DNA of 64,000 bases from Strix aluco (Eukaryota; Chordata; Aves; Strigiformes; Strigidae), in assembly GCF_031877795.1 (NCBI RefSeq), contig NC_133971.1, forward strand, positions 9,091,973 through 9,155,972. The letters run 5' to 3'. The position numbers were made by a program, and so were the translations under genes. The notes below the pieces were generated by a model that was not told the origin of the DNA, searched no databases, and saw only the letters and a program-made list of their open reading frames with translations. Positions 1 through 64,000 of this stretch are shown here, in pieces. Numbering within the stretch: position 1 is the first letter of the stretch; each line of letters begins with the position of its first letter.

Positions 1-1838
1 GTGTCGATGGACAAGCAGGCAGCGCCATAATATTTGGACAGGGCAACCGCTGCTGCTGTCTTTCCTTGAGAGAGAGGAAGAGTGCTCGGTGACTCTTGCA
101 TGTGAAGCATTTTCAGGACAGGCTCTAGAAAGTCCCCAGACAGGATTTCAAAGTTTCAAGGACAGTTGGAAATCAAGTGCCCCTTTAGGGGAGACCATGA
201 GGGAGGTAGTTGAGCATGGCTAGAAGCATTGTCCTCTAGAGCCAGGAGGATCACCTCCACCTCACATCCAGCTGAGCACTTTGTCCCTCGTGGTGACCTC
301 AACCCTGGGCCAGAACATTGTTTCGAGCCCTGTCCCGCCACCACTCAGAGTGTTCACCAGCCTGTGCTGGCCAGCGCTGCCTCAGGCAACATCTGGGCAC
401 GGTCTGGGGGTCAGCGTGGGCGAGGGACTGCTCCCACGAGGCAACATGGGCACTAGGCACTGTGCTCCCACGAAGCAATGGGGACATGGCCACCCTGTGT
501 GGGGGAACGATAGCCTAGCTGTGTGGACACAGGGTGAGCCACAGCACTTGCCCCAGCTGGTGAAGGCCTGGGACCATTTCATGTACCAGCAGAGCTGTGG
601 CTTACCTCGCTTCGCTTCAACTGGTCAACCAAGCACCACGGCCCACCAGGATGTGTCTCTCCTGCTTCCCCCCTCCTTGCAGCCACGGGCTGTGGCTCAC
701 CTACCTGTCAGAGGTGCCCCATGGATGATGACGATGATCCCTCTGCAGTTTCGGGCCGCGCGCCCCTCTGCAGAGATATCGATGCCAAGGTGGCGGGCGA
801 TGGCCCTATAGACAGGGCTGTCGGCCAGTTCTCCCGTGGCCGCCTTGCTGCTGGTGATGCTCTGCCGATGCTCTGCTGTGCAGAACCAGATAGAACAGTC
901 AGCCTCCTGCCTACCTATGATCCTGATCATCCTCCCCATCCCCTCAGATCCTGGGAGAGAAGACTCTGCTGAAACCAACACCACACCGAGGTCTCACCAT
1001 GCCCCTCCTTTAGGCTTGTGCAGATCAGGATCTGCCCTAGATGGTGGTCAAGGTGCCTGTTCAGAGTATAGGAAATGGGGTGGCAGAAAGAGGAAAGAGC
1101 AAGCATTTGGCAATACCTAAAAGGACTGGGCCAAATCTCCCGTGCCCTGTCAACATGGTCCTCATGGGAGTTTGGTCCCAGGTCCTGTTGAGTAAGGGGG
1201 GGACAGGCAGAACCAGTCATTTTACACCATCCCAAGGGAGAGGGTCCATTTGCGGATCAAGCGATTATCCAAAAGCTGGATGCTTTAGGAATATTATACC
1301 AGGAGATGTAGCTGGGCTCTGAATTCACCATAACAGCATTTGCAAAGAGCTCCCACCTTTGCCCTTAGGAGGTCACCAAAAGCCATCTCGGCTTGCAGTG
1401 TCACGCAGGACAGAGAGCGCGCTGCCCTGCCTAGGAAAGGGAACAGCATCATCCTGATCCCAGCAGCTCCTGGGGGAAAAGGTGCTCATTTGGCAAAACT
1501 GGGGAGAACCTCTCTGGCCTCTCACTTGTCCCTGCCCTGTCTGCAACGTTACCCATCCCCTGTCTTTTCTCAACACCTTCCTCCTCCTCCACATTCAGAT
1601 TTAGAGTCCACCTTGTTGGACTGGCTTTCATCAAACACGGAGGGGAAAATGAATGAGCTCTGGGATGAGACAGTGTGAATGATCCCAGCAGAGGACTTTC
1701 TTCCTTGATCTGACACAGATTGGACATTTTCAAAGTTTGCTGAGGAGGAAGGACACGGGGAGGGAAGAAGAGGGTGGACATGGCCAGGCAATCTGCTCTT
1801 TGCCATTTGCCACTTTACATGGCCACGTATTTGTTTTT
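1..1838. other. Non-repeated left flank of the array
   Basis: This stretch is not found in the later units; sequence shared with units 2 and 3 begins at 1839. It is moderately GC-rich and holds one convincing minus-strand exon (705-875, HYDIN-like). The remaining open frames are short, overlap each other on both strands and show no domain I recognise. Imperfect short direct repeats of the type gctcccacgaGGCAAcatggg / gctcccacgaAGCAAtggggA lie around 430-485. No other gene can be supported here. Confidence 0.8.
705..875 (-). pseudogene. HYDIN: HYDIN-like exon fragment (adenylate-kinase-like P-loop region)
   Basis: On the minus strand an open segment runs from a CAG acceptor (exon start about 875, or 872 with the neighbouring AG) to a donor at CTGACAG|GTAGGT (exon end 705). 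It encodes residues ending in a conserved-looking run, RHLGIDISAEGRAARN followed by IIVIIHGAPLTG. The exon stops inside a Walker A motif, G-x-x-x-x-G-[K], so the lysine would come from the next exon. This resembles the nucleotide-binding stretch of HYDIN, the very large central-pair protein of motile cilia and sperm flagella. The identification is from memory of the family and is moderate. The neighbouring HYDIN exons are not visible in 1-1838, so this may be one exon of a gene running off the left edge or an isolated fragment. The exon itself has no stop or frameshift. Confidence 0.5.
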
Positions 1839-2227
1839 GTTAAACTGTATCTGAAAGGGGCCAGACAGCTGCCACAGCTGGCAGAAAGCAAGCGGCAGGA
1901 GTGCATGCCAGGGCTGAGAGGTCCTGCCTCCGCTCCTGGCTTGCCCCTCCCCAGCATCTCTGATGACACTCTCTCCTTTAGGAAGGAGCACCTTCAGTTA
2001 AATTAAACTGTGTTTTTTAAGTAAGATTAAATTTAAGCTGCTTTAGCTCTGAATAATTCCAGATAGCATGTCTAGGTAGTTTTAATGTGGGTTTAAGAAT
2101 CTTCTTCAAAATCTAATCAGACTAGCGTTCGTGAGGTCCTTTGTAGCCAGCTCTCAGTTTGTGCAAAGTGCCTGCAAAGTTAATGCAAGACTTGTGTGGT
2201 GTTACACACAGAGTCATTTAAAAGAAA

Positions 2228-2395
2228 ATAAAACCAGAAAGGACCTCTGCAGGGTGTCTAGTCTAATTTTGTGCTCCAGTCAGGTCTGGCTTCAAAACTG
2301 TCTTGGATTTTGAAAATGCCCAGCCTGAGGGGAGGGATTACACATCATCTCAGTCAGTGCTCGACTGTTCCTGTGGTGAAAGGAAAGAGGCAACG
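2228..2395 (-). mobile_element. Decayed CR1-like LINE 3' fragment (reverse orientation)
   Basis: The stretch AGAAAGGACCTCTGCAGGG-TGTCTAGTCTAA, followed by TTGGATTTTGAAAATGCCCAG and a GTTCCTGTGGTGAAAGGAAAG-like end, follows the order of the reverse complement of the avian/reptilian CR1 3' region (GGAAGGGACCTC..ATCTAGTCCAA..GGTTTTGAATAT..). Similarity is partial with several gaps, so this is an old truncated insertion. The same fragment recurs at 25354-25521 and 48480-48647. It supports a sauropsid source. It lies about 500 bp upstream of the predicted promoter. Confidence 0.5.
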
Positions 2396-2805
2396 GATAA
2401 AAGCTGTGCTTTCGATGGCAAGAAGGACCTTTATTTCTGTTGCAAATGCAGGGATTTCGGAACAAGGGATCAATACCTAGCTCTAGGCTATGGACAAAAC
2501 TGTAGCTGGATCATCTTGAAATGTTGGTCAGGGCCTTGGTCCAGCTTCGACTTTCAGAAATGACGTGGTAAATTGAGACACGAGATTCTTGACCCTTCTT
2601 GGAGGCTTGATGGGGAGTTTGAGGGTGGCTAAAGTGTTTTTGGGTGAGCTAAAGCCAGTATCCTCTCTCTGTTCAGAGCCATTGCAATGGCGGGTGCCAC
2701 ACAGTGTACTCGTTAAGAGCAGTGACAGTTAGGCCAGTGTAAACGATCTCAGGTGGAGGGGAGGAGAGATGTGCCCACCTGAGAGCCGGGCGGCTGGTGG
2801 AAGGC

Positions 2806-2881
2806 CCCTGGGGCGGGGCCTACCTGACGTCACAGGGCCGGTGTAACTGCCCGAGTTGTCCTGGCAACAGTCATTACAACA
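2806..2881 (+). promoter_or_regulatory. Candidate promoter, copy 1: GC box, CRE and RFX X-box
   Basis: Directly upstream of the predicted start codon are three textbook elements within 60 bp: a GC box GGGGCGGGGC (2810-2819), a full palindromic CRE TGACGTCA (2825-2832) and an X-box GTTGTCCTGGCAAC (2855-2868). The X-box is an imperfect palindrome close to the RFX consensus. The block is CpG-richer than its surroundings and has no TATA box at the usual spacing. CREM/CREB and RFX2 sites are known to co-occur at promoters active in spermatids, and RFX sites at motile-cilia genes. Transcription start and tissue are inferred, not seen. Confidence 0.65.
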
Positions 2882-2934
2882 ATGAGCCACCAACGCTGCG
2901 GGCAGCCTGCCTCTCAAGCACACTACACGGACAG
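2882..2934 (+). CDS. ELL2: Novel candidate first coding exon (copy 1)
   Basis: The ATG at 2882 opens 17 codons plus two bases (AG) ending at the donor ACAG|GTAAAA. The next exon begins with T, which completes AGT (Ser) and restores the SSGASQL run found at this position in human ELL2. The peptide has no similarity to the canonical ELL2 N-terminus that I can see. If translation does not start here, the first in-frame ATG downstream is the Met in [10 protein letters not shown] (exon 2). Same exon at 26008-26060 and 49134-49186. Confidence 0.6.
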
Positions 2935-5900
2935 GTAAAACTGATACCATTTGGACATGCAGAGACAATTTGGAATAGATTTACGCCCTAGCTAGCTGTC
3001 AGGACTGGAAAAAAGATTTTTCTTCACCTGTTAAGACAGGTTTAAAAGTTCCTGATACAACCATGCTTCTAAACGTGAACTAGCGCTTGGGCTCAACCTT
3101 TTCCAATGTTTTTATAGTTCTGGAGCCTCTCAACTCAGTTGCCTGGGACTTATACAGAACAAAATTACAGTGTGTGCCACAAGTGATTCCTATCCGACGA
3201 CCAAAGCGTGCATGGCCCAGCCAGAAGAGGAGTTGCGCAATGGAAGTGCAAAGGTTATTAAACCTGATGGGCCATTTTTAGGTATGGCGGTGTTTCATTT
3301 TTTACTAGATGCCTGTATGTTTTTAAACTCAGTAATTCATTTTTTCAGGATTCTTGGGAAAGTCGGTGTGTTCAGAGATCTCTGATGTAGGTAGCTTGCT
3401 CTCATGTTACAGTCTGCCCGTGCTGCTTTCAGACATTGGCCCTTTTTTTCCCCCGAGAAAGCCTGCCAGTCGTTCCTCGTTCCCATATCGCTTGACTGGT
3501 TGAAATTTTGACCACTGAGGTGAGGGATTTTACCACCCCATGCCCTGAAATTCTCTGGTTCAGTACGTAACGTTTTGTTTTTGTGACAGCACTTTTGAGG
3601 ACCTAAATACTGTGCTAAGTCATTAGCCTGAATTTGTAATCTAAAAAAATTCACACTGAGGAAGTCTCATATACAAGTTCATAGGCTTTATAGGAAAAAC
3701 TTTGCTTTCCACACTTGCTAATGCTGATTAAATTTTATTTATGTCTTGGCCATCAGTAAGCAACTGCTACCACAAGACCATGGTTGGTTTTCAAAAAAAA
3801 AAAAAAAAAAGTTAAAGTAAGGCAATGCTGGCATGGGAACATGGATTTCATCATTTTCCACAAAACAGAAAGCATTTAGGTGGTATTGTTTGTTATTAAA
3901 CTGCTCTGAGTACCGTTTTCCTGAGGAGCCTGGAGCTGGCTGCAGAGAGGTGCAAGGTGAGCATCCCCTTTCTAGGCACTCAGTGGTACGGGCAGCGGCG
4001 GTCCTGCCCGCAGCAGCGAGCTGAACCAGGTACATCCATCTTCATTACGTAAAACAGGCTCTCACTTGGCTGCGGCCGCAGTCGTCCGCCAGCACGGACA
4101 TCCCTGACAGCGATGGTACAACGCTTGCTCTGCCTCAGCAGGGCGTTTGAAGCCAGCTTTGTCACAGCTTTTTGGAGATACAACACTAAGTGTGTGTGGT
4201 CTTGACACTAAGGCAGCTCAGCACGGGTTGATACAGGGACATGGAGTGGGGACTGCTTCCCCTGTATTGTCTAAACTGCTCTTTAACGGCAGCGTGAGAG
4301 GAGCCACTTTCATGGATTTCAAAACTTCTCCTTGGGGAAGTTCTATTTTACATGTGAATGATCTGCATGATTCCTGTTGGTGGTTTAAATAGATCTTAAG
4401 CGAATATTTAACATTAAATAAATGGGGTCTGAAGATTGACAGTAGGACAGTTAGGATATTTGGGGGCACTTTTGTTTCAGACTGGCGTTGAGGAGGCTCA
4501 GGTAGGACAGGTCTTGTTGCTGGTAGGTCACGGGGGTGACTCTGCAGCGTGCTTCATGCAGTACAAATCAGGAACTGCGGTTGTTAATCATGTTAATGCT
4601 TGGTTATGTTCTCCGTTATTCTTTTTAAGGGATTCAGAGACATGACTTCAGGAGGTGTTTTGTTTGAATGCTGGTTACACCATCAGCTGTGCCGGGGGTG
4701 TGTGTGTGTGTATCTACACAGAAATTAACTTGTCCCGATGTTTGTAATGCATTCAATTTAAAACTGCTAAGTTCACACTGTTCAAAAAATGGAACTGTGT
4801 GCATTTGCATGATTAGCTTTCTTCTTGAAAACCAGAAGGGCAAAGTCCAGGGAACATGCAGGGTGCCAAGGTTATAAAGGTTTGGCCTCCACTGCAAAAC
4901 GGAAACAAATTCCTGCTACTCCTGAGGACAAGCAGTACCTAAGCACAGCTCAGTCTCTGTGTGTCTGATGGAGAGAGCAAGCTCCAGATTTTCTCACCAA
5001 TACTCATTAAGTGTCCCTCATGTACCAAACGTGAGCTGTTGGTTTCAAAAAAATAGCTGCTTTGTGTCACATCCTCTGTTGGATTGCAAACAGGTTTTAC
5101 TACAATGATTTTCTGTAACATTCTGATACTTTTCTGGGTTTTTTTGTTGGGTTTTTTTTTTTTTTTTTTTTTTTCCCTGCCTGATAGCAGAGCAAGGAGC
5201 TCAGGTCTTTTTCTGGAAAGCTGAGATTCAGCTCGGGTAGTGTTGTTTTTAAATTCTGGATGCGTTGCTTGCGCACACTTGCATTGTTCCTCCAGTTGAG
5301 AAACACATCTTTTTATAGAGTTTGATCCAAAATGCTGTGCAGGCCATGTTTTAAAACTTCTCCGGCCTTGATCCCAAGAACTGTTAAATTTTGGGTGTAC
5401 TGTTGCTGACAAACCTGGGGTTATTTAACACGAGGGGAACGTTTCAGCTTAAAACGTGGTGTAAGTTATGGTAGCTCAAAAGTGATCAACACCAAGTGTT
5501 GGTAGTTTCTTTAAGCAGTGATGTGATTAATTGTGTAGACTTGTTCTCCCTAGGCATTTACGGGGGATCCTTTAGTTATATGGAAGACCTTTGCATCACA
5601 CTTGGGAGTACTCTCCTGAAAAAAATGCCCGATTTTGAGTATTCGGTGCTTGAGCTTATAAACTGGAAAAATAATAAAAGCACCATGTATATAAATAATC
5701 AGTAAAGCCTTCCTACCGGCATCACTCCCCAGTTGTTTTAATACTGAATATTTCTTTGTTAATGCCCAGCTCGATGCAGCTTTGCTACCTGTATTCTTAT
5801 AGATCTTGAAATGCTAACTTAAGTCATTTTTAGAGTTTATCTGGCTTGGTAAAGTCTTTAAAACAACTTCCTTGTCTTCTGCCAATCTCCCACATCATTC

Positions 5901-8900
5901 TCTTTTTTTTTTTTTTTTTTTCTTTTTACCCTTATTTCAGGAAGAAAAGCACAGGTCAGAAAAGCACCACAAAAAATTCCAGATCCTGTGCCTGTGAGGA
6001 AGAGATCAACGCCCATGAACCCTGCAAACATAATAGGGAGGACTTGCACACAGAATGTGGTTTGTCGGCGGCCGTACAGGGATAGGGTGATTCATTTGTT
6101 GGCACTGAAGAATTACAAGAAACCAGAGTTACTCACTCGCTTGCGGAAAGATGGTGTCTACCAAAAGGACAAGAATTGCCTTGGAATGATCCTTCATCAG
6201 GTGAGATCATAGAGTTTGTGCCAGAAATTTTTCCTTCCTGCTATTCTTTTCAAAATAATTTTGAGCTGTGTCACTTCAGTGTTTAAATCAGAAAATAGTA
6301 AACAACTTAATGCTTCTTGTTGAAGTTTTTCAATAAACTTCATGCAGATGCCCCAAACTGCAAGTCAGTGTGAGGAAAGGAAAGACAGATGAAAAAATTC
6401 TTGGCGAGTGGTTTTGTTTTGCTAGAATGCCAGGCAGTATTAACTATTTCTAGCTTTGTTTCTCCTAATGTCTTATTTTTTCCCTCTCTCTTTTACTTGG
6501 ACTGCTTAGTTGAGAGAAGTTGACTGTGCGTTCTCTCAATTGTGTGAAATAGTTTGTCATAGTACTTCATGGTTTTTGTGACGAGTTTATGTGGAGAGAA
6601 ATTTGGTAACTGCAATCGCATGGGTTAGTACTTCGTTTGAACGTGGCTGGTGGCCTGTAAGTGGTGCTTGACTTCCCTTGGGATCTGTCGGAATTGCAAC
6701 CAAGGGAAGGGTGTTCCAGCGAAATCGTAAATGCTAAAGGTGGTGGTCCGATTTTGAGCATATTATTTCTTTGCTATCATGTGGACTGTGTCTTTACCTT
6801 CCTTGAAACTTTTTTTTATTCAGTAGCTTTTCCAGTGCTCCTTTAAGTTCCACCTGTATTTCTTTATCACATCCCTCAAAATTATTGGTAAGTCTATAAT
6901 GTTGTAGAGGTGAAACTTTTAAGCTGCGTGTTCAAGAGCGTCACTTATTAATTTGCTACAAAAACAGTTCAGAAAAGGCTTCTTAAAGTACCGTAAGATG
7001 CAGTGGCTCCTCCCTTACTTTTCAAATACTCCCTGTACCCACCGACTGTGGCTGAATTAGGCACGTATTAATGGGTGAAGTAGGAATATTTCCTACTTGT
7101 CTAGGAAAAAAGTGTTTGGGAACCTCTTAAAGTGAGCAAAATTCAACATTTATACAGCTTTGGTTGATCCTACACTGAATTCTAAAACCTCATTCCTTGA
7201 ATATGTTAAGTGTTATTGTTTTGTTTCCCCAGTGCGATGGTAGTTGTTTTTTTTCCACCCCGAAGACAGACACAATTTAATGACAGCCATGTTCTTACAT
7301 ACAAATTGAAGTAGTCAATCTATATTTTAAGTTGGTTATAAAATTCTAAAAGCTCAGCTCCCTAGAGCGTGAAAGGTGCAAAAACTTCCTCTTGTCCCAT
7401 TATGCTTGGCAATGTTTAAGGAGACTTTCCTGGAGTCTGTTTCCTGTATGTGGTGTGAACCTCAAGGAACCAGTACCTCAAGGTACTGGTTTGCATCAGA
7501 AGTGGTCGTGTTAGCAACGCTACACCCTGAAAAGCCTTGCTCATGTTTTTCTTAGCTCTGTAATGAGGTTTTTTTTTTGTACAAATCTAAAATCAGCAGC
7601 CTGAACTTGCTAAGATCTGATATGCACAGATTTGCTTCTCTTAGAATACAGCTTTAGTTGTTTTTAACAAGTGAATTACTGTTTAAGGGTATCTTTGTTA
7701 CTTTTAATTGGTTTTTTAGATGGGGACAGACAGACGTGGACACAGGCATGAATTTGCAGTATTTGCCATGTTTTAGAGGAAAAAAAAATAGGCTGAGCTG
7801 AAAAGTGGTGGTGGTGTGTTGATGAGTAGTTATTCCACATTTTGTGTCAGGCAAAGAGAGATAGTTTTGGGGGTTTTCCCTGAAACTCTGAACAGGTGTC
7901 AGGTGATGGAGTCTAAACCAGCACTTTGGGTGTCAATGATCTCAAGGGCTTTTTAGCTCATTTTAACCTTTTGAGTATACTTTGCATTTTTCTTAAGGAA
8001 GCTATAAGCCCATTTTATTTTCAAAGGTATAGAGCGAGGCATGCACACAAGCCTCTCGTGACAATACTGAACCCTGCGTCTGCAGAAGGAAGCGCACATC
8101 TGGCCTGCACACCTCCCCTTAAACATTTCAGCACTAAACTATCGTTAGACATGAGTACAGTTACTTTTTTCCCAATTGGTAAAACTTTGATATGGCTTAA
8201 AACTAATGGGATAGATGAAGAATTCATCTTTGTACCAGAAGGACTTGTCTAGCGCTAGTTAGGTTATCAGGTACAACTGTTCAGTAGACAGATACAGTTT
8301 CTTGTGGCCCAGGCACTTGAGAAAGCAAAGCAGTTCTGTTTCTCAAGACAAATGACGACATAGTGCGTTCATTAATGTGATGATGGAAAACAGGCGTTGT
8401 TCCAAGCACAGTCTGTGCTCTGCCATTGCCGTATAGCTGTGTACAACCAAAGAACAGCAGGTGTCCTCCTGAAGTTGAACAAATCTGAATTTGTATGTGG
8501 AGATAGTGTTCTTCAGTTCTTAAAACCAAACAAAACAACAAAAAGCCCCAAACAAAAAAAGGCAAACAAAACCCCCCACAAAACAGGCCTCTCAGCATAT
8601 TTCATGCAGTGAATATTTAAAGTTTTGGCATAGTTTGCCTTGATTCCCAGTGCTGTATTACAGACCCCTGGTGCAGAGAGAGGTTTGCAGCAGTTTGGGA
8701 TTTTCTTACCTTCAAATTTCTACATCCCAAGTTGACCACATTTTTAAAAATTGGTGCTCGTTACATGAGAGCTACTTGGATCTTCACATCTAAAAAACCC
8801 GGAAAACTGGTGTGTGATTCTGTTTTCAACTTTTATTTTACTTTGCAGTACCAATCTTATTTCTGCAGTGTGCATTTAGGTATCATGAACATTTATTTTC

Positions 8901-11900
8901 TTAAATGTCTGCCTATAGGTAGCCAGCCTGAATACAAAGGATAATTCTTACAGTCTGAAGGATCATCTGTTTAAAGACATTCAAAAAGATTGGCCTGGAT
9001 ACAATGAAATCGATAAACAGTCATTGGAGTTAATACTTTCTAGGTAAGTTCAGTCTCTAGGGGAAGGAAAATTGCCATTTAAAAAACTTGTTCTGGGAAA
9101 TGAATGTCTGTCTTCCCTATAATGAAAGAGCTATGACATAGACATTTTTTGCCTTGTAACCTGAAATGTTGGGTCATGCTTACAGAAAATTAAATTCATC
9201 TGAGGATGCCCCCAGCACCAGTCATTCGGGATCTCCTGTAACTCCCAGTAAAGATGGCCCATCAAATGCTCAGGTATTTTGTACTTTTTTTATCATTATT
9301 TACAGTGTATTAAGATTTATCACACTTTACACTGATGTAAAAGTTGTGATGTGAAGCACTAATATTGTCTTAAACACATGAAAAACTGAAGCATTTCTCT
9401 TTGATTGGACGTTTCTTCCTTTTAAAGGCGGTTGCACTGTCAAGGACTGCAAAAAAACTTAGTCACGTAGCTTTAAGGGCTGCTACATTTAGTGTTCTGT
9501 ATTTCAGAATGTTTATTAAAATACTTAAGATAAGATGGGAAGCACAGAAAGCCTTTCACCACTGAGCTATTTACATTTACACAGAGGAGGGAGGGCACAC
9601 CTCTGTGTTTCCCTAACTTTCTTTCAGAGCACGAAATGGTGCAGGTCCCAGGGACCTCTTCCCACCTGCCTCCCTACCCACAGAACCCAGATTTATTCCA
9701 ACAGGGTGGCACAGAGCCGTGCCTGGGGCTCCCGGCCCAAGCTGCCGCTTGTACATCGACGTGAGCAGCGTGCGCTTGCTAGAGGAGAGGATGTGAACCA
9801 GCTGGAGAGCAGCTGGGACAACAACTGCAGCAAAACTGGGGGGTTTACCCGTTCTTATCGGCTTTGCACATCACACGCTCTGAGAAGCATGCCGCTGCGT
9901 GCTTCTCAGGGCCGCTTTAGGACATCGCGTGGCTGTGTGCCAGCAAAAGCTGACTCTTCACCTGGTGTGTCCGAACGGAAATCGGTGCCTAAACGGTACC
10001 AACCTGACCTCCTCGTTTTGGGGAAGCCTTTGCTAGAGCTGCTGAAGAGAGTGTCTTTCTCCCAAAGCCTTTTAGCTGTAGGTTTGAAGAACGACTTGTT
10101 AATCATAAAATTAGAAACCAAGGATGAAAGAAACCATGTATTTAGCTGCAGTACTTCCTCGTTTGACAGCTAGTTTTGGAGAAGAAAGATGTGTTTTCAA
10201 CAATTGCCAGTTCAGAACTGTTCCTTTTCCAGAACGGGAGCAAAACTTAGTTCTGCTGGTTTTTACGGGCTTTTTTCTTTATTATCACAGAAAAGGGTCT
10301 TGGATTCCTCTTTCATCGGTCCTCTGAACAAAAAGAAGAGGATCTCTCGCCTGGGCAGTGGAATCCCGTCCCCGCTCAGAGAGCGCTTGTCTGCCTTCAG
10401 GGAGAAAGCTGCTGCCGCCCCTCCGCCGTCTCCCCGCCCCACGACCACCTCCATTCCCGCTCCTCACCCGCTGCCAGGGGCGCGCCTTCACGCTTCCAAC
10501 CTGCCAAAACCTGCCAGCTCCACCTCCCCCAGCACCCCTGAGGGGCAGGGGACACAAAACCTGCCCATGGACAGCTTCAGTCCTAATAGCACTAAGGCCT
10601 GTGAGGACCAGCAACAAAAATACACCTCTTGGAGTTCTTTGGGGATCCCAGAGCCTGCCGGGGTGCAGGTGAAGCCTCCTAAGTCCACAGGCAAGAAGCG
10701 TAAGGAGAAGCATGAAGGCAAGATGCAGCACACTGTGAGTGTGAGCATGGAGGAGAAAAACCTCAGAAAAGAAGAAACTGCCGAGCTGAGTACATCCTCC
10801 TGTTTGGATTCGGGTGAAGGTATTAATAGGCTGCTTTTCCTAACTCCTGTATGGGTAACCGTGGTGCAAAGAGACCTGTAAAACGAGGGACTGGAAACAC
10901 AAATGGTCTATTTTTTCACTTGGCTTTGTCATTATCCCTACTTTATGGTCATGAAGAATCCATATTGGTTTTCCGCTGTTGTATTACCTTGTAAATGTTA
11001 GTTCAAACAGAACAACATCAAAAAGCAGAAGCTGTTCTGCTGGAAGCTTATCTAGAATTTGGTTCATTTTTAAGAATTCTCCTGGACATACTACACAGTG
11101 CCCACGTGGCTTGGGATTTCTTTGCAAATATTTGTGCTTTCAGATATCTATGAATTTATATACAGGTGAGGGTCTTTCTGCAGATGCCAGTAACGAAATT
11201 CTGAACAGCTAGGGAAGCAAAAATCTGCACTGCATTTCAAGTTGGTGCTTACACTGAGCCATGTCAACAAACACACCTGAATTTTTGGAAATGAAGCGCT
11301 CGCAGTGAAACTGTTCACCTAAGTTGTATTGTACATACCGCGACCATTAATATTGCTGTTTGCATTTCTCTCAAATGTTGCTCCCATTTTTACACCACTT
11401 TTTCTACTGCTGTACTGCGTAATAATTTTAATACTAAAAGTAAAAGAATAGAGTAGAACATCACATGATAGTTCTTTTTTCCCCATGACCTAAAGCTCGG
11501 AGAGCTTAGAGATTGCAAGAACAGTTGAGCTTTAGCAGAAATACTGTGTTTAAGCAGTGGCAGTGGAAGCAAACAAAGAATATATAGGACTGTGTGTTTT
11601 TTAACTGCAAGACCCCAGATGAAAAGCAGAGAGAGATTACCAAGATCTTGAGTGTTCCTCCGTGTTCCAGCTAACTTTTCCTTATGGCAGCTATTTTTCT
11701 TATTTATCAAAAAGTCGGGAGGCTCCTGAAATATTCCTTTAAAAAGAGGGACTAGAGATTAAGTGTACCGTGCTCTCATAATGCCGTTTAAAAGAGCAAA
11801 AGAGCAATTTACAAGTGCAAATAACTTTCAAAGCCAGTTTTGCCACGTTAATGAGGAGCAAGTCTTTGTTGCAGGTCATTGAAGCCTGAATGCCGGGAAG

Positions 11901-14900
11901 CTATATACAATGCTCCTGACTTTCCTGCTTAGAGTGCTGAAATTAAATCTGACCTTGGATATCTGTAATTGGCAGGGAAGGAGGGATAAAAACATGGCAT
12001 GAAAAGAACTTCAGCTTTCTGCTCTATTTCTTGCTGGAACCTGGACGTTGAGATACATCTATATCTACATAGATACAGATACATCTCAAGCTGTTGTCTT
12101 TTGTGCAGCCACATCTGTTGCTGCATAATTTGAACGGCTGTGCAGACGCCACATCGTGTCTTCAAATAAGAAAAGCTGACCTTGGGTTAATACTGCGGTA
12201 GCGCAGAACCTGTAGAATAAAGTAGCCGTGCCCTCTTTCTAAAGCCCGGTACTGCCTACTATGGAGAAGGTCATGTGAGCCCTATTATTAACTTACAGAG
12301 CTTATTCCAAGTAATTTACTGTGAGAATAAAACTCTAAAGGATGTTTTCAAGCCCATTAAGCTGGTATTGTTTGGCTATATTAAAAATCTGTTTACCGCA
12401 AGTGTCAAAATTCTGCTTTTCTGTAGGAGTTGAAGAAACTTGCACTGCCTCCACAGGTTCTCCTTCAGCAAGCCAACCACCAGACTACTTCACGTGAGTA
12501 AAATAACAATTAACTTTCTTGCCACTCATTGAAGCAGATGGAAAATCACCTATAAAAACTCTCGTTTAGCTACAAAATTGAGAATTGACCAAAATGTAGT
12601 TTTAGAATAATGACAAGTTCCTTCAAGTCACCCAGCTGCCTCATTCAACTACCTGCAAGTTTTACACTCTGAGGGTGTCCCTTAATTATTGCGGTGCGAA
12701 AAGAAGCCATAAAAAGTATTTTTAATACCCTTTAGAAGAAGACGTAAACCATTTAATTTCCTTCTTCTTCAAGAACACCATAAGAAAGGAACATGAACCT
12801 GCGCTGTTTTCTTTTTAGAGGCAAGGCAAAACAGGAGGAAAGCTGAATGCTGGAATCCATAAATTTGAACACCTTTCCTGCACTTTCACTGCTTAGTGCA
12901 TTCTAAGGTGGAAAGTGGGGAGGGAAGGTAGCAGACTTTAAAGTCCAGAGTTACAAAGCCTATATGTGAGCTAACGGGAGTTAACCGTCAAAGTTATTTC
13001 TAAAGCTTTGATGTAAAATGGTCACTGGCTAACTTGAAGCTGCAGCAAAATATCCAATTTCACCGCAGAAATGCAGACCAAAGAGCTAGAGAAAACAGGA
13101 GAACCTCAGTTCAGATTTTAACTTTTACCTGCTTAATTTTGACTACAAAGCAAGATAAAAAGACATTAAACTTGCATGTGAAAGGTAACATACCTACAGT
13201 GACTGCCATGTTGCAGTCTGTAAAACTACAGAAGGGCTTCCTGGTGAGTTTACTTTTGGCTCCTGAACAAGTTGTCAAACATCAGATTGACATTTCCAAA
13301 AAGCTGAAATTTACCTCCTCTATAAAGAAGCTTTTCATCCGTGACAAGTGTTAAAGAACTTGCTTTAAAATGAAATACCTCTAATACCAGAATCATTTGG
13401 TTGCCTAAATAGTTTTTGACAGTATCAAAACTTTCCTAGGAGGAGGATTTGTCTTTACCGTTGCAAAACAGGGAAATAGCTTCTGCAAATGCCCAGTGTC
13501 TGGGCTTTTCCCCCACTGTTTTACTGGTGGCCTTTTTTTAAAAATGCGAAAGTTGAAGGAGGCCGCAGCGGAATAATTGTGGAATAACGTGGTCAGCGCC
13601 ACCTGAATTTCTAATAAAATGGGCTTTTTGGGGGGAGGATGGGCACAGTGGGGAGCAGTCTAAAGCTCTTTCCTCGGTTGGAAGGATGAGTTTGAGAAGG
13701 TTTTGAGGGGCCTTCGGTGCTCAGAGTTGGAACGAGCACCCCGACAGGTAAAGCCAGGACGAGCCCGACACTTCCTAGCAGCGCAATTGCCCAGCGTCAG
13801 CCGCAGCAGCGGCGCTGAGCCCATGGTCGTGTCTGCGGTGCAGGAGAGAGGGAGAAGTGTGTTAAAACGCTGCGAATTGCCAAGTTCAGCAGCTTCTGTC
13901 AGAGGAGTAACATCAGCAAGGGAGGTCAGGCCTCCGCCTAGCGCTTGAACTTCGGAGCATCTTCTGCCTGTGCTGAAGCAGACGGCATGGCAGCGCTGTG
14001 CGTCTCACTTACTCTGTTAAGTGATGCTCCACGGAAAGACTGAAATAAGTCTGGCCCTGCAGGGAAGCAGTTTAGTGCTTCACGTGTTAGGCTGAGAACT
14101 CAAACCGATGTTTAATTCTCGGCCTCTGCTGGGTGCCAATGAAGCGATCCAGCTCCCCGCTGTCTGCTTCCCAGTCAGCTGAGGGCAGGGATACTGAGGA
14201 GAAAGGTTATTTGATGTAATCTAGTATTAAAGTTGGATGCCAATAGCCACTGTTAAAAGTTTAAAAAAAAAGCCAACACAAACCCACCACCACCAAAAGA
14301 CCAACCAACCAACCAACCAACCAAAACCCAAAAACCCCAAAGAAACCTTCATGCAAGGTTTCATGAAGTTGGTTTAGTTCTGACTGGGATTAAAAACCTT
14401 AACAAAGACTTCCCTGTGAAAGGAGCAACATCTGGAGCAATCTCACAGATAATCTACTGGCCACAGTGTCCTGGAAAAAAATTAGGGTGTGCTGTTTCAG
14501 ACTGATCACTACAGAAAGATTGAAACCTGGGAGCACCTACAGTTTGATCCAGTTTAAAGGACTTTGGTAGTTTATTTCAATTTCTCTTCCTGTCTAAGTG
14601 CTCTATAATTCATGAGTATAATCACAGCGTTAGCATAAAGATACTTTCCATCTTAGTCTAAAGAAAGATGCTGAGAGTAAAGGAACTCAAGCTTTTTAGG
14701 CAAAGCTTAAGGAAGAGCTAGACAAACCAAACAGATTCACCTTTCTCCCCACTTCTATCCCCATTTCTTGCCTCTGCACACGCCTACATTGCGAGTGCTC
14801 TGCTGGGCTCTACTCCTGTGCTCAACTCCTGCTGTGGGATGTAACTGTGCACAAGCTTCACAGGTCCTTCCCAAAATGCTGGGGGGCACCTGTAGTTTTC

Positions 14901-17269
14901 TTTTAAAAACCATCCAGCACTCTAACCAGGTGCCTCTGGCCTGGGATACATCACTGAGCAAAGTTGTCATCTGCATTGGTGCAGACTTTCAAGTTGTTAA
15001 AGTTTTACTGCTCGTTAAAATTAATCTAAAGGTGGTTTGAAGGATTTGTCCCCGTGTGGAGGTGCCTGTGTCACCCAAAGAGAACAGGGTCTTTAGGCTA
15101 GGAGGACCAGAAGCACTGGTGTGACAGCGGTGGGAAGTCCTATCTATTACTCGCATTCCCGCTTCATCTTGGATTTGCATAATGACCTTGTTAAATCTGC
15201 TCCTGGTGATTTGAGGGAGAGGGGAATGAAGAAAGTTTCAACCGCTTCAGTGGCTTTAAGCATTTAAGGGTTTTTCCCTCCTTAGGAGGTGATGTGATGG
15301 GGTTTCTTTTTGTTTCAGACCTCTCTGCAGTTTGTTTGTGTTGCTGTATTGCAAGTGCCTTAGTTGAGTGGACAGCAATGGAACTGGTGTTCCCTAAAAT
15401 AATAAAATGTTATCATTAACTATGCTTGGCTGTTAGGGTTTTGGCTACATTGGTGCCTATCTGACTGCATCCAACACTGTAAATGTAGTCCCTTCCAAAA
15501 ATGTAATGGAAATGAATTTTCAAAAGTAAATATAATCTAATTAACTTCTCCCTTCATAGAAAGAGATTATAATCTAGCAGTTTCTCTTCTCTCTCTGAAG
15601 CTGATGCATTTATTGATCCTTCTATATTTGAATGATTGCTTATGTTTTCTAAGTATGCTACGCCTTCCTTGTGCACCTTGTGAATGACACTCTAAGAAGT
15701 AAAATATTAGCAAACAGCTCTCACAGAAATATGGTAGATTTCTGTCATTACCTAAACGCTTTCCCTTGGAGCACGTGTGCTTACTTGTAGAAGCAGTCAG
15801 TCACGTAGTTAACTGACTTAAAGCTTGGGTGTCTGTGCTTGATATTCATTATGTCCTTGGTGTGAAACTGCATGTGTGCTTATTTTTGCACCAGAAAATA
15901 CACAGCCATAGTCTCATACGAGCAACGCCAGCGTTACAAGAATGACTTCTGTGCAGAGTATGATGAATACAGGAACTTGTATGCTCAGATGGAGAGTATC
16001 AGCCAGCAATTCAGGAGTCTTGATGCACAACGGCACATGCTTTCTCCAGGTTCCAAAGAATATAAGGTAAAGAAGGATAAAAGTGTCAGGATTGTGTTTC
16101 ATCTCCCTCTTATCCCTTCCAAAAGCCCACATTTTCAGCACAGGCAGACCTTTCAGTATATATATCTGTTAAATTATATGGGCGTGGTTTTAAAACGAAC
16201 ATCTGAGACTGAGTAACCGGTCGCAGGGCTGGAACTGCCAGACTGGCTCATGCTTCGCTGTTGAGGCGTGGGGGTGCTGCGGTGCTGTTACACAGACCGG
16301 TGAGAGGATTGGTAGCGGGTGGAAACCAGCAGCTGTAATGCCAAAGCTTTCCTGACCCTCTGTTTCCCATGGTTTTATACACTTAACTAAACCTGCAGCC
16401 ACAGGTTACCCATCTTCCTGATGCTAGCTATGATTCTAGCAGAGAAGGGTGTTCAAAAACTGATACTCTGGCCTTCCACTCAGACTTCTCTGATTTGGAC
16501 ATACAAATTCCTCATGTTCAGTACCAGAATTCTTTAATTCTGTGTGCACGCTGAGGATTCTTGGCTGGCGTTTTTTTAGTTTTTGGTCAGATTGCAAGTG
16601 TATTTGTGAGCAGAAGGAGTATTTTAAAATCCCTGGTACTGCTCAACTAGACAAAGGGAAACCTTTTAGAATGGGCATACATCCTCAGACCCTGTGTGGG
16701 CTAGCCTGGATTTTTGAAGCTTGAAAAAACCCTGCAAAAAGTTGTTCAGCCCTCAAACTCCACCTGTCTGAGCTGTCTGCGAACAGACAGCAGCGTGAGC
16801 GACTTGTCAAAGGGAATCGTCAAACACATGCCCCTTCTGTTGCCTATTTACATGTTTAATTGCATATTTGGGGTGATGTGGGGGGATGGGAGGTTATTTT
16901 TGCATTTTCTGGTAGTAGTGAAATGTTCTTCATGTTGTCTTCATGTTTGTTTGTTTGTTTGTTTTTTCCTTGAAGATGCTTTGTGAGGAAGTCTTAGAAG
17001 AGTACCGAAAGTTGAAAGAGGTATGTGTAACACCAGATTTGTGGGAGGTAGTAATCACTGAGCCTGGCTCAAGGGTATTTTTAAGCAAAGGACATGAAAT
17101 ATTCAACTCTGCAGAAACGTTTTCATGCCATGATTTTCTTTTTATCTTATCTTTACAGTCTAGCCCCAGCTACTTTGAAAAGAAGTGTAGATGCCAGTAT
17201 CTCCACAGCAAGCTGTCCCACATTAAGAAACTAGTAGGGGAATTTGACAAACAGCAACAAGAGTTCTAG
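2882..17269 (+). CDS. ELL2: ELL2-like RNA polymerase II elongation factor, copy 1 (ten exons)
   Basis: Spliced CDS: 2882-2934, 3118-3281, 5941-6200, 8919-9043, 9186-9273, 10291-10819, 12427-12493, 15895-16066, 16976-17020, 17159-17269. The total is 1,614 nt, or 537 residues plus stop; every junction is GT..AG and phases match. Family role: ELL proteins suppress pausing of RNA polymerase II and work in the nucleus in the super elongation complex with AFF4 and P-TEFb, and with EAF1/2. Residues about 18-230 match the ELL domain (for example [35 protein letters not shown]). Residues 231-428 are a low-complexity Pro/Ser linker with a basic [10 protein letters not shown] stretch. Residues 430-537 are the occludin/ELL domain ([26 protein letters not shown]). 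Compared with the roughly 640-residue mammalian protein, the first hundred or so residues are missing and replaced by a novel 17-residue start ([17 protein letters not shown] plus a split Ser codon). The start has A at -3 and is the weakest part of the model. Copy 1 keeps Ala in VCATS, as in human ELL2. Confidence 0.9.
3118..3281 (+). CDS. ELL2: ELL2 exon, ELL domain part 1 (copy 1)
   Basis: The acceptor TTTTTATAG precedes 3118. The exon reads [19 protein letters not shown] and then [28 protein letters not shown], which aligns without gaps to human ELL2 around ITVCATNDSY and STKVIKPGGP. It ends in phase 1 at the donor G|GTATGG. It holds the only coding difference between copies (3176). Confidence 0.92.
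3793..3810 (+). repeat. A18 homopolymer
   Basis: An intronic poly(A) run with the same length in units 2 (26919-26936) and 3 (50045-50062). No target-site duplication or retroposon body was recognised next to it. Confidence 0.85.
5152..5174 (+). repeat. T23 homopolymer
   Basis: An intronic poly(T) run. The equivalents at 28278-28300 and 51404-51426 have the same length, as the constant 23,126-bp offset on both sides shows. Confidence 0.9.
5941..6200 (+). CDS. ELL2: ELL2 exon, ELL domain part 2 (copy 1)
   Basis: A strong polypyrimidine tract (T19 plus CTTTTT) and CTTATTTCAG precede 5941. The exon encodes [37 protein letters not shown] and [15 protein letters not shown], the most conserved block of the ELL N-terminal domain. 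It ends in phase 0 at CATCAG|GTGAGA. Compared with human, the segment between PAN and RPYRD is diverged and contains two Cys residues. Confidence 0.95.
6201..8918 (+). other. Intron within the ELL domain (copy 1)
   Basis: A 2.72 kb AT-rich intron with no supported exon. It contains a perfect 10-bp inverted repeat with a 4-nt loop (AACCAGTACC-TCAA-GGTACTGGTT, 7468-7491) and an A/C-rich simple stretch around 8522-8585. Confidence 0.7.
8919..9043 (+). CDS. ELL2: ELL2 exon, ELL domain part 3 (copy 1)
   Basis: Acceptor CTATAG, donor TCTAG|GTAAGT. It encodes [20 protein letters not shown] and then [20 protein letters not shown]. The WPGY..EID motif is a signature of ELL-family winged-helix sequence. 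It ends in phase 2. Confidence 0.95.
9186..9273 (+). CDS. ELL2: ELL2 exon, start of linker (copy 1)
   Basis: Acceptor GCTTACAG, donor GCTCAG|GTATTT. It encodes [20 protein letters not shown], a Ser/Pro-rich segment matching the human KLNPSQ..GTSRSESPV stretch. It ends in phase 0. Confidence 0.92.
9628..10173 (+). other. Possible alternative terminal exon in the ELL2 linker intron
   Basis: A 212-codon open frame covers 9535-10173 in the intron between the 88-nt and 529-nt exons. Inside it, CTTTCTTTCAG|AGCACG (acceptor at 9627) is a good splice acceptor in phase 0, which matches the phase-0 donor at 9273. Using it would append about 181 residues (starting [10 protein letters not shown]) and end at TAG 10171-10173, giving an isoform without the AFF4-binding domain. 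I recognise no domain in it, and chance is a real alternative. Same at 32754-33299 and 55880-56425. Confidence 0.2.
10291..10819 (+). CDS. ELL2: ELL2 large linker exon (copy 1)
   Basis: Acceptor ATTATCACAG, donor GGTGAAG|GTATTA; 529 nt, no stops. It starts [20 protein letters not shown] (human KRLLDSEFIDPLMNKKARI) and continues through a Pro/Ala/Ser-rich region, a conserved [20 protein letters not shown] box and EDQQQKYTS. It ends with a basic [14 protein letters not shown] run, a likely nuclear localisation or RNA/DNA contact segment, then an acidic/Ser tail. Third-position GC is high for this locus. Confidence 0.94.
12427..12493 (+). CDS. ELL2: ELL2 short linker exon (copy 1)
   Basis: Acceptor TTTTCTGTAG, donor TTCAC|GTGAGT; 67 nt. 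It encodes [20 protein letters not shown], equivalent to human VKEDCTASMEPS..LPDY, and enters and leaves with split codons (Gly and Thr). Confidence 0.9.
14301..14324 (+). repeat. (CCAA)6 microsatellite
   Basis: Six perfect CCAA units inside an A/C-rich stretch of the intron before the occludin/ELL domain. Recurs at 37427-37450 and 60553-60576 at the same length. Confidence 0.9.
15895..16066 (+). CDS. ELL2: ELL2 exon, occludin/ELL domain part 1 (copy 1)
   Basis: Acceptor TTTTTGCACCAG, donor ATAAG|GTAAAG. It encodes [20 protein letters not shown] and the continuation [29 protein letters not shown]. This helical hairpin domain is shared with occludin; in ELL2 it binds AFF4, the scaffold of the super elongation complex. 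The key aromatic and charged residues of the motif are kept. Confidence 0.96.
16067..16975 (+). other. Intron inside the occludin/ELL domain (copy 1)
   Basis: A 909-nt intron ending in a (GTTT)n microsatellite (about 16945-16967) next to the acceptor TTCCTTGAAG. The rest is unremarkable sequence without a supported exon. Confidence 0.7.
16976..17020 (+). CDS. ELL2: ELL2 exon, occludin/ELL domain part 2 (copy 1)
   Basis: A 45-nt exon encoding [15 protein letters not shown] (human NVHEEVLQEYQKIKQ), phase 0 at both ends. It is preceded by a (GTTT)n microsatellite that serves as most of its polypyrimidine tract. Skipping it would keep the reading frame. Confidence 0.93.
17159..17269 (+). CDS. 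ELL2: ELL2 last coding exon (copy 1)
   Basis: Acceptor ATCTTTACAG at 17158. It encodes [20 protein letters not shown] and [16 protein letters not shown], then TAG at 17267-17269. The end matches human YRCEYLHNKLAHIKRLIGEFDQQQ closely and is only slightly shorter. Confidence 0.96.
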   Translation, partial: SSPSYFEKKCRCQYLHSKLSHIKKLVGEFDKQQQEF

Positions 17270-19410
17270 CACTAGTCTCCTGCTTCGACCAGGACACGTG
17301 AATGGACAGAAGCTTATTTATTTAAAACTTAAGATTAGTTTCTCTAAGATTCTAAAAGGTAGCATTGAACTTTTTTGTTACAGAAGTTTCCGTATTAGCA
17401 GAGTTAACTACTTTTATTGTTGTTGATGTTGCTTACATGTGTATTTAAAGCTGCTTTTTCTGGTCCCTTCTTTTCTTCAAGATTTTTGTGTGTCCATTGA
17501 ATTAGTTTTAGCAGTAGATAACTGGGGAGCCAGTACCTTTACTATGACGTTGTGCGCATATTAAGAAAAAGTTGTAGCAAACTGAAATGCTGATGGATAG
17601 ATGTAAGGCTGTTTTCCGACCTTTCTTGTTAATGCAAACTCTTTGCCTTAAATGGTAGAAGGTTTAGAAATTAGCAGAAAACAAAAAAATCACATTGTTT
17701 TGGAGGGTTAAAGAGGCACGTAGATGTGCAGTATACAGGGCATTTTGTGACAAAAGAAACTCGCCCCTGCAATTTAAACTCCCCGTTGCAGTGGCTGGTT
17801 GCCTTAAGGTGTTTGGTTGTGTATATTTAGTGTAGTTAAATCATGAGCTGCACTGCTTCCCGCTTTGCTGAAGCACCTGGGAAGCACTACGTGGCCTATC
17901 GGTGTCTGGAAGCGTGTGCTTGTACCGCGTGTGTGCGAGAATGTGTGGGTGTGAGCGCGTGCGATGGGGAAAAAACCAAGCTGCTGCTCTAAGTAGGCCA
18001 AACGCTCAGGTTAAAACAACTGACGAGTGTTGCTGTAGGCTTTTTCCTACAGAATTGCTACTTGTGTTCTGGAAGGTGAGAGCATTTCCATTTCGGTCAT
18101 TTGTCAGCTTTAATAATACTGGCGAAATTGATACTTTACCAAAATGAAACAGATATATAGTTTGGGGGCAAGATTATGGAATTAGACATGTAGGTTACCT
18201 ATTTATATACTACTTAAAGTATTTTTTGAAGAGAGATATGCAAAGAAGCTATTGCCTGCATGAAATAGGTATTTAAAGATTTTTGTCCTGGGTGCCAAGA
18301 AGACAACAAAGAGGAGATGTATTTAACTGTAAAATGATGTGATCACCAAACAGCACAAGCTTTCTTTTCATGAAGTTTTTTTGTTTATTTTGATGCAAGC
18401 CATTGCTTACTTTATCAGGTGAAAACACAGGTTATTTGGTCAAAACTGAGCAAAATCTTTGTGTGTCTTACTGTGTTTGTCTTTTCAACGCATTGCCAAT
18501 TGAAGAGGGAAGCATTATGTTTACAAATCTGATTTTGGACCTTTTGCCAAAGTTTTGGTAGTATTGCTGATAGACAGAAAAAACTGTTGTATTATCACTG
18601 TAAACCAGAAAACGTCTGACTGCCAGAAAACACGCGTTCAGGTAAATGGGAGCGATGGAATTTTTGCCTTAAATTTCTGCGTTCAGAGACGATACGTGTT
18701 TGTGAAGACGGCATAGCGAGGAAGGCGCATCCCTTTCTGCTGCCTGCCAGCGATAGTGGTGCTACCGACGGGAGACCAGGCTGACTCTGGGTCCCTTGGA
18801 TTAGCACAGCTGTTTTCCCTCTGCATTTCAAGTGGCGAAATGAAGGGCAGATGTCTTGCTCCCTGTTAAGAACCGAGTTCATCTGGGTGTAACAACTGCA
18901 TTCGGTCCCCAGCCTGCGCACGCAGGGGCTGTTAATTTCACTGCAGTTCTGCTGCCCGTGCGCTGGGGGCCCAGCTTTCAACCTAGAGACAGAGCTGCTG
19001 CTCAGATTAAAACGGTGGGAAGATCCTGATGTTGGGACCCAGTTTGGCAGTTGTTGGCTTTTTACCTAAACTGTGTGCCCGGGTCTGACGTTAACCGCCA
19101 GGACGGGACAAGCCGCGCTGCTACAACCGTCTCGACGGCTGGCGATCACCCGCAGTGCTGTCACTGTAGAACTGAGACCCGGTGCAGCTAACTGATTTCC
19201 CCCCTGTCCCCTTTTGCCATCGCGCGCATCTTCTGGTTTAGAGGCCGTGTACGTGTTGCCGCTGGAGGTTAGCGCTACTTCAGAGGTCCCGCGCCGCAGA
19301 CCACCATCAGACCGGACAAGCTACTGTAAAGGCCTTAACCGAAGGCCTTAATACCTCCTATTAAAGCCAAGTTGTCTTAAATAAAAGAGTCATTGTGTGT
19401 CTAACTACCC
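17270..19410 (+). other. ELL2: 3' UTR of ELL2 copy 1
   Basis: The untranslated tail runs from the stop to just past the AATAAA at 19380. It includes a class-II AU-rich nonamer TTATTTATT (17314-17322) only 45 nt after the stop, further ATTTA motifs (for example about 18320), and a GC-richer block at 18600-19320 where long minus-strand open frames arise by composition. Copy 2 equivalent is 40396-42536; copy 3 begins at 63522 and is cut by the edge. The 3' boundary is inferred from the signal. Confidence 0.65.
19380..19385 (+). terminator. Poly(A) signal AATAAA, copy 1
   Basis: A canonical hexamer in TTAAATAAAAGAG followed by GT-rich TCATTGTGTGTCTAAC. It is the only canonical AATAAA I noticed between the stop and this point. 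A stem of two AAGGCCTT arms (19329-19336 and 19342-19349) lies 30 nt upstream. Confidence 0.7.
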
Positions 19411-22225
19411 ATGCAGCTCCTTGAGAAATTTTAGGAGACTATATTCACCTCACATCCTTCCCTTTTGCATGAAGCAGGGAGGGAGGAATCATCCTTCTCG
19501 AGCAATACTGCTTGCAAACTAAGTTTTCATGCATTGCATTAGTGGCATTCACTACTGGCAGACGCCTTGCTACTTAAAAAGTTACTGTCTTCACAGCGCT
19601 ATAGAGGTACTTGAGGTGGCTACAATTAAACTGTGCGAGTTTGATTACATACGCAGGTTTTCACCAGCTGAGAATCTAGCTCATAGTGACAAGATCTATA
19701 AAATTAGCAACAGGAAGAATGGGAAACTCAGTGTTTTGTAAAGCACGACATTGAATAGGCTATTTGTGAATGGTCACACTGAACACCTTGTGCTTTATCA
19801 CCCATTATTTATTTTAGTGTGATGTGACTTAGCCCACATGGATATTGTTAAAATGTGTTTTACTCCCTAAATTCCTTCACAAACAGTTTGAAGCACATTG
19901 CATGTTACCCCTCCACGGAGGGAGCGTTCCAAAATAAACAAAGATCTCCTTACATCAAAAAACAAAAGCACCTTCAAAGAAATCTTTCCTGTTGCTCCAT
20001 CTTAGCTGTTGCCAAATGGGAAGGAAAAGCAAAAAGAAGAGCAACAAGTTTTCCAGCAGAGCTTGAAGAACTAGTTCAGGGTCAACGTGTACCACTTCAG
20101 TCTGAACCGGGCTCCGTATCAAATCCTGTTCAAATTTAAGTAGCGTGCTCGCTTTCCTAGTGACTTTCACCCAACACTTGTCTTTTACAGTAAAGCTCTA
20201 GTTCTAAAGTAGCCTTTCATCTTTGTCGTATTATCCACAGTTTTAGCTGCCTACAGAACAGTCGTTCTGTACCGTTTCCACTCCTGTTTAGTATTACCAA
20301 AAGTTTTGTTTTCTTCTTTTGGCAGTGCAAAAGAAGTACACTTGATTTTGTTTCCAATTTCCTAAGAGAGGGCTGTGATCAGAGACAATAATCACTTTAC
20401 AAAAGATTCAGGAACTTAACTTACATTGCTTCAGCCTTTTTCCTCCCACCCCCAAGGACATTCACCGCCACACTCCTCTGAGCACCGCTTTCGCTATTAA
20501 GTGGCTTAGTGAGGATGTTACTCTGCTTTAGAGAATGCTTTCCTGGAAACAAGTTCCAAAGAGTCTCTCTCCTCCTGCGTTCAATGTGTTCAGCATTCAC
20601 TATCAGCTCTGGGATTTACCATGAACTCAGAAAAGTCTGTTCTCCCTTTCCATCAAAGATTAGAAAAGGTAGGGGTTTCTACAGTTGCAGTGAACTGGTT
20701 GCAGGAAATCCCTTTACCAAGAACGAACACTGCTTCACTGGAATTAGATTCTCCCTATCGCTACTTTAAAGATTCTCACAGGTGTCAGGCCAGCATTAAA
20801 GGGAATCCACCAGTGACTCTGCAGCCAGCATTTTCTATGCTCTGTCCTCTCCCAGGAGACTGGAGGCTTTTATCTGCTCTCAGTCAAGAAATACTCACTA
20901 GGCTGAAAGTCTACTGTATGCTTTTGGGAAAGCTGCACAGCTGGACGTAGAGGCTGAACAGCACCGAGATTTCTTTTCTAATCTTTTTCAAGTTCCACAC
21001 TTCACACTGGGGGGCACTCGAGGGCTGATCATTACAGTACAGTATGTACAGTATGAAACTAGCAATATGAAAACCTATTTATTCTCCATCTAAGTTGTTG
21101 AAGGCAATTAATACTTTTATCTTCCTGTGTGCTTCATTGATGGGGTACATAAAAGGAGAAATGGAATGAATTCTCATATAATTTTAAAAAAAGAATCCAT
21201 CTATAAAGTTACAGTCCCAGGAAAGAGGTGGGGCAGTCTACACGTTAGTCTCTTGCTTAGTGAATAATACAAAAGACTTCTACATGACTACAAATAAACA
21301 ACAAGTCGCTGAGCTGCAGAGTAACAGTTCCAGATCTGTGCCTACGCTCTCACTTTAGACCCAGCCTGTCCGAGAGACCTTCAGTCAGCAGCTACATTCC
21401 ACCTCAGACCACGACATGATAACAAGATTTGCACAGCACAGTTATGAACCAAGCATTTGGCCAGTAGGTTCTTCCTGCGGCCATGACCAACACGGGGTGC
21501 AGATCACATACCACAGAAACATCTAAACGCCTAATCACATTATTTATGCCTCAAAAAATTAATTTTACTTCCTGGCTTTTGCCTCAAGAAATTGTGGGCA
21601 TCGAAAGAAACCCTAAAGCAAAAGCAGACAATTCAGAGATACTGTTACACACATGCGGACGCCACATCGAGGACAATTCTCACAGCAGCAAGATCAGCGC
21701 AGTTTTGCTGCTAGAAGATCGCAGCCCTGCGCTTCAGAGCTGAGCTCTTCTCTTACTGTGCTGCTCAGGCAGGCGACCTCGAAATACACGGCACAGCCAG
21801 GAGGACCACGTGCAAAAGAAGTCAGGTGAGAGAACGTAGAGCGTCACAGCAGAGCCCACTTCATACAGCATGGCACATGCAGAAAGATCTCATGCCCACT
21901 AGAAAGCCCTGCATAAGCCTCTGGAGCCTAAAGTTTAGACAAGAATCTGCATTTCAGCAGCATCACGCTCAAGTGACACAGATACAGTATACCAATCACC
22001 AAAACCTAAGTCAAGCGTTAAGAAGATGATTCATGAACAAAAAGTTCTGCTTAACAGTACCGATTGCTTTCTAGGATCACTGCAACAAATTGTATTTGTC
22101 CAGACTGTAGAGCGTATTCAGTGTCGTTATCCCTATACATTACGCAACAGTCCCCAGAAACATTAAGAACCTGCTGGTCGTCCCTCAAGGGAAGGAAGCA
22201 GTAGTTTAACAAAAAGCATACTTGC

Positions 22226-22273
22226 ACTTATGGGGACTTATGGGCAACTTATGGGCACTTACGCACTTATGGG
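22226..22273 (+). repeat. Short tandem ACTTATGGG minisatellite
   Basis: Four perfect ACTTATGGG copies (22226, 22236, 22247, 22265) plus one decayed copy (22257), spaced 8-11 bp. Recurs at 45352-45399. Confidence 0.85.
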
Positions 22274-22738
22274 TAAATTTACAGGCACACGAAGACCACC
22301 ATTCTTCCCTCCACTTCCCCCCAACAGTTGTAACTGAACATTTTTTCAATTTCTCCTTCCTCATTTCAGTGTAAGGACTATGGGAACACACAGACTGTGG
22401 GAAAACAGTGACTGAGAACAAACAGCAGCAGAACAAACAGCATTGTCCTTGGTCAGCTCCAGGAGACAGCAGGTCTCCGCAAGAGCACATCTCCACCCAG
22501 ACAACAGTGGTTATCCATGTCTGGATGCACTGCCTAGCCACACTGCCAGCAACGGAGCAATTATTAAAAGGATCAACATAACTTACTTGTGTTTTACATT
22601 CTAACAGAATTATTTATTATTAATGTTATCTTTTGTTTCCCTTCAAACAATGGGCCCTGTCAAGAACGGGTTAAAAACAAGCACACCGACACAACCTCCC
22701 CAGAGCCTTGCCAGCTGAAGGGGTGAGCCTCTGCCTCC

Positions 22739-22954
22739 TCAGGCACCGGAGACCAGCTCGATGAAGCTGGCCAGCTGAGAGTTCCCTGCTGTGGGCTCAA
22801 GTTTACAATTCAAAGTGACTATTTTTTGACAGATGTTAAGTTTCCGCATGAAGTTGAACATCATGCTATCATGTAAAAAGGCGAGAAAATACTTCAGCAA
22901 GGGCTTACTACAAAGCTGATGGATATGAGCATTTCTCCCAGTTCTCACACAGAC
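22739..22954 (-). pseudogene. Unidentified minus-strand terminal-exon-like ORF in the spacer
   Basis: From a possible acceptor (CACCTCAG, AG at 22956-22955) the frame encodes VCVRTGRNAHIHQLCSKPLL, then KYFLAFLHDSMMFNFMRKLN..QLASFIELVSGA and TGA at 22741-22739. A minus-strand AATAAA lies 121 nt further on (22618-22613). The amino-acid content, rich in Leu/Phe and helical in look, is protein-like, but I do not recognise the family and the polypyrimidine tract is weak. It may be the last exon of a neighbouring gene carried along in the duplication. Copy at 45865-46080. Confidence 0.25.
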
Positions 22955-23041
22955 CTGAGGTGTTTCAGCAATTATCGGTATCCATTCCTCTCTTTAGAGC
23001 TTCCCTGCAAGCAATCAGAACTAGATGCGATCTTTGCATGA

Positions 23042-23070
23042 AATGAATGAATGAATGAATGAATGAATGA
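23042..23070 (+). repeat. (AATG)n microsatellite
   Basis: About seven AATG units in the spacer. The same length occurs in unit 2 (46168-46196). Confidence 0.9.
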
Positions 23071-23775
23071 CAAAGACTCCTCAGCATGGTAAGAGATAGT
23101 GCATCGGGGGTATTAGGATCAGGCTTTAATGCCCACAACCAGTCTCAGAGCCATGTTCGAGCCATAATGCATCTAGAACAAATACCAGTGCTACACAACA
23201 TCAGCTGTCCAAGGGCTTGGGTCCCCACCCCCACCCAAAATATAACTAAAGAACAATGCAAAGATTAAAGAGGTTAATTCTCTTCCTCTATCAAGAGAAA
23301 AATAAGTGTTTCTGCTCTCTATTTACAGCTATTCATAAACAAAGATACAACACATTCATCTGTAGAAACTTCCATTCAGGTCAGAGAAAACCCTTTTTAA
23401 ACATTAACAAGTTACACCTCTTCAGCACTTCCTGTAAAATAAATATTACCTATAAAACGAAGGTAGTATTGTAAAGACAAAAAAAAGAACTACTTCAGGA
23501 GGCATATCCCACTGACTTTGGGCAATACCCTCCTGGCAGCTCTTTCTGACACAAGAGACTTTCTGAACCAACACCTACCACAAAAGGTGTTTTCCTTCTT
23601 CAGCTGTTAGCTAGCAGAGATCACTGTTCTTCTAATTCAAGATTGTTTCTCTAGAACAAGTGCACTTTCCACTCAACTTTCTTCCCCGAAAGGAATCACC
23701 TTAATGGTAAACTGCAGTGGCAGAGAATTTTATGTGTGTAATACCTCTGGAGAAACCAGCGTTCAAATCAAATCT

Positions 23776-23976
23776 TTACAGAACCAAAATATCTCGGCTG
23801 TCTATAGGAGATGCCGACACTTCAGAGGGACTCTCAAACTCACCACCTTCGCTTTCCCCTTCGAGTGAAACGCCAAGAAATTGAGGAAACCTGCGATCCA
23901 TACGCCAGCTGCTTCTCCAAACGCCAGCACACACAGACCTTGCTACGCAGACCCTTTGCTTGCGCTCAGCTATCAA
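23776..23976 (-). pseudogene. Unidentified minus-strand C-terminal-like ORF in the spacer
   Basis: The minus frame ends FPQFLGVSLEGESEGGEFES, then PSEVSASPIDSRDILVL and TAA. An acceptor-like GATCGCAG precedes FPQF, and a strong donor-like GGTG|GTGAGT lies inside. The acidic Ser-rich tail looks protein-like, but no family is recognised and chance cannot be excluded. Copy at 46902-47102. Confidence 0.2.
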
Positions 23977-24934
23977 GCATCTAAGGTGCTGTCTGCACTG
24001 CCAGAGCAGTGAACATCCCCAAGATACTGTCGCTGTGTCTGACGGCTGCTGGTGGAATCAAAGGAGGCTCCTCTTCTAAGGTCAGAGAAGATCGTGATAT
24101 GGGCAAAAACAAGTGAAGAGGAAAGGCCAGTGGTGATTTGCACATGGCTGCAACAAATACGCAGCATAGTGCTTACACAGTGGAAAAGCAACAAAGGCCT
24201 CAACACCCTCTGCTATCACCTCACTAGTTCCTAGACGCTGAAGGCTGTACCCCACTCCCACATGGCAGAATAGCAGAGTCCTTTAGCTGATGGGCTCAGG
24301 TAAGGCAAGTAGAGAACAGCTAGAAATAACACTGCCAAGATATTAGAAGAGAACATAAATCGGTGACCTTATCCATAACTGCGTGACCATGGTGTTTCAG
24401 AACCCAAATGTAATACAGCAGCACCTTGTCCTGGTTCTCTGAGTCAAAGTGAACAGTGTTAACATCTCCCGAAAAGGCAAGAAAATGCCCTGCTTTTGCA
24501 TTAAGTTTGCTTCAGCTTCTGGAAGATTACGTTCAGCGTCGTATCAATGTGGTCCAGTGGTGTTGAATAACTATTTCTCCCATTTGATTAACTGGGCTAT
24601 CACAGGCAGAGTTTATGCACTGATCTGGGAAGCTGATAGCAAACAGGCACGTGGACGCTGTTCAGGTTCTCAGTCACAGGCGAGCTTCTGCCCTCAATTT
24701 CAGAACAGAGATTTCTCTAGATAGTGGGTTTTGGGAGCAATAAGCGAATGAGCTGATTTAATAGCTCTTTGCCTAACAGGAGATCTCTCACCATCCCCGT
24801 CCTCCTCTTTGTCCCCTTGCGCTAGGTCTCTTCTACTACAATACAACCTTTCAGTGAACTCATTTAACTGATGGGATTGGCAAAAAGCCGGATGGTTTAG
24901 TGGCAGACCTGGGCAAGCCTGGGGCAGTGTGGGC

Positions 24935-24966
24935 TTTTGGTTTTTTTGTGGTTTTTTTTTTTTGGT
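24935..24966 (+). repeat. T-rich seam between units 1 and 2
   Basis: GGGCTTTTGGTTTTTTTG followed by TGG and a T12 run ends each unit, directly before GGTTAAACTG. At the left edge of the array the flank ends in TTTGTTTTT before GTTAAACTG (1831-1847). The shared T-rich microhomology points to the recombination site. Seam 2/3 is at 48061-48092. Confidence 0.8.
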
Positions 24967-25931
24967 TAAACTGTATCTGAAAGGGGCCAGACAGCTGCCA
25001 CAGCTGGCAGAAAGCAAGCGGCAGGAGTGCATGCCAGGGCTGAGAGGTCCTGCCTCTGCTCCTGGCTTGCCCCTCCCCAGCATCTCTGATGACACTCTCT
25101 CCTTTAGGAAGGAGCACCTTCAGTTAAATTAAACTGTGTTTTTTAAGTAAGATTAAATTTAAGCTGCTTTAGCTCTGAATAATTCCAGATAGCATGTCTA
25201 GGTAGTTTTAATGTGGGTTTAAGAATCTTCTTCAAAATCTAATCAGACTAGCGTTCGTGAGGTCCTTTGTAGCCAGCTCTCAGTTTGTGCAAAGTGCCTG
25301 CAAAGTTAATGCAAGACTTGTGTGGTGTTACACACAGAGTCATTTAAAAGAAAATAAAACCAGAAAGGACCTCTGCAGGGTGTCTAGTCTAATTTTGTGC
25401 TCCAGTCAGGTCTGGCTTCAAAACTGTCTTGGATTTTGAAAATGCCCAGCCTGAGGGGAGGGATTACACATCATCTCAGTCAGTGCTCGACTGTTCCTGT
25501 GGTGAAAGGAAAGAGGCAACGGATAAAAGCTGTGCTTTAGATGGCAAGAAGGACCTTTATTTCTGTTGCAAATGCAGGGATTTCGGAACAAGGGATCAAT
25601 ACCTAGCTCTAGGCTATGGACAGAACTGTAGCTGGATCATCTTGAAATGTTGGTCAGGGCCTTGGTCCAGCTTCGACTTTCAGAAATGACGTGGTAAATT
25701 GAGACACGAGATTCTTGACCCTTCTTGGAGGCTTGATGGGGAGTTTGAGGGTGGCTAAAGTGTTTTTGGGTGAGCTAAAGCCAGTATCCTCTCTCTGTTC
25801 AGAGCCATTGCAATGGCGGGTGCCACACAGTGTACTCGTTAAGAGCAGTGACAGTTAGGCCAGTGTAAACGATCTCAGGTGGAGGGGAGGAGAGATGTGC
25901 CCACCTGAGAGCCGGGCGGCTGGTGGAAGGC

Positions 25932-26007
25932 CCCTGGGGCGGGGCCTACCTGACGTCACAGGGCCGGTGTAACTGCCCGAGTTGTCCTGGCAACAGTCAT
26001 TACAACA
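25932..26007 (+). promoter_or_regulatory. Candidate promoter, copy 2: GC box, CRE and RFX X-box
   Basis: Identical to the copy 1 block: GC box 25936-25945, CRE 25951-25958, X-box 25981-25994. It lies wholly inside the repeat unit, 970 bp from the unit start, so each duplicated gene carries its own promoter and need not be read from the neighbouring unit. Confidence 0.65.
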
Positions 26008-29000
26008 ATGAGCCACCAACGCTGCGGGCAGCCTGCCTCTCAAGCACACTACACGGACAGGTAAAACTGATACCATTTGGACATGCAGAGACAATTTGGA
26101 ATAGATTTACGCCCTAGCTAGCTGTCAGGACTGGAAAAAAGATTTTTCTTCACCTGTTAAGACAGGTTTAAAAGTTCCTGATACAACCATGCTTCTAAAC
26201 GTGAACTAGCGCTTGGGCTCAACCTTTTCCAATGTTTTTATAGTTCTGGAGCCTCTCAACTCAGTTGCCTGGGACTTATACAGAACAAAATTACAGTGTG
26301 TACCACAAGTGATTCCTATCCGACGACCAAAGCGTGCATGGCCCAGCCAGAAGAGGAGTTGCGCAATGGAAGTGCAAAGGTTATTAAACCTGATGGGCCA
26401 TTTTTAGGTATGGCGGTGTTTCATTTTTTACTAGATGCCTGTATGTTTTTAAACTCAGTAATTCATTTTTTCAGGATTCTTGGGAAAGTCGGTGTGTTCA
26501 GAGATCTCTGATGTAGGTAGCTTGCTCTCATGTTACAGTCTGCCCGTGCTGCTTTCAGACATTGGCCCTTTTTTTCCCCCGAGAAAGCCTGCCAGTCGTT
26601 CCTCGTTCCCATATCGCTTGACTGGTTGAAATTTTGACCACTGAGGTGAGGGATTTTACCACCCCATGCCCTGAAATTCTCTGGTTCAGTACGTAACGTT
26701 TTGTTTTTGTGACAGCACTTTTGAGGACCTAAATACTGTGCTAAGTCATTAGCCTGAATTTGTAATCTAAAAAAATTCACACTGAGGAAGTCTCATATAC
26801 AAGTTCATAGGCTTTATAGGAAAAACTTTGCTTTCCACACTTGCTAATGCTGATTAAATTTTATTTATGTCTTGGCCATCAGTAAGCAACTGCTACCACA
26901 AGACCATGGTTGGTTTTCAAAAAAAAAAAAAAAAAAGTTAAAGTAAGGCAATGCTGGCATGGGAACATGGATTTCATCATTTTCCACAAAACAGAAAGCA
27001 TTTAGGTGGTATTGTTTGTTATTAAACTGCTCTGAGTACCGTTTTCCTGAGGAGCCTGGAGCTGGCTGCAGAGAGGTGCAAGGTGAGCATCCCCTTTCTA
27101 GGCACTCAGTGGTACGGGCAGCGGCGGTCCTGCCCGCAGCAGCGAGCTGAACCAGGTACATCCATCTTCATTACGTAAAACAGGCTCTCACTTGGCTGCG
27201 GCCGCAGTCGTCCGCCAGCACGGACATCCCTGACAGCGATGGTACAACGCTTGCTCTGCCTCAGCAGGGCGTTTGAAGCCAGCTTTGTCACAGCTTTTTG
27301 GAGATACAACACTAAGTGTGTGTGGTCTTGACACTAAGGCAGCTCAGCACGGGTTGATACAGGGACATGGAGTGGGGACTGCTTCCCCTGTATTGTCTAA
27401 ACTGCTCTTTAACGGCAGCGTGAGAGGAGCCACTTTCATGGATTTCAAAACTTCTCCTTGGGGAAGTTCTATTTTACATGTGAATGATCTGCATGATTCC
27501 TGTTGGTGGTTTAAATAGATCTTAAGCGAATATTTAACATTAAATAAATGGGGTCTGAAGATTGACAGTAGGACAGTTAGGATATTTGGGGGCACTTTTG
27601 TTTCAGACTGGCGTTGAGGAGGCTCAGGTAGGACAGGTCTTGTTGCTGGTAGGTCACGGGGGTGACTCTGCAGCGTGCTTCATGCAGTACAAATCAGGAA
27701 CTGCGGTTGTTAATCATGTTAATGCTTGGTTATGTTCTCCGTTATTCTTTTTAAGGGATTCAGAGACATGACTTCAGGAGGTGTTTTGTTTGAATGCTGG
27801 TTACACCATCAGCTGTGCCGGGGGTGTGTGTGTGTGTATCTACACAGAAATTAACTTGTCCCGATGTTTGTAATGCATTCAATTTAAAACTGCTAAGTTC
27901 ACACTGTTCAAAAAATGGAACTGTGTGCATTTGCATGATTAGCTTTCTTCTTGAAAACCAGAAGGGCAAAGTCCAGGGAACATGCAGGGTGCCAAGGTTA
28001 TAAAGGTTTGGCCTCCACTGCAAAACGGAAACAAATTCCTGCTACTCCTGAGGACAAGCAGTACCTAAGCACAGCTCAGTCTCTGTGTGTCTGATGGAGA
28101 GAGCAAGCTCCAGATTTTCTCACCAATACTCATTAAGTGTCCCTCATGTACCAAACGTGAGCTGTTGGTTTCAAAAAAATAGCTGCTTTGTGTCACATCC
28201 TCTGTTGGATTGCAAACAGGTTTTACTACAATGATTTTCTGTAACATTCTGATACTTTTCTGGGTTTTTTTGTTGGGTTTTTTTTTTTTTTTTTTTTTTT
28301 CCCTGCCTGATAGCAGAGCAAGGAGCTCAGGTCTTTTTCTGGAAAGCTGAGATTCAGCTCGGGTAGTGTTGTTTTTAAATTCTGGATGCGTTGCTTGCGC
28401 ACACTTGCATTGTTCCTCCAGTTGAGAAACACATCTTTTTATAGAGTTTGATCCAAAATGCTGTGCAGGCCATGTTTTAAAACTTCTCCGGCCTTGATCC
28501 CAAGAACTGTTAAATTTTGGGTGTACTGTTGCTGACAAACCTGGGGTTATTTAACACGAGGGGAACGTTTCAGCTTAAAACGTGGTGTAAGTTATGGTAG
28601 CTCAAAAGTGATCAACACCAAGTGTTGGTAGTTTCTTTAAGCAGTGATGTGATTAATTGTGTAGACTTGTTCTCCCTAGGCATTTACGGGGGATCCTTTA
28701 GTTATATGGAAGACCTTTGCATCACACTTGGGAGTACTCTCCTGAAAAAAATGCCCGATTTTGAGTATTCGGTGCTTGAGCTTATAAACTGGAAAAATAA
28801 TAAAAGCACCATGTATATAAATAATCAGTAAAGCCTTCCTACCGGCATCACTCCCCAGTTGTTTTAATACTGAATATTTCTTTGTTAATGCCCAGCTCGA
28901 TGCAGCTTTGCTACCTGTATTCTTATAGATCTTGAAATGCTAACTTAAGTCATTTTTAGAGTTTATCTGGCTTGGTAAAGTCTTTAAAACAACTTCCTTG

Positions 29001-32000
29001 TCTTCTGCCAATCTCCCACATCATTCTCTTTTTTTTTTTTTTTTTTTCTTTTTACCCTTATTTCAGGAAGAAAAGCACAGGTCAGAAAAGCACCACAAAA
29101 AATTCCAGATCCTGTGCCTGTGAGGAAGAGATCAACGCCCATGAACCCTGCAAACATAATAGGGAGGACTTGCACACAGAATGTGGTTTGTCGGCGGCCG
29201 TACAGGGATAGGGTGATTCATTTGTTGGCACTGAAGAATTACAAGAAACCAGAGTTACTCACTCGCTTGCGGAAAGATGGTGTCTACCAAAAGGACAAGA
29301 ATTGCCTTGGAATGATCCTTCATCAGGTGAGATCATAGAGTTTGTGCCAGAAATTTTTCCTTCCTGCTATTCTTTTCAAAATAATTTTGAGCTGTGTCAC
29401 TTCAGTGTTTAAATCAGAAAATAGTAAACAACTTAATGCTTCTTGTTGAAGTTTTTCAATAAACTTCATGCAGATGCCCCAAACTGCAAGTCAGTGTGAG
29501 GAAAGGAAAGACAGATGAAAAAATTCTTGGCGAGTGGTTTTGTTTTGCTAGAATGCCAGGCAGTATTAACTATTTCTAGCTTTGTTTCTCCTAATGTCTT
29601 ATTTTTTCCCTCTCTCTTTTACTTGGACTGCTTAGTTGAGAGAAGTTGACTGTGCGTTCTCTCAATTGTGTGAAATAGTTTGTCATAGTACTTCATGGTT
29701 TTTGTGACGAGTTTATGTGGAGAGAAATTTGGTAACTGCAATCGCATGGGTTAGTACTTCGTTTGAACGTGGCTGGTGGCCTGTAAGTGGTGCTTGACTT
29801 CCCTTGGGATCTGTCGGAATTGCAACCAAGGGAAGGGTGTTCCAGCGAAATCGTAAATGCTAAAGGTGGTGGTCCGATTTTGAGCATATTATTTCTTTGC
29901 TATCATGTGGACTGTGTCTTTACCTTCCTTGAAACTTTTTTTTATTCAGTAGCTTTTCCAGTGCTCCTTTAAGTTCCACCTGTATTTCTTTATCACATCC
30001 CTCAAAATTATTGGTAAGTCTATAATGTTGTAGAGGTGAAACTTTTAAGCTGCGTGTTCAAGAGCGTCACTTATTAATTTGCTACAAAAACAGTTCAGAA
30101 AAGGCTTCTTAAAGTACCGTAAGATGCAGTGGCTCCTCCCTTACTTTTCAAATACTCCCTGTACCCACCGACTGTGGCTGAATTAGGCACGTATTAATGG
30201 GTGAAGTAGGAATATTTCCTACTTGTCTAGGAAAAAAGTGTTTGGGAACCTCTTAAAGTGAGCAAAATTCAACATTTATACAGCTTTGGTTGATCCTACA
30301 CTGAATTCTAAAACCTCATTCCTTGAATATGTTAAGTGTTATTGTTTTGTTTCCCCAGTGCGATGGTAGTTGTTTTTTTTCCACCCCGAAGACAGACACA
30401 ATTTAATGACAGCCATGTTCTTACATACAAATTGAAGTAGTCAATCTATATTTTAAGTTGGTTATAAAATTCTAAAAGCTCAGCTCCCTAGAGCGTGAAA
30501 GGTGCAAAAACTTCCTCTTGTCCCATTATGCTTGGCAATGTTTAAGGAGACTTTCCTGGAGTCTGTTTCCTGTATGTGGTGTGAACCTCAAGGAACCAGT
30601 ACCTCAAGGTACTGGTTTGCATCAGAAGTGGTCGTGTTAGCAACGCTACACCCTGAAAAGCCTTGCTCATGTTTTTCTTAGCTCTGTAATGAGGTTTTTT
30701 TTTTGTACAAATCTAAAATCAGCAGCCTGAACTTGCTAAGATCTGATATGCACAGATTTGCTTCTCTTAGAATACAGCTTTAGTTGTTTTTAACAAGTGA
30801 ATTACTGTTTAAGGGTATCTTTGTTACTTTTAATTGGTTTTTTAGATGGGGACAGACAGACGTGGACACAGGCATGAATTTGCAGTATTTGCCATGTTTT
30901 AGAGGAAAAAAAAATAGGCTGAGCTGAAAAGTGGTGGTGGTGTGTTGATGAGTAGTTATTCCACATTTTGTGTCAGGCAAAGAGAGATAGTTTTGGGGGT
31001 TTTCCCTGAAACTCTGAACAGGTGTCAGGTGATGGAGTCTAAACCAGCACTTTGGGTGTCAATGATCTCAAGGGCTTTTTAGCTCATTTTAACCTTTTGA
31101 GTATACTTTGCATTTTTCTTAAGGAAGCTATAAGCCCATTTTATTTTCAAAGGTATAGAGCGAGGCATGCACACAAGCCTCTCGTGACAATACTGAACCC
31201 TGCGTCTGCAGAAGGAAGCGCACATCTGGCCTGCACACCTCCCCTTAAACATTTCAGCACTAAACTATCGTTAGACATGAGTACAGTTACTTTTTTCCCA
31301 ATTGGTAAAACTTTGATATGGCTTAAAACTAATGGGATAGATGAAGAATTCATCTTTGTACCAGAAGGACTTGTCTAGCGCTAGTTAGGTTATCAGGTAC
31401 AACTGTTCAGTAGACAGATACAGTTTCTTGTGGCCCAGGCACTTGAGAAAGCAAAGCAGTTCTGTTTCTCAAGACAAATGACGACATAGTGCGTTCATTA
31501 ATGTGATGATGGAAAACAGGCGTTGTTCCAAGCACAGTCTGTGCTCTGCCATTGCCGTATAGCTGTGTACAACCAAAGAACAGCAGGTGTCCTCCTGAAG
31601 TTGAACAAATCTGAATTTGTATGTGGAGATAGTGTTCTTCAGTTCTTAAAACCAAACAAAACAACAAAAAGCCCCAAACAAAAAAAGGCAAACAAAACCC
31701 CCCACAAAACAGGCCTCTCAGCATATTTCATGCAGTGAATATTTAAAGTTTTGGCATAGTTTGCCTTGATTCCCAGTGCTGTATTACAGACCCCTGGTGC
31801 AGAGAGAGGTTTGCAGCAGTTTGGGATTTTCTTACCTTCAAATTTCTACATCCCAAGTTGACCACATTTTTAAAAATTGGTGCTCGTTACATGAGAGCTA
31901 CTTGGATCTTCACATCTAAAAAACCCGGAAAACTGGTGTGTGATTCTGTTTTCAACTTTTATTTTACTTTGCAGTACCAATCTTATTTCTGCAGTGTGCA

Positions 32001-35000
32001 TTTAGGTATCATGAACATTTATTTTCTTAAATGTCTGCCTATAGGTAGCCAGCCTGAATACAAAGGATAATTCTTACAGTCTGAAGGATCATCTGTTTAA
32101 AGACATTCAAAAAGATTGGCCTGGATACAATGAAATCGATAAACAGTCATTGGAGTTAATACTTTCTAGGTAAGTTCAGTCTCTAGGGGAAGGAAAATTG
32201 CCATTTAAAAAACTTGTTCTGGGAAATGAATGTCTGTCTTCCCTATAATGAAAGAGCTATGACATAGACATTTTTTGCCTTGTAACCTGAAATGTTGGGT
32301 CATGCTTACAGAAAATTAAATTCATCTGAGGATGCCCCCAGCACCAGTCATTCGGGATCTCCTGTAACTCCCAGTAAAGATGGCCCATCAAATGCTCAGG
32401 TATTTTGTACTTTTTTTATCATTATTTACAGTGTATTAAGATTTATCACACTTTACACTGATGTAAAAGTTGTGATGTGAAGCACTAATATTGTCTTAAA
32501 CACATGAAAAACTGAAGCATTTCTCTTTGATTGGACGTTTCTTCCTTTTAAAGGCGGTTGCACTGTCAAGGACTGCAAAAAAACTTAGTCACGTAGCTTT
32601 AAGGGCTGCTACATTTAGTGTTCTGTATTTCAGAATGTTTATTAAAATACTTAAGATAAGATGGGAAGCACAGAAAGCCTTTCACCACTGAGCTATTTAC
32701 ATTTACACAGAGGAGGGAGGGCACACCTCTGTGTTTCCCTAACTTTCTTTCAGAGCACGAAATGGTGCAGGTCCCAGGGACCTCTTCCCACCTGCCTCCC
32801 TACCCACAGAACCCAGATTTATTCCAACAGGGTGGCACAGAGCCGTGCCTGGGGCTCCCGGCCCAAGCTGCCGCTTGTACATCGACGTGAGCAGCGTGCG
32901 CTTGCTAGAGGAGAGGATGTGAACCAGCTGGAGAGCAGCTGGGACAACAACTGCAGCAAAACTGGGGGGTTTACCCGTTCTTATCGGCTTTGCACATCAC
33001 ACGCTCTGAGAAGCATGCCGCTGCGTGCTTCTCAGGGCCGCTTTAGGACATCGCGTGGCTGTGTGCCAGCAAAAGCTGACTCTTCACCTGGTGTGTCCGA
33101 ACGGAAATCGGTGCCTAAACGGTACCAACCTGACCTCCTCGTTTTGGGGAAGCCTTTGCTAGAGCTGCTGAAGAGAGTGTCTTTCTCCCAAAGCCTTTTA
33201 GCTGTAGGTTTGAAGAACGACTTGTTAATCATAAAATTAGAAACCAAGGATGAAAGAAACCATGTATTTAGCTGCAGTACTTCCTCGTTTGACAGCTAGT
33301 TTTGGAGAAGAAAGATGTGTTTTCAACAATTGCCAGTTCAGAACTGTTCCTTTTCCAGAACGGGAGCAAAACTTAGTTCTGCTGGTTTTTACGGGCTTTT
33401 TTCTTTATTATCACAGAAAAGGGTCTTGGATTCCTCTTTCATCGGTCCTCTGAACAAAAAGAAGAGGATCTCTCGCCTGGGCAGTGGAATCCCGTCCCCG
33501 CTCAGAGAGCGCTTGTCTGCCTTCAGGGAGAAAGCTGCTGCCGCCCCTCCGCCGTCTCCCCGCCCCACGACCACCTCCATTCCCGCTCCTCACCCGCTGC
33601 CAGGGGCGCGCCTTCACGCTTCCAACCTGCCAAAACCTGCCAGCTCCACCTCCCCCAGCACCCCTGAGGGGCAGGGGACACAAAACCTGCCCATGGACAG
33701 CTTCAGTCCTAATAGCACTAAGGCCTGTGAGGACCAGCAACAAAAATACACCTCTTGGAGTTCTTTGGGGATCCCAGAGCCTGCCGGGGTGCAGGTGAAG
33801 CCTCCTAAGTCCACAGGCAAGAAGCGTAAGGAGAAGCATGAAGGCAAGATGCAGCACACTGTGAGTGTGAGCATGGAGGAGAAAAACCTCAGAAAAGAAG
33901 AAACTGCCGAGCTGAGTACATCCTCCTGTTTGGATTCGGGTGAAGGTATTAATAGGCTGCTTTTCCTAACTCCTGTATGGGTAACCGTGGTGCAAAGAGA
34001 CCTGTAAAACGAGGGACTGGAAACACAAATGGTCTATTTTTTCACTTGGCTTTGTCATTATCCCTACTTTATGGTCATGAAGAATCCATATTGGTTTTCC
34101 GCTGTTGTATTACCTTGTAAATGTTAGTTCAAACAGAACAACATCAAAAAGCAGAAGCTGTTCTGCTGGAAGCTTATCTAGAATTTGGTTCATTTTTAAG
34201 AATTCTCCTGGACATACTACACAGTGCCCACGTGGCTTGGGATTTCTTTGCAAATATTTGTGCTTTCAGATATCTATGAATTTATATACAGGTGAGGGTC
34301 TTTCTGCAGATGCCAGTAACGAAATTCTGAACAGCTAGGGAAGCAAAAATCTGCACTGCATTTCAAGTTGGTGCTTACACTGAGCCATGTCAACAAACAC
34401 ACCTGAATTTTTGGAAATGAAGCGCTCGCAGTGAAACTGTTCACCTAAGTTGTATTGTACATACCGCGACCATTAATATTGCTGTTTGCATTTCTCTCAA
34501 ATGTTGCTCCCATTTTTACACCACTTTTTCTACTGCTGTACTGCGTAATAATTTTAATACTAAAAGTAAAAGAATAGAGTAGAACATCACATGATAGTTC
34601 TTTTTTCCCCATGACCTAAAGCTCGGAGAGCTTAGAGATTGCAAGAACAGTTGAGCTTTAGCAGAAATACTGTGTTTAAGCAGTGGCAGTGGAAGCAAAC
34701 AAAGAATATATAGGACTGTGTGTTTTTTAACTGCAAGACCCCAGATGAAAAGCAGAGAGAGATTACCAAGATCTTGAGTGTTCCTCCGTGTTCCAGCTAA
34801 CTTTTCCTTATGGCAGCTATTTTTCTTATTTATCAAAAAGTCGGGAGGCTCCTGAAATATTCCTTTAAAAAGAGGGACTAGAGATTAAGTGTACCGTGCT
34901 CTCATAATGCCGTTTAAAAGAGCAAAAGAGCAATTTACAAGTGCAAATAACTTTCAAAGCCAGTTTTGCCACGTTAATGAGGAGCAAGTCTTTGTTGCAG

Positions 35001-38000
35001 GTCATTGAAGCCTGAATGCCGGGAAGCTATATACAATGCTCCTGACTTTCCTGCTTAGAGTGCTGAAATTAAATCTGACCTTGGATATCTGTAATTGGCA
35101 GGGAAGGAGGGATAAAAACATGGCATGAAAAGAACTTCAGCTTTCTGCTCTATTTCTTGCTGGAACCTGGACGTTGAGATACATCTATATCTACATAGAT
35201 ACAGATACATCTCAAGCTGTTGTCTTTTGTGCAGCCACATCTGTTGCTGCATAATTTGAACGGCTGTGCAGACGCCACATCGTGTCTTCAAATAAGAAAA
35301 GCTGACCTTGGGTTAATACTGCGGTAGCGCAGAACCTGTAGAATAAAGTAGCCGTGCCCTCTTTCTAAAGCCCGGTACTGCCTACTATGGAGAAGGTCAT
35401 GTGAGCCCTATTATTAACTTACAGAGCTTATTCCAAGTAATTTACTGTGAGAATAAAACTCTAAAGGATGTTTTCAAGCCCATTAAGCTGGTATTGTTTG
35501 GCTATATTAAAAATCTGTTTACCGCAAGTGTCAAAATTCTGCTTTTCTGTAGGAGTTGAAGAAACTTGCACTGCCTCCACAGGTTCTCCTTCAGCAAGCC
35601 AACCACCAGACTACTTCACGTGAGTAAAATAACAATTAACTTTCTTGCCACTCATTGAAGCAGATGGAAAATCACCTATAAAAACTCTCGTTTAGCTACA
35701 AAATTGAGAATTGACCAAAATGTAGTTTTAGAATAATGACAAGTTCCTTCAAGTCACCCAGCTGCCTCATTCAACTACCTGCAAGTTTTACACTCTGAGG
35801 GTGTCCCTTAATTATTGCGGTGCGAAAAGAAGCCATAAAAAGTATTTTTAATACCCTTTAGAAGAAGACGTAAACCATTTAATTTCCTTCTTCTTCAAGA
35901 ACACCATAAGAAAGGAACATGAACCTGCGCTGTTTTCTTTTTAGAGGCAAGGCAAAACAGGAGGAAAGCTGAATGCTGGAATCCATAAATTTGAACACCT
36001 TTCCTGCACTTTCACTGCTTAGTGCATTCTAAGGTGGAAAGTGGGGAGGGAAGGTAGCAGACTTTAAAGTCCAGAGTTACAAAGCCTATATGTGAGCTAA
36101 CGGGAGTTAACCGTCAAAGTTATTTCTAAAGCTTTGATGTAAAATGGTCACTGGCTAACTTGAAGCTGCAGCAAAATATCCAATTTCACCGCAGAAATGC
36201 AGACCAAAGAGCTAGAGAAAACAGGAGAACCTCAGTTCAGATTTTAACTTTTACCTGCTTAATTTTGACTACAAAGCAAGATAAAAAGACATTAAACTTG
36301 CATGTGAAAGGTAACATACCTACAGTGACTGCCATGTTGCAGTCTGTAAAACTACAGAAGGGCTTCCTGGTGAGTTTACTTTTGGCTCCTGAACAAGTTG
36401 TCAAACATCAGATTGACATTTCCAAAAAGCTGAAATTTACCTCCTCTATAAAGAAGCTTTTCATCCGTGACAAGTGTTAAAGAACTTGCTTTAAAATGAA
36501 ATACCTCTAATACCAGAATCATTTGGTTGCCTAAATAGTTTTTGACAGTATCAAAACTTTCCTAGGAGGAGGATTTGTCTTTACCGTTGCAAAACAGGGA
36601 AATAGCTTCTGCAAATGCCCAGTGTCTGGGCTTTTCCCCCACTGTTTTACTGGTGGCCTTTTTTTAAAAATGCGAAAGTTGAAGGAGGCCGCAGCGGAAT
36701 AATTGTGGAATAACGTGGTCAGCGCCACCTGAATTTCTAATAAAATGGGCTTTTTGGGGGGAGGATGGGCACAGTGGGGAGCAGTCTAAAGCTCTTTCCT
36801 CGGTTGGAAGGATGAGTTTGAGAAGGTTTTGAGGGGCCTTCGGTGCTCAGAGTTGGAACGAGCACCCCGACAGGTAAAGCCAGGACGAGCCCGACACTTC
36901 CTAGCAGCGCAATTGCCCAGCGTCAGCCGCAGCAGCGGCGCTGAGCCCATGGTCGTGTCTGCGGTGCAGGAGAGAGGGAGAAGTGTGTTAAAACGCTGCG
37001 AATTGCCAAGTTCAGCAGCTTCTGTCAGAGGAGTAACATCAGCAAGGGAGGTCAGGCCTCCGCCTAGCGCTTGAACTTCGGAGCATCTTCTGCCTGTGCT
37101 GAAGCAGACGGCATGGCAGCGCTGTGCGTCTCACTTACTCTGTTAAGTGATGCTCCACGGAAAGACTGAAATAAGTCTGGCCCTGCAGGGAAGCAGTTTA
37201 GTGCTTCACGTGTTAGGCTGAGAACTCAAACCGATGTTTAATTCTCGGCCTCTGCTGGGTGCCAATGAAGCGATCCAGCTCCCCGCTGTCTGCTTCCCAG
37301 TCAGCTGAGGGCAGGGATACTGAGGAGAAAGGTTATTTGATGTAATCTAGTATTAAAGTTGGATGCCAATAGCCACTGTTAAAAGTTTAAAAAAAAAGCC
37401 AACACAAACCCACCACCACCAAAAGACCAACCAACCAACCAACCAACCAAAACCCAAAAACCCCAAAGAAACCTTCATGCAAGGTTTCATGAAGTTGGTT
37501 TAGTTCTGACTGGGATTAAAAACCTTAACAAAGACTTCCCTGTGAAAGGAGCAACATCTGGAGCAATCTCACAGATAATCTACTGGCCACAGTGTCCTGG
37601 AAAAAAATTAGGGTGTGCTGTTTCAGACTGATCACTACAGAAAGATTGAAACCTGGGAGCACCTACAGTTTGATCCAGTTTAAAGGACTTTGGTAGTTTA
37701 TTTCAATTTCTCTTCCTGTCTAAGTGCTCTATAATTCATGAGTATAATCACAGCGTTAGCATAAAGATACTTTCCATCTTAGTCTAAAGAAAGATGCTGA
37801 GAGTAAAGGAACTCAAGCTTTTTAGGCAAAGCTTAAGGAAGAGCTAGACAAACCAAACAGATTCACCTTTCTCCCCACTTCTATCCCCATTTCTTGCCTC
37901 TGCACACGCCTACATTGCGAGTGCTCTGCTGGGCTCTACTCCTGTGCTCAACTCCTGCTGTGGGATGTAACTGTGCACAAGCTTCACAGGTCCTTCCCAA

Positions 38001-40395
38001 AATGCTGGGGGGCACCTGTAGTTTTCTTTTAAAAACCATCCAGCACTCTAACCAGGTGCCTCTGGCCTGGGATACATCACTGAGCAAAGTTGTCATCTGC
38101 ATTGGTGCAGACTTTCAAGTTGTTAAAGTTTTACTGCTCGTTAAAATTAATCTAAAGGTGGTTTGAAGGATTTGTCCCCGTGTGGAGGTGCCTGTGTCAC
38201 CCAAAGAGAACAGGGTCTTTAGGCTAGGAGGACCAGAAGCACTGGTGTGACAGCGGTGGGAAGTCCTATCTATTACTCGCATTCCCGCTTCATCTTGGAT
38301 TTGCATAATGACCTTGTTAAATCTGCTCCTGGTGATTTGAGGGAGAGGGGAATGAAGAAAGTTTCAACCGCTTCAGTGGCTTTAAGCATTTAAGGGTTTT
38401 TCCCTCCTTAGGAGGTGATGTGATGGGGTTTCTTTTTGTTTCAGACCTCTCTGCAGTTTGTTTGTGTTGCTGTATTGCAAGTGCCTTAGTTGAGTGGACA
38501 GCAATGGAACTGGTGTTCCCTAAAATAATAAAATGTTATCATTAACTATGCTTGGCTGTTAGGGTTTTGGCTACATTGGTGCCTATCTGACTGCATCCAA
38601 CACTGTAAATGTAGTCCCTTCCAAAAATGTAATGGAAATGAATTTTCAAAAGTAAATATAATCTAATTAACTTCTCCCTTCATAGAAAGAGATTATAATC
38701 TAGCAGTTTCTCTTCTCTCTCTGAAGCTGATGCATTTATTGATCCTTCTATATTTGAATGATTGCTTATGTTTTCTAAGTATGCTACGCCTTCCTTGTGC
38801 ACCTTGTGAATGACACTCTAAGAAGTAAAATATTAGCAAACAGCTCTCACAGAAATATGGTAGATTTCTGTCATTACCTAAACGCTTTCCCTTGGAGCAC
38901 GTGTGCTTACTTGTAGAAGCAGTCAGTCACGTAGTTAACTGACTTAAAGCTTGGGTGTCTGTGCTTGATATTCATTATGTCCTTGGTGTGAAACTGCATG
39001 TGTGCTTATTTTTGCACCAGAAAATACACAGCCATAGTCTCATACGAGCAACGCCAGCGTTACAAGAATGACTTCTGTGCAGAGTATGATGAATACAGGA
39101 ACTTGTATGCTCAGATGGAGAGTATCAGCCAGCAATTCAGGAGTCTTGATGCACAACGGCACATGCTTTCTCCAGGTTCCAAAGAATATAAGGTAAAGAA
39201 GGATAAAAGTGTCAGGATTGTGTTTCATCTCCCTCTTATCCCTTCCAAAAGCCCACATTTTCAGCACAGGCAGACCTTTCAGTATATATATCTGTTAAAT
39301 TATATGGGCGTGGTTTTAAAACGAACATCTGAGACTGAGTAACCGGTCGCAGGGCTGGAACTGCCAGACTGGCTCATGCTTCGCTGTTGAGGCGTGGGGG
39401 TGCTGCGGTGCTGTTACACAGACCGGTGAGAGGATTGGTAGCGGGTGGAAACCAGCAGCTGTAATGCCAAAGCTTTCCTGACCCTCTGTTTCCCATGGTT
39501 TTATACACTTAACTAAACCTGCAGCCACAGGTTACCCATCTTCCTGATGCTAGCTATGATTCTAGCAGAGAAGGGTGTTCAAAAACTGATACTCTGGCCT
39601 TCCACTCAGACTTCTCTGATTTGGACATACAAATTCCTCATGTTCAGTACCAGAATTCTTTAATTCTGTGTGCACGCTGAGGATTCTTGGCTGGCGTTTT
39701 TTTAGTTTTTGGTCAGATTGCAAGTGTATTTGTGAGCAGAAGGAGTATTTTAAAATCCCTGGTACTGCTCAACTAGACAAAGGGAAACCTTTTAGAATGG
39801 GCATACATCCTCAGACCCTGTGTGGGCTAGCCTGGATTTTTGAAGCTTGAAAAAACCCTGCAAAAAGTTGTTCAGCCCTCAAACTCCACCTGTCTGAGCT
39901 GTCTGCGAACAGACAGCAGCGTGAGCGACTTGTCAAAGGGAATCGTCAAACACATGCCCCTTCTGTTGCCTATTTACATGTTTAATTGCATATTTGGGGT
40001 GATGTGGGGGGATGGGAGGTTATTTTTGCATTTTCTGGTAGTAGTGAAATGTTCTTCATGTTGTCTTCATGTTTGTTTGTTTGTTTGTTTTTTCCTTGAA
40101 GATGCTTTGTGAGGAAGTCTTAGAAGAGTACCGAAAGTTGAAAGAGGTATGTGTAACACCAGATTTGTGGGAGGTAGTAATCACTGAGCCTGGCTCAAGG
40201 GTATTTTTAAGCAAAGGACATGAAATATTCAACTCTGCAGAAACGTTTTCATGCCATGATTTTCTTTTTATCTTATCTTTACAGTCTAGCCCCAGCTACT
40301 TTGAAAAGAAGTGTAGATGCCAGTATCTCCACAGCAAGCTGTCCCACATTAAGAAACTAGTAGGGGAATTTGACAAACAGCAACAAGAGTTCTAG
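26008..40395 (+). CDS. ELL2: ELL2-like RNA polymerase II elongation factor, copy 2 (ten exons)
   Basis: Spliced CDS: 26008-26060, 26244-26407, 29067-29326, 32045-32169, 32312-32399, 33417-33945, 35553-35619, 39021-39192, 40102-40146, 40285-40395. It encodes a 537-residue product identical to copy 1 except Thr for Ala in the VC[A/T]TSDSY motif (base 26302, GCC to ACC), at residue 37 of the model. Copy 3 shares the Thr, so the Ala of copy 1, which agrees with human ELL2, looks ancestral. Reading frame and all splice sites are intact, so this is not an obvious pseudogene. Confidence 0.9.
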
Positions 40396-42536
40396 CACTA
40401 GTCTCCTGCTTCGACCAGGACACGTGAATGGACAGAAGCTTATTTATTTAAAACTTAAGATTAGTTTCTCTAAGATTCTAAAAGGTAGCATTGAACTTTT
40501 TTGTTACAGAAGTTTCCGTATTAGCAGAGTTAACTACTTTTATTGTTGTTGATGTTGCTTACATGTGTATTTAAAGCTGCTTTTTCTGGTCCCTTCTTTT
40601 CTTCAAGATTTTTGTGTGTCCATTGAATTAGTTTTAGCAGTAGATAACTGGGGAGCCAGTACCTTTACTATGACGTTGTGCGCATATTAAGAAAAAGTTG
40701 TAGCAAACTGAAATGCTGATGGATAGATGTAAGGCTGTTTTCCGACCTTTCTTGTTAATGCAAACTCTTTGCCTTAAATGGTAGAAGGTTTAGAAATTAG
40801 CAGAAAACAAAAAAATCACATTGTTTTGGAGGGTTAAAGAGGCACGTAGATGTGCAGTATACAGGGCATTTTGTGACAAAAGAAACTCGCCCCTGCAATT
40901 TAAACTCCCCGTTGCAGTGGCTGGTTGCCTTAAGGTGTTTGGTTGTGTATATTTAGTGTAGTTAAATCATGAGCTGCACTGCTTCCCGCTTTGCTGAAGC
41001 ACCTGGGAAGCACTACGTGGCCTATCGGTGTCTGGAAGCGTGTGCTTGTACCGCGTGTGTGCGAGAATGTGTGGGTGTGAGCGCGTGCGATGGGGAAAAA
41101 ACCAAGCTGCTGCTCTAAGTAGGCCAAACGCTCAGGTTAAAACAACTGACGAGTGTTGCTGTAGGCTTTTTCCTACAGAATTGCTACTTGTGTTCTGGAA
41201 GGTGAGAGCATTTCCATTTCGGTCATTTGTCAGCTTTAATAATACTGGCGAAATTGATACTTTACCAAAATGAAACAGATATATAGTTTGGGGGCAAGAT
41301 TATGGAATTAGACATGTAGGTTACCTATTTATATACTACTTAAAGTATTTTTTGAAGAGAGATATGCAAAGAAGCTATTGCCTGCATGAAATAGGTATTT
41401 AAAGATTTTTGTCCTGGGTGCCAAGAAGACAACAAAGAGGAGATGTATTTAACTGTAAAATGATGTGATCACCAAACAGCACAAGCTTTCTTTTCATGAA
41501 GTTTTTTTGTTTATTTTGATGCAAGCCATTGCTTACTTTATCAGGTGAAAACACAGGTTATTTGGTCAAAACTGAGCAAAATCTTTGTGTGTCTTACTGT
41601 GTTTGTCTTTTCAACGCATTGCCAATTGAAGAGGGAAGCATTATGTTTACAAATCTGATTTTGGACCTTTTGCCAAAGTTTTGGTAGTATTGCTGATAGA
41701 CAGAAAAAACTGTTGTATTATCACTGTAAACCAGAAAACGTCTGACTGCCAGAAAACACGCGTTCAGGTAAATGGGAGCGATGGAATTTTTGCCTTAAAT
41801 TTCTGCGTTCAGAGACGATACGTGTTTGTGAAGACGGCATAGCGAGGAAGGCGCATCCCTTTCTGCTGCCTGCCAGCGATAGTGGTGCTACCGACGGGAG
41901 ACCAGGCTGACTCTGGGTCCCTTGGATTAGCACAGCTGTTTTCCCTCTGCATTTCAAGTGGCGAAATGAAGGGCAGATGTCTTGCTCCCTGTTAAGAACC
42001 GAGTTCATCTGGGTGTAACAACTGCATTCGGTCCCCAGCCTGCGCACGCAGGGGCTGTTAATTTCACTGCAGTTCTGCTGCCCGTGCGCTGGGGGCCCAG
42101 CTTTCAACCTAGAGACAGAGCTGCTGCTCAGATTAAAACGGTGGGAAGATCCTGATGTTGGGACCCAGTTTGGCAGTTGTTGGCTTTTTACCTAAACTGT
42201 GTGCCCGGGTCTGACGTTAACCGCCAGGACGGGACAAGCCGCGCTGCTACAACCGTCTCGACGGCTGGCGATCACCCGCAGTGCTGTCACTGTAGAACTG
42301 AGACCCGGTGCAGCTAACTGATTTCCCCCCTGTCCCCTTTTGCCATCGCGCGCATCTTCTGGTTTAGAGGCCGTGTACGTGTTGCCGCTGGAGGTTAGCG
42401 CTACTTCAGAGGTCCCGCGCCGCAGACCACCATCAGACCGGACAAGCTACTGTAAAGGCCTTAACCGAAGGCCTTAATACCTCCTATTAAAGCCAAGTTG
42501 TCTTAAATAAAAGAGTCATTGTGTGTCTAACTACCC
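40396..42536 (+). other. ELL2: 3' UTR of ELL2 copy 2
   Basis: Sequence as in copy 1, with the AU-rich nonamer TTATTTATT at 40440-40448 and the poly(A) signal at 42506. Confidence 0.65.
42506..42511 (+). terminator. Poly(A) signal AATAAA, copy 2
   Basis: Same context as copy 1: upstream AAGGCCTT inverted pair and downstream GT-rich element. The matching site of copy 3 lies beyond the right edge. Confidence 0.7.
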
Positions 42537-45500
42537 ATGCAGCTCCTTGAGAAATTTTAGGAGACTATATTCACCTCACATCCTTCCCTTTTGCATGAAG
42601 CAGGGAGGGAGGAATCATCCTTCTCGAGCAATACTGCTTGCAAACTAAGTTTTCATGCATTGCATTAGTGGCATTCACTACTGGCAGACGCCTTGCTACT
42701 TAAAAAGTTACTGTCTTCACAGCGCTATAGAGGTACTTGAGGTGGCTACAATTAAACTGTGCGAGTTTGATTACATACGCAGGTTTTCACCAGCTGAGAA
42801 TCTAGCTCATAGTGACAAGATCTATAAAATTAGCAACAGGAAGAATGGGAAACTCAGTGTTTTGTAAAGCACGACATTGAATAGGCTATTTGTGAATGGT
42901 CACACTGAACACCTTGTGCTTTATCACCCATTATTTATTTTAGTGTGATGTGACTTAGCCCACATGGATATTGTTAAAATGTGTTTTACTCCCTAAATTC
43001 CTTCACAAACAGTTTGAAGCACATTGCATGTTACCCCTCCACGGAGGGAGCGTTCCAAAATAAACAAAGATCTCCTTACATCAAAAAACAAAAGCACCTT
43101 CAAAGAAATCTTTCCTGTTGCTCCATCTTAGCTGTTGCCAAATGGGAAGGAAAAGCAAAAAGAAGAGCAACAAGTTTTCCAGCAGAGCTTGAAGAACTAG
43201 TTCAGGGTCAACGTGTACCACTTCAGTCTGAACCGGGCTCCGTATCAAATCCTGTTCAAATTTAAGTAGCGTGCTCGCTTTCCTAGTGACTTTCACCCAA
43301 CACTTGTCTTTTACAGTAAAGCTCTAGTTCTAAAGTAGCCTTTCATCTTTGTCGTATTATCCACAGTTTTAGCTGCCTACAGAACAGTCGTTCTGTACCG
43401 TTTCCACTCCTGTTTAGTATTACCAAAAGTTTTGTTTTCTTCTTTTGGCAGTGCAAAAGAAGTACACTTGATTTTGTTTCCAATTTCCTAAGAGAGGGCT
43501 GTGATCAGAGACAATAATCACTTTACAAAAGATTCAGGAACTTAACTTACATTGCTTCAGCCTTTTTCCTCCCACCCCCAAGGACATTCACCGCCACACT
43601 CCTCTGAGCACCGCTTTCGCTATTAAGTGGCTTAGTGAGGATGTTACTCTGCTTTAGAGAATGCTTTCCTGGAAACAAGTTCCAAAGAGTCTCTCTCCTC
43701 CTGCGTTCAATGTGTTCAGCATTCACTATCAGCTCTGGGATTTACCATGAACTCAGAAAAGTCTGTTCTCCCTTTCCATCAAAGATTAGAAAAGGTAGGG
43801 GTTTCTACAGTTGCAGTGAACTGGTTGCAGGAAATCCCTTTACCAAGAACGAACACTGCTTCACTGGAATTAGATTCTCCCTATCGCTACTTTAAAGATT
43901 CTCACAGGTGTCAGGCCAGCATTAAAGGGAATCCACCAGTGACTCTGCAGCCAGCATTTTCTATGCTCTGTCCTCTCCCAGGAGACTGGAGGCTTTTATC
44001 TGCTCTCAGTCAAGAAATACTCACTAGGCTGAAAGTCTACTGTATGCTTTTGGGAAAGCTGCACAGCTGGACGTAGAGGCTGAACAGCACCGAGATTTCT
44101 TTTCTAATCTTTTTCAAGTTCCACACTTCACACTGGGGGGCACTCGAGGGCTGATCATTACAGTACAGTATGTACAGTATGAAACTAGCAATATGAAAAC
44201 CTATTTATTCTCCATCTAAGTTGTTGAAGGCAATTAATACTTTTATCTTCCTGTGTGCTTCATTGATGGGGTACATAAAAGGAGAAATGGAATGAATTCT
44301 CATATAATTTTAAAAAAAGAATCCATCTATAAAGTTACAGTCCCAGGAAAGAGGTGGGGCAGTCTACACGTTAGTCTCTTGCTTAGTGAATAATACAAAA
44401 GACTTCTACATGACTACAAATAAACAACAAGTCGCTGAGCTGCAGAGTAACAGTTCCAGATCTGTGCCTACGCTCTCACTTTAGACCCAGCCTGTCCGAG
44501 AGACCTTCAGTCAGCAGCTACATTCCACCTCAGACCACGACATGATAACAAGATTTGCACAGCACAGTTATGAACCAAGCATTTGGCCAGTAGGTTCTTC
44601 CTGCGGCCATGACCAACACGGGGTGCAGATCACATACCACAGAAACATCTAAACGCCTAATCACATTATTTATGCCTCAAAAAATTAATTTTACTTCCTG
44701 GCTTTTGCCTCAAGAAATTGTGGGCATCGAAAGAAACCCTAAAGCAAAAGCAGACAATTCAGAGATACTGTTACACACATGCGGACGCCACATCGAGGAC
44801 AATTCTCACAGCAGCAAGATCAGCGCAGTTTTGCTGCTAGAAGATCGCAGCCCTGCGCTTCAGAGCTGAGCTCTTCTCTTACTGTGCTGCTCAGGCAGGC
44901 GACCTCGAAATACACGGCACAGCCAGGAGGACCACGTGCAAAAGAAGTCAGGTGAGAGAACGTAGAGCGTCACAGCAGAGCCCACTTCATACAGCATGGC
45001 ACATGCAGAAAGATCTCATGCCCACTAGAAAGCCCTGCATAAGCCTCTGGAGCCTAAAGTTTAGACAAGAATCTGCATTTCAGCAGCATCACGCTCAAGT
45101 GACACAGATACAGTATACCAATCACCAAAACCTAAGTCAAGCGTTAAGAAGATGATTCATGAACAAAAAGTTCTGCTTAACAGTACCGATTGCTTTCTAG
45201 GATCACTGCAACAAATTGTATTTGTCCAGACTGTAGAGCGTATTCAGTGTCGTTATCCCTATACATTACGCAACAGTCCCCAGAAACATTAAGAACCTGC
45301 TGGTCGTCCCTCAAGGGAAGGAAGCAGTAGTTTAACAAAAAGCATACTTGCACTTATGGGGACTTATGGGCAACTTATGGGCACTTACGCACTTATGGGT
45401 AAATTTACAGGCACACGAAGACCACCATTCTTCCCTCCACTTCCCCCCAACAGTTGTAACTGAACATTTTTTCAATTTCTCCTTCCTCATTTCAGTGTAA

Positions 45501-48090
45501 GGACTATGGGAACACACAGACTGTGGGAAAACAGTGACTGAGAACAAACAGCAGCAGAACAAACAGCATTGTCCTTGGTCAGCTCCAGGAGACAGCAGGT
45601 CTCCGCAAGAGCACATCTCCACCCAGACAACAGTGGTTATCCATGTCTGGATGCACTGCCTAGCCACACTGCCAGCAACGGAGCAATTATTAAAAGGATC
45701 AACATAACTTACTTGTGTTTTACATTCTAACAGAATTATTTATTATTAATGTTATCTTTTGTTTCCCTTCAAACAATGGGCCCTGTCAAGAACGGGTTAA
45801 AAACAAGCACACCGACACAACCTCCCCAGAGCCTTGCCAGCTGAAGGGGTGAGCCTCTGCCTCCTCAGGCACCGGAGACCAGCTCGATGAAGCTGGCCAG
45901 CTGAGAGTTCCCTGCTGTGGGCTCAAGTTTACAATTCAAAGTGACTATTTTTTGACAGATGTTAAGTTTCCGCATGAAGTTGAACATCATGCTATCATGT
46001 AAAAAGGCGAGAAAATACTTCAGCAAGGGCTTACTACAAAGCTGATGGATATGAGCATTTCTCCCAGTTCTCACACAGACCTGAGGTGTTTCAGCAATTA
46101 TCGGTATCCATTCCTCTCTTTAGAGCTTCCCTGCAAGCAATCAGAACTAGATGCGATCTTTGCATGAAATGAATGAATGAATGAATGAATGAATGACAAA
46201 GACTCCTCAGCATGGTAAGAGATAGTGCATCGGGGGTATTAGGATCAGGCTTTAATGCCCACAACCAGTCTCAGAGCCATGTTCGAGCCATAATGCATCT
46301 AGAACAAATACCAGTGCTACACAACATCAGCTGTCCAAGGGCTTGGGTCCCCACCCCCACCCAAAATATAACTAAAGAACAATGCAAAGATTAAAGAGGT
46401 TAATTCTCTTCCTCTATCAAGAGAAAAATAAGTGTTTCTGCTCTCTATTTACAGCTATTCATAAACAAAGATACAACACATTCATCTGTAGAAACTTCCA
46501 TTCAGGTCAGAGAAAACCCTTTTTAAACATTAACAAGTTACACCTCTTCAGCACTTCCTGTAAAATAAATATTACCTATAAAACGAAGGTAGTATTGTAA
46601 AGACAAAAAAAAGAACTACTTCAGGAGGCATATCCCACTGACTTTGGGCAATACCCTCCTGGCAGCTCTTTCTGACACAAGAGACTTTCTGAACCAACAC
46701 CTACCACAAAAGGTGTTTTCCTTCTTCAGCTGTTAGCTAGCAGAGATCACTGTTCTTCTAATTCAAGATTGTTTCTCTAGAACAAGTGCACTTTCCACTC
46801 AACTTTCTTCCCCGAAAGGAATCACCTTAATGGTAAACTGCAGTGGCAGAGAATTTTATGTGTGTAATACCTCTGGAGAAACCAGCGTTCAAATCAAATC
46901 TTTACAGAACCAAAATATCTCGGCTGTCTATAGGAGATGCCGACACTTCAGAGGGACTCTCAAACTCACCACCTTCGCTTTCCCCTTCGAGTGAAACGCC
47001 AAGAAATTGAGGAAACCTGCGATCCATACGCCAGCTGCTTCTCCAAACGCCAGCACACACAGACCTTGCTACGCAGACCCTTTGCTTGCGCTCAGCTATC
47101 AAGCATCTAAGGTGCTGTCTGCACTGCCAGAGCAGTGAACATCCCCAAGATACTGTCGCTGTGTCTGACGGCTGCTGGTGGAATCAAAGGAGGCTCCTCT
47201 TCTAAGGTCAGAGAAGATCGTGATATGGGCAAAAACAAGTGAAGAGGAAAGGCCAGTGGTGATTTGCACATGGCTGCAACAAATACGCAGCATAGTGCTT
47301 ACACAGTGGAAAAGCAACAAAGGCCTCAACACCCTCTGCTATCACCTCACTAGTTCCTAGACGCTGAAGGCTGTACCCCACTCCCACATGGCAGAATAGC
47401 AGAGTCCTTTAGCTGATGGGCTCAGGTAAGGCAAGTAGAGAACAGCTAGAAATAACACTGCCAAGATATTAGAAGAGAACATAAATCGGTGACCTTATCC
47501 ATAACTGCGTGACCATGGTGTTTCAGAACCCAAATGTAATACAGCAGCACCTTGTCCTGGTTCTCTGAGTCAAAGTGAACAGTGTTAACATCTCCCGAAA
47601 AGGCAAGAAAATGCCCTGCTTTTGCATTAAGTTTGCTTCAGCTTCTGGAAGATTACGTTCAGCGTCGTATCAATGTGGTCCAGTGGTGTTGAATAACTAT
47701 TTCTCCCATTTGATTAACTGGGCTATCACAGGCAGAGTTTATGCACTGATCTGGGAAGCTGATAGCAAACAGGCACGTGGACGCTGTTCAGGTTCTCAGT
47801 CACAGGCGAGCTTCTGCCCTCAATTTCAGAACAGAGATTTCTCTAGATAGTGGGTTTTGGGAGCAATAAGCGAATGAGCTGATTTAATAGCTCTTTGCCT
47901 AACAGGAGATCTCTCACCATCCCCGTCCTCCTCTTTGTCCCCTTGCGCTAGGTCTCTTCTACTACAATACAACCTTTCAGTGAACTCATTTAACTGATGG
48001 GATTGGCAAAAAGCCGGATGGTTTAGTGGCAGACCTGGGCAAGCCTGGGGCAGTGTGGGCTTTTGGTTTTTTTGTGGTTTTTTTTTTTTG
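42537..48090. other. Intergenic spacer of unit 2
   Basis: Repeat of the unit 1 spacer at +23,126 with the same contents: minus-strand frames 45865-46080 and 46902-47102, microsatellite about 46168-46196, T-rich seam about 48061-48089. I noticed no difference from unit 1. Confidence 0.7.
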
Positions 48091-49057
48091 GTTAAACTGT
48101 ATCTGAAAGGGGCCAGACAGCTGCCACAGCTGGCAGAAAGCAAGCGGCAGGAGTGCATGCCAGGGCTGAGAGGTCCTGCCTCTGCTCCTGGCTTGCCCCT
48201 CCCCAGCATCTCTGATGACACTCTCTCCTTTAGGAAGGAGCACCTTCAGTTAAATTAAACTGTGTTTTTTAAGTAAGATTAAATTTAAGCTGCTTTAGCT
48301 CTGAATAATTCCAGATAGCATGTCTAGGTAGTTTTAATGTGGGTTTAAGAATCTTCTTCAAAATCTAATCAGACTAGCGTTCGTGAGGTCCTTTGTAGCC
48401 AGCTCTCAGTTTGTGCAAAGTGCCTGCAAAGTTAATGCAAGACTTGTGTGGTGTTACACACAGAGTCATTTAAAAGAAAATAAAACCAGAAAGGACCTCT
48501 GCAGGGTGTCTAGTCTAATTTTGTGCTCCAGTCAGGTCTGGCTTCAAAACTGTCTTGGATTTTGAAAATGCCCAGCCTGAGGGGAGGGATTACACATCAT
48601 CTCAGTCAGTGCTCGACTGTTCCTGTGGTGAAAGGAAAGAGGCAACGGATAAAAGCTGTGCTTTAGATGGCAAGAAGGACCTTTATTTCTGTTGCAAATG
48701 CAGGGATTTCGGAACAAGGGATCAATACCTAGCTCTAGGCTATGGACAGAACTGTAGCTGGATCATCTTGAAATGTTGGTCAGGGCCTTGGTCCAGCTTC
48801 GACTTTCAGAAATGACGTGGTAAATTGAGACACGAGATTCTTGACCCTTCTTGGAGGCTTGATGGGGAGTTTGAGGGTGGCTAAAGTGTTTTTGGGTGAG
48901 CTAAAGCCAGTATCCTCTCTCTGTTCAGAGCCATTGCAATGGCGGGTGCCACACAGTGTACTCGTTAAGAGCAGTGACAGTTAGGCCAGTGTAAACGATC
49001 TCAGGTGGAGGGGAGGAGAGATGTGCCCACCTGAGAGCCGGGCGGCTGGTGGAAGGC

Positions 49058-49133
49058 CCCTGGGGCGGGGCCTACCTGACGTCACAGGGCCGGTGTAACT
49101 GCCCGAGTTGTCCTGGCAACAGTCATTACAACA
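49058..49133 (+). promoter_or_regulatory. Candidate promoter, copy 3: GC box, CRE and RFX X-box
   Basis: Identical block: GC box 49062-49071, CRE 49077-49084, X-box 49107-49120. None of the observed inter-copy substitutions falls in these three motifs. Confidence 0.65.
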
Positions 49134-52100
49134 ATGAGCCACCAACGCTGCGGGCAGCCTGCCTCTCAAGCACACTACACGGACAGGTAAAACTGATACC
49201 ATTTGGACATGCAGAGACAATTTGGAATAGATTTACGCCCTAGCTAGCTGTCAGGACTGGAAAAAAGATTTTTCTTCACCTGTTAAGACAGGTTTAAAAG
49301 TTCCTGATACAACCATGCTTCTAAACGTGAACTAGCGCTTGGGCTCAACCTTTTCCAATGTTTTTATAGTTCTGGAGCCTCTCAACTCAGTTGCCTGGGA
49401 CTTATACAGAACAAAATTACAGTGTGTACCACAAGTGATTCCTATCCGACGACCAAAGCGTGCATGGCCCAGCCAGAAGAGGAGTTGCGCAATGGAAGTG
49501 CAAAGGTTATTAAACCTGATGGGCCATTTTTAGGTATGGCGGTGTTTCATTTTTTACTAGATGCCTGTATGTTTTTAAACTCAGTAATTCATTTTTTCAG
49601 GATTCTTGGGAAAGTCGGTGTGTTCAGAGATCTCTGATGTAGGTAGCTTGCTCTCATGTTACAGTCTGCCCGTGCTGCTTTCAGACATTGGCCCTTTTTT
49701 TCCCCCGAGAAAGCCTGCCAGTCGTTCCTCGTTCCCATATCGCTTGACTGGTTGAAATTTTGACCACTGAGGTGAGGGATTTTACCACCCCATGCCCTGA
49801 AATTCTCTGGTTCAGTACGTAACGTTTTGTTTTTGTGACAGCACTTTTGAGGACCTAAATACTGTGCTAAGTCATTAGCCTGAATTTGTAATCTAAAAAA
49901 ATTCACACTGAGGAAGTCTCATATACAAGTTCATAGGCTTTATAGGAAAAACTTTGCTTTCCACACTTGCTAATGCTGATTAAATTTTATTTATGTCTTG
50001 GCCATCAGTAAGCAACTGCTACCACAAGACCATGGTTGGTTTTCAAAAAAAAAAAAAAAAAAGTTAAAGTAAGGCAATGCTGGCATGGGAACATGGATTT
50101 CATCATTTTCCACAAAACAGAAAGCATTTAGGTGGTATTGTTTGTTATTAAACTGCTCTGAGTACCGTTTTCCTGAGGAGCCTGGAGCTGGCTGCAGAGA
50201 GGTGCAAGGTGAGCATCCCCTTTCTAGGCACTCAGTGGTACGGGCAGCGGCGGTCCTGCCCGCAGCAGCGAGCTGAACCAGGTACATCCATCTTCATTAC
50301 GTAAAACAGGCTCTCACTTGGCTGCGGCCGCAGTCGTCCGCCAGCACGGACATCCCTGACAGCGATGGTACAACGCTTGCTCTGCCTCAGCAGGGCGTTT
50401 GAAGCCAGCTTTGTCACAGCTTTTTGGAGATACAACACTAAGTGTGTGTGGTCTTGACACTAAGGCAGCTCAGCACGGGTTGATACAGGGACATGGAGTG
50501 GGGACTGCTTCCCCTGTATTGTCTAAACTGCTCTTTAACGGCAGCGTGAGAGGAGCCACTTTCATGGATTTCAAAACTTCTCCTTGGGGAAGTTCTATTT
50601 TACATGTGAATGATCTGCATGATTCCTGTTGGTGGTTTAAATAGATCTTAAGCGAATATTTAACATTAAATAAATGGGGTCTGAAGATTGACAGTAGGAC
50701 AGTTAGGATATTTGGGGGCACTTTTGTTTCAGACTGGCGTTGAGGAGGCTCAGGTAGGACAGGTCTTGTTGCTGGTAGGTCACGGGGGTGACTCTGCAGC
50801 GTGCTTCATGCAGTACAAATCAGGAACTGCGGTTGTTAATCATGTTAATGCTTGGTTATGTTCTCCGTTATTCTTTTTAAGGGATTCAGAGACATGACTT
50901 CAGGAGGTGTTTTGTTTGAATGCTGGTTACACCATCAGCTGTGCCGGGGGTGTGTGTGTGTGTATCTACACAGAAATTAACTTGTCCCGATGTTTGTAAT
51001 GCATTCAATTTAAAACTGCTAAGTTCACACTGTTCAAAAAATGGAACTGTGTGCATTTGCATGATTAGCTTTCTTCTTGAAAACCAGAAGGGCAAAGTCC
51101 AGGGAACATGCAGGGTGCCAAGGTTATAAAGGTTTGGCCTCCACTGCAAAACGGAAACAAATTCCTGCTACTCCTGAGGACAAGCAGTACCTAAGCACAG
51201 CTCAGTCTCTGTGTGTCTGATGGAGAGAGCAAGCTCCAGATTTTCTCACCAATACTCATTAAGTGTCCCTCATGTACCAAACGTGAGCTGTTGGTTTCAA
51301 AAAAATAGCTGCTTTGTGTCACATCCTCTGTTGGATTGCAAACAGGTTTTACTACAATGATTTTCTGTAACATTCTGATACTTTTCTGGGTTTTTTTGTT
51401 GGGTTTTTTTTTTTTTTTTTTTTTTTCCCTGCCTGATAGCAGAGCAAGGAGCTCAGGTCTTTTTCTGGAAAGCTGAGATTCAGCTCGGGTAGTGTTGTTT
51501 TTAAATTCTGGATGCGTTGCTTGCGCACACTTGCATTGTTCCTCCAGTTGAGAAACACATCTTTTTATAGAGTTTGATCCAAAATGCTGTGCAGGCCATG
51601 TTTTAAAACTTCTCCGGCCTTGATCCCAAGAACTGTTAAATTTTGGGTGTACTGTTGCTGACAAACCTGGGGTTATTTAACACGAGGGGAACGTTTCAGC
51701 TTAAAACGTGGTGTAAGTTATGGTAGCTCAAAAGTGATCAACACCAAGTGTTGGTAGTTTCTTTAAGCAGTGATGTGATTAATTGTGTAGACTTGTTCTC
51801 CCTAGGCATTTACGGGGGATCCTTTAGTTATATGGAAGACCTTTGCATCACACTTGGGAGTACTCTCCTGAAAAAAATGCCCGATTTTGAGTATTCGGTG
51901 CTTGAGCTTATAAACTGGAAAAATAATAAAAGCACCATGTATATAAATAATCAGTAAAGCCTTCCTACCGGCATCACTCCCCAGTTGTTTTAATACTGAA
52001 TATTTCTTTGTTAATGCCCAGCTCGATGCAGCTTTGCTACCTGTATTCTTATAGATCTTGAAATGCTAACTTAAGTCATTTTTAGAGTTTATCTGGCTTG

Positions 52101-55100
52101 GTAAAGTCTTTAAAACAACTTCCTTGTCTTCTGCCAATCTCCCACATCATTCTCTTTTTTTTTTTTTTTTTTTCTTTTTACCCTTATTTCAGGAAGAAAA
52201 GCACAGGTCAGAAAAGCACCACAAAAAATTCCAGATCCTGTGCCTGTGAGGAAGAGATCAACGCCCATGAACCCTGCAAACATAATAGGGAGGACTTGCA
52301 CACAGAATGTGGTTTGTCGGCGGCCGTACAGGGATAGGGTGATTCATTTGTTGGCACTGAAGAATTACAAGAAACCAGAGTTACTCACTCGCTTGCGGAA
52401 AGATGGTGTCTACCAAAAGGACAAGAATTGCCTTGGAATGATCCTTCATCAGGTGAGATCATAGAGTTTGTGCCAGAAATTTTTCCTTCCTGCTATTCTT
52501 TTCAAAATAATTTTGAGCTGTGTCACTTCAGTGTTTAAATCAGAAAATAGTAAACAACTTAATGCTTCTTGTTGAAGTTTTTCAATAAACTTCATGCAGA
52601 TGCCCCAAACTGCAAGTCAGTGTGAGGAAAGGAAAGACAGATGAAAAAATTCTTGGCGAGTGGTTTTGTTTTGCTAGAATGCCAGGCAGTATTAACTATT
52701 TCTAGCTTTGTTTCTCCTAATGTCTTATTTTTTCCCTCTCTCTTTTACTTGGACTGCTTAGTTGAGAGAAGTTGACTGTGCGTTCTCTCAATTGTGTGAA
52801 ATAGTTTGTCATAGTACTTCATGGTTTTTGTGACGAGTTTATGTGGAGAGAAATTTGGTAACTGCAATCGCATGGGTTAGTACTTCGTTTGAACGTGGCT
52901 GGTGGCCTGTAAGTGGTGCTTGACTTCCCTTGGGATCTGTCGGAATTGCAACCAAGGGAAGGGTGTTCCAGCGAAATCGTAAATGCTAAAGGTGGTGGTC
53001 CGATTTTGAGCATATTATTTCTTTGCTATCATGTGGACTGTGTCTTTACCTTCCTTGAAACTTTTTTTTATTCAGTAGCTTTTCCAGTGCTCCTTTAAGT
53101 TCCACCTGTATTTCTTTATCACATCCCTCAAAATTATTGGTAAGTCTATAATGTTGTAGAGGTGAAACTTTTAAGCTGCGTGTTCAAGAGCGTCACTTAT
53201 TAATTTGCTACAAAAACAGTTCAGAAAAGGCTTCTTAAAGTACCGTAAGATGCAGTGGCTCCTCCCTTACTTTTCAAATACTCCCTGTACCCACCGACTG
53301 TGGCTGAATTAGGCACGTATTAATGGGTGAAGTAGGAATATTTCCTACTTGTCTAGGAAAAAAGTGTTTGGGAACCTCTTAAAGTGAGCAAAATTCAACA
53401 TTTATACAGCTTTGGTTGATCCTACACTGAATTCTAAAACCTCATTCCTTGAATATGTTAAGTGTTATTGTTTTGTTTCCCCAGTGCGATGGTAGTTGTT
53501 TTTTTTCCACCCCGAAGACAGACACAATTTAATGACAGCCATGTTCTTACATACAAATTGAAGTAGTCAATCTATATTTTAAGTTGGTTATAAAATTCTA
53601 AAAGCTCAGCTCCCTAGAGCGTGAAAGGTGCAAAAACTTCCTCTTGTCCCATTATGCTTGGCAATGTTTAAGGAGACTTTCCTGGAGTCTGTTTCCTGTA
53701 TGTGGTGTGAACCTCAAGGAACCAGTACCTCAAGGTACTGGTTTGCATCAGAAGTGGTCGTGTTAGCAACGCTACACCCTGAAAAGCCTTGCTCATGTTT
53801 TTCTTAGCTCTGTAATGAGGTTTTTTTTTTGTACAAATCTAAAATCAGCAGCCTGAACTTGCTAAGATCTGATATGCACAGATTTGCTTCTCTTAGAATA
53901 CAGCTTTAGTTGTTTTTAACAAGTGAATTACTGTTTAAGGGTATCTTTGTTACTTTTAATTGGTTTTTTAGATGGGGACAGACAGACGTGGACACAGGCA
54001 TGAATTTGCAGTATTTGCCATGTTTTAGAGGAAAAAAAAATAGGCTGAGCTGAAAAGTGGTGGTGGTGTGTTGATGAGTAGTTATTCCACATTTTGTGTC
54101 AGGCAAAGAGAGATAGTTTTGGGGGTTTTCCCTGAAACTCTGAACAGGTGTCAGGTGATGGAGTCTAAACCAGCACTTTGGGTGTCAATGATCTCAAGGG
54201 CTTTTTAGCTCATTTTAACCTTTTGAGTATACTTTGCATTTTTCTTAAGGAAGCTATAAGCCCATTTTATTTTCAAAGGTATAGAGCGAGGCATGCACAC
54301 AAGCCTCTCGTGACAATACTGAACCCTGCGTCTGCAGAAGGAAGCGCACATCTGGCCTGCACACCTCCCCTTAAACATTTCAGCACTAAACTATCGTTAG
54401 ACATGAGTACAGTTACTTTTTTCCCAATTGGTAAAACTTTGATATGGCTTAAAACTAATGGGATAGATGAAGAATTCATCTTTGTACCAGAAGGACTTGT
54501 CTAGCGCTAGTTAGGTTATCAGGTACAACTGTTCAGTAGACAGATACAGTTTCTTGTGGCCCAGGCACTTGAGAAAGCAAAGCAGTTCTGTTTCTCAAGA
54601 CAAATGACGACATAGTGCGTTCATTAATGTGATGATGGAAAACAGGCGTTGTTCCAAGCACAGTCTGTGCTCTGCCATTGCCGTATAGCTGTGTACAACC
54701 AAAGAACAGCAGGTGTCCTCCTGAAGTTGAACAAATCTGAATTTGTATGTGGAGATAGTGTTCTTCAGTTCTTAAAACCAAACAAAACAACAAAAAGCCC
54801 CAAACAAAAAAAGGCAAACAAAACCCCCCACAAAACAGGCCTCTCAGCATATTTCATGCAGTGAATATTTAAAGTTTTGGCATAGTTTGCCTTGATTCCC
54901 AGTGCTGTATTACAGACCCCTGGTGCAGAGAGAGGTTTGCAGCAGTTTGGGATTTTCTTACCTTCAAATTTCTACATCCCAAGTTGACCACATTTTTAAA
55001 AATTGGTGCTCGTTACATGAGAGCTACTTGGATCTTCACATCTAAAAAACCCGGAAAACTGGTGTGTGATTCTGTTTTCAACTTTTATTTTACTTTGCAG

Positions 55101-58100
55101 TACCAATCTTATTTCTGCAGTGTGCATTTAGGTATCATGAACATTTATTTTCTTAAATGTCTGCCTATAGGTAGCCAGCCTGAATACAAAGGATAATTCT
55201 TACAGTCTGAAGGATCATCTGTTTAAAGACATTCAAAAAGATTGGCCTGGATACAATGAAATCGATAAACAGTCATTGGAGTTAATACTTTCTAGGTAAG
55301 TTCAGTCTCTAGGGGAAGGAAAATTGCCATTTAAAAAACTTGTTCTGGGAAATGAATGTCTGTCTTCCCTATAATGAAAGAGCTATGACATAGACATTTT
55401 TTGCCTTGTAACCTGAAATGTTGGGTCATGCTTACAGAAAATTAAATTCATCTGAGGATGCCCCCAGCACCAGTCATTCGGGATCTCCTGTAACTCCCAG
55501 TAAAGATGGCCCATCAAATGCTCAGGTATTTTGTACTTTTTTTATCATTATTTACAGTGTATTAAGATTTATCACACTTTACACTGATGTAAAAGTTGTG
55601 ATGTGAAGCACTAATATTGTCTTAAACACATGAAAAACTGAAGCATTTCTCTTTGATTGGACGTTTCTTCCTTTTAAAGGCGGTTGCACTGTCAAGGACT
55701 GCAAAAAAACTTAGTCACGTAGCTTTAAGGGCTGCTACATTTAGTGTTCTGTATTTCAGAATGTTTATTAAAATACTTAAGATAAGATGGGAAGCACAGA
55801 AAGCCTTTCACCACTGAGCTATTTACATTTACACAGAGGAGGGAGGGCACACCTCTGTGTTTCCCTAACTTTCTTTCAGAGCACGAAATGGTGCAGGTCC
55901 CAGGGACCTCTTCCCACCTGCCTCCCTACCCACAGAACCCAGATTTATTCCAACAGGGTGGCACAGAGCCGTGCCTGGGGCTCCCGGCCCAAGCTGCCGC
56001 TTGTACATCGACGTGAGCAGCGTGCGCTTGCTAGAGGAGAGGATGTGAACCAGCTGGAGAGCAGCTGGGACAACAACTGCAGCAAAACTGGGGGGTTTAC
56101 CCGTTCTTATCGGCTTTGCACATCACACGCTCTGAGAAGCATGCCGCTGCGTGCTTCTCAGGGCCGCTTTAGGACATCGCGTGGCTGTGTGCCAGCAAAA
56201 GCTGACTCTTCACCTGGTGTGTCCGAACGGAAATCGGTGCCTAAACGGTACCAACCTGACCTCCTCGTTTTGGGGAAGCCTTTGCTAGAGCTGCTGAAGA
56301 GAGTGTCTTTCTCCCAAAGCCTTTTAGCTGTAGGTTTGAAGAACGACTTGTTAATCATAAAATTAGAAACCAAGGATGAAAGAAACCATGTATTTAGCTG
56401 CAGTACTTCCTCGTTTGACAGCTAGTTTTGGAGAAGAAAGATGTGTTTTCAACAATTGCCAGTTCAGAACTGTTCCTTTTCCAGAACGGGAGCAAAACTT
56501 AGTTCTGCTGGTTTTTACGGGCTTTTTTCTTTATTATCACAGAAAAGGGTCTTGGATTCCTCTTTCATCGGTCCTCTGAACAAAAAGAAGAGGATCTCTC
56601 GCCTGGGCAGTGGAATCCCGTCCCCGCTCAGAGAGCGCTTGTCTGCCTTCAGGGAGAAAGCTGCTGCCGCCCCTCCGCCGTCTCCCCGCCCCACGACCAC
56701 CTCCATTCCCGCTCCTCACCCGCTGCCAGGGGCGCGCCTTCACGCTTCCAACCTGCCAAAACCTGCCAGCTCCACCTCCCCCAGCACCCCTGAGGGGCAG
56801 GGGACACAAAACCTGCCCATGGACAGCTTCAGTCCTAATAGCACTAAGGCCTGTGAGGACCAGCAACAAAAATACACCTCTTGGAGTTCTTTGGGGATCC
56901 CAGAGCCTGCCGGGGTGCAGGTGAAGCCTCCTAAGTCCACAGGCAAGAAGCGTAAGGAGAAGCATGAAGGCAAGATGCAGCACACTGTGAGTGTGAGCAT
57001 GGAGGAGAAAAACCTCAGAAAAGAAGAAACTGCCGAGCTGAGTACATCCTCCTGTTTGGATTCGGGTGAAGGTATTAATAGGCTGCTTTTCCTAACTCCT
57101 GTATGGGTAACCGTGGTGCAAAGAGACCTGTAAAACGAGGGACTGGAAACACAAATGGTCTATTTTTTCACTTGGCTTTGTCATTATCCCTACTTTATGG
57201 TCATGAAGAATCCATATTGGTTTTCCGCTGTTGTATTACCTTGTAAATGTTAGTTCAAACAGAACAACATCAAAAAGCAGAAGCTGTTCTGCTGGAAGCT
57301 TATCTAGAATTTGGTTCATTTTTAAGAATTCTCCTGGACATACTACACAGTGCCCACGTGGCTTGGGATTTCTTTGCAAATATTTGTGCTTTCAGATATC
57401 TATGAATTTATATACAGGTGAGGGTCTTTCTGCAGATGCCAGTAACGAAATTCTGAACAGCTAGGGAAGCAAAAATCTGCACTGCATTTCAAGTTGGTGC
57501 TTACACTGAGCCATGTCAACAAACACACCTGAATTTTTGGAAATGAAGCGCTCGCAGTGAAACTGTTCACCTAAGTTGTATTGTACATACCGCGACCATT
57601 AATATTGCTGTTTGCATTTCTCTCAAATGTTGCTCCCATTTTTACACCACTTTTTCTACTGCTGTACTGCGTAATAATTTTAATACTAAAAGTAAAAGAA
57701 TAGAGTAGAACATCACATGATAGTTCTTTTTTCCCCATGACCTAAAGCTCGGAGAGCTTAGAGATTGCAAGAACAGTTGAGCTTTAGCAGAAATACTGTG
57801 TTTAAGCAGTGGCAGTGGAAGCAAACAAAGAATATATAGGACTGTGTGTTTTTTAACTGCAAGACCCCAGATGAAAAGCAGAGAGAGATTACCAAGATCT
57901 TGAGTGTTCCTCCGTGTTCCAGCTAACTTTTCCTTATGGCAGCTATTTTTCTTATTTATCAAAAAGTCGGGAGGCTCCTGAAATATTCCTTTAAAAAGAG
58001 GGACTAGAGATTAAGTGTACCGTGCTCTCATAATGCCGTTTAAAAGAGCAAAAGAGCAATTTACAAGTGCAAATAACTTTCAAAGCCAGTTTTGCCACGT

Positions 58101-61100
58101 TAATGAGGAGCAAGTCTTTGTTGCAGGTCATTGAAGCCTGAATGCCGGGAAGCTATATACAATGCTCCTGACTTTCCTGCTTAGAGTGCTGAAATTAAAT
58201 CTGACCTTGGATATCTGTAATTGGCAGGGAAGGAGGGATAAAAACATGGCATGAAAAGAACTTCAGCTTTCTGCTCTATTTCTTGCTGGAACCTGGACGT
58301 TGAGATACATCTATATCTACATAGATACAGATACATCTCAAGCTGTTGTCTTTTGTGCAGCCACATCTGTTGCTGCATAATTTGAACGGCTGTGCAGACG
58401 CCACATCGTGTCTTCAAATAAGAAAAGCTGACCTTGGGTTAATACTGCGGTAGCGCAGAACCTGTAGAATAAAGTAGCCGTGCCCTCTTTCTAAAGCCCG
58501 GTACTGCCTACTATGGAGAAGGTCATGTGAGCCCTATTATTAACTTACAGAGCTTATTCCAAGTAATTTACTGTGAGAATAAAACTCTAAAGGATGTTTT
58601 CAAGCCCATTAAGCTGGTATTGTTTGGCTATATTAAAAATCTGTTTACCGCAAGTGTCAAAATTCTGCTTTTCTGTAGGAGTTGAAGAAACTTGCACTGC
58701 CTCCACAGGTTCTCCTTCAGCAAGCCAACCACCAGACTACTTCACGTGAGTAAAATAACAATTAACTTTCTTGCCACTCATTGAAGCAGATGGAAAATCA
58801 CCTATAAAAACTCTCGTTTAGCTACAAAATTGAGAATTGACCAAAATGTAGTTTTAGAATAATGACAAGTTCCTTCAAGTCACCCAGCTGCCTCATTCAA
58901 CTACCTGCAAGTTTTACACTCTGAGGGTGTCCCTTAATTATTGCGGTGCGAAAAGAAGCCATAAAAAGTATTTTTAATACCCTTTAGAAGAAGACGTAAA
59001 CCATTTAATTTCCTTCTTCTTCAAGAACACCATAAGAAAGGAACATGAACCTGCGCTGTTTTCTTTTTAGAGGCAAGGCAAAACAGGAGGAAAGCTGAAT
59101 GCTGGAATCCATAAATTTGAACACCTTTCCTGCACTTTCACTGCTTAGTGCATTCTAAGGTGGAAAGTGGGGAGGGAAGGTAGCAGACTTTAAAGTCCAG
59201 AGTTACAAAGCCTATATGTGAGCTAACGGGAGTTAACCGTCAAAGTTATTTCTAAAGCTTTGATGTAAAATGGTCACTGGCTAACTTGAAGCTGCAGCAA
59301 AATATCCAATTTCACCGCAGAAATGCAGACCAAAGAGCTAGAGAAAACAGGAGAACCTCAGTTCAGATTTTAACTTTTACCTGCTTAATTTTGACTACAA
59401 AGCAAGATAAAAAGACATTAAACTTGCATGTGAAAGGTAACATACCTACAGTGACTGCCATGTTGCAGTCTGTAAAACTACAGAAGGGCTTCCTGGTGAG
59501 TTTACTTTTGGCTCCTGAACAAGTTGTCAAACATCAGATTGACATTTCCAAAAAGCTGAAATTTACCTCCTCTATAAAGAAGCTTTTCATCCGTGACAAG
59601 TGTTAAAGAACTTGCTTTAAAATGAAATACCTCTAATACCAGAATCATTTGGTTGCCTAAATAGTTTTTGACAGTATCAAAACTTTCCTAGGAGGAGGAT
59701 TTGTCTTTACCGTTGCAAAACAGGGAAATAGCTTCTGCAAATGCCCAGTGTCTGGGCTTTTCCCCCACTGTTTTACTGGTGGCCTTTTTTTAAAAATGCG
59801 AAAGTTGAAGGAGGCCGCAGCGGAATAATTGTGGAATAACGTGGTCAGCGCCACCTGAATTTCTAATAAAATGGGCTTTTTGGGGGGAGGATGGGCACAG
59901 TGGGGAGCAGTCTAAAGCTCTTTCCTCGGTTGGAAGGATGAGTTTGAGAAGGTTTTGAGGGGCCTTCGGTGCTCAGAGTTGGAACGAGCACCCCGACAGG
60001 TAAAGCCAGGACGAGCCCGACACTTCCTAGCAGCGCAATTGCCCAGCGTCAGCCGCAGCAGCGGCGCTGAGCCCATGGTCGTGTCTGCGGTGCAGGAGAG
60101 AGGGAGAAGTGTGTTAAAACGCTGCGAATTGCCAAGTTCAGCAGCTTCTGTCAGAGGAGTAACATCAGCAAGGGAGGTCAGGCCTCCGCCTAGCGCTTGA
60201 ACTTCGGAGCATCTTCTGCCTGTGCTGAAGCAGACGGCATGGCAGCGCTGTGCGTCTCACTTACTCTGTTAAGTGATGCTCCACGGAAAGACTGAAATAA
60301 GTCTGGCCCTGCAGGGAAGCAGTTTAGTGCTTCACGTGTTAGGCTGAGAACTCAAACCGATGTTTAATTCTCGGCCTCTGCTGGGTGCCAATGAAGCGAT
60401 CCAGCTCCCCGCTGTCTGCTTCCCAGTCAGCTGAGGGCAGGGATACTGAGGAGAAAGGTTATTTGATGTAATCTAGTATTAAAGTTGGATGCCAATAGCC
60501 ACTGTTAAAAGTTTAAAAAAAAAGCCAACACAAACCCACCACCACCAAAAGACCAACCAACCAACCAACCAACCAAAACCCAAAAACCCCAAAGAAACCT
60601 TCATGCAAGGTTTCATGAAGTTGGTTTAGTTCTGACTGGGATTAAAAACCTTAACAAAGACTTCCCTGTGAAAGGAGCAACATCTGGAGCAATCTCACAG
60701 ATAATCTACTGGCCACAGTGTCCTGGAAAAAAATTAGGGTGTGCTGTTTCAGACTGATCACTACAGAAAGATTGAAACCTGGGAGCACCTACAGTTTGAT
60801 CCAGTTTAAAGGACTTTGGTAGTTTATTTCAATTTCTCTTCCTGTCTAAGTGCTCTATAATTCATGAGTATAATCACAGCGTTAGCATAAAGATACTTTC
60901 CATCTTAGTCTAAAGAAAGATGCTGAGAGTAAAGGAACTCAAGCTTTTTAGGCAAAGCTTAAGGAAGAGCTAGACAAACCAAACAGATTCACCTTTCTCC
61001 CCACTTCTATCCCCATTTCTTGCCTCTGCACACGCCTACATTGCGAGTGCTCTGCTGGGCTCTACTCCTGTGCTCAACTCCTGCTGTGGGATGTAACTGT

Positions 61101-63521
61101 GCACAAGCTTCACAGGTCCTTCCCAAAATGCTGGGGGGCACCTGTAGTTTTCTTTTAAAAACCATCCAGCACTCTAACCAGGTGCCTCTGGCCTGGGATA
61201 CATCACTGAGCAAAGTTGTCATCTGCATTGGTGCAGACTTTCAAGTTGTTAAAGTTTTACTGCTCGTTAAAATTAATCTAAAGGTGGTTTGAAGGATTTG
61301 TCCCCGTGTGGAGGTGCCTGTGTCACCCAAAGAGAACAGGGTCTTTAGGCTAGGAGGACCAGAAGCACTGGTGTGACAGCGGTGGGAAGTCCTATCTATT
61401 ACTCGCATTCCCGCTTCATCTTGGATTTGCATAATGACCTTGTTAAATCTGCTCCTGGTGATTTGAGGGAGAGGGGAATGAAGAAAGTTTCAACCGCTTC
61501 AGTGGCTTTAAGCATTTAAGGGTTTTTCCCTCCTTAGGAGGTGATGTGATGGGGTTTCTTTTTGTTTCAGACCTCTCTGCAGTTTGTTTGTGTTGCTGTA
61601 TTGCAAGTGCCTTAGTTGAGTGGACAGCAATGGAACTGGTGTTCCCTAAAATAATAAAATGTTATCATTAACTATGCTTGGCTGTTAGGGTTTTGGCTAC
61701 ATTGGTGCCTATCTGACTGCATCCAACACTGTAAATGTAGTCCCTTCCAAAAATGTAATGGAAATGAATTTTCAAAAGTAAATATAATCTAATTAACTTC
61801 TCCCTTCATAGAAAGAGATTATAATCTAGCAGTTTCTCTTCTCTCTCTGAAGCTGATGCATTTATTGATCCTTCTATATTTGAATGATTGCTTATGTTTT
61901 CTAAGTATGCTACGCCTTCCTTGTGCACCTTGTGAATGACACTCTAAGAAGTAAAATATTAGCAAACAGCTCTCACAGAAATATGGTAGATTTCTGTCAT
62001 TACCTAAACGCTTTCCCTTGGAGCACGTGTGCTTACTTGTAGAAGCAGTCAGTCACGTAGTTAACTGACTTAAAGCTTGGGTGTCTGTGCTTGATATTCA
62101 TTATGTCCTTGGTGTGAAACTGCATGTGTGCTTATTTTTGCACCAGAAAATACACAGCCATAGTCTCATACGAGCAACGCCAGCGTTACAAGAATGACTT
62201 CTGTGCAGAGTATGATGAATACAGGAACTTGTATGCTCAGATGGAGAGTATCAGCCAGCAATTCAGGAGTCTTGATGCACAACGGCACATGCTTTCTCCA
62301 GGTTCCAAAGAATATAAGGTAAAGAAGGATAAAAGTGTCAGGATTGTGTTTCATCTCCCTCTTATCCCTTCCAAAAGCCCACATTTTCAGCACAGGCAGA
62401 CCTTTCAGTATATATATCTGTTAAATTATATGGGCGTGGTTTTAAAACGAACATCTGAGACTGAGTAACCGGTCGCAGGGCTGGAACTGCCAGACTGGCT
62501 CATGCTTCGCTGTTGAGGCGTGGGGGTGCTGCGGTGCTGTTACACAGACCGGTGAGAGGATTGGTAGCGGGTGGAAACCAGCAGCTGTAATGCCAAAGCT
62601 TTCCTGACCCTCTGTTTCCCATGGTTTTATACACTTAACTAAACCTGCAGCCACAGGTTACCCATCTTCCTGATGCTAGCTATGATTCTAGCAGAGAAGG
62701 GTGTTCAAAAACTGATACTCTGGCCTTCCACTCAGACTTCTCTGATTTGGACATACAAATTCCTCATGTTCAGTACCAGAATTCTTTAATTCTGTGTGCA
62801 CGCTGAGGATTCTTGGCTGGCGTTTTTTTAGTTTTTGGTCAGATTGCAAGTGTATTTGTGAGCAGAAGGAGTATTTTAAAATCCCTGGTACTGCTCAACT
62901 AGACAAAGGGAAACCTTTTAGAATGGGCATACATCCTCAGACCCTGTGTGGGCTAGCCTGGATTTTTGAAGCTTGAAAAAACCCTGCAAAAAGTTGTTCA
63001 GCCCTCAAACTCCACCTGTCTGAGCTGTCTGCGAACAGACAGCAGCGTGAGCGACTTGTCAAAGGGAATCGTCAAACACATGCCCCTTCTGTTGCCTATT
63101 TACATGTTTAATTGCATATTTGGGGTGATGTGGGGGGATGGGAGGTTATTTTTGCATTTTCTGGTAGTAGTGAAATGTTCTTCATGTTGTCTTCATGTTT
63201 GTTTGTTTGTTTGTTTTTTCCTTGAAGATGCTTTGTGAGGAAGTCTTAGAAGAGTACCGAAAGTTGAAAGAGGTATGTGTAACACCAGATTTGTGGGAGG
63301 TAGTAATCACTGAGCCTGGCTCAAGGGTATTTTTAAGCAAAGGACATGAAATATTCAACTCTGCAGAAACGTTTTCATGCCATGATTTTCTTTTTATCTT
63401 ATCTTTACAGTCTAGCCCCAGCTACTTTGAAAAGAAGTGTAGATGCCAGTATCTCCACAGCAAGCTGTCCCACATTAAGAAACTAGTAGGGGAATTTGAC
63501 AAACAGCAACAAGAGTTCTAG
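49134..63521 (+). CDS. ELL2: ELL2-like RNA polymerase II elongation factor, copy 3 (ten exons)
   Basis: Spliced CDS: 49134-49186, 49370-49533, 52193-52452, 55171-55295, 55438-55525, 56543-57071, 58679-58745, 62147-62318, 63228-63272, 63411-63521. The coding region is complete within the window; only the end of its 3' UTR is cut off. The predicted 537-residue protein is identical to copy 2, including Thr in VCTTSDSY. All ten exons, donors and acceptors are as in copy 1. Confidence 0.9.
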
Positions 63522-64000
63522 CACTAGTCTCCTGCTTCGACCAGGACACGTGAATGGACAGAAGCTTATTTATTTAAAACTTAAGATTAGTTTCTCTAAG
63601 ATTCTAAAAGGTAGCATTGAACTTTTTTGTTACAGAAGTTTCCGTATTAGCAGAGTTAACTACTTTTATTGTTGTTGATGTTGCTTACATGTGTATTTAA
63701 AGCTGCTTTTTCTGGTCCCTTCTTTTCTTCAAGATTTTTGTGTGTCCATTGAATTAGTTTTAGCAGTAGATAACTGGGGAGCCAGTACCTTTACTATGAC
63801 GTTGTGCGCATATTAAGAAAAAGTTGTAGCAAACTGAAATGCTGATGGATAGATGTAAGGCTGTTTTCCGACCTTTCTTGTTAATGCAAACTCTTTGCCT
63901 TAAATGGTAGAAGGTTTAGAAATTAGCAGAAAACAAAAAAATCACATTGTTTTGGAGGGTTAAAGAGGCACGTAGATGTGCGGTATACAGGGCATTTTGT
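63522..64000 (+). other. ELL2: 3' UTR of ELL2 copy 3, partial
   Basis: Starts after TAG (63519-63521), holds the AU-rich nonamer at 63566-63574 and runs off the window. It carries the single copy-3-specific substitution (63982 G). Confidence 0.65.

Follow-up and report, generated by a model that had tools for sequence, protein, structure and literature searches.

A tandem array of N-terminally truncated ELL2 genes on a probable Z-chromosome contig of Strix aluco

A stretch of 64,000 nucleotides of Strix aluco DNA (hereafter the window, whose numbering we use unless a contig is named) holds an ELL2-like gene repeated head to tail. This raises the questions of whether the repetition is real, which part of ELL2 is repeated, from where it came and whether the copies could still serve the cell. 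By comparing the window with itself (self-BLAST), we found that 1830-40874 matches 24955-64000 with 99.98% identity over 39,046 bp (offset 23,125/23,126 bp), and that 1830-17748 matches 48081-64000 with 99.96% identity. The repeat period of 23,126 bp is the one given in a preliminary description of this DNA, and the array has its left edge at 1830, nine bases before the 1839 given there. Once 180 kb of flanking sequence was added, the array was found to span 1830 to 112531 (9.09-9.20 Mb on its contig, C41), and to hold four units at full length followed by a partial one; the five start at 1830, 24955, 48081, 71207 and 94340, and the last stops at unit position 19345. The three head-to-tail units described before are indeed repeats, but they are only part of the array: the window takes in units 1 and 2 and most of unit 3, which overruns the window end, while units 4 and 5 lie outside (Table 1).

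Table 1. Positions of the array features in the window, with gene features given for unit 1
Feature	Position	Strand	Basis or remark
Tandem unit 1	1830..24954	+	Self-BLAST, 99.98% over 39 kb; variant table
CRE, full, TGACGTCA	2825..2832	+	Recurs at 25951 and 49077
RFX-type X-box, GTTGTCCTGGCAAC	2855..2868	+	Recurs at 25981 and 49107
New first coding exon	2882..2934	+	17 codons and 2 nt; counterpart in ELL2 intron 3
Exon 2 (ELL2 exon 4)	3118..3281	+	Starts SSGASQL; human residue 105 onward
Exon 3	5941..6200	+	Holds start of winged-helix region
Exon 4	8919..9043	+	
Exon 5	9186..9273	+	
Exon 6, linker	10291..10819	+	In frame; 30 nt shorter than at the other two loci read
Exon 7	12427..12493	+	67 nt
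Exon 8, occludin homology domain	15895..16066	+	
Exon 9	16976..17020	+	
Exon 10	17159..17269	+	Stop TAG at 17267-17269
3' UTR / ELL2-derived 3' sequence	17270..19345	+	Match with ancestral-site copy ends at 19345
Spacer	19346..24352	.	No match seen to ancestral-site copy
Left part of ELL2-derived segment (intron 3)	24353..24954	+	Matches ancestral-site copy
Tandem unit 2	24955..48080	+	Self-BLAST
Tandem unit 3	48081..64000	+	Cut by window end; coding exons complete, stop ends at 63521

Each unit carries a gene of ten exons in phase, as described earlier, with GT/AG at each intron and a coding sequence of 1614 nt (537 aa) that is intact in all five units. The likeness to ELL2 also held: Pfam recognised ELL (5.1e-71) and Occludin_ELL (9.9e-32) in the protein, and the best solved-structure match was human ELL2 (7okx_M, residues 105-637 of a 640-residue chain, E 1.9e-177). 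The occludin homology domain PF07303 is present over its whole length at the C terminus (110.2 bits, positions 1-101 of 101), and the ELL domain PF10390 scored above cut-off (239.9 bits) over profile positions 94-282 of 282 only. The gene had been called complete, a description that we rejected: the alignment begins at human residue 105, ELL2 exons 1-3 (human residues 1-104) are absent, and a new first exon whose 17 codons have no ELL2 counterpart stands in their place. What is repeated is a 5'-truncated paralogue. Queries with the N-terminal part of ELL2 matched only ELL on a 6.4-Mb contig (C29) and exon 3 of the ancestral-site copy described below, with weak matches (E >3) on other contigs. 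The first AATAAA 3' of the stop is at 19380, inside the spacer, of which 19351-22346 is a dispersed repeat of ~3 kb whose copies elsewhere are about 90% identical. Four of its 11 listed copies outside the array (two on C27, two on C41) lie no more than 150 kb from a HYDIN locus.

We then located the array and its relatives in the assembly (1.41 Gb, 202 contigs). C41 (97 Mb) carries both DMRT1-family matches and one of the four CHD1-type matches; another of the four is on C40, and its score is nearly equal (62.7 bits, against 63.3 bits on C41). Because both markers are found on C41, we read it as very probably chromosome Z, in line with the earlier guess of a Z or W location; C40 is probably W. 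Self-comparison and contig markers together bear out the proposal that a gene derived from ELL2 has been amplified in tandem on a sex chromosome.

Searches of the genome returned at least 29 ELL-domain and at least 24 occludin-domain matches, from 30 candidates each. Those listed resolve to ELL on C29 and, all on C41, to the ancestral-site copy, the array (five copies) and an inverted pair at 16.84-16.87 Mb; a last-exon ELL2 fragment lies at 8.71 Mb on the same contig. Matches of occludin type at two further loci, C41:16.93 Mb and C29:1.2 Mb, are probably OCLN and OCEL1. When the new promoter/exon stretch was used as query, eight matches were obtained from eight candidates, all on C41: the ancestral site, the five array units and the two inverted copies at 16.85 Mb. 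ELL2-derived copies among the matches listed for the two domains are thus all on C41, and none was found on C40 among the matches listed in the ELL-domain, occludin-domain and promoter/exon searches. The gene on C29 was considered as the parent and rejected: its translated exons, compared with human ELL, read as those of ELL. The inverted pair has a spacing of 20,357 bp. Its 16.87-Mb member, read in pieces, is intact (547 aa) and has the same CRE and X-box as the array; the other is known from exon matches only, so that intactness is counted over six derived copies, all six with open frames.

The copy at C41:959-979 kb differs from these in having ELL2 exon 3. A GLRX-type match lies ~26 kb beyond its last exon and, because ELL2 also sits beside GLRX in human, we took this copy as the ancestral ELL2 site. 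There are in fact two GLRX-type matches (C41:1002945 and 1016149), 13 kb apart and in opposite orientation, a possible inverted duplication. In chicken, ELL2 and PCSK1 sit together on Z (PMC3394724). The match between array and ancestral site starts about 370 bp past exon 3 and ends at 19345. The counterpart of the new exon falls in the intron after ancestral-site exon 3, where it has a 7-bp deletion and lacks the CRE. Exon 3 of this copy (C41:959122-959235) shows 47% identity to the human ELL2 query, as against 62% for the ELL exon, and in a genome search with human ELL2 exons 1-2 the sole match up to E 10 was ELL. Since exon 3 is diverged and exons 1-2 were not recognised, the parent ELL2 gene may also be changing.

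The differences between units hold a record of how the array formed. Units 1-3 are almost identical (one differing site in 23 kb between units 2 and 3), and 40 sites set unit 5 apart from all other units. Unit 4 has the unit-5 variants at 16 sites, all within 15438-18959, and we interpret this stretch as the trace of a crossover or of conversion. Units 1-4 have in common a deletion of about 697 bp. We rejected an insertion in unit 5, because the ancestral-site copy aligns through the stretch and the 16.87-Mb copy keeps the same distance between exons 6 and 7, so that the sequence was lost from units 1-4. Both 16.85-Mb copies resemble units 1-4 in that their ELL2 segment runs into the start of the dispersed repeat, and this junction is therefore probably older than the split of the array and the inverted pair; in unit 5, in the 8.71-Mb fragment and at the ancestral site, matching stops at 19345. 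A genome search with 20000-21000 found no counterpart at the 16.85-Mb loci, which fits their shorter spacing. A sex-chromosome contig, five intact near-identical copies and exchange between copies, as in the mosaic unit 4, are traits of sex-chromosome amplicons.

Two other accounts of the array have to be weighed against these data. One is that the assembler repeated a single true unit, as the lone site separating units 2 and 3 might suggest. We consider this very improbable, since the variant patterns show exchange between units: a plain assembly duplication is made less likely by the unit-4/unit-5 mosaic, by the deletion common to units 1-4 and by the differing outer flanks of the array. A more serious possibility, though still an unlikely one in our view, is a dead or dying amplicon, whose copies arose as a side effect of segmental duplication on Z, have no function as protein and keep open frames only because they are young. 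In its favour, exons have changed as fast as noncoding sequence, both between the array and the ancestral site (6.10% vs 6.05%) and between the array and the 16.87-Mb copy (2.17% vs 2.05%). Also, units 1 and 5 differ by one synonymous and five nonsynonymous changes, units 1-3 have barely diverged, and the probability of meeting no stop under neutrality is 0.32 for the 31 changes counted between the array and the 16.87-Mb copy.

Against a dead amplicon stand the intact frames of the six derived copies read and an excess of synonymous change. Pairwise dN/dS was 0.34 between the array and the 16.87-Mb copy and 0.43 between the array and the ancestral site, with P values by site counts of 0.003 and 0.0003, respectively; with a CpG-aware spectrum derived from introns, the ratios rose to 0.47 and 0.62 and the P values to 0.03 and 0.02. 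Between the array and the ancestral site, the probability of no stop falls to 0.03, a value that also reflects constraint on the ancestral-site gene, and one in-frame indel was seen where about eight were expected. That expectation counts merged gaps in noncoding sequence only, and the single indel is the one gap in a codon alignment of exons 2-10; the raw exon gap counts, 14 and 10, were inflated by the scattered alignment of one 30-nt indel and take in the 7-bp gap of exon 1 at the ancestral site. Given that exons change as fast as noncoding sequence and that units 1 and 5 differ mostly at nonsynonymous sites, these data suggest weak coding constraint on the array genes.

If the genes are active, their upstream sequence offers a hint as to where. 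A full CRE and an RFX-type X-box lie within 57 bp 5' of the ATG. The CRE is not significant by count alone, because the three sites in the window (0.32 expected) are one independent site present in three units. The X-box likewise counts three times (one independent site) but would not be expected by chance, since none was found in 100 shuffles, albeit with a pattern that was picked after the site had been seen. It is identical in the 16.87-Mb copy and has a one-base variant in the ancestral-site intron. In spermiogenesis, RFX2 works via X-boxes near start sites and CREM via CREs (PMC4498915), and male germline expression of the array gene is thus a reasonable prediction, no more. The same paper describes RFX2 and CREM gene sets as largely separate, a point that we counted against this prediction and the explanation built on it.

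As for the protein, human ELL2 residues 1-104 would hold most of the EAF dimerization domain. According to PMC9638944, ELL without its first 44 residues almost loses self-association and binds EAF1 much less, and its binding to the super elongation complex (SEC) is undiminished or even stronger; both deletion results concern ELL, not ELL2. AFF4 binds the occludin-homology domain (PMC5290273). Of 21 AFF4-contact residues that could be placed by number and letter from the excerpted text, the array protein keeps 12 and has nine changed relative to human; Phe547, Tyr596, Ile599 and Leu628, whose numbering misfits, and Phe548 are outside this count. Among the four polar contacts mutated together in PMC5290273, H559Y, H608F and N619S are changed and K625 is kept. 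Eight of the 21 are already changed in the ancestral-site copy, so that most of the AFF4-facing drift would be older than the array. SEC binding by the array protein is plausible, not assured.

The array, its truncation, open frames, location and mosaic units are the observations that we would connect as follows. A Z-linked ELL2 segment, from inside intron 3 to past the stop, would have been copied to another part of Z, fused with a dispersed repeat and then multiplied in tandem while its units exchanged sequence, with a new promoter and first exon drawn from the copied intron. The resulting 537-aa protein, without residues 1-104, would retain the winged-helix region, the linker and the occludin-homology domain; it would be transcribed in male germ cells, as the CRE and X-box suggest, and work as a form of ELL2 uncoupled from EAF that still enters the SEC or competes for it. 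We infer this order of events, as well as transcription and action on the SEC. A male-germline, EAF-uncoupled ELL2 variant amplified by Z segment copying is in our judgement the best explanation, with a chance that we put slightly above even.

Within this explanation, the truncated protein could be a competitive inhibitor that occupies AFF1/AFF4 without aiding Pol II, thereby reducing the activity of the SEC in spermatids. We regard this sub-case as tentative. The ELL counterpart of the missing stretch is the part in which the first 44 residues are needed for self-association and strong EAF1 binding, and PMC10716050 places the dimerization domains of ELL2 and EAF1 on the lobe of Pol II; both points speak for inhibition. 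However, the drifted AFF4-facing residues could weaken competition, and an earlier description, cited in PMC9638944, treated the same 44 residues as an inhibitory domain, so that their loss might activate instead. A bolder version of the male-germline ELL2 variant, which we hold to be improbable, is a dosage-amplified, spermatid-specific elongation factor on Z: ELL2 would have had its front, which docks to EAF and Pol II, cut off, been re-promoted from its own intron, and have its Z copy number tune post-meiotic transcription, possibly in sexual conflict or Z drive.

The surroundings of the array are also repetitive. HYDIN adenylate-kinase-like exons adjoin it on the minus strand (-141..71) and occur at 17 other loci; 36 matches to two exon types correspond to 18 loci, ten of them on C6, C10, C16, C24, C27 and C37 and eight on C41. 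A HYDIN-related expansion in songbirds has been published (PMC4377847). A second tandem array, with a ~2,434-bp unit and copies mostly 99.5-99.7% identical, extends from 141583 to beyond 174000 (C41:9.233 Mb on). Among the matches listed (40 of 125 candidates), further copies of this unit are found at C41:8.746, 16.65 and 26.4 Mb, and ELL2-derived sequence, which C41 has at four places, lies within 200 kb of such copies at three of them (8.71, 9.1 and 16.85 Mb, not 0.96 Mb). Neither the open reading frame of this satellite nor two coiled-coil-like frames in the flank had a Pfam match at E 0.01. Minus-strand open frames at 119492-131994, outside the window, look retroviral by eye.

If the array is expressed, a core transcription-elongation gene would join the ampliconic families of Z, and a natural N-terminal deletion of ELL2 would become available in which SEC binding may be uncoupled from EAF/Pol II docking. 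It would also let one ask if the general transcription machinery is a target of avian sex-chromosome conflict. In the open-licence literature we found no title on ELL2 amplification in birds, which does not prove that the array is unpublished, and no paper on ELL2 amplicons or tandem duplication on sex chromosomes; the main texts of PMC4377847 and PMC10387091 make no mention of ELL2.

Compared with known systems, the array, a true tandem family of ELL2 genes that lack the N-terminal part, adds to the known class of sex-chromosome amplicons. Its protein shares the winged-helix and occludin-homology regions with human ELL2 but lacks residues 1-104, has a new 17-aa start and some changed AFF4-facing residues, and is multicopy. 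The testis ELL paralogue of mammals, ELL3, is also a germline ELL-family variant, as predicted for the array, but is a separate gene with no array. The testis-expressed Z amplicons of chicken (PMC9974502) are likewise multicopy genes on Z, although the gene is different, the array here is small and testis expression here is predicted only. According to the same paper, the HINT1W array on chicken W repeats a 5,648-bp unit 52 times; it involves another gene, on W and not Z, with a unit about four times smaller than the ELL2 unit, but, like the array described here, it repeats a whole gene in tandem on a sex chromosome of a bird.
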